A stretch of DNA of 64,000 nucleotides from Lodderomyces elongisporus (taxonomy: Eukaryota; Ascomycota; Pichiomycetes; Serinales; Debaryomycetaceae), in assembly GCF_030384665.1 (NCBI RefSeq), contig NC_083680.1, forward strand, positions 839,001 through 903,000, in the 5' to 3' direction. The position numbers and the translations under genes are program-made. Of this stretch, positions 1-64,000 are shown one piece after another; positions within the stretch are counted from its first letter, which is position 1, and every line of letters starts with the position of its first letter. The notes beneath the pieces were generated by a model that saw only the letters and a list, made by a program, of their open reading frames with translations, was not told where the DNA came from and ran no database searches.

Positions 1-3000
1 ATAGATCAAGTGTATACTCAAAGCGAGAAATAAAATGTTGCCTGCTTTAATTGAAGAGCAAAACACACCAAATGTTACCACCAAATGCATTGAATTATAT
101 CAATAGCCATGTTATTAGTCATATATTCTAGTAAAATCAGCTGTACCTTTTCACGTAAGATACAAATTAATATTTGTAACCGACATAGCTATAGAGACTT
201 AAAATACAATTGGGCTGATACAAATGGTTTTATTCCCACAACTGGCTAGTCCTCAAACACTAACTGATCTTTATTGACGTACAAATCATGACCAAAAGCT
301 ATCTTCTTTTATCCTTTTTCAAAAAATTGAGCTAATCAATTGCGCAAATTGAGCACGAAGATTAATGATTATCTTAACCAAGCAACTCGCGGAAAGAGTG
401 TTATAATATGCAAGCCAATGGTATTTTTGGCTGAGCTTCAGCAATCGTAAACTCTAATTCTTCAATTTCTGTCTACTAAATATCATCATACATATATACA
501 TAACACGATTTAACCTATGCCATCCAATACAAAAGATCTACAATTAAACGAGCCATGAAAGATTCCAACCACCAAATACGACTCAAGATCAAAAAAAAAC
601 TTCACTACAAACTTCCTTTTTTGTTCGGAAGCTTCATGAACCCTTAAAGTCATAAATTTGAGATAGCAAAATCTAAAGTACATCATCCTATACAAAATTT
701 TGAAATAACAGCATTGTCAAAGAGTGAACAACAAATTCACCCCTACACGCAAAAGCAAAAGTTGCAGATAACCATAAAACTGATCTCAAAATGTAAAAAA
801 AACTCAACTTTGTGAAAATGCTATAAAATATCAATTGCACTTATCAAACAAAATAGATAGCAATGTTAGTATGAGAAAAACTTGTCCATAAAATTTAAAT
901 TTGGAAATCCTTTGTACAAATTTCAAAATGTTTTCAGTGAAAAGAGCTGAAACAACACCGAATTAAAACAAATCCGCTACATTAAACTATAGGTTTCATA
1001 CAGTATATAAAAACCATGCAGGTGCAACTCAAAAAAGCTTGCGCATGTACATAGCACAAACAATAAACGACATTATGATAAAACCTTACCTAGTTATTGA
1101 ATATCTCTGGAAGCTTTGTAAAGTAAAGCACCAAACAAATCCAAATCGATAAAGAATAGTAAAACAGTGTCTACAAAAAAAAGTACAAACACTAAAAAAA
1201 TCTAAACCTTTGATATTTAGCCAATATACAATTCGAGATAAGCAATATAGAAACAACTAGTGTTAGTTAACAATTAAGCCAAAACAAAGGCAGTTCGCTT
1301 AGAAAATATCGTAAGTAGCTATTCAGACATCATCGATCATGAATCGTTTAACAATAACTAACACATGATTTTTACTACAAAATTAAACTGAAATAAATTC
1401 AAGTTTTCACGGTTCCTAAACATATACAAGAAAAATAATCTTAGCAAACTTACAAGCTCAATATCTGGAATAGTTTCACCTTCAATAAATAGATATCGCA
1501 AATAATCACTGAATACACCATCGCGATACAAATAAATTAAATAAATTCCAATGGTAGTCCAAAAGGTATTATCAAACTATTTGACTTCTAAATTCCAAAT
1601 TACGTTAACATTCAAAAGTTGACATCCACAAAAAGCAATCATGGTAAATCAAGTAACATCTTCATCCCGCATAACTTATAATTGTGAGTATATCGTTTTT
1701 CAAAATATGATACAATAATGGCTAGACTTTTCCAAATTATAAACCAACCTTTTGGTCATTAATTGCTGCCTTCGCAAATGGACTAAAACAACCTCACTTA
1801 GAAATCACTTAATTATAAACTTTTTTCTATTCAGCCAACTAGAATTAATATTTAAAGTTAACTTACATGTTGAATATTCTATTAGTAACCAAGTTAAGCG
1901 CTAAGAAAGTATTCACAATTAGAGCCGAACACTTGCTAAAATTATGGATTCCATTGAACGCCAGATTACTTCAATCCCAATGTAATCAACGTATACAACC
2001 TAAGTCTGACAGTCAAGATTATTTTGTTCAACATATGAATTCTATTTTTAAATACCTCCTATGATGTGAAACAAAACCATCTTGCCATTAAGAACAAATT
2101 AATGCCTTTTATAGTTGTTCGTGATGCTTCATTTCGCTAATTGTTAAACGAGCAGCATCACAAGCGCATACCTTTAATTCCAAATCATCCTTTACCGATT
2201 TCTACAAAACATCGTAGTCATTAAGAAGGCTCGTCACTAGTTGGATACCAGAGAACAGCAATTGCTCATATGTTTCAGTTGACAAAGAGATTAGGAGAAA
2301 TATGGAAGTGAACAGCATCTAAAGTCCGAGTAAAATAGAATAACAATTTATATTCGGTTAAACGACAAAATTTTCGTAAATAGTTTTTTAAACAAGGTCA
2401 ATATTTTTGGAGTTGGCATCTTGGTTGCTCACGAAAAATCTCAATTAAATCATCCGCGCTCAATAGCTATTCGCCTTGTTAAACTGTTTTTTCTCATAGA
2501 TTATTATAGTTTGGAATTTGTCAATTTTGTCTGGTCCGTGAAAATTTTTTACTTTAGGATCGTCAATGTGGAATAATTTTGAAGTATTTGTTTCATAACA
2601 GAATATGCTTTGGTCGGCGGAATATTGTAACTTTTAAATTGCTGAGAACATAATAATTTTCTAACAAGGGTATGATAGTTCATACTTGAAATATTTGGAG
2701 TCAGAGTGGTATGTATGACTTGTGTAATGGATGCTATACATTAAGTGCAAAACTTTTCTAAGTATTGTTAAATATTGCCCGCAATTATGTAATCTATAAT
2801 ACTACTCTTTGTGGTAAATTATTTAAATGACCAAAATAAATAGTATCTGTAATCACTGTTTGGAATCTCACGTTATTACTTCAGTGGTTTCTAAAAGTTT
2901 GGGGGATAATCACCTTATTTGGATGCTATGACAACTTTAATTTAATCGTAGTAATTGACTTTTGGTAATACATGTTTTACAATAATTTATTCCTGCAATG

Positions 3001-3943
3001 TCATTTAATGTTGGGTTGGTTAGCGCCTTCAAATACTTTAGTTTAATCTCTAATCAGGTGTAGTACATTTTTGGAAGGGAGACTTATGAAAATTAATTTA
3101 ATCTGTCCTTTTTACAATCAACACTTATTGAAAACTTGGAAACAATGTTTTGACAATTGCGCGGGTTTGATTTGTGTTGAGAAGAACTAATGTTTTTTTA
3201 TTGCGTTTTTGGATTTTGACCGCATGCAGGGAAGTTATGCACTTCGTTGTGAAATCTTTTATATATATATGTCTTTTTGCACTGTATAGTTGTTCATTGC
3301 TTTATCTTGGTGAGTTTTCCATTCAATTAAACTTATCTACTTATGTATGTTTCTATACATTAATTTACACTTTTACCCAATTGTAAATACCGGGATTTCC
3401 TGAAAAAATATATGTAGGCGCTAAACTTACAAATTTTTTTACTTCGTTTAAGTTTTTCGATGCTTGCAATGATGAGGGGATAATTCAAGGGCTCAAATTT
3501 GTCGTATTTCCTCAAGCAAAGGCCAAATTACATTTTCGTGTGATATGGACTTTCCATCATGCTTTGTAGTGGATTTTTTGATGTAAGTAATATTCCTTGA
3601 GAAAAAGAGAAGACAAGTATACGTGAGCTACAAAGCGTCTTGCCAACTTTTTGAATAAACGAATAAATTTCGAATCAAATTTGCATTGGAACCTCCGATT
3701 CTTTGGACTCGCAAGCATCTGTTTGCTTAGAGAGAAAAATAGTTCAAAATTGAATTCAGCGCATTTAAAACTTTAGTGATTATGTTGTAACCGCTTTACA
3801 AAGAGAAAAAGATATGCATTTAAGTCATTCTCCGGTTGTTTTTTTTGCCGTCAGGCACATTAAGAGCTGTTAATCTTCCATTTCTCCAACAATCCTCGAT
3901 ACAAATCATCCAATGCTTAGCAATCTAATTTTTCATTTTCATA
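1..3943. other. Long gene-free AT-rich region
   Basis: No convincing gene is visible on either strand: the longest open frames are about 60-70 codons and look like chance. Unlike nearly every other intergenic stretch in the window, this region lacks long T/A homopolymers and di- or trinucleotide microsatellites. I saw no tRNA-like B box. It could be a degenerate region, an unannotated ncRNA or part of a regional centromere; the sequence alone does not decide. Confidence 0.5.
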
Positions 3944-5842
3944 CTAACTTCGTTGATGTCCTTTCCTTTGAATATTTCTTCGAACTTTCCATACACCATT
4001 GTATTTGGACTTCGTGCGAGAGCTACTACTGATGTAAGGAAGCTTTTCTATCTCATCAGTTGGAGATAAACTGTTAGTGGTCCATTTCTTAATAAAAGGC
4101 TCCATTACATCCAATAGCGGTGCACTCCCATCCCCTCTCACCAAATGCAACTTGTTTCCTCTCCTTATTTGCTCTGTTATATTTGCAACCACATGTGGTG
4201 GAGCATATACATTCAAGAACCGCTCTGAAGGATTTATACTGTGTATTAGTAAAAGCCCACAGATATCCTGACACTCGTATTTGTCAACCGTCTGTGAATA
4301 TTGTATCAAGTTGGGGAAGCACCGGTTCTTCGTATCATATCTAAAGCTTGTTTGAGGTAAAAAGTCTTTTTTTATAGCGTAAACAGCCCAAACTTGTGAC
4401 TCGAGTAACGCCAGCATGTTGTCAAAGTCAAATTTTTGCCCAATGTTCAAGGTCAAATGTGTCACTCCAGCAATAAATGCATCTTCCTCTAGCCCAACAG
4501 AGTAACTCAATTTGAGAGGACTCTTTTGCAATAACGGACTCTTGAAGTCAAAAGTTCTTGGCGATTGTTGATGAAAATACATTAAACTTTTCAAATTTCT
4601 GATTTTGGATGGAGCAACAGAATTTGCAGTGCTCGTTGATGTTACAGCAGGAAGATATTCCACTTCTTCGTATTGTAAACCATCAAGAAATGCATCGCTG
4701 TGATTGAACTCAGAAGAAAAGCTTTTCGTCAAAAGCGCCAAATTAGTTGGCTCGACAATATGTGAAATGCTTTGCAAAATCTCTTGTCCAAATCCTTTAA
4801 TCCAACCTGGTGTATTGACAATCAAAGGGTAACCTTTTGCTGCATATTTATTTGATTCATATTCATCATATAGTTTCCGCACTATAGCAAGGTACCTTGA
4901 GGGAGCCTCGATAGGGCTTGTGTAGCCATAATATTGGGTACTAATCACATCACAGGCAGTGCTATCAAATGCTAATGAGCGGCTTTTCTTGAGACACAAA
5001 GATAAACAATATGGCGCCGAGTAGTCTGATTGCCCGGGATCAAGCTCCATATATACCACTGATTGTTCAGTTGATGAAAGCATGTAACTCAATAAGTTGG
5101 CACAGAGTGTTGATTTACCAGTGTTCTTCCCTCCTATGGCCATTAATTTGAACTTTTTACGTGCTCGAAGTTTTTGGTAATAAAAGGTCCATGAATTGTC
5201 AAGTTGTAACCCTCGTGTCGAATCACTAGATTCAAGAATTAGTTGAAATGAATAATTGGAGAAAGATATTGCACCAGTTAAATCAGCTCTGTCAATTGAC
5301 ATGGCCAAGCTGTTTCGACCAAAAGTCATGTTGGATGTGGATGGATAAGCGTGAATGATACCTTGTAAACCGGTATTGTAATTTAAAAGTTCAATGACTG
5401 CTGCATTTTGATCCTCTCCATCTCCATTTGCATTCCCTCGTCTACTTACGTTTCCATTTTTACTTGTATTTCCATTGATATCAACACAGCAATTGCTAAT
5501 CACTGGTAAGGATTGGTACTGAAGCGCGGTCCAATTATATATACGCTGAGGACTTGCTTCTAATTTAATGCAGTTGTTAATCTTGACTTTTCCCGAAAGA
5601 ACTTTGAACCTAAACTGCCCCCTGACTAGTATAGATTCCCAAGCGCGTAGAGTAACTTTGACACTGGAAGTGCAAAAGGCAAGATTTGTTTCGTCTGGTA
5701 CAAAGTCTGATACTGTGATCAAGTGAAGTGGTGTCTCAAGTCTAGTACTTTCTTCAACAAGAGTGTAGGATGAAGCAGTTGAAGTTGATATTCCGTTCCA
5801 ATCTTTTATGCCTCTGACTTTTATTTCGCTATTGTTGTTGTT

Positions 5843-5886
<44 letters not shown>

Positions 5887-6007
5887 TGATATCATCATCG
5901 GAGCTATCTTCGTATGCAAGACACTCATCATTGGTTTCATCCTCAGGTGAGTTTGTAGATATCGCATAAACAAAGCCCTGTTCTTTGATTGCAGCGTAAG
6001 CACTCAT
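3944..6007 (-). CDS. GRC3: Polynucleotide 5'-hydroxyl kinase Grc3 (Nol9/Clp1 family)
   Basis: 687 residues. Grc3 phosphorylates the 5'-OH left after Las1 cuts ITS2 of pre-rRNA in the nucleolus, and is also linked to RNA polymerase I termination. The P-loop GGKNTGKST lies near residue 292, followed by the family-typical segment YMELDPGQSDYSAPY near 318; both identify the Clp1/Grc3 kinase fold. Beta-rich flanking domains lie on both sides. The N-terminal part carries an Asp run of about 15 residues encoded by a GTC/GAC microsatellite (about 5839-5885), then Asn residues; this is probably a disordered acidic tail. Length is close to S. cerevisiae Grc3 (632 aa). The first ATG gives MSAYAAIKEQGF, a plausible start. 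A CACGTGAC motif lies about 260 bp upstream. Family assignment is firm; the Grc3 rather than Clp1 call rests on length and motif context. Confidence 0.9.
5839..5885 (-). repeat. GTC/GAC microsatellite coding poly-Asp in GRC3
   Basis: About 15 tandem GTC triplets (GAC on the coding strand), directly followed by Asn codons, inside the GRC3 N-terminal region. Likely length-variable. Confidence 0.85.
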
Positions 6008-6267
6008 AGAATTAATCCAGCAAACTATTGATCAATTCCTATAGTGATATGGTCTTTAAATACCAATGAAAAAGTGGGATAACTCAAGACAACTCCAATA
6101 CATATTTGAATACTAATTCGCTGATGACCTGCGCATTATACCGCCAGAAGAATGAGAGAAAAAAAAAACCGCCGCCTACTTGAAATCTATACAAAGGGGG
6201 AGGGGGGGGAGAGGAAGAAGAAAAAAAAAAAGTTTACACAGGATTGTAACAATTGCGAGGCATATAC

Positions 6268-6275
6268 CACGTGAC
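6268..6275. promoter_or_regulatory. CACGTGAC (Cbf1-like E-box) upstream of GRC3
   Basis: CACGTGAC about 260 bp upstream of the GRC3 start. CACGTG is the core site of Cbf1/bHLH factors in yeasts. The same octamer recurs upstream of three other genes in this window. Function is inferred. Confidence 0.35.
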
Positions 6276-6952
6276 TTTTATTAACAGAACAAGGACTATT
6301 ATATCTAGACTATTATATCTTGATTATTATATCTAGACTTAACTATCACCTATAATGCGATTCCAAGCAATTGGACAAGCGATTATATTGTGAGGTCTGA
6401 AAAAACATTCAAGGTATCATTTTGTGCCCCTTTATTTACAAGAAAGCAAAAATCAAACAAAAAAAATAATAAAAAAAAAAGAAAAAGAAATGCAAATAAA
6501 TGGAACGTAGACAGGTGATCTAAGTTATTCAAATGAAATCTATAAAATCTATTATTAAATTTAGTTGAACTACTGAGTTGAGATGGCCAGCATTGCATAA
6601 TCCAAATCAAGTTTGAGATATGGTTTCTTTTTCCTTTTATTTTTATTTTTATTTTCCTTTTTCTTTTTATTTTTATTTTCCTTTTTCTTTTTATTCTTAT
6701 TTTTAATTTCAATTTTGCTATAGCTTTTCGTATCCTTATTCAATACGCGCAAATCTTTCTGGTTATAATCATTATTTGAAACAGTATATTGGTATTCAAA
6801 GTGAACTATTTCATTGCAAAATTAAAGAATACTTCGCGATAAAATAAAAAAAAACCTTGAACCTAATTTCCTAGTTGTCAGACCACTCTGAGACAGTTTT
6901 GTATATTATTCAGGGAAGTTAAAGCATTACTACTATATATAGTGCTCCTATA

Positions 6953-7032
6953 GTAATTGTATCGTGAAGACTGTAATTGTATCGTGAAGACTGTAATTGT
7001 GTTGTGAAGACTGTAATTGTGTTGTGAAGACT
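6953..7032. repeat. 20-bp minisatellite, 4 copies
   Basis: Four head-to-tail copies of a 20-bp unit (GTAATTGTATCGTGAAGACT, with TG for AC changes in copies 3-4). It lies just downstream of the molybdopterin-binding gene, possibly in its 3' UTR. Confidence 0.9.
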
Positions 7033-7131
7033 GTAATAATTGCTTTTGCTAGTACTTCTGTTGCTATTGTTATAATCCCATTTGTTTGCTAGTGTCAAAG
7101 TTTTCCTTTTTCTTTGAATATTCTTAGCAAT

Positions 7132-8058
7132 TCATTTCAATTGATCCTCCTCTGCCTGTGAGATCTCTTTTGCCTCGCCTCCGATATTCTCAAGTAATTG
7201 TGTAATTACATCATCCAAGCTATCCCCAGGGGTATCATTTTTACCCACAACACTAATGGTATTCATTTTCAGCTCCATGTGCGGGTAGCTTCCTAGCTTG
7301 ATAGTACCGTTTCCATATGTGGCATTACATTCTTGTTGAAGCTTTGTTAAAAATGGAGCAATCTGTGTCTCGCCTGATTTTGTAACTACATATCTGCGAC
7401 TAAGCTTTAACGAAGTTACTCGATTTTGCAAGTGCTGCTTCATATCATTTAAGAGTCTAGTGAATAATTGCGGAACACCGGGCAAGACATAAACACGCTC
7501 GTCAATCTCAAGAATTGGGAACCAAAGACTATCGTCAAAGAATAAGTTGTTTGTGCTAATTTTGCACCCAGCTCTAGATGTGGGTAATGTTGCCATTCTG
7601 TAAAACGCACTTAATTGATCTTTATCCAATTTTGTCAAATAATCTCCGCGAAGAGACTTCATTCTCTCGACAACCTGGTCGTCAATCTTGTAATCCAACC
7701 CAAAATAATCCGCCAACACTTCATACGTTATATCGTCATGAGTGCTTCCTAACCCACCCGATGTGACAACAAAATCAAGATTATCCTGCTTCAACAATAC
7801 ATCCAAAGATTGTTTAATGTCAGCTTCATCGTCACCGCAAACAATTGTTCTCTTTAATGGGATCGATAATTGGTTGAAGCAGAAGCGAGCAAAATTGTAC
7901 GAATTAGTATCGAGAATCTTTCCATTCAAAACCTCGTCTCCTATAATAAGGATTCCAGCATTTCTGATCTTTTTTGGTATTGAGCTCGATGCCATTTGTT
8001 TCTGTGTTCGGATCGTTGTGGAGAGGTAACGCCAACAGTGGTTGAATGGAAGCAGCAT
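7132..8058 (-). CDS. Molybdopterin-binding-domain (MoCF/CinA-like, FLAD1-related) protein
   Basis: The domain begins AGILIIGDEVLNGKILDTNS and continues to TSGGLGSTHDDITYEVLADY, the signature of the MoCF_biosynth (MoaB/CinA N-terminal) fold. CTG-clade yeasts do not make molybdenum cofactor, so the role is probably not Mo metabolism. In eukaryotes this domain also occurs in FAD synthase (FLAD1), where it can hydrolyse FAD, but no PAPS-reductase-like FAD synthase domain is present here. I chose the ATG at 8058 (308 aa): MLLPFNHCWRYLSTTIRTQK looks like a mitochondrial presequence (basic, Ser/Thr-rich, no acids). The frame is open to 8151, but the extra residues are an Arg/Glu run encoded by a GA microsatellite. 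A shorter start (MASSSIPKK) is also possible and would give a cytosolic form. Biochemical function is not known from sequence. Confidence 0.75.
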   Translation of the reverse strand: MLLPFNHCWRYLSTTIRTQKQMASSSIPKKIRNAGILIIGDEVLNGKILDTNSYNFARFCFNQLSIPLKRTIVCGDDEADIKQSLDVLLKQDNLDFVVTSGGLGSTHDDITYEVLADYFGLDYKIDDQVVERMKSLRGDYLTKLDKDQLSAFYRMATLPTSRAGCKISTNNLFFDDSLWFPILEIDERVYVLPGVPQLFTRLLNDMKQHLQNRVTSLKLSRRYVVTKSGETQIAPFLTKLQQECNATYGNGTIKLGSYPHMELKMNTISVVGKNDTPGDSLDDVITQLLENIGGEAKEISQAEEDQLK

Positions 8059-8543
8059 GCACCTGGTCGCAACTGTATCTTTTCTATTTTGATCTCTTTC
8101 CACTTCTTTTTCTCTCTCTCTCTCTCTCTCTCTCTTTTGCTCTTTCTCCACAGTCTGATATTTTTGTGGAACAATAAGATATAGTCTGCTTTGCTGCTGC
8201 TTGCAATCTTAGGAGAAAGGATTAATTGCAGTAGCGCACGTGACCAAAAGGCTTTATTCTATACCTTTTCCACCATTATAACATTTCATTTTATTTACTA
8301 TAGCACGCCATTAGCATGTTTTTACGTATAAACGTATATAAGACGTAGTTGCTTTATAAACATGACTTTTTACTTCAGAATACCAATTGTCAGCTAGCTA
8401 TGTCTCTTTTCGCGAGAAATATCAATCAAGTAAGGAATGAAACTCTACCTCTTGATAGAAAAGGAGAAAGAAAGAAAAAAAAAGTCCGGCCTAGTCTTTC
8501 TTTTTCGCCACCACTGTCGCTTCGCCTTTCCACACCCCCTTTG

Positions 8544-8575
<32 letters not shown>

Positions 8576-9915
8576 CCTTCCAAACACGCGGTCACACACA
8601 CACACACACACACACACGTGAAATTGGAAAAGAAAAGTAATAAACCAAAACAAATAACGTAGTTTAGAGGTGTTCAATTGTGTTTCAGCATTGAAGAGAA
8701 ACTGAATTAGCGGAATCCTTTTCCAGTTTCTAAAGTTTGGGGTAAAGAGAAGTATAGTATGTCTTTTTTTTAAACTTACAAATTTTGCAGCAAAATCCAA
8801 CTAAAAATGTTGAAATTTACCTTAACTTATTTTTTTTCTTTAGGAGAAAAAAAAAGGCTTTAAATATTAAGTTCAGCAAAAAGCACCATCGAGAAGAAGA
8901 AATGAATATACTAGTTACAGTTTTCAAGAATCACAGCTTGCAAAGTATACCAAGAATGGAATGAAAATAGGAAGATATCTATGGCGCGCTAGTAAAAGCT
9001 AATATGTACGAAGAGAGAGAGAGAGAGAGAGAGACAGTTGGTAAATTGGTGCGTAAGTGGAAACGAGAGCTGAAACGATGATTCTAAAATCAAAATTTTG
9101 GCGTAGGAAAAAAGAATATTACATAAGTATTACATAATCTCTTTTTTAACACTCCCGATGACGGATTATGTGACAGAAGCACAGCCTAGTCGTACTTGAG
9201 ATATCACAGTGCGTGATGAATAGATGCTATACAAATTACATACACTCACGCACATTAGCGAATTCCCTCAGAATCTTTTCAGCTTCTACAAACTGATTTG
9301 ACAACAGCAGGCACTTTGGTTGGGATCAGGAGTTACACACGAAACTATTTAGTTCCTACATGCCAGCGATTCAATGTAAAAGATTTTTGTCATGAAATGT
9401 TATTGTAGGAAACATTGTGAGTCAATCGCTGTATTAACAAACTGTATATAGGAAATTGTTTTCTGTAATTTGTATTTTTATTTTTATTTTTATTTTTATT
9501 TTTTATTTTTTAAAAAAGGGAAAATCAAATTAAATAAAAAGAGCTGATATTTTGTGCACTCATACACGTCCTTTATCGTTTCACTTCTTTCTTTTTTTTA
9601 CACCCTCACACTAGCACTCTCTCGTTGGATGGATAAAGAATAGGGAGAATCGATGGGACTATCTTGTGAGATTAATAATCAATCCACAGCTCCTTTTTCA
9701 CATTATTTTCATTCCCTATTTCCAAATACTTGAACACCACTTTTTAGTTACCACAACCTTTCTTGTCTCCCACATTTGTACACCCTTCTCCTAAATACCA
9801 TAAAAACAACCTTTATAAGGTAGAACAAGCTTAAACAGATTTTTTCTTCTTTTTTTTTTTTTTTTCAATCTTTTCTGAATTTTTTCCATATTCAACTTTT
9901 TCCATAGCCCGACCA
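8059..9915. other. Divergent intergenic region with TC, CA and GA microsatellites
   Basis: No gene seen between the two divergently transcribed genes. It contains TC runs near 8107-8135 and 8542-8574, a CA run near 8595-8617, a GA run near 9014-9033, (ATTTTT)n near 9475-9510 and T-runs near 9590 and 9850. A CACGTGAC motif lies at 8237. Short frames here are microsatellite translations. Confidence 0.6.
8237..8244. promoter_or_regulatory. CACGTGAC upstream of the molybdopterin-binding gene
   Basis: CACGTGAC about 180 bp upstream of the preferred start of the minus-strand gene. It is the same octamer as at 6268, 32731 and 41786. Cbf1-type site by motif only. Confidence 0.3.
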
Positions 9916-11835
9916 ATGGGAAATAGCCCGTCTAAAAATGAACCCCTACCGAAGTCATCATCATCATCATCATCAACAAATGAAGGAAACAGTGGCAGCA
10001 GCAGTGCTGCTAACGGAGGCAGTACCGACTTAGACCCAGATGATATAGCGCCTGCGCTATCTAATCTAAATATCAATACACTTCAAAATAATTATAGAAG
10101 TCGCCACGACTACAACTACAATAGCGACGGCAAGGTCCAAACGCTCCCACACAGTAGAGCGACGCCAAGTTCCGAGAAAAGTAAGCACGCAACATCACCT
10201 GCGATCAACATCGATTCCAGTTCTGTGTCATCCTCGAAAAAGGGATATTCAAATTTCAATCTCAAGAATGACGATTTATGGAGTAATGATGACGAAATCG
10301 TTGCACCTTCTACTAGGTGTAACTCTCAAAGCAAATCAAGGCTAAACGAAAGAGAAGAAGACGTTCTTTCAAGCTACGATATGGAGATTGGCATGTCCAT
10401 GGCAGAATTGTTGAAAAGTCAACAACAACAACAACAACAGCAACAACAACAACAACAACAACATCATCAACAACACCACCACCACCACCATCACCACCAC
10501 CAGCTGTACCAAAATCAACTTCAACATCAACAACAGCTAGATGCACCCTCGTCAGTCGAGTCGCTGGAACTTTCTGCATCGTCTCCTGCGTTCACCACTA
10601 TGGGTCTAGACACGAAGGATTCTGATCTGCTATCGTCAATAAACTCTAGTCCAGGAGGGTCCAGCATTATCAATGCCAAGAACATTCCAGTCATGGATAG
10701 CCAAGATGGTCTTTTCTCAAAGTTGGACTCTATAGCCGAACACAGTCCATCCTTGGAAACTTCGCCTGAGCCAATAGTAAAATCAATCGACACTGGAAAC
10801 TCTCATGCAAAAGTTGATGTCAAGCATGTAAAAAAGCTTTTGACAGGTAGATCATCGAGTTCGATATCCACTGCGACAATTGCCGACTCCCCACCTTTGC
10901 AGCCGAGTTCGAAAAAGTACGATGTAGACATTGACGGTATAATTGAGCGATTATTAGCCACCAAGAAACGCCATTCATCACGCAAGTCCAAATCTGTCTT
11001 AGACGTTGATACTAACGAAATTAAGTTTATTTTGGGCAAGAGCAGGCTGATATTTCTAGAACAACCATCATTATTGCGCTTGTCACCACCGGTAAAGATT
11101 GTTGGCGATATCCATGGTCAGTTTCATGACCTTGTTAGAATCTTTAATTGCTGTGGCTACCCACCACATTCAAATTACCTTTTCCTCGGGGACTATGTTG
11201 ACCGAGGTGAAAAGTCATTGGAAACGATTTTGCTTCTTCTTTGCTACAAGATCAAGTATCCGGAAAATTTTTTTATGTTGAGAGGCAACCACGAGTCTGC
11301 CAACATCACAAAAATCTATGGCTTTTACGACGAGTGCAAGAGAAGATTGAAAGTGCCCAAATTGTGGAAAAGCTTTGTTGATGTATTCAATTCTTTGCCG
11401 ATAGCTGCTACAATCAATGACAAGATCTTTTGTGTCCATGGAGGGCTTTCACCTGAAATGAACACATTCAAACAAATCGAAGACATCAAGAGGCCTACCG
11501 ACGTTCCAGACAGAGGACTCTTGGCAGATTTATTGTGGTCAGATCCAGACGCTCTGGTGAAGAATTTTTCCTTGACAAACTGGCCCAAAAACGATCGTGG
11601 GGTATCCTACTGCTTTGGAAAACGACACGTTGACTATTTCTGTTCCAAATTCAAGCTCGACTTAATTGTGAGAGGACACATGGTTGTAGAGGACGGGTAC
11701 GAATTTTTCAACAAGCGAAAATTAGTCACTGTTTTCAGCGCTCCAAATTATTGCGGAGAGTTCAACAATTTTGGGGCGATTATGAGTGTCGATCAGAGTT
11801 TATACTGTTCTTTTGAGTTGATTAAACCATCCTAA
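9916..11835 (+). CDS. Serine/threonine protein phosphatase, PPQ/PPZ subfamily (PP1-like)
   Basis: 639 residues. The C-terminal half is a PPP-family metallophosphatase domain: GDIHGQ near 397, GDYVDRG near 425 and RGNHES near 456 supply the metal ligands and catalytic residues, and SAPNYCGEF lies near the end. The N-terminal ~330 residues are Ser/Gln/His-rich, with a polyQ/polyHis stretch at about 10422-10500. The protein starts MGNSPSK, a good N-myristoylation signal as in Ppz1. It ends immediately after the catalytic domain without the longer Ppz1 tail, and the sequence [13 protein letters not shown] is found where PP1/Ppz have RAH. I therefore lean to Ppq1/Sal6 over Ppz1. Family members act in salt homeostasis and translation fidelity. 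It is convergent with SNQ2. Phosphatase identity is firm; the paralogue is not. Confidence 0.9.
10422..10500 (+). repeat. CAA/CAC microsatellite coding polyQ-polyH in the phosphatase
   Basis: Uninterrupted CAA/CAG codons followed by CAT/CAC codons within the disordered N-terminal half of the phosphatase gene. Confidence 0.85.
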
Positions 11836-12110
11836 AACCGATAACTATTTTCATTTTTTTCCATCATGTTTTTTTTTATCCCCTTTCTTCCCTCCCTCTT
11901 TTTGTTTATTTATTAATACGTGAGTTTGATGATTAATGACAAAAACAGTGTTTGATTTATTTACATAATCGTTTACACATAGATACATATATATACATAT
12001 ATATACATATATATACATATATATGTATATCCTTTAGTTTATCCACCTTGGTAATATAATATATTTGCTTTTACATGTTTCATGAGCATTATCGTAGTTA
12101 CATGTTTTCT
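11836..12110. terminator. Shared 3' region of convergent phosphatase and SNQ2 genes
   Basis: A 275-bp convergent intergenic region. Positions 11984-12032 hold tandem ACATATATAT units. TATATA/TACATA-type efficiency elements work in yeast 3'-end formation and, being near-palindromic, could serve both transcripts. T-rich tracts flank them. Inferred from composition only. Confidence 0.45.
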
Positions 12111-15100
12111 TCATGTGTTATTCTTCTTTTGGTCCTTCTTTTTTTTTTTTTTGCTTAATACAGTTGTCAAGCCTTTAAGTTTGTTTGTGAATTTACTGAA
12201 ACGAAATAAGTAGTACAAGGCCATGCAGATGATGATATTGAAAAAAATGTACGCAAAGAAGAACCCCACGTTTCTCCATCTGTATGAAAACTTGACACCA
12301 ATAGTTGACAAATATTGGTCAGCGTTATTGAATTGACAGTAGCCGCAATTGGATGTAGCATTGGGGTCTTGAAGATACCCACCAGCACGTTTCAAAAAAT
12401 CTCCCGCAAACTCTGCACATGTTTGTCCCGAAGGTGGGTCAAAAAACGCAAGTTCCTTATCACTGCAACGTATAGTCCTCCCGTGCAAAAACGACGAGAC
12501 CAAGTTTTGAATAAAATAGGTGTATGGCGAGACTTTGTTCATAAAAGTCCAGAATCCAGGCATCAACTGGACGGGTTGAACAACGCCACTGAATGCAACA
12601 ATGAACGTATAAAGGAAGGAGACGAGGACGGCTGCACTCTCCAAATCTGGGGCAATGTACAACACCATCAAACCAAACGAAACAGCAAACCCTTGCAAAA
12701 AAATGCCATGTGTAAAGTAAAACATACCTGAATGTGCTGCCAGTGTATCGACTTGAGTAGGAAAGTAAAGTGAAACAAACATAATGGCTGCACCTATCAT
12801 CAAGTAAGGCATCTCATTCAAAATCTGGCAAAGAATCATCAATGACCAGTGGTATGTGTTTGACAATTTCTCTCGAACTTCAAACAAATCACGACCTCCA
12901 ATTGCCTTTTCTTGAATTTGATTAATCACTGGCGCTGACACAACAACTGATAAAAAAGCACAAAACATACCATTTTGAGCTCCAGTCTTTGTATGTTTCA
13001 ATCCAAAGAATGTAAAGCCAATAAACAAGCCAGATATTGTCATAAGAAAAATTTTGGCCATTATATAATCAGGGTCACGATAGAATGTTAAAGCATTACG
13101 ATTAGCGACCCACCGAAATTGGTACCAATAGGGCATGGCATACCTGTGACTTAGTTCTATTTCTTGTTCCTTAGTCAAGTCAGATGGTTTACTTTTCAAG
13201 CTTTCAACCAACTCATCTCTCTTTTTATCAGCAGCAAGTCTTTCCGGCGAGTTTGACCAAATGTCAAACCAGTCATCCGTAGTAGCAGCAGTCGCACCAG
13301 CCCCAATCGCTTCAAGTATATATTCCGCTGGATTTTCACTATCTTGGCACTTTCTTGCTCCGTTTCTTTCAAAATAGTCCAAAATGGTTCTAGACCTCTC
13401 TCCAATGTCGCCAAAGTAAACAGTCTGACCCCCCTTTCTCAACAATAATAATCTATCAAATTCTTCAAATAATGTTGCTGAAGGTTGGTGGATAGTACAC
13501 AAAATAGATTGTCCGGCATTGGCCAATTCACGCAATAACTTAACAATGGCCCATGCTGATTGAGAGTCCAACCCCGAGGTTGGCTCATCAAGGAAAAGCA
13601 ACAATGATGGTTTAGCTACCAATTCGACACCGATTGACAATTTTTTTCTTTGCTCAACATTCAACCCGTTACCGGATCTTCCAACAATAGCATCCGCATA
13701 AGTGCTCATGTCCAAAACATCAATGATCTTTTCCACATAATCTAACTTTTCCTTATCACTTACACCCTTGGGGCGTCTTAACCTAGCTGCAAATTGCAAT
13801 GATTCTCTCACTGTAACTTCAGATACATGAATATCTTGTTGCTGCACATACCCTGTACGTCTGCTGAATGACGAATCTAATGGTTTCCCGTTTACTAACA
13901 TGTCACCAGTAACAACTCCAAAATCAATTCTTTGTGCCAAAGTATTCAACAAAGTGGTCTTCCCAGCACCTGATTCACCCATTAATGCAGTCAATGTACC
14001 CGGAATACAGTAGCCACTCACATTGTCCAATAATTTACGCTGTTTACCATCATATGGAATTACATAATCAACATCCTTCCAAATGAAAATATCCTTTACC
14101 TTCAACTCATCATCACCAAGATCAACTTTAACCTCACGGTCATCCAAACCCTCCATTGCAGGGCCCTCTTCAATATCCCCTTCGCCCTTCTTTGCTGCCA
14201 AAATAATCTTATCAGGAACTTTGCCTCTCAAAAACAAAAGCTTGTCACCGCCACCGGTGATTGGCTTGATGTACTCAGTTCCCAACGATGTAATTGCCAA
14301 AAAAAATGCCAAAAACCCAATAAGAATGCCCAAGTTTCTCCAAACATGTGTGAATCTATACGTGTACGCTATTCTCAAGTAGTCATCTCCCAATACCCAG
14401 TTTTGCCCCGCAACTGAACCGATAAAAGTACACACTTGTTCTCCAGCTGACAAATTCTCATATCCAGGACCAGAAGGTGTAAGATATTGACCAGTACAGG
14501 GCATACGGCGGCCATGGAATTCGGATGCGATAATTGCTTCAAATGCATACAACACTGGGTTGATGTATGAAATCCATTCAAACCATGGATGCATAGATGG
14601 TCTTTGAATCATATACGATGAATACATCAATGAGGCTAGAACAAGAACACCACCCAAAGCATTTGCACCAGCAACCGATTTGTTTATAGCAGCAACGGCT
14701 TGGAACAAAGAGCCCATAGTCATATGTAGCAACACAACAAACAAAAAGCAAATAAAAAACTTGCCAGCTTCTCTTGCCAAGTTTGACAAAAAGTACAAAA
14801 TTATGACAAAGAAGATGTTGATAAGAATACTGATTGGAATCGAGGTGACAAAGTTGGAAAGCGAATCTGCCGAAGGATGGTACATTGAATAGTTTTTTTG
14901 TTTCATCAAAATGGGTCTACTAGCAAAAGACGCAGAGATTTCTGCCAACCCCATCAAGGACATGAACAACACAGCAAAGAAAATGACACCACCTCTCGAA
15001 AAAGCACCCGAGACATCATCTGGAGTATTGTAGTAAAGCGAACCAGCAACAAATGCTTGGGAAACACCGGCTCCCATAAGTGTTACTGTATACGCCTTAT

Positions 15101-16631
15101 CACCCCATATTCTTTGCACACTTCTCTTTGCACATAGCTTGAGTTGTTGGAGATACGATATTGTAAATGGTGAAGATTGTCTTGCACCTTTCATTTTTTC
15201 TTGTTGAACTGAATGGTAGTATTCCTTGCGAACTTCATCAACATCGATTGAGTTATTGAACTCGTCAATCTCATCTAACAAAAGTTTGTACTCTTCCGAG
15301 CGGAGCCAGTAACTTTCAAACTCCTCGGCAGTCTGTGGAACTTTGTTTTCCCATCCAGGCTTTGCAAATCGTCCGATAGGGTCTGTTAATGCAGTCAAAA
15401 ACTCTGCAGTCGTTTGTCGTGGCGGACATTGCCAACCCATTTTTTCAAAAAACTTTTTGGCTTTGTTTGCTGGACCAAAGTAGATTTGGCGACCGTGGTA
15501 AAGCACTGTTACTTTATCAAAACACTCGTAAATGTTTTCACCAGCTTGGTAGATAGAGACAAAAGATGTTGTTTTTAAAATCTTTGTTGATGTCTTGATA
15601 GCTTGAGCAAACTCCAATGCGGTTGAGGCATCCAACCCTCTAGTTGCATTATCCCAGCAATAAATGGTACCATTACAGGCCAATGCCTCGGCAATGGAAA
15701 CTCTTTTCCTCTCACCACCAGAAACACCCCTAACAAAATCATTACCAACTTTTGTGTGATACGTATGCCTTAATCCAAATACAGTGGCCAAGATTTCCTT
15801 TTTTGCTTGCACAAACTGTTCTCTAGACACACCATCAATTCTCACATTTGGTGTTTTACATCCAATAGCAAACGACAAGGTTTGGTCAACAGTCAAGTGA
15901 GGAAAATGGACATCCAACTCCGGGTTGTAAACCAAATCATTTTTGAAATGTTTGATCATCTCCTTTTGTGACAATCCGTCGTATCTAATATCACCTTCGA
16001 CACCTTTATAGAGGTCATGATCGGTTCCACTGATACTTTTCAAAAAGGTTGTGCAACCAGCACCCGGTCTACCCAAAACCAAAACCATCTCCCCTGGTTT
16101 TGCACAACCATTCAATTTGTGCAAAATTTTCTTGTTTGGAGTTCTTGCCTTTGAAACTATCTGTTGTATACCTCCAATGGGACCTTTTAATAAATCAAGA
16201 CATGTTGGGACAACTGCAAACGATTCATCAGTACCATATGTGCACAAATCTTTAAATGTGATACCACTGCTTCTCAAGACAATGCCTTGTTTCTTGGCAA
16301 AGTAAACAAAGTTTGACAATATCCTCATCAAATTGAACTCATCCAATTTTAGTTCAAACCCCCCATCCTTATTAGAAACTTGTCTTGAGATTTCGCGAGA
16401 TATGGAGTCCAATGCACCAGCACCTTCTTTTTGTGATAATGCTGTGATTGTCCTTACGAGATGAAGGCGTCTGCTTTCTTCATCATTGTCATTGTAATCA
16501 GCTTGAAATTGCGAGTGACTCTCATATCTCGAAAGCTTTTCTGCTTCGAGTTTCTCTTTCTGGTCTTGATGATGGTGACCGGTATACTCGGCAATTGACG
16601 AATTAGTTGAACTCGACTCGTCCACGATCAT
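12111..16631 (-). CDS. SNQ2: PDR-type ABC multidrug transporter, Snq2-like
   Basis: 1506 residues with the fungal full-size layout (NBD-TMD)2. NBD1 has the P-loop GRPGAGCTT near 185 (Cys replaces the usual Lys, a hallmark of fungal PDR proteins) and the signature VSGGERKR near 302. NBD2 has a canonical P-loop GESGAGKTT near 884 and the degenerate signature LNVEQRKKLSIG with LFLDEPTSGLDSQSAW after it. Two six-helix membrane domains follow the NBDs. Details such as YNPELDVHFPHLTVDQTL and GARKCQDSENPAEYILEAIG match Snq2 better than Cdr1/Pdr5. Snq2 exports chemically diverse drugs, such as 4-nitroquinoline oxide, across the plasma membrane. The His/Gln-rich N-terminus and Lys-rich C-terminus are low complexity. 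There is about 2.5 kb of upstream DNA before the next gene, room for complex regulation. The family is certain; the Snq2 subgroup is well supported. Confidence 0.93.
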   Translation of the reverse strand: MIVDESSSTNSSIAEYTGHHHQDQKEKLEAEKLSRYESHSQFQADYNDNDEESRRLHLVRTITALSQKEGAGALDSISREISRQVSNKDGGFELKLDEFNLMRILSNFVYFAKKQGIVLRSSGITFKDLCTYGTDESFAVVPTCLDLLKGPIGGIQQIVSKARTPNKKILHKLNGCAKPGEMVLVLGRPGAGCTTFLKSISGTDHDLYKGVEGDIRYDGLSQKEMIKHFKNDLVYNPELDVHFPHLTVDQTLSFAIGCKTPNVRIDGVSREQFVQAKKEILATVFGLRHTYHTKVGNDFVRGVSGGERKRVSIAEALACNGTIYCWDNATRGLDASTALEFAQAIKTSTKILKTTSFVSIYQAGENIYECFDKVTVLYHGRQIYFGPANKAKKFFEKMGWQCPPRQTTAEFLTALTDPIGRFAKPGWENKVPQTAEEFESYWLRSEEYKLLLDEIDEFNNSIDVDEVRKEYYHSVQQEKMKGARQSSPFTISYLQQLKLCAKRSVQRIWGDKAYTVTLMGAGVSQAFVAGSLYYNTPDDVSGAFSRGGVIFFAVLFMSLMGLAEISASFASRPILMKQKNYSMYHPSADSLSNFVTSIPISILINIFFVIILYFLSNLAREAGKFFICFLFVVLLHMTMGSLFQAVAAINKSVAGANALGGVLVLASLMYSSYMIQRPSMHPWFEWISYINPVLYAFEAIIASEFHGRRMPCTGQYLTPSGPGYENLSAGEQVCTFIGSVAGQNWVLGDDYLRIAYTYRFTHVWRNLGILIGFLAFFLAITSLGTEYIKPITGGGDKLLFLRGKVPDKIILAAKKGEGDIEEGPAMEGLDDREVKVDLGDDELKVKDIFIWKDVDYVIPYDGKQRKLLDNVSGYCIPGTLTALMGESGAGKTTLLNTLAQRIDFGVVTGDMLVNGKPLDSSFSRRTGYVQQQDIHVSEVTVRESLQFAARLRRPKGVSDKEKLDYVEKIIDVLDMSTYADAIVGRSGNGLNVEQRKKLSIGVELVAKPSLLLFLDEPTSGLDSQSAWAIVKLLRELANAGQSILCTIHQPSATLFEEFDRLLLLRKGGQTVYFGDIGERSRTILDYFERNGARKCQDSENPAEYILEAIGAGATAATTDDWFDIWSNSPERLAADKKRDELVESLKSKPSDLTKEQEIELSHRYAMPYWYQFRWVANRNALTFYRDPDYIMAKIFLMTISGLFIGFTFFGLKHTKTGAQNGMFCAFLSVVVSAPVINQIQEKAIGGRDLFEVREKLSNTYHWSLMILCQILNEMPYLMIGAAIMFVSLYFPTQVDTLAAHSGMFYFTHGIFLQGFAVSFGLMVLYIAPDLESAAVLVSFLYTFIVAFSGVVQPVQLMPGFWTFMNKVSPYTYFIQNLVSSFLHGRTIRCSDKELAFFDPPSGQTCAEFAGDFLKRAGGYLQDPNATSNCGYCQFNNADQYLSTIGVKFSYRWRNVGFFFAYIFFNIIICMALYYLFRFSKFTNKLKGLTTVLSKKKKKKDQKKNNT

Positions 16632-18034
16632 ACTTGAATTGTGTCGTAACTATTGAGTTTTTTTTTTTTTTTTTTGTTTTCCCTTCGCTTAATGCGTGAT
16701 TACTCGAGCAAAGTAAGCAGGAGTGAAGAAAACAAGAAAAACACAATAATCTAAATCTACTTGTCCAACAGCTCTGAATCCTTAGTAGATATAGGTTTGG
16801 TTGTTGATTTGATGATTTGATGATACAAAGAGTCTCTGAGTTTCCCTTTTTCTTTTGTGAGATGAAATTTCAGTAGACAATAATTGAGCCACTATAGTTG
16901 AGGTAAAAGTCTGAATTGATGTACCACCCAAAGAAAGGAAGTTGTGTGAAAAAGAGGGAGGTTGAAAAGAATTCTGGCCGTATGTCGAATACATATTTAT
17001 ATAAATATCAATCTATCAATTTGTATATATATATATATATATATAATATATATATAATATAATATAATATAATATAATGTAGTACATGTAGCTACCGATG
17101 GTTAGGCTCTAGCTGTTTACATCTTCTACTTTTCATGAGCAACACAGGAAAGGAAGGACAGAAAAACAATAATTCTCAGGTGACACAAAAAGTAGGGGGG
17201 AGGGGGCAATATAAGGCTGTTATTGTGGTTTTTTTTTCGTTGCAGTAGGGTAGCAGCAGCAGCAGCAGCAGCAGCAGCAGCTACTATTTGCCACTGGAGG
17301 TGATATAGCTACTTCCGTACTTTTTATCTCCGCTCCGTATCTCCCAGCCACCGCGCCGCAATCTATTCGTAGTTTGCAAGAGATGAAAAAGTAACAGGTA
17401 TAGTGTAAAGAATAAAAGATGAACAATTTATAATCTCGCAGTACCAACGGGAAGGTCGATATACTGGGATAGAAAAGCAATTGTTACTTCATGCTGTTCT
17501 ATTTTTATATCTTTTAATCTCTTGGCTAACCCAGCACTGTCAAGGTTTGTTGCTGGCCCACTTCATTTTACCGTTTCAAACCTCCCTTACTTTTCAGGAT
17601 AGTTCCAATCATTTCAAGGTATATTCGAATGGTCATGACTAGTTTGACGCCAGAATGTTGAATTTTTACCTAAGCAAGGAAATGCGAAGGAATCAACGAG
17701 AGGACCCGCTGACTTTGTACATTAGATCTAGTTCTGCAGTGTTTAGTGTGCACTTTTGATTAAATAACAAATGGCTGAAAGTTTTTCTTTTGGTGTGATT
17801 CTCATAGTTAGTGAGTATTACAAGCCTAAACTTAAACGTACTTCCTCTCTATCCAATATTGTAAAGTAGTGCATGAAAGATTCAACATATTAGACCTTGT
17901 CAATTTTTTGTTGTGCAGCTGGCAGTTGATGCATTACCAAGTAAATGAAGCTATATATTATCAGTTAACTATTGAATGGCTCCCTTCTCAATCAAGTACT
18001 GAATATCTTGATGTCTACATTTTATCATCTTATC

Positions 18035-18073
<39 letters not shown>

Positions 18074-19174
18074 AACAACAACAATAACTTCATCAACATT
18101 GCCAAGTTCTCTATCTTCTTTCAGTTCATTTTTCTTTTTTTGTTCTTGTTATGTATTTTTTTTTGGGCCAAAAGAATATTTGCGGAGATAACACATATAC
18201 CTGAGCAGTAACGGATGTAACTAAAATCCGTAAGGCCAAGGCTGTATCAGTTGAAAAGATCCACTACCATTTTGCCTCGCTTTATGTTCCAGCACTTTGC
18301 ACAACAGTGTCTAATTCGATGGTAGACAACAAGTAGCTAAAAAAAATGCCACGGAGAATGTCATGGGGCTAGAAAGCTACTCAAAAGTGAATGTCGAAGA
18401 AGTTAATCATCCTGAACTTTCCGTGCCAAGAAATACTTTCCACATTATAACCGAAGGAAAAAAAAAAAACTGGAAAATGTTCAACAAACCTTCAAAATAA
18501 TTGTTGCCTTTCAGAAGTAAATGTTCATTTAGACAATCATAACTCAATCACTCGTCTCATCAAAACCTATCAAACGAACAACTGGGTGAAATATCAAGCA
18601 AAGATTGTTCTTAAGATTTGTAGGAGCTATAAATCAAAAAGGCCGTCACCGCTTTTTTTATTTTATTTTTTTTTTTATTTTTCTCAATATCGGCAATTTT
18701 GTTCTCTCTTGCTCGCTCTTTCTCTCTTTCTTATCCCCCCCGCCCCTTTTGAGTGGAAGTGCCAGGAGTAGAGTAAAATATTTGCTGCAAATTTTAAAAA
18801 CTACAGAACACATATAATGTCCAAAAAAGAAAAAAAGAAAAAGAGATAACACAAGAAAAGCATCCAAAAACATTAAGCCAAAAAACATCCATTTGACTTG
18901 TTTATGAAACGGTTTGACGTCACTTCCTTGTTTATTCGCATGCATGCATGCTTGCAAAGTTAATTGAGATTACAATCAAAATCTACATTTGCTTCATTTT
19001 ATTTACTCTTTTCTATCACCTACTGAACCAAAAATAAAACAATAAAAAGAGTACATTCTTCAGAGTCAACTTCTGTTTTTTTTTTTTTCTTTTTTCACAA
19101 ATAGAAGCATCTCTAGGTGCACACAATTGACTCGGATCAACATATATATATATATATTTTCTATAATTGAAGAC
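16632..19174. other. SNQ2 upstream region, microsatellite-rich, no gene
   Basis: 2.5 kb without a supportable gene. It contains a T-run (16657-16674), a TA-rich tract (17024-17078), GCA repeats (about 17249-17281), CAA repeats (about 18034-18073), and A/T runs at 18460 and 18655-18685. A 68-codon frame at 17869-18075 ending in polyQ is the best short frame, but nothing in it is recognisable. Presumably holds the SNQ2 promoter and the 3' end of the cyclin gene. Confidence 0.55.
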
Positions 19175-20167
19175 TTAATCATCGCTATGTTTTCTTTTGA
19201 AGCGTGGCGACGGCTGGCTTAACAAACGGCTTCCGTTTGCACTGCTAGGAACCAACTGGACAGCCTTTGATGGGTTGACTTTGTGGTCACAAGCGACAAC
19301 CCTTTTGCCATTAGCACCACCTTTCACTGACATGTATTGCTCATTACCGGCATTATCAAGCTCCACATCACAATCATCACAGGCTTCTCCACCTTCGTCT
19401 CCAAGTTCGTCTTCCACCAGATCACTGCCGTACAGGTCATCGTCATTATCGTCACCATCGCCATTTTCATTGTCGGACTCGCCAAAGTGAAAGTCACTAT
19501 CAGAACAATCTATCTCATCTCCACTGGAATTGACAATATTCTGAGCGCCACTTTCAGTGGTTGATTTATTTCTATGTATTTCTTCTGTTTCTTGCACATA
19601 ATGTACAAGATGCTTACCACCTCCCGTGTCTTCAGTTTCACAACCACTAGTTCTTTCCGCATTACCAAAATCCCTTGAATCATGCAGAGTGTTTTTACCC
19701 ATCAATTCAATCAACTGGAAATAATACAATTCCAAAACGTCTTTTGAATATGCGATATAATTCTTCAACATACCCGTCGACTTGTCAACTTCTTGCTTGC
19801 CAGGTATGCATCTCCAATCTACTCTATTCAAGAAATCAAGTTCAAGACAGTTGAGTTCACCCAAGGCAACACCACCAACTTTGGCATAATGGTCGTTTGT
19901 ATAAAAGAAATCTTCAAGCGATTTTTGGGCAATCATGGTGGCAACAAGTAAAAACCTATGCACAGTCCATGAGTTTAAAGTGAAGAACGGCTGGTATTGG
20001 TGCGAGAGCAAGTCTATATAGTAGATTGTAGTTAACAAAATAGTGGGGTTAAAGTTGTTAAATTTTGTTAATCTAGTCAAATAGGTAAATGTAGATATTG
20101 CTGGTGGGGTACGCGAATGGTATCTGGTCAACAAATTATTGGCTGGTTGATGATTTTGATGATGAAG

Positions 20168-20219
<52 letters not shown>

Positions 20220-21358
20220 GAAGAATAAGAATTAGCGGAAGAGGAGAGATTTGTTGAGGTTGAGGAGGAAGTTGCAACCGGAGGGTTGGATATCGACGCT
20301 GGTACGGATTTATCATTCAAGGTAATGAGTGACTGTAACATCCTCGAGATAAGGATTATTAAATGATCAATTGGGCAATCTGAAAACACTCTAGGTAATC
20401 GTTGAGTTATAATGGTATCTTCCACACTCTGCCTCGCTTTTACCAAAGTCTCTCCCGTCCTTTGTTGTTGTTGTTGTTGCTGTTGTTGTTGCTGCTGCTG
20501 TTTTTTTGGGAGGGGATGTGCATCATTTTGCCATTTTCCCAGATTACTTTTTTTGATGAGCGTGGGTTCATATGCAGAAGTAGTTTGCGACTTTGCATCT
20601 AGTTTAGATTGCAGTTTTGGAACTTGAAACTCATAGGATCGTACTTGAGGATTAGTGAAGCTGGGACGGCGTGCCTTGTTCAAGTATTTGTTGTAAACTT
20701 CTATTGACCTTACTTTTCTCTGTCTGTCTATTGATTCAAAATATAATTGTTTGTCATTCAAAGTTGTTTTGATATTGGGCGACTGGAGATACTGCAGTAA
20801 AAACTCATCGTCGATACTGCTCTTGATAAAAAGCGATGTTCTCGGGATACTCGTGACTCTCTTAATGTCGTTGTTCGTGCAGTGGTCACTACTCTTGGGG
20901 TTACTAAAATTATAAAGCTCTTCAAGATTATCTCGTCGTTTCGCATTTGCAGTGCATTTGCTATATCTCATTGTTGTGCTGGGGCTGGTGGATATCGGGG
21001 GCGAGTTTGCATAAAGCGTTCTATTAAACGGCGAATGTGATGTTGCAATGTAGTTTCCGGGACTAGGTGAAGATCTTGTTGAGGTAGTTGAAGTTGTTGA
21101 CATCTTCTCTATTCTGTGGAAACTGTGTGCTATACCATCTCTTACTATGCTATTATGATTAGTGTTCTTACTCTTACTATTGTTGTTGTTGTTGTTGTTG
21201 TTGTTGGGGTTTAAGTTTGACTTTGTTTTGGGAATGTACCGATCGGCAGAATGGTGGTGAATATAAGTTATAGAAAATGTTGTTCCTGATGCCGTGGCTG
21301 AAGATGGCGACGATGGTAAACTATTTGGCGGAGACTTTAAAGGTCGAAGTAAGGTCAT
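19175..21358 (-). CDS. Pho80-type (PHO85) cyclin, Pcl6/Pcl7-like
   Basis: 727 residues from the preferred ATG at 21358 (MTLLRPLKSPPN); an earlier in-frame ATG would add a Cys/Lys-rich low-complexity leader. The cyclin domain is clear at about residues 400-515: RYHSRTPPAISTFTYLTRL, then NSWTVHRFLLVATMIAQKSLEDFFYTNDHYAKVGGV, ending LDFLNRVDWRCIP. This is the pattern of Pho80/Pcl6/Pcl7 cyclins that activate the Pho85 kinase in phosphate, glycogen and nutrient signalling. Two polyQ tracts (about 20461-20503 and 20168-20218) sit before and inside the domain region, and the C-terminal ~200 residues are acidic (Asp/Glu/Gly-rich). It is much longer than S. cerevisiae Pcl6/7 because of the low-complexity segments. 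The exact paralogue is uncertain. Confidence 0.85.
20168..20218 (-). repeat. CAA microsatellite (polyQ) in the cyclin gene
   Basis: About 17 TTG triplets on the plus strand, read as Gln on the coding strand, just before the conserved RYHSRTPPAIS start of the cyclin domain. A second, mixed CAA/CAG tract lies at 20461-20503. Confidence 0.85.
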
Positions 21359-23709
21359 GAACTGGTTTATACTTTTTTTTTTTGCTTCTTTTTTTTTTTT
21401 ACTTTTGACAGACACGCACACACACAGACACGCACACACTTTCTTTGTCTCTCTTTCTCTTTAACTCACACACACTCAGATATTCTTTTTCTCTTTCTTT
21501 TCCTTCACAGAGGTTACTCAATCTGTTCCTACCTTTATAACAGCCAAGTGTGAGCTGCTCGTAAATACTTGAACGAAATGAAGGAAAGGGTTGAGCAGTT
21601 CACACGATATTACAACAAGGAAATACTACCCAAAAGGACACTTTCTTGTTCTTGTGATAAATCCAGGAAAATCAGAAAAAGAAAAACTTCTTGTAAAAAA
21701 AAAAAAATGTGTGCTCTTTCTATATTCAAAACTGATATGCCAATACAGTGCTAACAATCTGTTGACCCTATATCCATATGCACATAAATATATAAATACA
21801 TAAATATATATTTGTATATATTTATAGACCGCCTATACAAGAACATTTCTTATCAGAAAAGAGGTTACATTTCCTGTGGCTCCTAACATAGGTGTGGGGT
21901 GGGTAAGTCTTCGTGTGTTATGCCTCCTAGAGTTGAGCAGTATTCATAAGCTTCTTTAAATTAACACACATACACATACATACATACATAGACGGCCACA
22001 CGTGGTGATGGTGGTGGTGGTGATTTTTTATTAAATTATTTTTTTATTTTTTTATCTTTTTTATCTTTTTTTTTTATGTTTTTTTTGGGGGGGGGGCAAC
22101 ATTCTTCCACCACCATTTGGTACCATCAATTTCGAGTTCTCGATCTTGAAGATGATTAATCATCTTGAATCGTAAAGACTAAATACTCCTTCAAATAATA
22201 CATTTAAAAAGGAGGTCAAATGAAGGGGAGAGTAGAGAGAGAAAGAGGAAAGTGAGTTGGAGTGGGGGGGGGATGGGTGCTAGTAACAAAGTTAACACGA
22301 GATAAGATGGAAGGGTGGATGCAATTTATATCGGTATCTTGAGCTACTTTCTTTGTTCTTGTGTTGTTTTTGCACTTATAGCCACAGGCACCTTCCTTGT
22401 TTTCTTTTCCCCTTAACAAATACGTATTTGTTACACAAAATACCCTAGTAGATAGTATGCGTAGTACACGTGGCGCACGTGGGAAAGAGAGAGAAGAAAT
22501 TGAATACAGATTACCATATTGTTTATGACCACTCCAAAGTGTCTAAAAGGCATTCTTGCTAAGAGTTGCTTCAATCTGAGTGAATCGAATAAAAGCGGCG
22601 ACGAATATATATATATGTATATATATATATATGTGTGTATAAATATGTATATATTATGATATATAATTGCCAAAGTATCAGTACTTGTATTTCGATTCTT
22701 TTTTTCTTTTCCTTCCCTCATCCCGTGCCTCCCATCCGCCACTTTCAATACATTCCATTTCATCGTATTGGATTTCACCACACATTCCTCATAATTCGGT
22801 GAGAGAGAAAAAGTAATTGTGGGAAAACAAAAGTGAAGAAAAAGTGGCTAGCGTTTTACTTTCCCGAACCCCCCCCCCCCCCCCCCCCCCACCGTTCTTG
22901 GAGCTAGTATTGTCATTCCTTGCGAATTCAATGGTATTTTGAAATGTCGAGGCTTTTCCAGACATTTGAAACAGTATTTCATCACCGAGTAGCCACCCAC
23001 ACAACCACATCAATGCTGCGCTGTGCACATTTTGCGTATGTAAAATTTTGTAGTTGAGTTAGATGGCTATATCGATTAACAAAATAACAAAAGTCTATGC
23101 TAATAAACTCATTCTCCCACACACTATACTACAGACCAATATAATACGAACCTTTTGCTAATTTTTTTCTCTAATTTTATCTTTTTTTTTCTTTCTTATC
23201 CTTTTTTTTTTTTTATTTTTTTTATGTCTCTTTCTTTTCTTGATTGATCAAAATCATTGAGTAGTCAACAAGGATTATCAATGTGTGAGGAAAAGGAAAA
23301 AGATGACTTAAATGACAAGACATCTTATACACTTTGGAAGCAGAAGATTAAAAAGAGCACAAGAGAGAAGGAAGAAACACTTTCGCTACTTACCCGGTTC
23401 TCAAGCGGCGAATGTTTTTCAGTCTAGCGTCGTGCAAGCTCCGCAAAAACATAAACAAAGAATGTGAAGAATCGAGATCAACAGAAAAATGAAAAAAAAA
23501 AAACACAACAATAACAAGCATGATTACAATGATTGCTTGAGAAGGAAAGCAAATTCCAAATTCCAAATTTCAAACTACATTTCCAAACTCCAAAAAAAAA
23601 GCAAAAAAGCAAAAAAGAAAAAAAGAAGAAGTATTAGTGTTAACACCATTAAATACAATCACGACAACAACTTTACTGCTAAGATTTTTTTTGTCTAAAC
23701 TCATTCATA
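21359..23709. other. Divergent intergenic region between the cyclin and SRC1
   Basis: 2.35 kb without a supportable gene. Visible are CA-rich tracts (21417-21475), TA-rich tracts (21780-21825, 22605-22660), a G10 run near 22087-22096, G8 near 22265, a C22 run at 22869-22890 and A/T runs. It holds two divergent promoters, but I cannot place them with confidence. Confidence 0.5.
22869..22890. repeat. C22 homopolymer
   Basis: Twenty-two consecutive C residues, very unusual in this AT-rich genome. The complementary G-run could form a G-quadruplex. Confidence 0.95.
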
Positions 23710-26700
23710 ATGGATCATTTGCAACCAGGTACGTTATTTAAAGAGAGAGAAAGAAAACACACACATACACACATACACAAGAGGATGGGAGATATAATTA
23801 ATAGGGGTGGGCGAGTGAGTGAGTGAGTGAGTGAGTGCCCGAATGGGTTAAAATATCCTATTTCTTTATCTGTGAATTTTCTTCAATTTTTTTTTTCTGC
23901 ATTCAGTCCAGGATGGATGTTTCTTGGAATAATGAATTTGTCGATACTAACATTTGCCTCCTTTATTTTTAAAAGATTGGGTTCCAGCATCAGCAACGAA
24001 GGCACAATTGAGAAACGTACTCAATAAACATAACGTAGTATACCCTAGTAATGCCAAAAAGACAGATCTCGTTGAAATTTTTGAAGAGAAAGTAAGACCG
24101 AATGCTTCGAAATGGTTAGCAGAGTATAATACAAGGGTTACAAACTCACACGACCAAGGGTTCCTCAATGCCCAGGACAGCGGTCTGAAACTGACAATAC
24201 AAAAGAATGCTGAAGGTGAGTTTAGTCGCCTGTCCAGCACTGATGACCCAAGCGATACTAGCTCTGTGATGGATCAAAATGCAAAGGTTACAAAGAAGAA
24301 AAGAAATACGAAAAGAACAGTATCCAGAGAGACCAAGGTATTAACGGACGATCTTTACCTGAAAAGAGTTCCTAGCGGTGGTGCGAAGAAATTGGAAGAA
24401 GAGTTGAGAAATTCTCCAACGACCAATGATAAGGGCGGAGATAGCATTGGAAGCAACGCAAAATCAAAAAAGAACGATTTGAAAATATATTCAAAGCTGG
24501 AAGAGATGGAGGTCAAACCAGATACAACCGATATGAAGTCGGCCAACCACAGCGATTACTCGATCGACAGCGATTATTCAGCAAGCGACTCAAAAGCAGG
24601 TCTGAGTTTCAGCAACGACAATGTATTTCAGACAAGGAAAAGAGACTTAAGTAAGAAAAAGAGAAAGCGCACTAATGACTTTGAATCAGAAACTAAGAGC
24701 CCTAAAGTTAAAGTTGCTAAAACACACAAATCCCCGGAGCCCAATTCCAAGAGTAGCTCTCAAAACACATCACAAATCATTTCGAAGCAAAGATCTCCAA
24801 ACAAGTCGATATTTGAGGATAGTGATTCCGAGATTTTCGAATATTCGGTTATTACCAAAGATGATTTAAACAAGTTAAAAAGCTCCCCAAAAGTAAAACA
24901 CAATGATGGGAAAGATCATGAAACATCAAAGGCAACACTTGATCTGGAAGCAAATTCGCAGACTTTGGAAACGCCCGTAGACCTGAAGTATGCTGAGTCT
25001 ATCACTGGCGTTGATACTAGAATTGGAGCTGCTGATGAAACAGATACCAACGTCAATACTAAAGTGATGGAAGCCCAGTATTCTCCAGTAATTGATCATG
25101 ATTTTGCAAATCTGTTGGGTATTACCATTCAGGGCCTGGAACCCACAATCAAATTAGAAACGGAACCCTTCAGGGCGAGTACGACCAAGGATGAGTCAGT
25201 CGACAGTGCAAGGCTTTACTCATCCGAGTTTAAACAAAGAACGCTGCTGCCACACGTATCTCAGACTCCGCTGAAAACCGAGACGGAATATCTGTCCTCT
25301 CATTCCTCTAAACACAACGGATTGAACACTCCAAAACATGGGTCCCCCTTTCCCACTTCACAAACAAAGGTGAGAGGTGTATCATCTTCATCTTCCTCAT
25401 CATTGTCAAAAGGAAAGAAACAGTCAAGTGATATATCTACTACAATGCTGAAAAAGACACCATCAACAGAAAGTGCCAAATACAGCACATCCACTGAATC
25501 CAAAGCATTGAACAATAGCGCTGGCAGGAAAATAAAAAGAAGAATCGTCACTCCGATATCTGTAAATGATTTACCAAGACGTCCAAGGACTGCTCTTACT
25601 AAATCTGCGCTCACCCCGAAACCAAGATTAATTTCGATTTCCTCTAATCAATACTTCCTGGATGATGAGGACGAAGAAGAAGAAGAAGAAGAAGAAGAAG
25701 AAGAAGAAGAAGAAGAAGAAAACAAAAAGGGAGAGGATGAAGGAATGGGTGAACAGGAGTTGACTGACGTGGGAAGTAAGATAATAAAAGCTCCAAAAGA
25801 GTCTGCTCATAACAAGGACGGCCACAAAGGATGGAAGCCAATCAGTATTACCAGTGCGTTATTTACGTTTGTTTCTTATTCGTTGGTTGTCTTTTTGGCC
25901 ATGTTCGGATATTGGTACCACGAGCAAAAGTATTTGGTTGGATATTGTGGCCTGGAAGTATACCAACCTACATTAAGTAATGCTGAAAGTGTTTCTTTGA
26001 ATCAAGCTGGAAAATTTTTGGATGATCATTGTAAGCCAAACTGTATTCCATGTCCATCACATGCACGTTGCTTTCCAAACTTAGAACTCGCATGCTACGA
26101 GGATTTTGTTGAGTACAAGCCATGGTATGACTTTATTATACCAGGTCGAAAGAAATGTGTTTCTGACACAATGAAAGCCGAGAAGTTGGAGATTATGATA
26201 GATGTGGCTTTGGACTTGTTACGAACTAAGAATGCACAGGTGTCCTGTGGCAAGGGCAACGATGACGAGGAGAGTGGTATCTCGTTAACTATTTTGCATG
26301 ACTTGTTGTTATCCATGAAGGCTCCATATATTACAATTGAGGAGTTTGAAGAGCTCTGGATAAAATCAGTAGCCGAATTGGAGAAGGAACCAGAGGTGAT
26401 TGTAAGGCAAGTACGAACATAATTTTCATTTTTTATTATTTTTTTTTTATTATTTTTGATTCATACACAACCACGAGCCCTCAACTATTTTCCCTAGTCT
26501 CTTTTCAATGCGGTTGAGTAGATGACAAGCCTAAGAGTGCAGGGTAAGAGGAATATGGGGTTTTGAATCCATTTCATGAACTTTATTACTAACAAATTTA
26601 TTTTTCCCTCATTTTTTTTTTAGTCAAGAATTACAAGTATTTCAGATACAAGATCCTCTGTTGGCGTTGACAACACGGAGACCGCGGTACAAAAGGCAAA

Positions 26701-27151
26701 CAAGATTTTTCGATCAACGTCCTTATCAAACATTAGCTTGAAGTGCCAGTTGAAAAATGGACTTGTTGGGAATGTTACCGAGTATAAATTACCCATTTTT
26801 ATAATTTTGGCCGTAGTTATCGGGTTTAAAGTTTTACAGTACAAATATAGGAATCACCAGCTCCAATTGGTCAAGATCGATATCATATACCAAGAAGTAA
26901 TCAACAAATTGGTGACGCAATTGAAGGTTTCGAAAAATGATCCTAGAGTCAAGCCATATGTTGGATCAAATCAGTTGAGGGATCTTATATTGAGCAACGA
27001 ACATAATTTGGGAGAGAGGATGAGGCTATGGAATATAGTCAGTGATAAAGTTGACAACAACACAAACATTGTCACAAATATTGTGGAAGAGTATGGCGAG
27101 ATCATGAAGGTTTGGCAATGGATCAATGAGATTGATTTAGATGTTTTGTGA
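23710..27151 (+). CDS. SRC1: Inner nuclear membrane protein Src1/Heh1 (LEM/HeH, Man1 C-terminal domain), spliced
   Basis: Proposed exons: 23710-23728, 23976-26410 and 26624-27151, giving 993 residues. Exon 1 reads MDHLQP and its last base joins AT to make Asp, continuing WVPASATKAQLRNVLNKH, a HeH (helix-extension-helix, LEM-like) DNA-binding domain at residues ~7-45. A long Ser/Lys-rich disordered linker with a bipartite basic segment (KKKRKR) and a poly-Glu run (about 25673-25722) follows. Then come TM1 (SALFTFVSYSLVVFLAMFGY), a Man1-Src1 lumenal domain with conserved cysteines (NCIPCPSHARC), TM2 in exon 3 (LPIFIILAVVIGFKVL) and a C-terminal winged-helix-like domain. Src1/Heh1 sits in the inner nuclear membrane and tethers rDNA and subtelomeres. 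Both introns have TACTAAC branch points. A competing 5' splice site 4 nt upstream (exon ending at 26406) would give an 855-residue short form ending at 26741. It is convergent with the next gene. Confidence 0.88.
23729..23975 (+). other. SRC1 intron 1
   Basis: Starts GTACGT, has the branch point TACTAAC at 23945-23951, and ends AAAAG at 23975. It separates a 19-nt coding first exon from the HeH domain. Without it, the main frame has no ATG before the domain. Contains a GTGA repeat near 23814-23836. Confidence 0.85.
26411..26623 (+). other. SRC1 intron 2 with overlapping alternative 5' splice sites
   Basis: Branch point TACTAAC at 26587-26593, polypyrimidine tract, and AG at 26622-26623. Two candidate donors overlap in GCAAGTACGA: GTACGA at 26411 keeps exon 3 in frame (long form), while GCAAGT at 26407 shifts the frame and stops at 26739-26741 after 38 more codons. 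GTAAGG at 26402 is a third, in-frame candidate. S. cerevisiae SRC1 is known to use two 5' sites 4 nt apart. Confidence 0.75.
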
Positions 27152-27427
27152 ATGTCCTCAAATGCGTTGAATCGGTTTTATAAAGACATTTTGGCAGAGA
27201 CGTATTGTCTCATTGCCATTGTACTCTATCTATATATAGTGCTTATTTTCAGTTCACACGCAATCTTACTCTGTCATAGATACAAGTTTTATTTTCTTAA
27301 ACTAGTGTTATTAAGACTTAAGGTTAATTAATCACCATATGTTTCTTCCTTGATTCTTTTCTTTCCCCTTTAATTTCTTTCCCATTTTCCATTTTCCATT
27401 TTTCTTCTTTGAAATCAGTATCTTACT
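27152..27427. terminator. Convergent 3' region of SRC1 and the mannosyltransferase gene
   Basis: 276 bp containing CTATATATAG near 27229-27238 and T-rich tracts. Probably holds 3'-end signals for both convergent genes. Confidence 0.35.
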
Positions 27428-28624
27428 CTAAGGTATATGGTAAGCAACGAGATTGGGCATACCCCAACATGAATATCCCAACGGCTTTGCCAAATAGCAT
27501 AATCCTTCGGTTTCGATCCCATCATATCCTTCCGAGCGGTCCCATGTTGTTCCAATGATATAGCTTGTTGGGAAATTGGCACCTTGTTTGAACACAATCG
27601 ATTTGAAAAACAACACTGCTCCACCAACCGAGTCTAACGGCACAGCATAATTGAGTTGTTTCTGTTCATCTGTCAATTGGGAATCAACGTGCATGTAAAA
27701 ATGATAGATTTCTCCTTGAACATCTCTTGGAACATATCGGAATTCACCCCATTTATTAGCATCCATCAAGTCAAGTTCTTCTTGCAGTGGTTTAGTTCTC
27801 TTACCACGCCACGAGTTTCTATCGTAATCCGAGATGCCTCCTCGCGTAACCCGTGGAACAATGATGTCACGGTTGGAGTTGATCATGATTTCAAGCATCT
27901 TAGGCCCTTGTTCAAAGCCTATAATGTCCGAGTCCAAGGTGATAATGTATTGCTCATCCGCAAGTGCTTGAGATATGAGAAAGTTTCTACTTCTTGCAAT
28001 CAAACGACGACGGGTTCTTTGCATGGCATCGTTATGGCGGTCGTTCCGAGAGACCCCTTCTCCTTCTAGTTGCGGTGCTGAGCTCAAAGTGATCTTGTGA
28101 AACTTTGTTGCAAGGCTTTCCAACTTTGCGGCAATGTGTGATTCAATCTTGTTGAATTCTGCCAAATGGTTGTTTTGGAGACCAAGGGAGAACTGGTATT
28201 TTGAGTCAGTATTATCAATCAAGGTGAGTATAGTGTCCATGAACAGTTCAAAGGAACGGCCTGGGCCATATGGCTCATCCTTTCCAACGGATGATACAAT
28301 CAACACCGTGGGTTTCTGACTAGATGATACCTTTTCATTCTCGGCTTGTTTCAATGTGTATGTAATCTTCTTCAATCCGGTCAGATTTTCGATATAATTC
28401 TGTTTAGAGTACGGTGTAGAATCTGGTGTTTTTTTTTCTGAGGATTCTTTTTCCAGTAGCAGTCCCGCACCTTCGGTGTAACCTTTTGACGATGGGTAAG
28501 CGGGGACAATTGTTGGCGATATTGTTGCCGATGACAAGTTGTAAATAGATAGCACCACAAGAGACGTGATTATTAAGGATACAATAGTCCAAGATTTCCG
28601 AAGTTTCAAATCACTGGCTGGCAT
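27428..28624 (-). CDS. Golgi alpha-mannosyltransferase subunit, Anp1/Mnn9/Van1 family
   Basis: 398 residues. A short basic N-terminus is followed by a single hydrophobic segment at about residues 13-32 (type II Golgi anchor), a stem of about 70 residues, then the Anp1 domain. The domain includes RRRLIARSRNFLISQAL, the DxD-type metal/nucleotide-sugar motif TLDSDIIGF near 230, DSVGGAVLFFKSIVF, and the C-terminal YDGIETEGLCYLAKPLGYSCWGMPNLVAYHI. Family members (Mnn9, Van1, Anp1) form mannan polymerase complexes that extend the N-glycan mannan backbone in the cis-Golgi. This sequence is not a close match to any of the three S. cerevisiae paralogues that I can recall, so I leave the symbol empty. 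It stops right after YHIP, without the C-terminal extension of Anp1. Confidence 0.85.
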   Translation of the reverse strand: MPASDLKLRKSWTIVSLIITSLVVLSIYNLSSATISPTIVPAYPSSKGYTEGAGLLLEKESSEKKTPDSTPYSKQNYIENLTGLKKITYTLKQAENEKVSSSQKPTVLIVSSVGKDEPYGPGRSFELFMDTILTLIDNTDSKYQFSLGLQNNHLAEFNKIESHIAAKLESLATKFHKITLSSAPQLEGEGVSRNDRHNDAMQRTRRRLIARSRNFLISQALADEQYIITLDSDIIGFEQGPKMLEIMINSNRDIIVPRVTRGGISDYDRNSWRGKRTKPLQEELDLMDANKWGEFRYVPRDVQGEIYHFYMHVDSQLTDEQKQLNYAVPLDSVGGAVLFFKSIVFKQGANFPTSYIIGTTWDRSEGYDGIETEGLCYLAKPLGYSCWGMPNLVAYHIP

Positions 28625-30216
28625 GGCTTATAAGTATATAGTAAAAACTCTTGGTGAAAAGGTGATTGGATGGGAGGGTGAAGGAGAAAGTGTTTTGTCT
28701 TTGTTTTTGTTTTTCTTATTATTCTTTTTTTTTTTCTTTCAATAGTAGAACTTAAATGATGGTTTAGTTGAAAATGAAGATCCTGAAAGAGAAAGAAAAA
28801 TACACCTTCTTTGTAGGTGAAGATAAGTTGATGATAAAAAAATAAAAGGTGCTGGAATTTAAAGTTGAAGCTTGGCTTTTATGAAAAGAAACAAGAATAA
28901 AAAGGAAGATTCTTTACTCTTTCAGTACTCTTTCTTTCACACACACACACACACAAACACACACTAACTCTCTTTTTCTCTTTCTTTATATGTATATATA
29001 TGTAAGTAGGGAGAAGGAGAATATATATATTTATATATATATATATATATAGACGAAATTTAGTTCACGTCACAAATTCGCTTTCTATACTTTGGGTATG
29101 TGTCTCGCATATTTTTAAAAAAAAAATTGGGTGAAAGATATATGGTGACACGCAGAATAAGGAGACGCAGCAGCTAAAAGTGGGTTTTATGAAAACCCTT
29201 GGTTGGTTTTTCAAGACAGGGAGGATTTGCGCAAAGTACTTTTTTCACACACAAGCGGAAAAATAAAATAAAAAAAATAAAAAAAAAAATTTACTTTCTC
29301 TCCGACTACGTCCTCTTGCAGTCCCTGCCTTTCCTCCTTTCCTCCCATTCATCCCTTCCCACCAAATTTTTAAAAAAAAATGGAAAGAAAATGTATTAGA
29401 CGTGCAATCTTTAATTGTTCGCCCTCATGTAATATCACCTAAAAACAACATCTGTTTTTTTGTTTAATAATGAACAATAGGCTTGGTTTATTTTTGGAAA
29501 AGTTGTGAGATTGCATGAACAAGCACAATGAATTGATAAAACCACCTGGAACATAAAAAGAGAAAGAGAGAGAGAGAGACAATAAAATTTGGAGATAATC
29601 TGCCCTTTCGAGGCAGTGTTTTCTTTGTATTTGGCTGAAATTTTTCTTTTTCTTTTTCTTTTTCGTCTTTGTTTTTTTTTTTTTTTTTGATAATATCGCG
29701 TTGTCATTTTTAATTGTCTTTCAATAGTATTTTGATTTCATATCAAACACCAAGGGACACCAAACGAATAAAAAAATAAAATGAAGAAAAAAAAAAAAAA
29801 GAACACAGAGTTTGTCACATCTTTTCCTTTGACCGTGCAGTGTTCTTTTCCAAAAGACACTCTGTGCTTGTAGGTACATTGACGATTAATTCCGTGGGGT
29901 GCGGGTACAAGAAACACGGGTGAAGGTTAAAAATCGAAGAACCAGTAGGCTGATTATTGGCCATACCTCAAGCAACCAATCTTGCACTTTAACCAAACCC
30001 CAACAACACAAGTCTTTTTTTCCCTTCCTTCTTTTAGCAAAAATTTCCGAGCCATCCGGACCGGGACTCAGCCTTAAAAAAAAAAAAAGAAAAAAAAAAA
30101 GAATCGGTTCTACTCACGTAGATTACAAAATAATTACTGAGGACTAAGACTTTTAGCTCATATAATTATAAAGCAGGACGAAAAACACAAAAGAAGAAGA
30201 AGAAGAAGAAGAAGAG

Positions 30217-30280
<64 letters not shown>

Positions 30281-31146
30281 AAAATGAAAAAGAAAATGCC
30301 AAACGTCAACACGTGAAGCGTTCGAGAGTACTGTATAGCGTTCTCTTCTATCTTGCAAATGTGCAAATTTCAGAGTTGTGTCTATTGCATATTTTTAAAA
30401 TTTGTCTTTCATTCTATTCCCAATTCACTACAAACTCCCACAATTCACTCCTGCTTTTTCCTTAAAAACGTACCACCCGCTTTTCCAAGGACCTGCTTCG
30501 ACGTCTTATTGTTTTTGATGATTTTTAGTCCATGAACTCACTATTTCGTCTTCACCCATTTTGTTCCTGCCCCCTCTTCCCCTTCTCCCAAAGTTTCGTT
30601 CAATACATGGCGGTGTTCATTAAGGAAAATACTGCAACTATCATCATGGATTCTTTGAGCACTTTTCAAGATAATGGTATATTTCGTTCATCGCAGCTAC
30701 AAAAACATTCCACATGTAGGAGCGCATACCTATTCTCTAAAAAAATAATCGGAGGATGGAGGGAAGGGAAAGATAAGAAATGATAAGAGAAACAAATATG
30801 AAGCAGAAATAAACGGAAAATAAGAAGAAAAGAAGAAAAGAAGAAAAGAAAACAACACTACTACCAACAAGACTACAGAATGACAAATCTGTAATTTTGA
30901 AACAAAAACAAACAAAAAAGAAAAATAATATTAACATAAAGCACGTAATAGTATGGGTAAAATTGTTGAAATAAAGTATAGACATGTGTTGAAACGACAA
31001 AGAAGACATAACACGACTCTTTTTTTAAAAGTTAGAGTCACAACAAAACAAACAAACAAACAAACAAAAAAAAAAGGAAAGAAATTCCGATCCTATGATA
31101 TGTCCGTAAAAAAAAATATAAAAAAATTTCAAAGTAAAGAAGATAT
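28625..31146. other. Intergenic region, microsatellite-rich, no gene
   Basis: 2.5 kb upstream of the mannosyltransferase gene and downstream of SHM2. It contains CA runs (28938-28962), TA runs (29020-29050), A/T homopolymers (28726, 29275, 29675, 29785, 30077), GAA repeats (30190-30216) and a long TAG/GTA repeat (about 30220-30280). The short frames across it are simple-repeat translations. Confidence 0.55.
30220..30280. repeat. GTA/TAG trinucleotide microsatellite
   Basis: About 20 tandem triplets, adjoining GAA repeats at 30190-30216. Non-coding (TAG in one forward frame). Confidence 0.9.
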
Positions 31147-32559
31147 CTAAACAGCTAATGGGAAAGAGCCAGCCCATTCGCTAATCTCCAGTTTGACCTT
31201 TTCCAAAGTCTCGTCTGATTCGTTCAAAATCTTGTTTTTGAAATCCTTCAATTTGTTAGCATCCTTGGGCAAAGATTCTTGAGTCTTTTTGGCGAAATTG
31301 ACTGCAAAGTCAATGTAGTCAACAATTCTCTTGAAATCCTCTTCGCCTAAACCTCTAGTAGTCATAGCTGGTGCACCAATTCTAACACCACCCGGGACTA
31401 AAGCCGATTTGTCACCTGGAATAGAATTTTTATTCAATGCGATATTGATCTTTTCGCAAACAGTTTCCACTCTAGCACCATCAATTTGTTTGTCCTTAAG
31501 AGAAACCAAAACCATGTGCGAGTCGGTACCATTGCTAACCAATTTGTATCCCTTGGCAGTGAATGCTTCTTCCAAAGCCTTGGCATTCTTCAACACTTGT
31601 TCTTGGTACTCTTTGAACTCAGGAGTAGCAGCTTGCTTCAAAGCAGTCGACAAAGCAGCAATGGTGTGGTTATGGGGACCACCTTGATGACCGGGGAATA
31701 CAGAAAAGTTTATTGGGTTTTCCAAATCATAGTAAATCTCTTGTCCAGTCTTTGGGTTGGTGGATCTCACACCTCTTCTAAAGAAGATCATGGCACCTCT
31801 TGGACCCCTCAATGACTTGTGTGTAGTAGTGGTAACAATATCGGCATATTCAAATGGTGAAGGGATAACACCAGCAGCAACCAAACCTGAAATGTGGGCC
31901 ATATCAACAACAAGGTAAGCACCAACCTTGTCCGCAATCTCCCTCATTCTCTTATAGTCAATCAATCTACAATAAGCACTGGTACCAGCAACCAAAACCT
32001 TGGGTCTGTACAATACAGCAGTCTTTTCCAACATATCGTAGTCAATCAAACCAGTTTCCAAATCAACTCTGTATGGCATGGTCTCAAAATAAGTTGAAAC
32101 AGCACTGATTTTCCTAGAATCAGTTTGATAACCGTGACTCAAGTGACCACCGTGAGGTAAATCCAAACCCATTAATCTCTCGTGCGGTTTCATGATGGCT
32201 TGGTAAACTTGCAAGTTGGCCGGAGATCCACTTAATGTTTGCACATTAACACCCCAACGGTCCGGGGTCAAGTGAAATGCCTTCAAGGCTCTTTCTTGAC
32301 ACAAGGTTTCCATTCTGTCAATGTGCTCATTACCACCATAGTATCTTGCACCTGGGTAGCCTTCAGAGTATTTGTTGGACATTGGAGTTCCTAAGGCATC
32401 AAATACGGCAGTGGTGGTGAAATTCTCAGAAGCAATCAACACAATCGAATGCTTTTGTCTGTCAACTTCATCCTTAATGATTTGATCGACTTCTGGGTCT
32501 GTCTCTTTCAAGTGACCTTCAGTTAATTGTCTGTGAGTTTGTGATAATGCGTAAGACAT
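31147..32559 (-). CDS. SHM2: Serine hydroxymethyltransferase, cytosolic
   Basis: 470 residues from the ATG at 32559 ([20 protein letters not shown]); S. cerevisiae Shm2 is 469. The enzyme converts serine plus tetrahydrofolate to glycine plus 5,10-methylene-THF with pyridoxal phosphate. The PLP-lysine motif is clear: [19 protein letters not shown] near residue 243-260. Other landmarks are [37 protein letters not shown] and [19 protein letters not shown]. No mitochondrial presequence is present from this ATG, which argues for the cytosolic isoform; the open frame upstream (to 32655) is a hydrophobic stretch from the leader and probably untranslated. Upstream motifs (CACGTGAC, and GAGTCA, a Gcn4/Bas1-type site) agree with amino-acid/one-carbon control known for this gene in S. 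cerevisiae. Confidence 0.96.
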
Positions 32560-32730
32560 AGTTTTTTGTAAAACAAAAAAGATTATACAAAGCAATAAGA
32601 AAAGTAATATGCTGTAGATGGAAGAAAGATTGAATGAAAGAAATGTGAAAGTCAAACTTTTTTTTTTGAATTATTTAAATAACGAGAAAAGCGGAGTAAA
32701 ATTTTCGATGCCGTAACAGGTGGCTCAGCC

Positions 32731-32807
32731 CACGTGACTAATTTTGCATTTTTTTTTTTATCCCTTTCTCATTAGGCTCTTACTATATAAAACCAGAAAA
32801 GGAGTCA
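32731..32807 (-). promoter_or_regulatory. SHM2 promoter motifs: CACGTGAC, TATATA, TGACTC
   Basis: Relative to the minus-strand gene: CACGTGAC at 32731, TATATA-like sequence around 32784-32789 and TGACTC (GAGTCA on the plus strand) at 32802-32807, 170-250 bp upstream of the ATG. TGACTC is the core recognised by Gcn4 and Bas1, known regulators of one-carbon genes in S. cerevisiae. Use in this species is inferred. Confidence 0.4.
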
Positions 32808-33332
32808 AAGAATTCGCGCAAAATAATATTGTCGCTAACCTTTTTCAACATGCAATTATTAATGGCTCTATTACAACATAATTTTATAATAATACCTATA
32901 AAATGACTCTTTTGTCATCTTGAATATCATTATTACAGCAATGACAAACGCACGGAGACCTGCCCACCTGCCCGTACACAGTAATTTAAATAAACTGCTA
33001 TAACTGTATGCACTTATTCTTACGAAAGAAGATCTCTGAAAACACTATTCACATGTCTCAAGTCAGACTATTGTCCACCTCTCACACTGTCCAAGATGGT
33101 ATTTTCAAAGTCCATAATAAACTTCCGTTGAATCTTTTCTCTATTCACTGTAGCATATCAACTCCGAATACTAGCTTTATGCCAAATCTTTTACTACATA
33201 GAAAAACAACCCCGACAAGAAGAGGGAATAATTGATCCAGTAGACACACACGGTACTGCAAACCAGAGGTAAAGAGAGAAGAAGAGTGTCCCTGAAAATT
33301 CGCACTAAACCCAAGGGAACAATTAACACACA
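32808..33332. other. Left flank of repeat unit A
   Basis: No gene seen. The part near 33290-33330 (CCCTGAAAATTCGCAC...CAATTAACACAC) resembles sequence at about 62135-62175, just before unit C. The repeat family's left-flank homology therefore starts here, as if an older unit end remained. Confidence 0.45.
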
Positions 33333-33763
33333 CTATTGGCAGCACCCCGTTTTGCAGCACCCATTTGGTTTTTTGTTACGACGCGTTTGGTAGCGCATAC
33401 AATTGCACACACACTGCTGAGCTACCTGAAGGGACTTCCTCGCCGTTCTGTTCCCCTCACTTCCTCGCGGGTTTTGCAACCAAAATGTATATGGCATAAC
33501 ACAAGTTACTTGTTAATCCCCAACCACAAGGCGTGACTGGAGGGCTACCTGGTGAAGTATAAATATCCACAAACAAAACCCTTGTGACCTCAAACCTTCT
33601 TTTACCCTTTTCTTCTTCTTCTTTTCTTTCTTCTTTTCCTTCTTCTTTTCCTTCTTCTTTTCCTTCTTTTACCACAATTAAACACACAACCAAGCCTTAC
33701 TCGACAACATTAACCAGATTTTACAATCAATAATTTAGTAAGACTACAATTTAAAAATTAACA
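33333..33763 (+). promoter_or_regulatory. Family promoter/leader, unit A
   Basis: About 430 bp nearly identical to 57754-58170 (B) and 62343-62759 (C). It contains TATAAATA at 33558-33565, followed by CAAAACCCTTGTGACCTC and a CT-rich TTCTTCTTTTCC tract (about 33597-33675), then an A-rich leader ending AAAAATTAACAATG. The arrangement (TATA, pyrimidine tract, A-rich leader) is that of a functional yeast promoter. The frame antisense to this segment is open in all copies only because the DNA is conserved. Confidence 0.7.
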
Positions 33764-35407
33764 ATGCCCTTTTTTAATAAATGTTTTCAAAACGTCTTTG
33801 CAAAGGATTCCAAACCTTTTTACTTTTCCAAAAAACTTGGATCTCAACTGCCTGTCCAAGAATCTATAATTCCAGAAGAGGCCGAAAGGTTTCTCATTGC
33901 TGAAGGTGTTAGACGCTCCACAATTGCCGGTAAGAAAAGACCGTGCAAAAGAGGTGATGTTTTCAAAGTGTCCTTGCTGTTCCAGGGGTTGAGGACAAAA
34001 TTCAAATCGTTCAACCCAAAGATGTTCCAATGGATGAAATGGTTGCAGCAAGTAAACGACACCGATTTTATACAATCGTTTGTTTCGAAGCAACATTCTG
34101 TGGTTAGAATTGGTGAGTCTGCATTTACATCTGCTGATAAAAAGTATCTCATCTACAGAGTTTCAAAGGAACACTTTGAAGAAATTGAAAGTGAAGTTGC
34201 AAATTCAACTACTCTCTGGGAAGAAGATTTAGTTTTGCCTCCATATCTTCATCTTTTTAGTATGAAGGTCTATGATGAGGACAGGTACTATACTATAAGC
34301 CCTGTTCTTGACAACAAGGCTGATAGGGAGTACCCTTCGGAACAAGACACAAACAGCGCTAACTACACAAACAGCGCTAATTACACAAACAACACTAGTT
34401 ACACAAACAACACCAATTACACAAACAACACAAACAACACAAACAACGCTAACAACGCTAACAACACCAACAACACCAACAACACAAACAACGCTAACAA
34501 CACCAACAACACCAACAACGCCAACACCAACACCAACAACAACACCAACAACGCTAACAACGCTAACAACGCTAACAACACCAACAACACCAACAACGCC
34601 AACAACAACAACAACACCAACAACACCAACAACATCAACAACACCAACAACACCAACAACACCAACAACGCTAACAACACCAACAACAACAACAACAACA
34701 ACAACACCAATGATGCTAACTACATAAGTGATTTCATTTCTACACGAAACACTTGCTATATCAATGAAGCTTTGTCTACTGCGCATTGTTCCCGCACGTC
34801 GTGGCAACACATATACTGTATTGACCAAGATAGTATAATGGGCACTATCGGAATTCCAATGCTTGCCGAGGAGAGGGAGAATCTACTCTTAAAGCTTTCA
34901 CAACAAACAAAACATCTTGTAGCTCAAAAGAAAACAAACTACAAGCTTGTTATAGGAATTGTCTTTAATGAGAAAATTCGACCAAAAATCCAAGTTTGGT
35001 TTGACGCCCACCACCGAATTTATAAGGGAGAGGGCAGGATTAAGACTCTCTTCAGGTTTGGCAAAGCAAAGGCCAGAACACCTGAAGAGTATGCTTCATG
35101 GTTGCTAGAAAGTTTAGATCAACACATTGAGGTTATAGAGGGGGAACTACATCCAGAAAACTTTGAAATCACGACACCACCCCTAAGTACCAGCCTCACT
35201 TGCTTCCTAAATAGCATTAAAGCGAGTTTCAAAAAGGTTTTTAAACTCTTTTTGAATCTATCCAAGGCTCTGCGAATTGCAGAACTTGGACAAAGCTTAA
35301 TTAATGCTAAAAATAAAAAACTAAAAAAACCAGAAAAACTAAAAAAACCAAAAAAACGAAAAAAACGAAAAAAAAGAAAAAAAAAAACACGAAAAAAAAG
35401 GGATTAA
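33764..35407 (+). CDS. Unit A gene 1: unrecognised Asn/Thr-repeat protein with family N-terminus
   Basis: 547 residues, no family recognised. The first 16 residues (MPFFNKCFQNVFAKDS) are identical to those of the unit B and C genes; from residue 17 on there is no resemblance. Residues ~17-190 form a plausible globular region. Residues ~195-315 are Asn/Thr/Ala repeats. Residues ~325-500 form a second globular-looking region, including SIKASFKKVFKLFLNLSKAL, which loosely resembles the basic aromatic repeats of unit B. The last ~35 residues are Lys/Arg/Pro-rich. No signal peptide or membrane segment is obvious. The frame ends just after A-runs; a one-base shift there would extend it by about 48 codons into a tail (DAVP...TISQTQP) that also ends gene 2. 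Expression is likely given the conserved promoter; function unknown. Confidence 0.7.
   Translation: MPFFNKCFQNVFAKDSKPFYFSKKLGSQLPVQESIIPEEAERFLIAEGVRRSTIAGKKRPCKRGDVFKVSLLFQGLRTKFKSFNPKMFQWMKWLQQVNDTDFIQSFVSKQHSVVRIGESAFTSADKKYLIYRVSKEHFEEIESEVANSTTLWEEDLVLPPYLHLFSMKVYDEDRYYTISPVLDNKADREYPSEQDTNSANYTNSANYTNNTSYTNNTNYTNNTNNTNNANNANNTNNTNNTNNANNTNNTNNANTNTNNNTNNANNANNANNTNNTNNANNNNNTNNTNNINNTNNTNNTNNANNTNNNNNNNNTNDANYISDFISTRNTCYINEALSTAHCSRTSWQHIYCIDQDSIMGTIGIPMLAEERENLLLKLSQQTKHLVAQKKTNYKLVIGIVFNEKIRPKIQVWFDAHHRIYKGEGRIKTLFRFGKAKARTPEEYASWLLESLDQHIEVIEGELHPENFEITTPPLSTSLTCFLNSIKASFKKVFKLFLNLSKALRIAELGQSLINAKNKKLKKPEKLKKPKKRKKRKKRKKKTRKKRD
34353..34710 (+). repeat. Asn-Thr/Asn-Ala coding minisatellite in unit A gene 1
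   Basis: Irregular tandem array of AAC codons alternating with ACC, ACA or GCT, giving (N)(N/T/A) repeats. The opposite strand reads as a Val-rich frame, an artefact. Confidence 0.9.
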
Positions 35408-35549
35408 GACCGAAGTTAAAAGACACCTTGATCCTGATGCTATTCCAGATGCTATTCATCTTATTGATCCTGATGCTGTTCCTAAAGCTATTTCTGATGT
35501 TACCTCTGTTGCTGCTTCACGGATGACTATATCACAAACCCAACCATGA
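35403..35549 (+). pseudogene. Out-of-frame C-terminal tail of unit A gene 1
   Basis: In the frame shifted from gene 1, a 48-codon stretch runs from 35403 to TGA at 35547-35549 with Asp/Ala/Pro-Val repeats and ends MTISQTQP. The same ending occurs at unit B (~60560-60640) and in unit A gene 2. This suggests the original gene 1 ended here, and that slippage in the preceding A-runs (35370-35400) moved the stop upstream. Alternatively, programmed frameshifting reaches it. Confidence 0.5.
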
Positions 35550-35764
35550 TCCCAAAGCAGGGGAGCCCACCGACCTCTGCTACCGTTTCCCATAGCCAAC
35601 CACAACATTGCACTAGTGTAGCTGCCGACTCACACATTTATTCTGAACTTGGCAGATCCTGCGACAAAATGGCGCCTTTGTCGTATGATCTTGTACGGGG
35701 GACGAAAAATGTGGAGGACGCATATGCACTAGGGGTATCAACAAGGCACAGCGGGATCATATAA
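35546..35764 (+). CDS. Conserved 72-codon frame, unit A
   Basis: Starts MIPKQGSPPTSATVSHS and ends VSTRHSGII. Its ATG overlaps the TGA of the preceding tail frame (ATGA). The unit B copy (60642-60860) differs at about four bases, two of them amino-acid changing, but the surrounding non-coding DNA is equally conserved, so this is not evidence of coding constraint. No family recognised. May be only shared 3' sequence. Confidence 0.3.
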   Translation: MIPKQGSPPTSATVSHSQPQHCTSVAADSHIYSELGRSCDKMAPLSYDLVRGTKNVEDAYALGVSTRHSGII

Positions 35765-35944
35765 TCACAGGTTGAGTTGTATAAGTCACTGTGCAAGTTG
35801 TTTCAGATGGTGCAGAAGAAATGCTTGTGGAATCAGTTCTCGGGGTTTAATTTTGCTACATAATAATCATTGTTTGCTCGTGGTGGAATAGCTTTACTAC
35901 CACTACTACTGCTGCTACCACCACCACTACTATTAATATTTATC

Positions 35945-36286
35945 ATAGAAATCATAGAAATCATAGAAATCATAGAAATCATAGAAATCATAGAAATCAT
36001 AGAAATCATAGAAATCATAGAAATCATAGAAATCATAGAAATCATAGAAATCATAGAAATCATAGAAATCATAGAAATCATAGAAATCATAGAAATCATA
36101 GAAATCATAGAAATCATAGAAATCATAGAAATCATAGAAATCATAGAAATCATAGAAATCATAGAAATCATAGAAATCATAGAAATCATAGAAATCATAG
36201 AAATCATAGAAATCATAGAAATTATAGAAATTATAGAAATTATAGAAATTATAGAAATTATAGAAATTATAGAAATTATAGAAATC
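35945..36286. repeat. 9-bp minisatellite, 38 copies (ATAGAAATC)
   Basis: 342 bp of perfect-length 9-mers. Most are ATAGAAATC, about seven near the right end are ATAGAAATT, and the last reverts to ATC. It is open in several frames on both strands as a consequence of the 9-bp period. Unit B has only a few ATATTTATC-type units at the matching place (~60998-61040). Confidence 0.97.
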
Positions 36287-36332
36287 ATATTTGGCATAGT
36301 GTGTGCTATCCAGTGTCGACCAAACTCAAAGC

Positions 36333-36449
36333 ATGCGCTTCAAAGTTGTCAAAAATTTTACTGGTGTTATTTCTGGTGGTGTTGCTGATGCTGTTCCTAA
36401 TATTGCTGCTGCTGCTCCATGGCCAACTATATCACAAACCCAGCCATAA
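36333..36449 (+). CDS. Unit A gene 2: small ORF with family tail
   Basis: 38 codons: starts MRFKVVKNFTGVISGG, runs through an Ala-rich stretch and ends PTISQTQP, the same ending as the gene 1 tail. It is preceded by a leader (GTGTGCTATCC...GTCGACCAAACTCAAA) shared with unit B at 61045-61077. It may be a collapsed paralogue of gene 1 (compare MPFFNKCFQNVF). Too short to be confident it is translated. Confidence 0.35.
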   Translation: MRFKVVKNFTGVISGGVADAVPNIAAAAPWPTISQTQP

Positions 36450-37528
36450 TCCCCAAGAAGGAGAGCTCACCAAAAAGTGTGCCCGTGTTCAAACACCACA
36501 AAGGGCCCTGCTACTACTTATTTTATCCGTCACTGGCACGCACACACTTTTGGTATCTCCCATTGCACCTGCATCTTCGCTCGTTTAACATATACAGCTT
36601 TCACTCGTTTTCAGGAATACATCATGGTGAGGGACTCAGTGAGTTTTGCTACTAATATATGCACTTTTTTTTCTAATATTAACACACCTTTCTGTTTATG
36701 TATACACTCTGCTATTTGTAATTGAACCATTCTTCTATTTCGCACTCAGCCTACAAACGAAAGTAAACACTAAAATTTACGACCTAGTTGTTGTTGTTCT
36801 TCTCAAATTGAACGTTCTGTATATTTCGCGCAATCGCTGTCATTGCAAACTAGAGTATCTCGGACTGGAGTATGTGTATGTATACGCGCACGTGAGCTGC
36901 TGTGAACGAGTCAACCTAAGATACACGTAAGATATACGCAAGATGTACAAGGTTGTGAATTGTGTTGTGCTATCTTGCATCCAAATACACAATTCATTTA
37001 CTCTGGTCGTCGACTTTCTGATACAGCCACACGCTATTGGCAGCACCCCATTTTGCAGCACCCATTTGGTTTTTTGTTATGACGCGTTTGGTAGCATAAC
37101 AGCGGTTCTGTCGTCCACACTTTCAATCCTTTAAGGTCCATTTCCAAATAATAGCTATTTTTCAAGTTTTTTGGCACTCCATCATAATACAATTTAAAAT
37201 TATTAAGTCTGTTTTATAGTAAGAAGAAAAAGTGGCTTAGGCTCTTGTAATTGACTAACAATAATATTTGGTTTGCTGAATGCTGGAATCCTACACTTAG
37301 CTACATACTGTTTATTCTATTGAAAGTATCAGGAAAAAATATATTAGTCGAAACAATTTACTTCAAGTCGTGAAATCGAGTTTTGCAGGTGGAGCAAAGT
37401 TTTAAAGCATAGACAGTGGCAGGCAAACCATGCTCGTCGTCAAATACCTTCTATTCTTGTTCAATAATTCTTTGTACACCTATATCATTTTTGTAGTCGT
37501 AGTTCATTGTTCCCTAATCTTCCAAGAT
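36450..37528. other. Unit A 3' region and right flank
   Basis: No gene seen. 36425-36470 repeats the 3' sequence of gene 1 in diverged form (CTATATCACAAACCCAGCC...). 36650-36930 matches 61570-61800 of unit B, including TTGAACGTTCTGTATATTTCGC and a short GATACACGTA-type repeat. The 62-bp direct repeat at 37034-37095 closes the unit. 37096-37528 is ordinary AT-rich DNA downstream of ORM1. Confidence 0.55.
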
Positions 37529-38530
37529 TTAATACAAGGTGACTCTTAATCTATGAGCAAACGCTAATTTTGGAATCACCACGCAGAGACAGCTTAGTCC
37601 ATTTAGCAAAAACAAGTTTAAATCGTATTTTGAATAATGAGTACTGATTAAGAATAGTCCAATTGGTACAAGCATCAAGAATTTCTTTGTAGGAGTGTAT
37701 TGATCACCATTATCAATTTGTTCCCACATCGTCAAATTATCGTAAGCACCACTATTGAATTCAAATGGTGTGCGTTTAACTTGGTGAAACATGATATACG
37801 AGCCAATAGTGTACGTGAGGTTTGTCAACGTCCATTTCCAATCATTATCCAAAACGCTAATGAAATTGTAGAAGATCTTGAGCAAAATGATAATCACTAT
37901 ATGAATTACCCACGCACCTTTTTGATTCACCCAATTGGCATTCACATTAGGATTTAGCGCCTGATCAATCTTGGTGTCCAAAGTGTCTGGTTCCAAGTGT
38001 TGGATTAATGACGAGGATCGGCGCTGTCTGGTAACGATATGTGCGGGTTGGTGGTGAGATGGCGTGGGGGTGAGGTCATTGGTTGTTGTACCACTATTAC
38101 TTCTAAACCGAGATGGAGAGGAGCCACTGGCAACACCACCGATTGTTGTTGGAGCGTAGCTGCTTCGTCTAGAGCGCGGAGAGCCAGGGTTTGATTGTAC
38201 AGAAGTGTGTCCTGTTGCGTATGATGACGATGGCGATGAAGTAATGTGCGATGGCGATGTATGAGACACGTTCAAACAGTTTTTCGAAAGGGGATCAATT
38301 GAATTTTGTGACGCTTGTGCCGCTTGTATGGGGACACCAGCAAAGGCATTGCTGGAGTTGGCAGTTGTAGAAGAAACGCCCTTTGTTCCGGTTGCAGCAT
38401 TATAGGAGGATCCTCTAGATATCGATGGAGGCTGTCTCAATTCCTGCTGTTGACTTAAAGGTGGCGTTATCTTAATCTCCGCAGGCTTGAGTAATGGAGA
38501 TTCATTAGAGTTGGAGGAAATGTCCGTCAT
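37529..38530 (-). CDS. ORM1: ORM family protein (ORMDL), regulator of serine palmitoyltransferase
   Basis: 333 residues. The C-terminal ~140 residues are a typical ORMDL domain: NPNVNANWVNQKGAWVIH, LKIFYNFI, NLTYTIGSYIMFHQVKRTPFEF, YDNLTMWEQIDNGDQYTPTKKFL and two to four hydrophobic helices, ending HRLRVTLY. ORM proteins sit in the ER membrane and inhibit serine palmitoyltransferase, setting sphingolipid synthesis; in S. cerevisiae their N-termini are phosphorylated by Ypk1. Here the N-terminus (~190 residues) is Ser/Thr/Pro-rich and much longer than in S. cerevisiae, with RRSSYAP- and RRSSSLIQ-type basic-Ser sites suited to such control. ORM1 versus ORM2 cannot be told apart; only one ORM gene is visible here. 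A CAA/CAG (AAC-phase) repeat fills the leader immediately upstream. Confidence 0.92.
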   Translation of the reverse strand: MTDISSNSNESPLLKPAEIKITPPLSQQQELRQPPSISRGSSYNAATGTKGVSSTTANSSNAFAGVPIQAAQASQNSIDPLSKNCLNVSHTSPSHITSSPSSSYATGHTSVQSNPGSPRSRRSSYAPTTIGGVASGSSPSRFRSNSGTTTNDLTPTPSHHQPAHIVTRQRRSSSLIQHLEPDTLDTKIDQALNPNVNANWVNQKGAWVIHIVIIILLKIFYNFISVLDNDWKWTLTNLTYTIGSYIMFHQVKRTPFEFNSGAYDNLTMWEQIDNGDQYTPTKKFLMLVPIGLFLISTHYSKYDLNLFLLNGLSCLCVVIPKLAFAHRLRVTLY

Positions 38531-39378
38531 TTCGTTGTTGCTGTTGTTGCTGTTGTTGTTGTTGTTGTTGTTGCTGTTGTTGCTGTTGTTGTTGCTGTTG
38601 TTGCTGTTGCTGTTGTTGCTGTTGTTGTTGTTGGTTTCAATTTAAAAAATAAATTAATATCGTTATCTAGAACCGTTGATTTACTGTTGTTATTGACAAG
38701 TCGTGCCTTGTGTGGAAAGCAGGAAATATCAACAAATAAGTAATGTGGAAGTATAAGATCTTGTATTAGTGGAGGACCAAAAAATAATAAGTGTGATGAT
38801 GCTTTAATGTGACGGCAATCAATTTTATTTGGTCTTAAAGAGAAAAAAAGGGCGAGAGGGCGTGAGGGTGGAGGTTGATCACAGTCATTGACTTTTTTCT
38901 TCTTTTTTTTTTTTATTTTTTTATTTTTATTTTTTTTTTTTTATTTTTTTTTTTTTATTTTTTTAATTTATTTAATTTTATTTTATTTTAATTTAAGTTT
39001 TTAATTTTTCCTTTGGTTCCTTCGCCTTTTTTCCTCTTTGTTTATGATTTTTTGTTCCTCTTTGGGTCTGTTTAAAGCTCTATGAGACTTTCTCGTGTAC
39101 GATTCAATCTTTGAAGAAGTTAATAAAGTTACTATCTGTTAACTCTTTTTAATCGTCGCCTCTTTTATTCCCAATATTTATCAATGCCTTTTTAAGGCTG
39201 ATTTCCTGCCATTTTCAATTTACTTCAGAATTCGATAGTCATATAGTTCAATGCTAAGTTAGTTAGTTAGTTAGTTAGTTAGTTGCTTGTAATTTATCTT
39301 TCTTTCTTCTTTCCTACTACATAGAACGAGATTTAAATGCACTACAAATAACTATTTGTATTACATTACATAGACCTA
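38531..39378. other. ORM1 upstream / SAF1 downstream region
   Basis: No gene seen. Contains the leader repeat, a long T-rich tract with interspersed A (about 38888-39005) and an (AGTT)n repeat near 39258-39284. These probably include the ORM1 promoter and the SAF1 3' end. Confidence 0.5.
38533..38634 (-). repeat. CAA/CAG repeat in the ORM1 5' leader
   Basis: About 100 bp of CAA/CAG triplets ending a few bases before the ORM1 ATG. In the ORM1 frame it reads Asn/Ser codons with no upstream ATG before an in-frame TAA, so it is presumably 5' UTR. Confidence 0.85.
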
Positions 39379-41463
39379 TCATTCCGCGGGAACATATACA
39401 CCACCAGAGTGCCAGCCACTAGCAGCGATGCAAACCCATTTTCCTTTTGACGTACATTTTTTCCCAGCATTTTCAGCATTTTTAGTATTCTTATTGCTGA
39501 CATCTCTACCCTCATGTAAAGGACCCCTGAGTGGATCCCTAACTCTCATTGGTATTTTCACATCCATATTAGCGCCGCTTGCAAAGCAGACTGTAGGATT
39601 TAGCTCAACCGCCGACTCTCTCGATCCGATTCCTAAACATCCACAACTTCTAGACTCCGTACCCCAACTGAGCACATCACCATTATTAGTCAATGCGAGG
39701 TAGTGATAGTCTCCAATCTCTATCGACTTTATATCCTGGCCCTGTAACTCATTAATAACAATCGGTAAAGTCCCGTTTTCAGGGTGCGGTTCCCAATCAC
39801 TTTCATTCTCTACATCATTATGTCGAGTGGTGGAATATAACAAGTGCTCATTGTTTCCAATCAAAACATGGTCGTGGTTTGTGAAAACGACAAAGTTGTT
39901 GAAACAACTTTTTAGCTTAGTGAACTGGACATTTTCCATTTGTTCCACTAGCCAGTTATTGAAATTGTCCATTGCATAAATATTTCTTGTCAACTCTTCT
40001 TGCCCCACTGTATTTGAATCATCTCTGGATGCTAGTTCGTGGGCATTGAATCTAAACTGATAAAGTTTGGAATCTGATTTTTTGACATAAAGCACGTAAT
40101 CAGCTCCAACTGTGAAATCCTTGATATCGTTTTTTGTAAAAGGAACAACCAAGTAGTTTGCTTCACTTTGGAAATTTTGATTCTCAAATTGCATTTTACT
40201 AATGGGTTTCCTAGTATACCAGACAAGCAAACCAATATCCTGAATAAAACACGCCGACAAGTTCCATCCAGCGGCAATCTTACTAATTATTGCATTTTTG
40301 GAAATACCTCTAAACACAATATTTATTCCAACATTAGTATTGCAACCAGTGTCCCAAGTGTAAATGTTATTATGATTATCCAATGCAACAATGTGTTCTC
40401 GTCCAGTACTTATAGATGTAACTTTTCTTTCATCACAAAAATTAATCGTACCAAGACTACGGCGCTCAGTTGCGGGAGGTAAAAAAAGACGCGAAAGAAA
40501 GTTTGTCTCTTGTATTTTCGACGATGAATGAGATGCAATTTTTGGTAGATCATTCCTTTGTGAAGATTGAAGCCCTCTTCTAGCTTGTGGAGTGCTGCTA
40601 GAACTCAGAAGTGGAGGAGCTTCGGATACGTTTGATGTATTTGTTGTGGGTAATGGTGGTATTGGAGCAGCAGTAATTGGGCCGGTGATAGTATCTGTCT
40701 CCTCATCGCTCTCACTATCCGAGTATCTCATTGCTATACCTGGCATAGGCAACACTCCAAACCTTGTTCCATGTGGCGGTAATGGTGATTGATAAGGAGG
40801 TATAAGGGCACCACCTTCATCACCAAGATGATTTGTTGGGTGGTTTCTTCGAAGGTTTCTCCTGCCTCCCAAAATTTCACCATCTACGTGGTTTCTACCC
40901 ATACTGAGCAACGCCAAAGTTGCGGGATTAGGCTTATAGTCTCTCTCTTTCGTAGGCCCAGGAGTCGACAATCCTTGTTGCGGCCGCTTCCAGTCCATTC
41001 CGGTAAACCAAATGTCACCATTATTCAACAATATAATAAAGCTGTACCCATTGGCTTGCAAATCGACAACAACGTGGTTATTGAACTCCGGAACGTTTGT
41101 TGGAGTGTGCACGGACCAGCCACCTAGTTTCTTCAGTACATGTGATTGGTCAATCTTAGTTGATAAGTACCCTAAACGTCCACCATTGCTTTCTCCCCAA
41201 GTGAACACTTGTTGCTTTGGGTTGCATCGAAGATTAAACAACTGTTTCCAATTAATCTTGTCACGGAGACTTAGAGTATAGTTGTTTTCATTATTAGTAA
41301 ACTTTTTGTTGTATAACAATTGATAGATTGTGTTGGACAAACAAAAAATCTCATATAAAGCCTTGTTGAGTGTGAAGAACTTGACAATTTGTTCTGGGGT
41401 CAAATAACGTGCTATACCAGATGTCAATATATCTTCGCTAAGATCGGTGATTGTTAAGGCCAT
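39379..41463 (-). CDS. SAF1: F-box / RCC1-repeat protein, SCF-associated factor Saf1-like
   Basis: 694 residues from the ATG at 41463 (MALTITDLSEDIL). Residues ~5-55 are an F-box-like helix bundle (LSEDILTSGIARYLTPEQIVKFFTLNKALYEI). It is followed by RCC1-type beta-propeller repeats: VFTWGESNGGRLGYL near 95, IYTWDTGCNTNVG, LLVWYTRKP, and DVLSWGTESRSCGCLGIGS near the end. This combination matches S. cerevisiae Saf1 (637 aa), the substrate adaptor of an SCF ubiquitin ligase that targets vacuolar/lysosomal proteins and adenine deaminase Aah1. A Ser/Pro-rich insert of about 130 residues interrupts the propeller. Upstream lie CACGTGAC (41786) and TATATAAAA (41798). Confidence 0.85.
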   Translation of the reverse strand: MALTITDLSEDILTSGIARYLTPEQIVKFFTLNKALYEIFCLSNTIYQLLYNKKFTNNENNYTLSLRDKINWKQLFNLRCNPKQQVFTWGESNGGRLGYLSTKIDQSHVLKKLGGWSVHTPTNVPEFNNHVVVDLQANGYSFIILLNNGDIWFTGMDWKRPQQGLSTPGPTKERDYKPNPATLALLSMGRNHVDGEILGGRRNLRRNHPTNHLGDEGGALIPPYQSPLPPHGTRFGVLPMPGIAMRYSDSESDEETDTITGPITAAPIPPLPTTNTSNVSEAPPLLSSSSTPQARRGLQSSQRNDLPKIASHSSSKIQETNFLSRLFLPPATERRSLGTINFCDERKVTSISTGREHIVALDNHNNIYTWDTGCNTNVGINIVFRGISKNAIISKIAAGWNLSACFIQDIGLLVWYTRKPISKMQFENQNFQSEANYLVVPFTKNDIKDFTVGADYVLYVKKSDSKLYQFRFNAHELASRDDSNTVGQEELTRNIYAMDNFNNWLVEQMENVQFTKLKSCFNNFVVFTNHDHVLIGNNEHLLYSTTRHNDVENESDWEPHPENGTLPIVINELQGQDIKSIEIGDYHYLALTNNGDVLSWGTESRSCGCLGIGSRESAVELNPTVCFASGANMDVKIPMRVRDPLRGPLHEGRDVSNKNTKNAENAGKKCTSKGKWVCIAASGWHSGGVYVPAE

Positions 41464-41785
41464 TGTTACTTCTAGCAACTCTTAGCTGTGAAAATTGCAA
41501 ATAAAGTTGACTTTCAATAATGATTGCTTATTTGGTCGGAGCGAAGCGGGGGTTGCCGATGAGAGTAATGAGTGGGTATCTGACGATGGGGTTTTGGGTG
41601 TGTGTATGTGTGTGTGGAGGGGGGGCCGGGGCGGTGGTTCGTGATATCTTTTGTACAATTGTGTTTGCCATTCAACTTGATACCTTTTGATTTTGTGTGA
41701 CGAAAGTCAAAACTTATTAATATTAACGAAATAAGTTCTCCGAAAAAAGAAAAGAAAAAAGTAAAAAAACAATTCAGCACAGAGG

Positions 41786-41806
41786 CACGTGACCTACTAT
41801 ATAAAA
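41786..41806. promoter_or_regulatory. CACGTGAC with adjacent TATATAAAA
   Basis: CACGTGAC at 41786-41793 followed by TATATAAAA at 41798-41806, in the divergent region between SAF1 and FTR1, about 320 bp upstream of SAF1. The TATA reads toward the plus strand, yet FTR1 starts 1.9 kb away, so its target is unclear. Confidence 0.35.
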
Positions 41807-42477
41807 TGAATTTTGAATTTTGAATCTTTTTGTTTATTTATTCAACTTTTGCAAAACACAAGGATTGCTTGCTTCGTTAAGGAAATGGGAGTAGGTGTCA
41901 GACCATTTCTGCTCTTCATACTAGTTTGTTTTTAAACAATAATTTTGGAGATAAGAAGGGAGCGTGTATTAAATTTTTGCAGTATCATTAAGCTCAAAGA
42001 AGCAAATAAATTGTAGTGAGAAATGAGATATACTTGGAACATATATTGCTGATGTTGCAACATTAACAATGTTTAACCAAAAGCTGTTAGAAAAAAAAAC
42101 AAACAAACTGGCGACAACAACAACAGCAACAACAAGAAAGTAAAATACCTTCTTCTGTATCAAATATCAAACGTGCACATATATTGATCTCATAAATACA
42201 GAGCGAGTTGAATGATGATGTTTTTCAAAAGTTTCGTCCGTCTTTTTTTAATCATTTTTTTTTTAATTAATTTTTGTAATTTTTATTTTCTTTTTCTCAA
42301 GATTAACAAGGAACGACATCAAGAATGTTTTGCAACATGCCATCCCTTCTTGTGTATTTTTTTGTTTTCTCTCTATTTCAATTGCAAGCCAAGTCAATTC
42401 AATTCAATTCAAGAAGAACAATATGTCTTGTATACAACAGTTGAGGGTTTCAATACCCGAGTCGCGTAACCTAGATA

Positions 42478-42500
42478 TTATCTGATTGGATAAATATTGG
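42478..42500. promoter_or_regulatory. Clustered GATA and CCAAT motifs upstream of FTR1
   Basis: TTATC (42478-42482), ATTGG (42485-42489), GATAA (42489-42493) and ATTGG (42496-42500) fall within 23 bp. In Candida, GATA sites are bound by the iron repressor Sfu1 and CCAAT boxes by the Hap/Hap43 complex at iron genes. The cluster is 1.2 kb upstream of the FTR1 ATG, so linkage is a hypothesis. Confidence 0.3.
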
Positions 42501-43221
42501 TAGCAAAAAAAAAAAAAAAAGAAAAAAAAAGAAAAAACAGAAACAAAAAGAGGCTACATGTGGGTTGACATTAGTAGCGAATAGTTGAATGGGATTATAT
42601 AAAAGCCACCTTTTAAATTGGCCGTTCATAACTTTGCATTAGACATTTCCATTTCCATTGCCTTATTCTCCCTTTCTCCCTTTCTCCCTTTCTCCCTCTG
42701 CCTCTTCTCTTCTCTCTTCAAGGTTTACAGAAGAATAGGAACAATAAAAAAGTGTAATAGAAAATAATAGAAAAGAAAAAAAATAAATAAAAATTTATGT
42801 GAGAGGATATAGACACTACCGAATGGTTTTGATTCTTTGTAGTGTGTTTTGCCCATGTGAAGATTGAGAGAGAGAGAGAGAGACTGGGAGAGAGAGAGAC
42901 AGACAAAAAAAAAGTATATATTAATCTGATAATGCGAAAAGGTGTATTTGTTGGAAAGGTGAAAATGTATACCAACAATACAAAGAAACAAAAGAAGGCT
43001 TTGTCTACTTTTTCATGTTTTTTTTTTTTGCCAAAGCCACCTTAGTTTAGTTAGGTAGTATAGACTTTCCTTAACGCTATTGGATACATTCTTTTTTTTT
43101 TTTTTTTGTTTTTGTTTTTTTTGACCTGTTTCAACATAGACAAAGGGATGGAATAGATATACTCAAGGACAGAAAAAGGGAGAGAGGGGGAAAAAGTTAG
43201 ATGTCTATAGAGGAGTTTACG

Positions 43222-43230
43222 TATATAAAG
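43222..43230 (+). promoter_or_regulatory. TATA box, probable FTR1 promoter
   Basis: TATATAAAG about 500 bp upstream of the FTR1 start, followed by CT-rich DNA typical of yeast initiation regions. Implies a 5' UTR of several hundred bases. Confidence 0.4.
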
Positions 43231-43725
43231 GGCTTCGAAATTGCCTGTTTCCAAAACTTCACTGTCATCTTTTCTTTTCTTTTCTTGTATTTTTTGTTTT
43301 GTTTGTTTGTTTCTTTCTTACTTCTTCTTCTGCTTCTTCACCTGCCCCTTCAATTTTTAACCCTGATTTTGCTTTTGAAGTTTCAATAATCTCCAAAGTC
43401 CAAATTCAATTAGCAACAGTTTAATCACCACATATATTCTGGTTTATTTCATTTTTTTTTTTTTGTTTTACTTTTCTGCTAAGAACACCAAGTTACCGAT
43501 TAGCGAAACAGAAGTTGAAGATTTTTAGCTTGCATTTGTTGAAATAATATTACATTTCTTAGGCGTCGCCAGGATCAGTAACAGCAATAACAACAGCAAA
43601 AGCAATAACAACAGTATTGGTAGTAGTACTGGGAAAGAATAAATACTAATAACAATAATTATAATAATAACTCCCACACCTATTGAAACAACAATTGCAA
43701 CAAAGCTGCTTATAAAAAATTCATC

Positions 43726-44910
43726 ATGGTCAACGTTTTCAACGTGCAAATCTTCTTTATTGTCTTTAGAGAATGTTTAGAAGCAGTGGTTGTTGTCTCT
43801 GTTCTTCTTGCATTCTTGAAGCAAGGTATCGGTAGAGCTACAGATGACCCCAAAACATACAAGAAACTTCGAAATCAAGTTTGGATAGGGGCGATATTGG
43901 GTGTAATTATATGTCTTATTATCGGTGCTATCTTTATTGCGTTGTTCTATACTTTGGGTAACGATATTTGGTCCAAGTCTGAAGACTTGTGGGAGGGTAT
44001 TTTCTGTATTATTGCGACGGTGTTGATCTCTTTAATGGGTATTGCTATGTTGAGAATCAACAAGATGAAGGAAAAATGGAGAGTTAAGTTGGCCCAGGCA
44101 TTAACCAAAGTGCCTGATAAGAAAAAAGACCGGTTCAAAATTGGGTACTTGACAAAGAAATATTGTATGCTTATCTTGCCCTTGATTACTTGCTTAAGAG
44201 AGGGTTTGGAGGCAATCGTTTTTGTTGGTGGTGTCGGATTAAACTCACCAGCCACATCTTTCCCAATCCCAGTCATTTGTGGCTTAATTGCTGGAATTGT
44301 CGTTGGTACTATATTGTACTACTCAGGATCTACCGTTTCTTTACAAGTGTTTTTAATCATCTCAACTGGTATTTTGTATTTAATCGCTGCTGGGTTGTTC
44401 TCACGTGGTATCTGGTACTTTGAAAGTCACGTGTTCAACAATCAAACTGGTGGTGACGCTTCAGAAAATGGAAGTGGCCCCGGAACTTATGATATCGCGA
44501 AAACTATTTGGCACGTCAATTGTTGCAACCCCGAAATTGATAATGGTTGGGATGTGTTTAATGCTTTGCTAGGCTGGCAAAATACTGCTACATATGGTTC
44601 CATCTTGTCATATAATTTATATTGGTTTGCAGTGATTGTTACCTTGTTGTTGATGCTTTACGAAGAAAAGACGGGTCATTTGCCATTTATGAAAGGTGTT
44701 ACATTGAGATCATTAAACCCAATGTATCATATTAAAAACAAAAAGAAACACGAATTGACTGAAGCTGAAAAGAAGAAATTGTTTGAAGATTTGAGAAATG
44801 CTAGAATTGGACATGAAGATGAAGAAGAAGAGGATAGCGCGGTTGCTGATGATGTTGACGAAGTGAAGAATGAAAGGATTAGTTTGAGTTCAGAAAAACA
44901 GCACAACTGA
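43726..44910 (+). CDS. FTR1: High-affinity iron permease Ftr1
   Basis: 394 residues with about seven hydrophobic segments. Two RExxE iron-binding motifs are present: RECLE at residue ~15 in TM1 and REGLE near 158 (REGLEAIVFVGGVGLNSPA). The lumenal/extracellular loop includes WHVNCCNPEIDNGWDVFNA, conserved in fungal Ftr1. The C-terminal ~70 cytoplasmic residues are charged, with an EDEEEEDSA cluster. Ftr1 works in the plasma membrane with a multicopper ferroxidase (Fet3-type) that feeds it Fe(III); no ferroxidase gene lies in this window. Length matches Candida Ftr1 (about 380). I saw almost no CTG codons in this gene, fitting high expression in a CUG-Ser yeast. Confidence 0.95.
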   Translation: MVNVFNVQIFFIVFRECLEAVVVVSVLLAFLKQGIGRATDDPKTYKKLRNQVWIGAILGVIICLIIGAIFIALFYTLGNDIWSKSEDLWEGIFCIIATVLISLMGIAMLRINKMKEKWRVKLAQALTKVPDKKKDRFKIGYLTKKYCMLILPLITCLREGLEAIVFVGGVGLNSPATSFPIPVICGLIAGIVVGTILYYSGSTVSLQVFLIISTGILYLIAAGLFSRGIWYFESHVFNNQTGGDASENGSGPGTYDIAKTIWHVNCCNPEIDNGWDVFNALLGWQNTATYGSILSYNLYWFAVIVTLLLMLYEEKTGHLPFMKGVTLRSLNPMYHIKNKKKHELTEAEKKKLFEDLRNARIGHEDEEEEDSAVADDVDEVKNERISLSSEKQHN

Positions 44911-45785
44911 AGGCGAAAATCAAACTAAGCAAAAGATGCAGAAATGTGAAAGAAATAGAAATTGAAACACGGAGGTTCATTGGGAAATAACTAGCTAAAA
45001 TGCACACACACAAAAAAACACACACACACACACACACAGAGAACTTTTTGAATGTGGCATTTTATCATATTTGTGCTCTACCACGCTTCCCCCCCTATTT
45101 TCTTTCACACACTGGACTTTATTTTTTCATTTTTTCAATTTTTCAATTTTTCAATTTTTGGTATTGTCATGTTTTCATATGTTTATGGTTTCATTAATTT
45201 ATTTCCATCCCTACTTCTATTTTCAGTTTGTGATAGTTATGAGATTTAAATAAGAGATAACTTTCAAGAGTTGAAAAAGCAGGGAAAAAATCAAAGGCAG
45301 ATCGGGGCGGTCAAAACTTTTTTTTTTTCCATTTATATATAGGTGTCTTCTTTTTTTTTTATATATATATATATACTTTTAATTTTACAAAATACCGGGT
45401 TACATGTTTTAAATCAGCACCTTCTACTTTCTATCAAAACTAGACTCTAATTTGATAACAGACGTCAAGAAATTTATTTAGGTTTGTATAATACTAAATT
45501 TGAGGACCGGAAAAGCAGTACTTGAATACATACAACTCAAGAGATTTACACACTTCCATTGCTTATTTACGGGTAAAATCATACAGCAAAACACACGATA
45601 TTTTAATTTGAATAGAAAAGCTGATTCCACGCATAATTAATCCCAGCTTGTTTTTGGCTTGAGGCATTTGATTTTCTTGTTTCTTTCTCTTTTTCTTTTC
45701 TTCTTTTCTTCTTTTCTTCTTTTCTTCTTTTCTTTCTTCCATTGTCTTGTAGAGCACGAGTAATTGACCTTTTCCTTCTCTCAAT
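44911..45785. terminator. Convergent 3' region of FTR1 and ARP4
   Basis: 875 bp without a gene. Contains a CA run (45001-45037), repeated TTTTTCAATTT units (45126-45160), T-runs and a TATATATATATATATA tract (45360-45375) that could act as an efficiency element for either transcript. TTCTT repeats at 45695-45740 adjoin the ARP4 stop. Confidence 0.35.
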
Positions 45786-47411
45786 TTACCTAAATCTTTG
45801 ATTTAAAATCCTTTCCGAGCCTTCATCTTCCCACTCCTTTTTGCTCACCCACATTTGATGAAAAGTTCCCAAACTAGCAAGTACACTAGCTCCAATCCAG
45901 CTCTGATTGATTCTTTCCGTCGAGTTACCCACAGCATGTAATCTGATTTTCAAACCGGGGTTTTTCAAAGTCAATTCATGATACAACCTCTCAGTTAATT
46001 GCGTAACCAACGAAGTTCCACCAGTGATAATAATATTATTTGCCAAACCTGCACGAAGATCAATATCGATGTTGTTTATAACGTACGAAACTAATTCAAC
46101 CAACCCGCGTACATCAGCTTGCTTGTTGCCATTAGCAGAATCGCCATTGTCCTCATCTTCATTTCTTCGTATACGTTTAACTGGCCGGTAATCATTAATG
46201 GTGTTTTGTTCTATTCCTGGGATGTCTCCGTTCGAAGACGGAGGGGTCAACTCTGTGTCATTGAAGGTATACGATTTAGGATCGAATATTGTTTCGGCTA
46301 TTGTAAATCTTTCTTGGCCCATAGTAATGGATTGTCCCGTAGGAAGTTCAAACAGCCTTTGCGAAAACTCAGAAACGTGCAGTGCTATATCTTTGGAGTC
46401 AGATCCAGCCTGTAGAAGCAGCAGCAGCAGCAGCAACAGGGTTTGTTGTTGTTGTTGTTGTTGTTGTTGCTGGAGGTGTTTAATATTCTCTTGAGTAGGG
46501 ACTTCCAACATTGATTCTTTGAACTCATGCCAAATCTTATCTTCTTCATATTTCCTAAAAGAGTCGGTAATGGTAACTCCTTCAGCAAATGATTTCAATT
46601 CGTATCTAGCTGCCTCTTGTGGAAAACTAGTCGCATCTTTGCTTTTGATGAGAATGGCTGGTTCAATAGCAATACTAGTTGGTTTTTTCACTTCCTTAGC
46701 ATTATCGCGCCCTTCATTTTCTCCATTCTTCTCATCATTAGTTGCTTGATTCTTTTCAACATCAACATCATCATCACCATCATCATTTATTTTCTTTGCA
46801 CTATCATCACTTTTACTTTTTAAATTCTTTATCGAATCTGAAACAACGTTGTCCAAGAATTTTCCTGCGTATGGTGTCCTTACCGAACTTTTAATCAAAC
46901 ATATTCCATCAACAACGGGTGTGACACTAGCGCTTTCATAGCCTACATCGACAACGAGACAATTGGGCCTTCCTTGTTGGAAACTTATGCAACTTGGTAC
47001 CTTGATTAGATATAAAGCTGGGAAATCAAACTTGGCATAAATCTTTTCGACTAAAGTTTTCCTATACTCATAAGTACTCCAGATGGGTTCAGTGATCATT
47101 ATAGGCTGATCTTTTTGCTCAATCTTGAGCAATTTGAAATAATACGCAAACTGGTCCATTGCAGCATCCCAATCTGTGATAAGCGAGTTGGTAACTATGG
47201 GATGAACAGTAGTGCCCCCAGAGCGCAAAACATCTATATTTTCTCCATATACCTTGGTACCTTGCGAGGTTTTGCCATAGTTTGAAGTTGTAATAATTTT
47301 GGGGAAATCATCACCGGCATAGCCAATTCGGGTTGTATGTGTTCCAATATCGAGAATGATGGCATTAATCTCGTCTCCGCCATAAACAGTATTTGCATTT
47401 GCACTAGACAT
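45786..47411 (-). CDS. ARP4: Actin-related protein Arp4 (NuA4/SWR1/INO80 subunit)
   Basis: 541 residues from the ATG at 47411 (MSSANANTVYGGDEINAI); the frame is open for 29 more codons upstream, but the family start aligns with this ATG. Actin-fold landmarks: AIILDIGTHTTRIGYAGDDFPK (phosphate loop 1), YGENIDVLRSG, WDAAMDQFAYYFK, LVVDVGYESASVTPVVDG, and NIIITGGTSLVTQLTERLYHEL. The segment order and HPIVTNSLITDWDAAM match Arp4 rather than actin. Arp4 is a nuclear subunit of NuA4 acetyltransferase and of SWR1 and INO80 remodellers, binding histones. Two low-complexity inserts, Asp/Glu/Lys-rich (about residues 190-235) and Gln-rich (about 310-330), make it longer than S. cerevisiae Arp4 (489). 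The second insert contains a CTG run. Confidence 0.92.
   Translation of the reverse strand: MSSANANTVYGGDEINAIILDIGTHTTRIGYAGDDFPKIITTSNYGKTSQGTKVYGENIDVLRSGGTTVHPIVTNSLITDWDAAMDQFAYYFKLLKIEQKDQPIMITEPIWSTYEYRKTLVEKIYAKFDFPALYLIKVPSCISFQQGRPNCLVVDVGYESASVTPVVDGICLIKSSVRTPYAGKFLDNVVSDSIKNLKSKSDDSAKKINDDGDDDVDVEKNQATNDEKNGENEGRDNAKEVKKPTSIAIEPAILIKSKDATSFPQEAARYELKSFAEGVTITDSFRKYEEDKIWHEFKESMLEVPTQENIKHLQQQQQQQQQQTLLLLLLLLLQAGSDSKDIALHVSEFSQRLFELPTGQSITMGQERFTIAETIFDPKSYTFNDTELTPPSSNGDIPGIEQNTINDYRPVKRIRRNEDEDNGDSANGNKQADVRGLVELVSYVINNIDIDLRAGLANNIIITGGTSLVTQLTERLYHELTLKNPGLKIRLHAVGNSTERINQSWIGASVLASLGTFHQMWVSKKEWEDEGSERILNQRFR
46413..46468 (-). repeat. CAA and CTG repeat tract in ARP4
   Basis: On the coding strand, CAA codons are followed by ACC and then CTG TTG CTG CTG CTG CTG CTG CTT CTA. 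The standard code reads polyQ then polyLeu; the CUG-Ser code reads polyQ then mostly Ser. Confidence 0.85.
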
Positions 47412-48395
47412 TACTAACGGGATAAGGGTAAATCTCGAGTAAAATGAATTATCACGGGTAAAAGTGGGACTAGGCGATTTCCTAAGGTGCTGTTGCAATC
47501 CTTGTTGGTGGTGTAATTGTTGTAGTTGATGAAAAAGAAAAAGAAAAAGAAAAACAAAAACAAAAACAAAAAGAAAAACAAATTATACAACAGAGGAAAG
47601 AAAAAAAAAACAATATTGTAGTGTTGAAGTAAGAAAGAGGTTAAGAAGAGAGGTTAAGTGAGAGAGAGAGTGTGTGTTTGTTTTTTAATTTATGTATTGG
47701 ATGTGTGGTATTATTTAGTAATTTTTTTTATGTGCGAAAAGCAAAAAAAAAAATAAAATAATAATAAAAAAATAATAAAATAAGAGGATAATGCATTTGG
47801 TGAAATTTAATATGTGAGTTTGAAGCAAATTGGATATAATTTATTTTAGGCTTATCAAACAAACGATACACCGGGAATGTAGTTCACTGCCACTGCCACT
47901 ATCACTATCACTGTCGCAGATACAGATACAGATACAGATACAGCAACAAACACGGTCATTTTTGAAACATGTAGAAGAAGAGAGTCTGTGAGAAGGGGAA
48001 GCGGGCCGCGTTTGGGCGCAACTTGATGTTTGCATCGGAGTTTGAGTTTGAGTTTGAGTTTGAGTTTGAGTTTGAGTTTGAGTTTGAGTTTGCATCGGAG
48101 TTTGAGTTTGAGTTTAGGTTTGGATTGGGATTGACAAGAAGTATTCTATTTTCTACAAGAATAATTGCTCTGTAGAATGGTTGTATATAATATTAAAGTT
48201 GATGAGTAGATTTTTGGGGTGTTAATAATTTACTATTTAGAATTGAAGCATTATTTGTCGTTGTTGATTTGTACACGGTTTGTATTGTAGAGCAAAGCGT
48301 CCATTGCAAAGAATAAGTTGAATTAATCCGGCTTTCAATATAGGGATCCGGTGCCAGTCCTCTTGCTTTATTTGTTATATTTACTATCGAATTGT
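47412..48395. other. ARP4 upstream region with GAGTTT hexamer repeat
   Basis: No gene seen. Contains AAAAACA-type repeats (47528-47580), a GATACA repeat (47917-47942) and an array of GAGTTT hexamers (about 48042-48113) interrupted by a second TTTGCATCGGAG copy. Frames across it read as Gln/Thr or Cys/Ile dipeptide repeats and are not credible proteins. Confidence 0.55.
48042..48113. repeat. GAGTTT hexanucleotide array
   Basis: About eleven GAGTTT units in two blocks separated by a repeated TTTGCATCG segment, indicating duplication of block plus flank. Confidence 0.85.
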
Positions 48396-48488
48396 TTAGT
48401 TCCTCATTATTAGTTGATCAATCATTAGTAGATCTTCATGGATACTTTGTCCATACCTATATGTACATTCAACATTAGCGTCGTAGTT

Positions 48489-48520
<32 letters not shown>

Positions 48521-49409
48521 AGTCGTCATAGTCGTCATAATAATCATTATCAACATCAACATTATTGCTACCATTGTATTCTCTATGCTCTTTATCGTTG
48601 ACTCCATGTTTTCTATGGCTAACATCAAAAAAAAAATCTGTTGGACTATGAGTACTGGTATTTCGATGGAGTGAGTCACAATTTATGGGCTGTTGAAGTT
48701 GAAGTTGAAGTTGAAGTTGAAGTTGAAGTTGGAGAACTTTATGATCGAGACACTGCGAAGGAAAAAAAAGCTCTGCGTCCACTTGGTGCAGTGGATCGTT
48801 CTTGCCGCATTCTACTTGGTCCCCTTCTTCTTCTTCTTCTTCTTCCAAGAGTGACACATTGATGCAATCGTAATTTAAAAACAGGTATTCCACGGGTAAG
48901 CTTGGATAATCCAAGTACTGAAAAGAATGCTCGCAAATCCCATTTTTTGTCGTATTGTGAGGTTCCACTATTGTTTCTTTATTAACATAGACTTGCCGCG
49001 GCGGAATATTTGTATGTTTCGAGATATTTGCTTGATATTGTTTGGTTTGGGAATATGATTTAGGTTTAGGGAATTTCAAAGGTCTATTTTGTATCAACCG
49101 TGGTTGCAACGCGGGTGCTTTTATGGGAGATGTAGAGTTATATTGACTCGCACTTTGCTGCTGCAGTTGTTGTTGTTGTTGTGGGGGTGGTGTTGAAGCG
49201 GTTGTAGAGTATCTGCTGTTTCTTCTTTCGCAGCAGAAATGCAGTTCTCCATTAAACATTTTCTCAATGTCCTTTATGGATGTTGAAAATAGTTCGTGTT
49301 CTATCTTGCACCTTTTGGAAAAGTATTGTCTATTAGTGGGTGATAAGATGTCAGAAGAAGACGAATCCAAAGTTGGTGGTGTAGACACAAATGGTGAATT
49401 TCGTTTCAT
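48396..49409 (-). CDS. Unrecognised acidic low-complexity protein
   Basis: 337 residues, no family recognised. The N-terminus is Ser/Pro-rich (MKRNSPFVSTPPTLDSSSS) and leads into a possibly structured helix, RQYFSKRCKIEHELFSTSIKDIEKMF, with HFCCERR after it. Then come short Gln-rich tracts, a middle segment (SFQYLDYPSLPVEYLFLNYD), a Glu run, a Leu-Gln dipeptide repeat from TTGAAG/CTTCAA units, and a C-terminal Asp-rich run (about 48485-48545). SP/TP sites suggest kinase regulation. The ATG at 49409 is the first in frame. It has its own 3' region and sits in tandem with YPF1 and ARP4. Likely a rapidly evolving regulatory protein; no function is proposed. Confidence 0.6.
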
Positions 49410-49870
49410 CTCAGTGTTTTGTTATTGCTTTCTTTCTTTCTTTTGGAATATAGTGTGGTGCAAATGTAATATGTTTGAGTGAGTCTTGTTGTGTCAAATA
49501 GATGAATGGAAAACCAAATGTTGAGGTGAAGCTTAATCAAATAGGGTGACTTTTGAGGGTAATTATATATGGCAGTGCTGGCTTGATGCTATATTGTATG
49601 CCACAGCGTATGCCGTGGTGTCCATTAAACGCAAGGTGTAGGGTGCTGTGGAGTGGAGTGGAGTGGAGCAAGAGGAATAGCAATAGCAATAGCAGAAGCA
49701 AAAGCAGACGCAAAACCAGGTAAAAGCAAAGAGGGCAAATGAATTAAAGTCTCTTGGGTTTTATGGTGAGTAAGGTGAAGAAGAAAAGAGAAATTGGGTT
49801 CTTTATATAAAGGAGAAGAGTCTTGTTGAGATAAATGTGGATAACATTGATAATTGATATAGCTTATGCG

Positions 49871-49909
<39 letters not shown>

Positions 49910-51377
49910 GTGTATGTGTGTGTGTGTGTGTGTGTGAGATTATTCAGCCTTGATGATTGCCCAATGTGAAATATTCCTTTATCTCTTTATCTCTTTATCT
50001 ACAAATCTCAATTGTATTATATTTATTATATATTTACATATAATCTCTCGTGCGGGAGAGAGGGGGAGAGAAACAAGCAGTGCAAAATAAATAAAAATAA
50101 AAATAAATAAAAATAAAATAAAAAAAATTTCATTAAAGTGGAGAAAGAAAATGGGGAAGAAAATTGCCTCTTGGTTTCCACTTTTTTGCATCAGACCACA
50201 CACGTACACACACATACACACCATTTGGCAAAAAAAAAGAAAAAAACAATAAAAAGAATAAAAAAATAAAGAATTTGTTGAAAACGAATGTCTTTATTGT
50301 CATCTATTCCGTCTGATCTAATATGATATAGGATGTTCTCTGTATTTACTTTCTCAACATATCTGATATTTCTTGATTTCATCCAAGACTTATATTGTCA
50401 ATAGATCTATATATTCCATGAAAGATTGCTGTTGTTGTTCAGGGTTTTGTGTGTGAGTGTGTGTGTGAGCGAGTAGTTTTGTCTTCTCAATAGACCTTTT
50501 ACATATTCTCAATTCTTAAAAGCCCAACATCCATGTTTCCTGATCTCCAGCCCACAAGTTTATAGGCTCTTGTTTGCAGCTTGCAGTTTGCAGTTTGCAG
50601 TTTATAATTTGCACTTGTTGCTCTTGCTGTTTATATTGAATACTGAAAGATCGCCACTGGACATCCGCTGAAGTAGTACAACAAGATCAGCTCGAGATAA
50701 CCATACAAAACATAACAAAACAAAACAAAACAAGACAAAAAGCTATTGTTTGAAGTTGGTTTGCAATTGCTCTTTGCCGGAAATGTCAGGAATAGAGGAC
50801 AAGGTTGCAATTGCCCTTTTTCTTTTTGTAAAATAAATAGAACAAAAGGAAAAAAAAACAAAAGGAAAAAAAAAACAAAATAATAGCAATCCCCAGTTCC
50901 TCAGTTCATGGTAAATATGAGATCAACCAGTGCAACATTAAAGAGTTTCTAGATGTGCAACGGGTCAAATATCTTAGATCATGTTACTACATGCCACGAT
51001 ATACCAACCTGTCTTTCTCTTTCTCACCACCTTCTTTTTGATTCTTTTCGATAATGTTACCATAACACTATATATCAGAATTTACATCTTGTTCAAGGTC
51101 AGTCAAATTTTCTTTATTTGTTTTTTCTTTTGTTGTTTGTTGTTTGTTGTTTGTGTATGTTTCCAATGTTTGCTTCGTCTCAGTTCTCCTTCCCCTCAGA
51201 TAAGAGAGACGAAATTTTACGATTTTTTCTCCGCATATGATATCCCTTATCATGTTCGATATCACAATCCCTGGACAAATGCCAACTACAGAATAAAAGA
51301 AGAAAAAGAACGATACAATCACAACACAATAGAGTTAAACGTATAAAGAAGTAGATAACACATTTTATCACTAGAAA

Positions 51378-51432
51378 AAGAAGAAGAAGAAGAAGAAGAA
51401 GAAGAAGAAGAAGAAGAAGAAGAAGAAGAAGA
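51378..51432. repeat. GAA trinucleotide repeat
   Basis: About 18 tandem GAA triplets, purine-only, lying 33 bp from a C19 run. Non-coding. GAA tracts can form triplex DNA. Confidence 0.9.
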
Positions 51433-52174
51433 AAAAAAAAATTTTTTTTAGTGAGAACACCAAAGCCCCCCCCCCCCCCCCCCCAAACACGAGGTTCTTG
51501 AGCTTAGTTTGCAAACCAATATAATGTTTCTTTTTAACTCTTTTTTTTTTCTTATTTTCTTTTTAGACTCATTTCCGGTGACGAGCTGTAATTACCCTCT
51601 CGTCATCGGAGATGGGCGAAAAAGTTTGTATTGGTGGAGAACATTTGGTCAAAGTACCCGCACGCTTAGATTTTCCATTTCCTTTTCCATTTCCTTTTCC
51701 TTTCTTTTTCTTTCCTAATGTAGACTTATTATTCCCTCGTTTTTCCACCTTCCCCTCCCCCGTCGCATGATTTCTCGTTTGAAGCGGGTGCCAGTGCTTG
51801 TGCCAGTGCTTATGCCAGTAGCACGGGTAGGTGCGGAGTTTAGTGGCGGCGAAAGTTTCCAATTTTTTTATTTCTTTTATCTTATTTTATTTTATTTTAT
51901 TTTATTTTATTTTATTTTGTTTTTAATATTTTCTTATTCTCACTTCGCGTAGTGCGCCTTAAAAGCGGAAAGAAGCCTTTGTAGTACACGGCATATCTGT
52001 ATTTATTGCAAGAGACAACAGACAAAGAGACAAGAATAGTTCAACAATATAATAGTATTCAGTAGATTAGAAGGAGCTAAGATGGTAGAACCCCACAGCA
52101 CGGGGAAATAATGAAATAAGGAAATTGTGAAGAAGATTATTTATGTTGTTTTTTTATCGTTTTAATTTGTTTTA

Positions 52175-52252
52175 ATTTGTTTTGGTTTGCTTTGGTTTGC
52201 TTTGGTTTGCTTTGGTTTGCTTTGGTTTGCTTTGGTTTGCTTTGGTTTGCTT
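52175..52252. repeat. TTTGGTTTGC 10-bp minisatellite
   Basis: Seven or eight tandem copies of a 10-bp unit, grading on the left into TTTAATTTG variants. Confidence 0.9.
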
Positions 52253-53224
52253 CCTCTAACAAATGTTCATGTTCCATCCTTTTCTTTATCTTTCCACTAG
52301 AATACCAATTTTTCACAATGTTGAAACTTCTTGACAATAAGTGCCACCACAACGTGTATCAAAAAAGCAGATGTAAACAATCAAAACAACCATCACCACT
52401 ACCACTTCCATCACCACTACCACAATATAACCACAACCACAACCACTACCACTACCACAACCACAGTCGTTATCACTAATCATCATTCTATCGGATCTAA
52501 GGCTCCTCGATGTTTTTACAGATTGTGCGTGATGATTATGCACAAGATGTAAAAGCTTACTTGCTCTGTTATCTTTTCTCTCCCCTCACCTATCAGCATG
52601 CAAAAATATGTTTGAGTGTTTATACCAACAATACAAAGCTTCTTGATAGTGAAGATGGTATGTATGAAAAAATAAAATGAATTAAATTGAAAAAAAGAAA
52701 AAAACTATATTGTTGACAAAACGCAATCTTTCCCAATAATGTTGATACAGAAGACGTTTACATTTTAGATTTTTTTTAATATTCATCTTTATAAAATTTG
52801 AGAAAGCTTCTGCTGTAGTTGATTATAGCGCTACTAAAAAGATAAAAGAAAAAAAAAAAATTCTCAATCCTATCACAAGTTCATCTAAATGCTAATCCTG
52901 TATCCTAAAAATATTGACCATCTTATCAATTGCAACTATCCATCTATTTCTAAACAGACTGTAAAATTGCATTATTCCAAACCTTCAACCTCCACCTCCC
53001 CTTTTTCAACCACTTCCTCGTCTCTCACAAAAATATTCAATACACAGAATTACGAAACTTGCATGCATCAATCAGATTTGTTTGTCGAGACAAACTCGAA
53101 AACTGAAAGTGCCGCATATTCTTCTATCATCGAGAATATTCCAAAATGATTAGAAACATTGTTGACTTTAATCATCCTAGTCTAAAGAATGGGGAAAAAT
53201 CTCAATCCACCTAAATTGAATTCT

Positions 53225-55321
53225 CTAGCCCATAATAACCTCCTCTTCTTTTCCATCTCGCTCTCCCTCTTCGAACTCATCATCATCATCATCATCATCC
53301 TTATCATACTCAATATCTTCTTCTTCTTCTTCTTCTTCTTCTTCTTCTTCTTCTTCTTCTTCTTCTTCTTCTTCTTCTTCTTCAGAACTGTACCACTCTT
53401 TAGGGTCCCCTAGCAAACCCTTTTGCAAGTATGCCACATCGGCAGCCAATTCCCCATCCGATATTTCATCTGACAATGACTCATCTTCGTCGCAATTGAT
53501 TTCACCAATGATAAAAGTCTCATCCTCTTCCTCCATATACAAATCATCAATATCGGTTTCAACCCAATCTTCATCCTGCATTCGAGAATAGTACGCAGAA
53601 CGCTTCTTCTCGACTTTTTCAATAAACAAATCCAAATCATCATCAATTTCTTCCGGTACAAAATCGACATCTTCATCTTCGTAATCCTCCGCATTTGATG
53701 ACATCAAAACTGACTTCTTCGAATGCTTTTGTTCAAACGACTTGATTGCCTCAGAAAATTGCCACAATCTCTTAAATTCACCTCTAAACAACGCCATACC
53801 GTTTACCCCACCAATTAAGCAAGGTACGATATATAACAAGGCAGGTTGTCCCTTTCCTGAGATGTTCAATGCGACAAAAGCAAGCACCAACCCTAAAGAA
53901 TAACTCACCAATGCGCTCCAGAAATAAGGCTTTGGAAATTTGTTTAAATGATGGAAAGGTTGTTTTGTTCTATCGTAAAAATTATTCAAATCAAATCGAA
54001 GACACAAGCTAATGAATACTCCCGGAACTATAATGTCCCCCAATCCTAATATACTCTTGTTTTCCATGTCAAATATTTTAGGAATGTACAACTTCATAGG
54101 AACATCCATGGACGTAGCAACAGTAACCATCATCTCAGTGGCGAATACAAAATAAATATCGTAAATAAACAACCCCATGAGTAAAATATGCGCATTGCAA
54201 AAACGCATAACTCGAAGTTGCCGAAATGCCGAAAAAATTAACATGAATGAGGTTATATTGGACCAAATCCAACATTCCGGATTATTGTAATAGACATAAG
54301 CAACAGTTAACGGAAACAAAACAAGAAACTTGGTGTCCAAAATACAATCAAAGCAAATATTTTCAACTAGAATATCTGTTTGCGGGAGAATGGCAATCTT
54401 CTCGTAATTCAAATATGATTTGAATTCATCCACTATGGAACTTTCTCCTCCCAAATCGTTGCTGCTGCTGCTGCTGCTGCTGCTACTGCTTCTGTTGTTG
54501 TTGTTTCTGTTGTTGTTGTTCTCATGATTATTATTTTCACCCTTGTTTATTTTTTCCTTCTTTTGCTTTTCAAGTTCCCCTTCAAGCTTTTTTGCAACAT
54601 TTTGAACTTCTCCCTTGGGAAACGCATCCACATCATCCAGCACAGCCAATCTTAATCTTTTGAAGATCCAATTCGAATCTTTGCCAAACCAATGGCTTAT
54701 ATTTCTCGCCCCCATACTCATTAAGCCATCCATTGTGATGTAAAAACTTACTGGCGCAAATGCAAACATGTACCAGCGGATCAATTTTTCCAAATTTACC
54801 CCATTTTGCAAACAATAGTACATCCCCAGAAGCGCTACTGCGGCAAACACGGGCATCAAAAGAACCATTTTCATGTCCAACGCAGCAAAATCAATCATCT
54901 CCAAATTTGTCATATTGGCAATCAAGTACCGCAGATCGTCCATATCCAGTGGATCATAATTGGAGTTGACATGTTTGTCATCTCTTGGATCGCGTGCATT
55001 TTTGGGCTTGGTAACGGTGCTATAGGAACCAATAATTATTGGAATTAAAGAGCATAAAAGAACAATAGCTAAAGACGCAACTTCTTGTAAAACAACTTCT
55101 TTGTACGAAAGCTGAACTTTGCCATTTGCGGATGCTGATGCTGCTGCCAATGCCGATGCCGACGCCGATGATGATGATATTGAAATCGATGTTGAGTTTA
55201 CTGATGCGCTTGCATTCAGTAAGGCAACTACTGTATCTAAATCCAATACATCAATCAGAAAATTTTGCAAAAGATTTCCTGCCAATGTATTTAAGGAACT
55301 ATTTCTTGTACTCATATTCAT
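53225..55321 (-). CDS. YPF1: Signal peptide peptidase-like aspartyl protease (Ypf1)
   Basis: 698 residues from the ATG at 55321. Multi-pass membrane protein with the three presenilin/SPP motifs: YD in FIYDIYFVFAT near 385, GLGD in SILGLGDIIVPGVF near 424, and PAL in QPALLYIVPCLIGG near 490. The two Asp residues are the catalytic pair. In S. cerevisiae Ypf1 (YKL100C, 587 aa) is an ER intramembrane protease that clears signal peptides and, with the Dfm1/Doa10 machinery, controls nutrient transporters such as the zinc transporter Zrt1. The N-terminal lumenal segment is Ser/Ala-rich; a cytosolic loop carries polySer/Asn. The C-terminal ~170 residues are strongly acidic, with a Glu run (about 53317-53382) and Asp run, after the last TM. 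The stop is TAG at 53225. Confidence 0.92.
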   Translation of the reverse strand: MNMSTRNSSLNTLAGNLLQNFLIDVLDLDTVVALLNASASVNSTSISISSSSASASALAAASASANGKVQLSYKEVVLQEVASLAIVLLCSLIPIIIGSYSTVTKPKNARDPRDDKHVNSNYDPLDMDDLRYLIANMTNLEMIDFAALDMKMVLLMPVFAAVALLGMYYCLQNGVNLEKLIRWYMFAFAPVSFYITMDGLMSMGARNISHWFGKDSNWIFKRLRLAVLDDVDAFPKGEVQNVAKKLEGELEKQKKEKINKGENNNHENNNNRNNNNRSSSSSSSSSSNDLGGESSIVDEFKSYLNYEKIAILPQTDILVENICFDCILDTKFLVLFPLTVAYVYYNNPECWIWSNITSFMLIFSAFRQLRVMRFCNAHILLMGLFIYDIYFVFATEMMVTVATSMDVPMKLYIPKIFDMENKSILGLGDIIVPGVFISLCLRFDLNNFYDRTKQPFHHLNKFPKPYFWSALVSYSLGLVLAFVALNISGKGQPALLYIVPCLIGGVNGMALFRGEFKRLWQFSEAIKSFEQKHSKKSVLMSSNAEDYEDEDVDFVPEEIDDDLDLFIEKVEKKRSAYYSRMQDEDWVETDIDDLYMEEEDETFIIGEINCDEDESLSDEISDGELAADVAYLQKGLLGDPKEWYSSEEEEEEEEEEEEEEEEEEEEEEDIEYDKDDDDDDDEFEEGERDGKEEEVIMG
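53276..53382 (-). repeat. GAA/GAT repeats coding poly-Glu/poly-Asp in YPF1
   Basis: A TTC run (about 53317-53382, poly-Glu) and an ATC run (about 53279-53298, poly-Asp) at the extreme C-terminus of the protease gene. Confidence 0.85.
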
Positions 55322-56242
55322 CAATCACAATTCAGAAACTGATGTGAATGCGTATTACTTTCGTGGTTGTATAAAGATGGCAATGGAATGAATTGTTTAT
55401 TTCACATATACGTAGTTTCTTTCATATGTAATACATATATATATATATTTTTAAACGCGTTTTGCTACCCTCACACTACTACTCTATTTTGCTCTTTCTA
55501 TTTTTTTCTTTCTTTCTTTTTTCTTCGATACATTGAGTAGTCTCTTACGAATTTAGCAGCGAAAGCTATTGAGAAGATCTTTCGATAACTCTTGTAAATA
55601 AATAAGTAATACAATATCGACGTGTATTAAAGCCAACATGTGGTTTTTATGGGTGTTTTTCTTTTTTCTCTCTTTTTTTTTTTTTATTCTGAAGCCATTT
55701 GAATTTGGCTCTTTGCAATAGGTGCTTGTTTCACCATCTAAAAGAAGAGGCGAAGAAAAATATAATTCTCCAATTCCATCTTTACCTTTACCCCTTAATT
55801 CTTTTGACGAGTTACATATTTATATGTATGTATATATTTAATTTCTTCTCTTGGTTATTACCTCCTCGCTCACCAACCATTTCTTTTTCTTTAGGAAAAA
55901 AAAAAAAAAAAAGGAAAACCTTTTTGAAACAGAATCACACTCACATACCTATACCCTCCCCCTTATACCACTGCCCCTTGGAATTAAGAATCGAAAGCTC
56001 GTCAGTTGTGCACAATTTCATATTCCATATAAAGCTGTCTGAAACGCCACCAATTGATCACGGCTAAATCATACGCACGTACACACACCATCAACAAACA
56101 CGGGTTGAAAATCTCGATTGCATATTCACTCCACTGCAAGGCTGCGGTACTGACATCAGCATCAATTTCTCGATTCCCAGTAGTAAGATTTCTATCTAAT
56201 CAAACCAATACCAATAATACCAATAATACCAATAATACCAAG
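55322..56242. other. Divergent YPF1-RNH1 promoter region
   Basis: No separate gene. Contains TA tracts (55435-55450), T-runs (55670-55685) and an A-run (55895-55912). The last 210 bp (56033-56242) are an in-frame, ATG-free extension of RNH1 described separately. Confidence 0.5.
56033..56242 (+). other. In-frame ATG-less extension of RNH1, presequence-like
   Basis: From an in-frame TAA at 56030-56032 to the RNH1 ATG there are 70 sense codons without a stop, an ATG, or a single Asp/Glu codon. The segment has Arg, Lys and His scattered among Ser, Ala and aliphatic residues (for example ISIAYSLHCKAAV, SRFPVVRFLSN), the composition of a mitochondrial targeting sequence. Non-AUG candidates include TTG at 56054, ACG at 56060 and TTG at 56105. 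It ends in AATACC repeats (Asn-Thr). Confidence 0.4.
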
Positions 56243-57208
56243 ATGCCATATTATGCTGTGGCTAATGGCCGCTCAAAAGGTGTTTACACTAATTGGAATC
56301 AATGTAAAGATCAAGTGAATGGATATAGTGGAGCTCAATACAAAAAGTTTGATACTTTAAATGAGGCTAGACTGTTTGCTTCCGGAGGACGATCGGGGGG
56401 AGGATTAGGAGGAGGAAAATCAAGTGGTACAAGTGGAGGGTTTGGTGGTACCATCGGTGCAGGCGGTCGTTGGTATGAATCTGATAAGGTTGAGAAGCCA
56501 TCATCTGCACGGGTACCTTATGTGACAAATGCCAATCCAGTCCGTGACTCGATGACTTCTAAACTGTACACGAAGTCGGTGTCTCAAACAACTACGTCTA
56601 AAACCCCAGTAATTTTAGGCTCTTCGTTGAGCTTTTCACCTAATTACAACCTGGCTCATACATCAAGCTCTACACCTAAAGTCACCAAAATTTATACCGA
56701 CGGAGCTTCTCGTGGCAACGGCAAATCGCGTACTGCTGCTTCTGGATACGGCGTATACTATGGCAGAAATGACCCCCGAAATGCAGCTGTTCCTCTAAGT
56801 TCGGTAGATGATATTCACACTGTTGCACCCACAAACCAGCGTGCAGAGTTGCATGCGATCCATCACGCGTTAAAGAACATTAAAAATGAATTAGCCACCG
56901 CGCCTACAGGGAAACAATATTCCATTCATTCTGATTCTAAGTATGCTATGCAATGTGTTGATGAATGGTCGAATAAGTGGCTGAAAAACGGATGGACAAA
57001 TACTGCAGGGAAACCAGTGGCCAATGCTGATATTATCAAAGAAGCGGTTCAATTGAAAAATGAAATCAATGAAATCCATCAACAAAGAGGACACCAACCA
57101 TTGCAATTTGTCCATGTTAAGGGCCATGCTGGAGACGAGGGAAATGAAGCGGCTGACAGATTGGCAAACATTGGTGCAGACCAGATGGTGTCGAAGATCA
57201 ATAAATAA
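56243..57208 (+). CDS. RNH1: Ribonuclease H1
   Basis: 321 residues from the ATG at 56243. The N-terminus (PYYAVANGRSKGVYTNWNQC...YKKFDTLNEARLF) is the hybrid-binding domain (caulimovirus-VI type) that recognises RNA/DNA duplexes. A Gly-rich linker follows, then the RNase H fold with its catalytic acids: D in KIYTDGASRGNG (~153), E in NQRAELHAIHHAL (~201), D in IHSDSKYAMQC (~232), and D in HAGDEGNEAADRLAN (~305). The enzyme degrades RNA in RNA/DNA hybrids (R-loops, primers) in the nucleus and, in some eukaryotes, mitochondria. Length is near S. cerevisiae Rnh1 (348). The upstream in-frame extension could add a mitochondrial signal if translation begins at a non-AUG codon. A TA-rich tract (57243-57272) lies just after the stop. 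Confidence 0.95.
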   Translation: MPYYAVANGRSKGVYTNWNQCKDQVNGYSGAQYKKFDTLNEARLFASGGRSGGGLGGGKSSGTSGGFGGTIGAGGRWYESDKVEKPSSARVPYVTNANPVRDSMTSKLYTKSVSQTTTSKTPVILGSSLSFSPNYNLAHTSSSTPKVTKIYTDGASRGNGKSRTAASGYGVYYGRNDPRNAAVPLSSVDDIHTVAPTNQRAELHAIHHALKNIKNELATAPTGKQYSIHSDSKYAMQCVDEWSNKWLKNGWTNTAGKPVANADIIKEAVQLKNEINEIHQQRGHQPLQFVHVKGHAGDEGNEAADRLANIGADQMVSKINK

Positions 57209-57239
57209 CTAAGACAAATGTTATTAAGAGGAAGAAAAT

Positions 57240-57282
<43 letters not shown>

Positions 57283-57671
57283 ACATAAAAAGAAAAAAAA
57301 AAAAAGAGAGAGAGAGAGGTTAATATATTCGTTGGTCAGATACTAAATTTACTTGTATTATGAAATGAGTCTGTTTCTCATAGGTAAAAACTTGGTGAAG
57401 ATGATATATCATCACCATGTGGTATAATTCAAGCGGATTCACATATTAATCGTTTCCAGCATTTACCTTTTTCCAATACAATTGTCTTGCCACTAAATGT
57501 TGTACTTCTCCCGTGTGAAGGGGATTGTGCGAAATATACAGACCATTCAATCTAGGGAGGAACTCGATGAATTTTGCGAACTGGTTACACACATTTTTGT
57601 TCAATGTAGAACCACTCGTTAATTTTGCGCTCAGTCGACAAACAAAAGTATACCCAAAAATTTACCACATG
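57209..57671. other. RNH1 3' region and degenerate right end of an older repeat unit
   Basis: No gene. 57243-57272 is a TATA-rich tract, possibly RNH1 3'-end signals. From about 57600 the sequence (GAACCACTCGTTAATTTTGCGCTCAGTCGACAAACAAAAG) is a diverged match to unit A 36722-36765 and unit B 61640-61680, which suggests a decayed unit precedes B. Confidence 0.5.
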
Positions 57672-57753
57672 GTTGTAGATTGTGTTGAGCCAACATGCAT
57701 CCAAACATACAATTTATCCACTCTGGTCGTCCGCTATCTGATACAGCCACACA

Positions 57754-58170
57754 CTATTGGCAGCACCCATTTGGTTTTTTTGATATGACGCGTTTGGTAG
57801 CGCATACAATTGCACACGCACTGCTGAGCTACCAGAAGGGACTTCCTCGCCCTTCTGTTCCCCTCACTTCCTCGCGGGTTTTGCAACCAAAATGTATATG
57901 GCATAACACAAGTTACTTGTTAATCCCCAACCACAAGGCGTGACTGGAGGGCTACCTGGTGAAGTATAAATATCCACAAACAAAACCCTTGTGACCTCAA
58001 ACCTTCTTTTACCCTTTTCTTCTTCTTCTTTTCCTTCTTCTTTTCCTTCTTCTTTTCTTTCTTCTTTTCCTTCTTTTACCAGAATTAAACATACAACCAA
58101 GCCTTACTCGATAACCTTAACCAGATTTTATCATCAATAATCGAGGAAGACTACAATTTAAAAATTAACA
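57754..58170 (+). promoter_or_regulatory. Family promoter/leader, unit B
   Basis: Nearly identical to units A and C. TATAAATA at 57965-57972, pyrimidine tract about 58000-58078, A-rich leader ending AAAAATTAACAATG. Lacks a 14-bp internal duplication (GCAGCACCCC..TTTT) present in both direct repeats of unit A. Confidence 0.7.
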
Positions 58171-60202
<2,032 letters not shown>

Positions 60203-60207
<5 letters not shown>

Positions 60208-60220
60208 TATCGATATCACA
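60203..60220. other. 18-bp perfect palindrome over the unit B gene 1 stop codon
   Basis: TGTGATATCGATATCACA is its own reverse complement and includes the TGA stop at 60205-60207. Could be a dimeric protein-binding site or a chance feature. Confidence 0.6.
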
Positions 60221-60559
60221 AAAGAAACACAAAACACGAAAAACACAACACAAACTAAAAATAAAAACAATATTAACCAGAAAAACATCAATTTCTTCCA
60301 CTTTGACAAGTTTAAGACTCCCGTCGATTCATACTGCGGTGAATTGTGCCAATAGATCTGAGCTGCAGTTAACTTTGCAGACATCCATTACATGAATAGC
60401 ACTAAACTGGGAACTAAGAGCCATTCTGAGGGCGACTTCATTACACTTTATAAGAGGGTCCCCATACTGCAGGTCACAGAAGAAGCCTTCAATAAGGTGA
60501 TCTCGTCCCGCCCAGAGTTGCTTGATATGGTCCTTAGAAATTCCCTTCTCTGTCTAAAG

Positions 60560-60645
60560 CTACCACCGATACTGTCACTGATGCTATTTCTGATGTTACC
60601 TCTGTTGCTGCTTCACGGATGACTATATCACAAACCCAACCATGA
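60560..60645 (+). pseudogene. Detached family C-terminal tail, unit B
   Basis: After an in-frame TAG, about 36 open codons end DAISDVTSVAASRMTISQTQP-type sequence and stop at TGA overlapping the next ATG. It is almost identical to the unit A tail, but lies about 350 bp beyond the gene 1 stop, so it is a relic here. Confidence 0.5.
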
Positions 60646-60860
60646 TCCCAAAGCAGGGGAGCCCACTGACCTCTGCTACCGTTTCCCATAGCCTACCACA
60701 ACATTGCACTAGTGTAGCTGCTGACTCACACATTTATTCTGAACTTGGCAGATCCTGCGACAAAATGGCGCCTTTGTCGTATGATCTTGTACGGGGGACG
60801 AAAAATGTCGAGGACGCATATGCACTAGGGGTATCAACAAGGCACAGCGGGATCATATAA
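60642..60860 (+). CDS. Conserved 72-codon frame, unit B
   Basis: Same as the unit A frame at 35546-35764 with two amino-acid differences by eye (one involves CTG, Ser in the CUG clade). No family recognised; conservation is no greater than in flanking DNA. Confidence 0.3.
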   Translation: MIPKQGSPLTSATVSHSLPQHCTSVAADSHIYSELGRSCDKMAPLSYDLVRGTKNVEDAYALGVSTRHSGII

Positions 60861-61077
60861 TCACAGGTTGAGTTGTATAAGTCACCGTGCAAGTTGTTTC
60901 AGATGGTGCAGAAGAAAAGCTTGTGGAATCTGCTTCCGGGGTCTGTTAATGTTGCATCAAAATCATTGTTTGCTCGTGTTGGAATAGCACCACTAATATT
61001 TATCATATTTATCATATTTATTATATCCAACATATTTATTATAGTGTGTGCTATCCGACGTCGACCAAACTCAAACT

Positions 61078-61161
61078 ATGCCATTTAAACTTGTCAAAAA
61101 TGTTTCTGGTGTTATTCCTGGTTGTGTCACTGGTTGTGTCACTGGTTGTGTTACTGGTTGA
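61078..61161 (+). pseudogene. Unit B gene 2: start matches unit A gene 2, broken by stops in the minisatellite
   Basis: Starts MPFKLVKNVSGVIPGC after the same leader as unit A gene 2, then runs into the 12-bp repeat (Gly-Cys-Val-Thr) where TGT to TGA changes create stops, the first at 61159-61161. The MPFK start also resembles the gene 1 start MPFFNK. Probably a dead paralogue whose repeat then spread the stop-bearing variants. Confidence 0.5.
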
Positions 61162-61563
61162 GTCACTGGTTGAGTTACTGGTTGTGTCACTGGTTGTGTC
61201 ACTGGTTGAGTTACTAGTTGAGTTACTAGTTGTGTCACTGGTTGTGTCACTGGTTGTGTTACTGGTTGAGTTACTAGTTGAGTTACTGGTTGTGTCACTG
61301 GTTGAGTTACTGGTTGTGTCACTGGTTGTGTCACTGGTTGTGTCACTGGTTGAGTTACTGGTTGTGTCACTGGTTGAGTTACTAGTTGAGTTACTGGTTG
61401 TGTCACTGGTTGAGTTACTGGTTGAGTTACTGGTTGAGTCACTGGTTGTGTCACTGGTTGAGTTACTGGTTGAGTCACTGGTTGTGTTGCTGGTTGTGTT
61501 GCTGATGGTGTTGCTGATGGTGTTGCTGATGGTGTTGCTGATGGTGTTGCTGATGGTGTTGCT
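61120..61563. repeat. 12-bp minisatellite, 32 + 5 units
   Basis: 32 units of GGTTG(T/A)GT(C/T)ACT-type sequence (61120-61503), followed by five units of GATGGTGTTGCT (61504-61563). Unit A has no such expansion. The opposite strand is open for 185 codons (61071-61628) as repeating Val-Thr-Gln-Pro. Confidence 0.95.
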
Positions 61564-61799
61564 GTTCCTGCTATTAATCTTTGCACTTTTTTTTTAATAT
61601 TAACACACCTTTCTGTTTTTGTATGCACTCTGCTATTTGTAATTGAACCATTTTTCTATTTCGCACTCAGCCTACAAATTATTTCTCAAATTGAACGTTC
61701 TGTATATTTCGCGCAATCGCTGTCATTGTAAACTGTAGTATCTCGGGTTGGAGTATGTGTATGTGTGCGCGCACGTGAGCTGCTGTGAACGAGTCAACC

Positions 61800-61893
61800 T
61801 TAGATACACGTAGGATACACGTAGGATACACGTAAGACACATGTAGGAGACAGGTAGGATACAGGTAAGGTACAGGTTAGATACACATAAGAT
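61800..61893. repeat. 10-bp minisatellite (GATACACGTA variants)
   Basis: About nine degenerate copies of a 10-bp unit, GATACACGTA/GATACAGGTA and relatives. The matching site in unit A (36918-36945) has about three. Confidence 0.8.
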
Positions 61894-62176
61894 GGACGCG
61901 CGGGTGCGTGTATACTTTACAAAAAACTTTACATAAAACTTTACAAAAACCACTACAGTGGGCAGCAGCATTGATAGGAGCACGATTCCCCCTATGTTCT
62001 AGAACTGATATAGGATCCAACGTAGGGTTCAACCTGGAACCCGGCCTATATGATGTAAATGTATGGGGCGGGGAGAAGGGGAGGGAGTAGCTGAGCCCAC
62101 AGTTTTCCTCAAACTTCAGTAGAAAAATGTTTCCCTGTAAATTCGCACCAGACTTGCTGGAATAATCAACACGCAA

Positions 62177-62228
62177 AAACAATTCTCGACTCATTGCCGT
62201 CAAACTTGCAATGAGTCGAGAATTGTTT
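62177..62228. other. Perfect 21-bp inverted repeat with 10-nt loop
   Basis: Arms 62177-62197 and 62208-62228 are exact reverse complements (core ACAATTCTCGACTCATTGC), separated by CGTCAAACTT. It sits just upstream of the unit C boundary. I did not see the same hairpin next to unit A or the left end of unit B. Confidence 0.9.
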
Positions 62229-62342
62229 GTGGAGATAGAATGCATTGCAGGATGTATAAGGTTGTAGATTGTGTTAAGCCAACATGCATCCAAACATACA
62301 ATTTATCCACTCTGGTCGTCCGCTATCTGATACAGCCACACA

Positions 62343-62759
62343 CTATTGGCAGCACCCATTTGGTTTTTTTGATATGACGCGTTTGGTAGCGCATACAATT
62401 GCACACGCACTGCTGAGCTACCAGAAGGGACTTCCTCGCCCTTCTGTTCCCCTCACTTCCTCGCGGGTTTTGCAACCAAAATGTATATGGCATAACACAA
62501 GTTACTTGTTAATCCCCAACCACAAGGCGTGACTGGAGGGCTACCTGGTGAAGTATAAATATCCACAAACAAAACCCTTGTGACCTCAAACCTTCTTTTA
62601 CCCTTTTCTTCTTCTTCTTTTCCTTCTTCTTTTCCTTCTTCTTTTCTTTCTTCTTTTCCTTCTTTTACCAGAATTAAACATACAACCAAGCCTTACTCGA
62701 TAACCTTAACCAGATTTTATCATCAATAATCGAGGAAGACTACAATTTAAAAATTAACA
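62343..62759 (+). promoter_or_regulatory. Family promoter/leader, unit C
   Basis: Copy of the unit B promoter at a 4,589-bp offset; TATAAATA at 62554-62561. No differences seen by eye from the unit B promoter. Confidence 0.7.
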
Positions 62760-64000
62760 ATGCCCTTTTTTAATAAATGTTTTCAAAATGTCTTTGCAAA
62801 GGATTCCGAACCCGCCAAACCCAAGGTTCGGTTTTTACTTCCAGGGGAGTCATCAGGCTCACCAATCTTAGAACCCAGCTCAGTCTATAGGGACTTCAGG
62901 TATCTAAGAAAAGCTGGAACTGAAACTTATGGCGAGATTTTTCAGAATAAGCTGGATTACACAGAGCCATCAACCGGAATACCATTAATTAGAAGGCGCG
63001 CTTTAGAAGCTGAGAATGCAAAGCAACCACCAAAGAACAGCCCTCCGCATTTCTCTCCACCAAAGTCGATCTTTGTACGCATTGCGGAGGATCCACGTGT
63101 TTTTCCCGATGATTTTATGGATATGCTGGATGGCACAGAAGTATCAGTTGCGTCAGAATCAGTTGTTTTGCAAAATGCAGAGTCAAGTTTGATCTATAAT
63201 AAACTTAGAGGTCCAGTAAATTTTGGAATTGATTTTTCCTCCGAGAGTCGCCAGACAAGGAGGGAGGATATAATTACGGAATCTGACACAGTAACAATCC
63301 TGAGGAGTGCTTCCCAAGTAGAGGAGGCATCCAATAACAGCTTCACCTCGCCCTATGACAGTCCAAGCCAACTTCAATTTCATGTTGCTAATGAAACCAC
63401 AGATGGAAACGCGGATGTACCATGTACATCTGCCTTATCAGAATTTGAGTCTAGCTCGGTGTATGATGATGAAATCATTCCGAGAGAGGCTCCATATCAT
63501 ATTGCTATTAAAACCACAGATGGAAACGCGGATGTACCATGTACATCTGCCTTATCAGAATTTGAGTCTAGCTCGGTGTATGATGATGAAATCATTCCGA
63601 GAGAGGCTCCATATCATGTTGCTATTAAAACCACAGATGGAAACGCGGATGTACCATGTACATCTGCCTTATCAGAATTTGAGTCTAGCTCGGTGTATGA
63701 TGATGAAATCATTCCGAGAGAGGCTCCATATCATGTTGCTATTGAAACCACAGATGGAAACGCGGATGTACCATGTACATCTGCCTTATCAGAATTTGAG
63801 TCTAGCTCGGTGTATGATGATGAAATCATTCCGAGAGAGGCTCCATATCATGTTGCTATTGAAACCACAGATGGAAACACGGATGTACCGTATACATCTT
63901 TTATACCAGAATTAGAGTCTAGCTCGCCCTATGACTTTCCAAGCGCATTTCCATTTCATGTTGCTATTGAAACCATAGATGGAAACGCGGATATACCGTA
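62760..64000 (+). CDS. Unit C gene 1 (partial, cut by the window end)
   Basis: Near-identical copy of unit B gene 1, open from the ATG at 62760 to the end of the window (413 codons), with no stop. It shares the MPFFNKCFQNVFAKDS start and the whole Ser/Glu-rich region. The 39-residue repeat block has four near-identical copies rather than three, two of them with Lys for Glu (VAIKTTDGNADVP), then the diverged NTDVPY and NADIPY units. The near identity over more than 1.2 kb of promoter and coding DNA points to recent duplication or gene conversion. The basic repeats and polyQ are expected beyond the edge. Function unknown. Confidence 0.7.
   Translation, partial: MPFFNKCFQNVFAKDSEPAKPKVRFLLPGESSGSPILEPSSVYRDFRYLRKAGTETYGEIFQNKLDYTEPSTGIPLIRRRALEAENAKQPPKNSPPHFSPPKSIFVRIAEDPRVFPDDFMDMLDGTEVSVASESVVLQNAESSLIYNKLRGPVNFGIDFSSESRQTRREDIITESDTVTILRSASQVEEASNNSFTSPYDSPSQLQFHVANETTDGNADVPCTSALSEFESSSVYDDEIIPREAPYHIAIKTTDGNADVPCTSALSEFESSSVYDDEIIPREAPYHVAIKTTDGNADVPCTSALSEFESSSVYDDEIIPREAPYHVAIETTDGNADVPCTSALSEFESSSVYDDEIIPREAPYHVAIETTDGNTDVPYTSFIPELESSSPYDFPSAFPFHVAIETIDGNADIP
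63381..64000 (+). repeat. 117-bp in-frame tandem repeat, unit C
   Basis: Four near-identical 117-bp units plus two diverged ones, the last cut by the window edge; one more unit than in unit B. Confidence 0.9.

Follow-up and report, generated by a model that had tools for sequence, protein, structure and literature searches.

The window, a 64,000-nucleotide stretch of Lodderomyces elongisporus DNA, contains a gene-bearing repeat unit standing alone (A) and two tandem units (B and C). Coordinates below are window positions on the forward strand unless noted otherwise. Unit A (33,327–36,939) is of the C6 type and matches a C6 array unit at 94.9% identity over 3698 columns, with 98% identity in the coding sequence. 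It carries a unit-start motif (33,331–33,396), a promoter and leader region (33,334–33,763) in which a TATA box and a pyrimidine-rich 5′ leader are apparent by eye, a coding region for 547 amino acids with CTG read as serine (33,764–35,407), and a conserved non-coding 3′ block (35,514–35,892). CTG specifies serine in this yeast, and the unit frames are open with either reading of the codon. The genes annotated initially as neighbours of the units, SHM2, ORM1 and RNH1, have the corresponding Pfam assignments (SHMT, ORMDL and RNase H1).

Unit B (57,757–62,345) is the first of the eight units in an array at approximately C8:896757-935410, with a start-to-start distance of 4589 bp. Its coding region (58,171–60,207; 678 amino acids) has the shared N-terminus followed by 39-residue repeats (approximately 58,758–59,291), basic FKPFxW repeats and polyglutamine, and contains neither an in-frame kinase domain nor a Pfam match. 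Between its stop codon and its 3′ block (60,610–60,990), which is identical in all eight units of the array, lies a fossil of a PIP-kinase N-lobe (60,293–60,553) that is out of the B frame and contains two stops; alignment with the intact C3+ type gives 64% identity over 87 residues (E 6e-32 within a small comparison set). Unit C (62,346–64,000) is the second of the array and runs past the window edge; its coding region starts at 62,760 and specifies 705 amino acids in the genome, where the part beyond the window end includes the same 3′ block. B and C thus retain the kinase only as a fossil downstream of the stop codon.

The sharing of sequence among the three units described in the initial annotation is confirmed. 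The leader is common to all three (96% identity between A and B over 462 bp), as is the boundary motif; the first 16 codons are identical in A and B, and the 3′ blocks of these two units match at 94% over 424 bp. The leader of A is 97% identical to that of C6 and 84–95% identical to the full leaders of other types. This likeness is far above chance, because 129 genomic sites match a 30-base pattern from the leader when three mismatches or fewer are allowed, and none match the reversed pattern. The 3′ block is not a coding exon, since types differ there by a 1-bp indel that disrupts the short open reading frame, and an Rfam search of 57,400–62,800 gave no match at the gathering threshold. Two public gene models, P0002 and P0004, end by eye within 3′ block sequence.

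The junction of B and C contains a hairpin (62,177–62,228; no strand assigned) with perfect 21-bp arms and a 10-nt loop, scoring 21 where the best of 30 shuffled sequences scores 9. Similar hairpins lie upstream of 34 of the 39 unit starts with enough sequence and at 123 places genome-wide (control, 0), in two loop orientations. Unit A is flanked by remnants of former neighbours rather than cleanly inserted. On its left is a 57-bp scrap (33,277–33,333) left over from the 3′ tail of the unit that once preceded A. This scrap is 73–82% identical to junction sequences from five arrays, ends about where the hairpin would start and joins the unit-start motif across a short ACACAC stretch. On its right, 159 bp (36,938–37,096) remain from the head of a vanished downstream unit, comprising the pre-motif and unit-start motif. 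The boundary repeats reported for A are thus present, but they are copies of the unit-start motif, the right one from a truncated next unit, and not the termini of an element. A may be the stump of a former array, and the hairpin may mark a preferred break site, as suggested by two of the four 5′ edges examined (C6 and A).

Kinase ancestry and constraint on the coding regions

The protein of A has no Pfam match of its own, and its designation as a predicted pseudo-PIP kinase comes from its C5 and C2- homologues. When a profile of the branch containing A, C6, C5, C2- and C4- was run against the PDB, all 17 matches were PIP kinases (best E 3.7e-10), which argues for descent from this group, to which yeast Mss4 belongs. 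The C5 type alone gave the same picture (17 of 17, best E 1.3e-5), while the C2+ type alone matched PIP kinases weakly (0.05), behind low-complexity matches. The Pfam family PF01504 is found in five of eight members at E up to 1, with a best value of 5.2e-5 that falls under the curated gathering cut-off; a search at this setting also gave a sub-cut-off match in one of 14 control genomes. Genome-wide, the same search lists two strong kinases, then array units of C8-, C2+, C5, C2- and C4 and one other weak place; units of C6 and C3+ are absent from this list. Two AlphaFold models have mean pLDDT values of 36 and 33, too low for fold comparison, and the assignment to the PIP-kinase fold therefore rests on sequence.

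The resemblance to PIP kinases (PF01504; PI5P4K in the PDB) extends over the N-lobe and a segment aligned with MDYSLLVGIH. In A these correspond approximately to residues 77–184 (33,992–34,315) and to a C-lobe part at approximately residues 363–460 (34,850–35,143), separated within the domain by an Asn/Thr-rich microsatellite linker (34,352–34,726); low-complexity linkers of this kind occur in some unit types and set them apart from the PIP kinases. PIP kinase activity depends on an ATP-binding lysine and a catalytic aspartate. The lysine is replaced by Tyr, His or Ser in all five types with a kinase domain, and the aspartate is lost in four of the five, the C3+ type keeping Asp at this position. 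In A the changes are lysine to tyrosine in YLIYRV (34,145–34,162) and the aspartate of MDYSLL to asparagine in TNYKLV (34,934–34,951). These computational comparisons show that the units descend from a PIP-kinase gene and that the protein, having lost catalytic residues, is a pseudo-PIP kinase by sequence. The branch leading to B and C would have lost the domain later, probably by a frameshift in or near a (CAA/AAC)n tract.

The coding regions are under constraint, as shown computationally. dN/dS is 0.29–0.46 in five of six between-type pairs, which are not all independent because A and C6 are one type, and the sixth pair is saturated. Among four close pairs one has a ratio of 1.62, from one synonymous and six nonsynonymous changes, and the others range from 0.36 to 0.62, also with few changes.

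Tandem arrays on seven chromosomes

The family is real but is not confined to the three units noted initially: the genome contains 141 units, occupying about 560 kb or 3.5% of the sequence, in ten tandem arrays together with one inverted edge unit and the solitary A. The leader pattern finds 129 of these at up to three mismatches and 12 more at four mismatches (11 from C5 and one from C2+); a separate genome count of the unit-start motif gives 142. Units are present on seven of the eight chromosomes, with none on the largest, C1, all 129 leader and 142 motif matches being placed in arrays elsewhere. Mean array periods are about 3.4–4.9 kb and the longest arrays reach about 115 kb; on C8, a seven-unit array, unit A and the eight-unit array together span about 187 kb. 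No array is subtelomeric, the distance to the nearest chromosome end being about 158 kb for the closest of the ten and more than 300 kb for the other nine, which rejects a subtelomeric family.

The kilobase-sized units are arranged head to tail with homogeneous interiors, as in macrosatellites or tandem multigene arrays. Interior units differ per ~980 nt by 0–2 substitutions in C6, none in C5, 0–2 in C3- and 0–6 in C8+, and vary in microsatellite length. At the 5′ edge, the outermost unit has 7–10 substitutions per ~980 nt in C6 and in C5, and that of C8+ is without such divergence. Each unit has its own leader and, wherever inspected outside decayed edges, one long open reading frame. The main frame is intact in 41 of 42 units inspected singly, including all 36 in long regions and five of five single units from other arrays; the inverted edge unit at C2:2398195 is interrupted by an inserted LTR-like stretch.

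The promoter and the 3′ block are much more alike across types than the coding regions. Full leaders of differing types are 81–95% identical over aligned columns and the coding sequences 42–70% at the nucleotide level, which bears out the proposal of a mosaic and fast-diversifying family, yet one evolving under constraint. The same coding type also recurs on different chromosomes at 98–99% coding identity (A/C6, C8+/C3-, C2-/C4- and C2+/C8-), which supports the suggestion that the family spread by recombination. What the initial annotation overlooked in its repeat-borne gene family was the tandem macrosatellite nature and the PIP kinase ancestor.

Origin of the arrays

On evidence that is computational throughout, we think it probable that the family is a lineage-specific, constrained pseudo-PIP-kinase macrosatellite. 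From an ancestral PIP-kinase gene, the catalytic residues of its product having been lost, unequal exchange would have enlarged and homogenised the arrays, and units would have moved between chromosomes by ectopic recombination or as excised circles. As the least certain step, the putative products could be cytosolic PIP-kinase-like decoys or scaffolds with a dosage effect on phosphoinositide signalling; a dominant-decoy role of this kind is a conjecture from the sequences.

The main rival, which we consider unlikely, is that the arrays are pericentromeric or centromeric repeats, each marking or flanking the centromere of the chromosome it lies on and carrying genes along. Seven chromosomes have one array zone each (P ~0.012 for random placement on distinct chromosomes), with the qualification that the zones were defined post hoc, after inspection of the data; the repeat is not on every chromosome, C1 having no unit. 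Passages of Koren et al. (2010, PMC2924309) describe L. elongisporus centromeres predicted by GC skew, where two scaffolds have long repeats on either side of the skewed DNA and two more have one long repetitive region each, whereas part of Ola et al. (2020, PMC7263194) describes predicted centromeres as mostly unique sequence. Among the four arrays for which parts of the flanks were analysed for skew (C8+, C6, C3- and C5), a stretch lacking 150-residue open reading frames and containing a change of skew sign adjoins C8+ (approximately 941–946.8 kb), and a second stretch of this kind, also with a skew sign change, adjoins C6 (766–771 kb, with the left end beyond the data), but the C5 and C3- flanks contain no clear skew switch in a gene-poor stretch. 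Ty3-like reading frames, recognised by eye, adjoin C3-, and the sharing of array types by non-homologous chromosomes would fit clustered centromeres. The spread of the C8 arrays and A over their long span, with ordinary genes between them in the window part, fits poorly, and intact, constrained reading frames are atypical for satellites. A combined reading, in which a protein-coding satellite of seven centromere zones has hairpin units that break and recombine, is exchanged between clustered centromeres and has its frames selected because the product acts in trans, strikes us as quite doubtful.

A selfish family of the meiotic-drive or killer type, with a conserved promoter, a fast-changing product, many copies and biased transmission, is improbable. 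The conserved leader and first codons beside diverged coding sequence would agree with it, as would the difference of related types through domain loss, and PMC10484426 describes the species as a diploid whose asci contain several spores. Against this, a non-systematic look revealed no poison/antidote pair or alternative start, Pfam indicated no driver family, and the units are homogeneous within an array.

That the units are a novel transposable element, whose terminal repeat would be the 66-bp motif, is very improbable. Unit A is complete and carries the motif at either end, and different chromosomes have types in common, but only A among the 141 units lies away from an array, the sole motif without a unit is its right-hand one, and its ends are scraps of neighbours and not target-site duplications. 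The main frames scanned with Pfam contain no transposase, integrase or reverse transcriptase, as initially remarked, and resemble neither LTR retrotransposons nor DNA transposons; the unknown mobile process then envisaged is not upheld in the sense of a transposon.

An assembly artefact is barely credible: interior units are nearly identical and the longest arrays exceed the HiFi reads, but these reads are longer than 20 kb and the assembly agrees with the electrophoretic karyotype (both in PMC10586162), microsatellite length differs among units, a family protein, P0007, with an NRRL YB-4239 name comes from a contig of different length, and relatives at 97–98% are present on short ENA contigs. 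Exact copy numbers may nevertheless be wrong.

Related families and significance

Homologue searches returned at least seven family proteins among the matches listed, from L. elongisporus or unnamed ENA entries. Two of these searches covered about 8000 candidates each, probably taken up by low-complexity words, and the results weakly suggest that homologues are absent outside L. elongisporus. No description of the family was found in the literature searched, a part of which mostly returned unrelated papers. Like the human gene-bearing macrosatellites D4Z4/DUX4 and DXZ4, the family forms long tandem arrays with a homogenised interior, whose units measure a few kilobases and carry an open reading frame or promoter; it differs in occupying seven chromosomes in a yeast with a genome of 16 Mb, in arrays of up to about 115 kb, in its nearly always intact frame and in the hairpin at most unit junctions. 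With the TLO genes of Candida, which are mostly subtelomeric, and the wtf genes of S. pombe, which are dispersed near LTRs, it shares being lineage-specific, multicopy and fast-evolving, and it is set apart from both by being tandem, internal and PIP-kinase derived.

A homogenised protein-coding repeat family of such size is unusual in yeast, and here a small yeast genome devotes about 3.5% of its length to units of a lipid-kinase relative that has lost catalytic residues. Public gene models of the family disagree with the long open reading frames and should be used with caution. If real in vivo, the arrays would offer a yeast system well suited to studying protein-coding macrosatellites and how non-coding frames stay homogeneous around a diverging coding part. 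They might also serve for work on the centromeres, as yet undefined, of this species, which is able to infect people.

Family size and distribution

The initial annotation recognized three units (the solo unit A, and B and C in tandem) as members of a repeat-borne gene family; the family is real, and at 141 units is larger than claimed. We searched all 8 contigs of the genome (16,086,460 bp), in which the window is C8:839001-903000, translating CTG as serine. A 30-base leader pattern has 129 matches genome-wide at up to 3 mismatches (41 forward and 88 reverse), the reversed control giving 0, and 12 further units, 11 in C5- and one in C2+, match at 4 mismatches; mismatch classes were verified for the fetched units. 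Each unit consists of a unit-start motif, a leader, one long CDS, and a non-coding 3' block, and the units lie in arrays named here by chromosome and strand: C2+ (30 units), C2- (27), C7- (16), C3- (15), C5- and C6- (12 each), C4- (10), C8+ (8, of which B and C are the first two), C8- (7), and C3+ (2), together with one inverted unit at the C2 edge and the solo unit A. Counted independently across the genome, the unit-start motif occurs 142 times (43 forward and 99 reverse), an exact fit to 141 units plus the motif to the right of A. Because both counts are fully assigned elsewhere, no units are left for C1, the largest chromosome; the PF01504 search of the genome found only one true kinase on C1 and no family relatives there, and more diverged relatives may be present.

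The summed array spans are approximately 560 kb, or 3.5% of the genome. Hoyer et al. (PMC10586162) report more than 0.6 Mb of new sequence over all eight chromosomes relative to an earlier assembly, part of which may represent arrays that were collapsed in that assembly.

Coding sequences and PIP-kinase ancestry

Among the units with CDS sequence the types are A/C6, C5, C2-/C4-, C2+/C8-, C3+, and B (C8+/C3-), with array C7- assigned to the B type from its identical 3' block alone. In Pfam the A and B proteins have no match, and PIP5K is matched weakly by the C5 (0.0017) and C2- (5.2e-5) types, both under the cut-off, and by five of eight family members at E up to 1. All 17 phmmer matches of the C5 type in PDB are PIP kinases (E up to 10, best 1.3e-5). 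A profile of the branch comprising A, C6, C5, C2-, and C4- likewise has 17 PDB matches at E up to 0.01, every one a PIP kinase, the lowest E being 3.7e-10; the C2+ type alone gives low-complexity or unrelated matches at the top and PI5P4K weakly (0.05). Across the genome PF01504 identifies two strong kinases, at C2:1950754 (344.6 bits) and C1:3023779 (120.4 bits), followed below threshold by units of the C8-, C2+, C5, C2-, and C4 arrays and one further weak place at C4:1945964; units of C6, C3+, and B are absent from these matches. One of 14 control genomes has a sub-cut-off match.

In the alignments the lysine of RFVIKTV, which we take to be the ATP lysine, is replaced by Tyr in A, C6, C5, C2-, and C4-, by His in C2+ and C8-, and by Ser in C3+. 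The aspartate of MDYSLL, presumably catalytic, is Asn in A and C6, Gly in C5, C2-, C4-, C2+, and C8-, and is kept in C3+. Given the PIP-kinase similarity and these replacements we call the family a pseudo-PIP kinase, predicted from its sequence to be inactive.

The main ORF is unbroken in all 36 units from long fetched regions and in five of five single units from other arrays, so that 41 of 42 are intact, the exception being the inverted C2 edge unit. Among ten pairs analyzed with low-complexity parts excluded, dN/dS is 0.46, 0.45, 0.29, 0.30, and 0.33 for five between-type pairs, a sixth being saturated, and 0.36, 1.62, 0.40, and 0.62 for four close pairs differing by only 5–14 changes each. 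The public gene models P0002, P0003, P0004, and P0006 differ from the uninterrupted ORFs in omitting low-complexity parts, apparently as predicted introns.

Between types, full leaders are 81–95% identical (aligned columns, gaps ignored; the C8- leader, only 136 bp, was omitted), and the non-coding 3' block is conserved to about the same degree. CDS identity is 42–70% at the nucleotide level, with microsatellites inflating the upper end, and 18–46% in protein. Resemblance between types is therefore greater in the non-coding frames than in the coding regions. This may be because frames that stay similar keep being homogenised, while the coding parts have drifted too far for gene conversion.

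Array anatomy and units A and B

Fetched units differ little within arrays: per ~980 nt of leader plus CDS there are 0–2 substitutions among C6 interior units (12 of 12 units compared), 0 in the C5 interior (9 of 12), 0–6 in C8+ (8 of 8), and 0–2 in C3- (6 of 15). The 5'-most units of C6 and C5 stand 9–10 and 7–10 substitutions from the rest of their arrays, and that of C8+ has no excess divergence. Inverted decayed pieces are present at the edges of the C2 and C8+ arrays. By eye, the inverted C2 edge unit is interrupted by an LTR-like insert (L044:3990-4490) that has inverted ends resembling TGTCACATAGC and may be a solo LTR.

One junction from each of C8+, C3-, C5, C2-, and C6 was searched for inverted repeats, the best having perfect arms of 21, 21, 17, 17, and 12 bp respectively; 30 shuffles of the C8+ junction gave a maximum of 9. 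The hairpin lies upstream of 34 of the 39 unit starts with 420 bp of upstream sequence, those without an exact match being A and four array-edge units, and it matches at least 123 places genome-wide (control 0). Among the matches listed, loop orientation is alike in C8+, C6, and C3- and opposite in C5, C2-, and C2+; a decayed hairpin at the C6 edge is oriented opposite to the C6 interior. Four 5' edges were compared: the break coincides with the start of the hairpin in C6 and A, a deletion spans the hairpin in C5, and C8+ begins 33 bp past it. Breakage at the hairpin could plausibly drive unequal exchange.

Unit A aligns with C6 units across one full period and is flanked on the left by a 57-bp scrap from the tail of a former neighbour, stopping where the hairpin would start, and on the right by 159 bp of the head of the next unit. 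With neighbour scraps on both sides, A is most readily explained as what remains of a former array; alternatively, it may be an array fragment inserted at this site. The 3' part of A contains an extended tract of 9-bp repeats, ATAGAAATC and ATAGAAATT, at window 35943-36290.

The B protein retains the N-terminus and has 39-aa repeats and a terminal polyQ. Downstream of its stop is a kinase N-lobe fossil that shares 64% identity with the C3+ type across 87 residues, has two stops and lies in a frame different from the B ORF; the frame was probably lost through a slip within the (AAC/CAA)n linker. Types B, C5, and C2- have an N-terminal KVRF (window 58234-58245) that A lacks and that resembles the PP1-docking RVxF motif.

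Chromosomal setting and nature of the family

That the arrays are (peri)centromeric repeats is the main rival reading, of fairly low probability. The one-zone-per-chromosome pattern has P ~0.012 if placement is random, but the zones were delimited post hoc and C1 has none. Long stretches lacking a 150-aa ORF and containing a GC-skew sign change adjoin two arrays, at C8:941000-946800 (L026/L027) and C6:766000-771000 (L028), and are candidate centromere neighbourhoods. The C8+ array is flanked by two RNase H1 paralogues, 45% identical (window 56243-57208 and C8:936410-937417; L026:5410-6414), as might result from entry of the array into a duplicated RNH1 locus. Ty3-like reverse-transcriptase ORFs, recognized by eye, lie ~4 kb from the C3- array (C3:540160-546085; L035:160-6085).

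We found no description of the family in the open-licence literature searched (titles, abstract starts, and passages, some searches returning mainly unrelated papers). The family is a tandem, gene-bearing macrosatellite, which is a known kind; its pseudo-PIP-kinase ancestry is unexpected, and that its products serve in the cell as decoys acting on phosphoinositide signalling is our guess.
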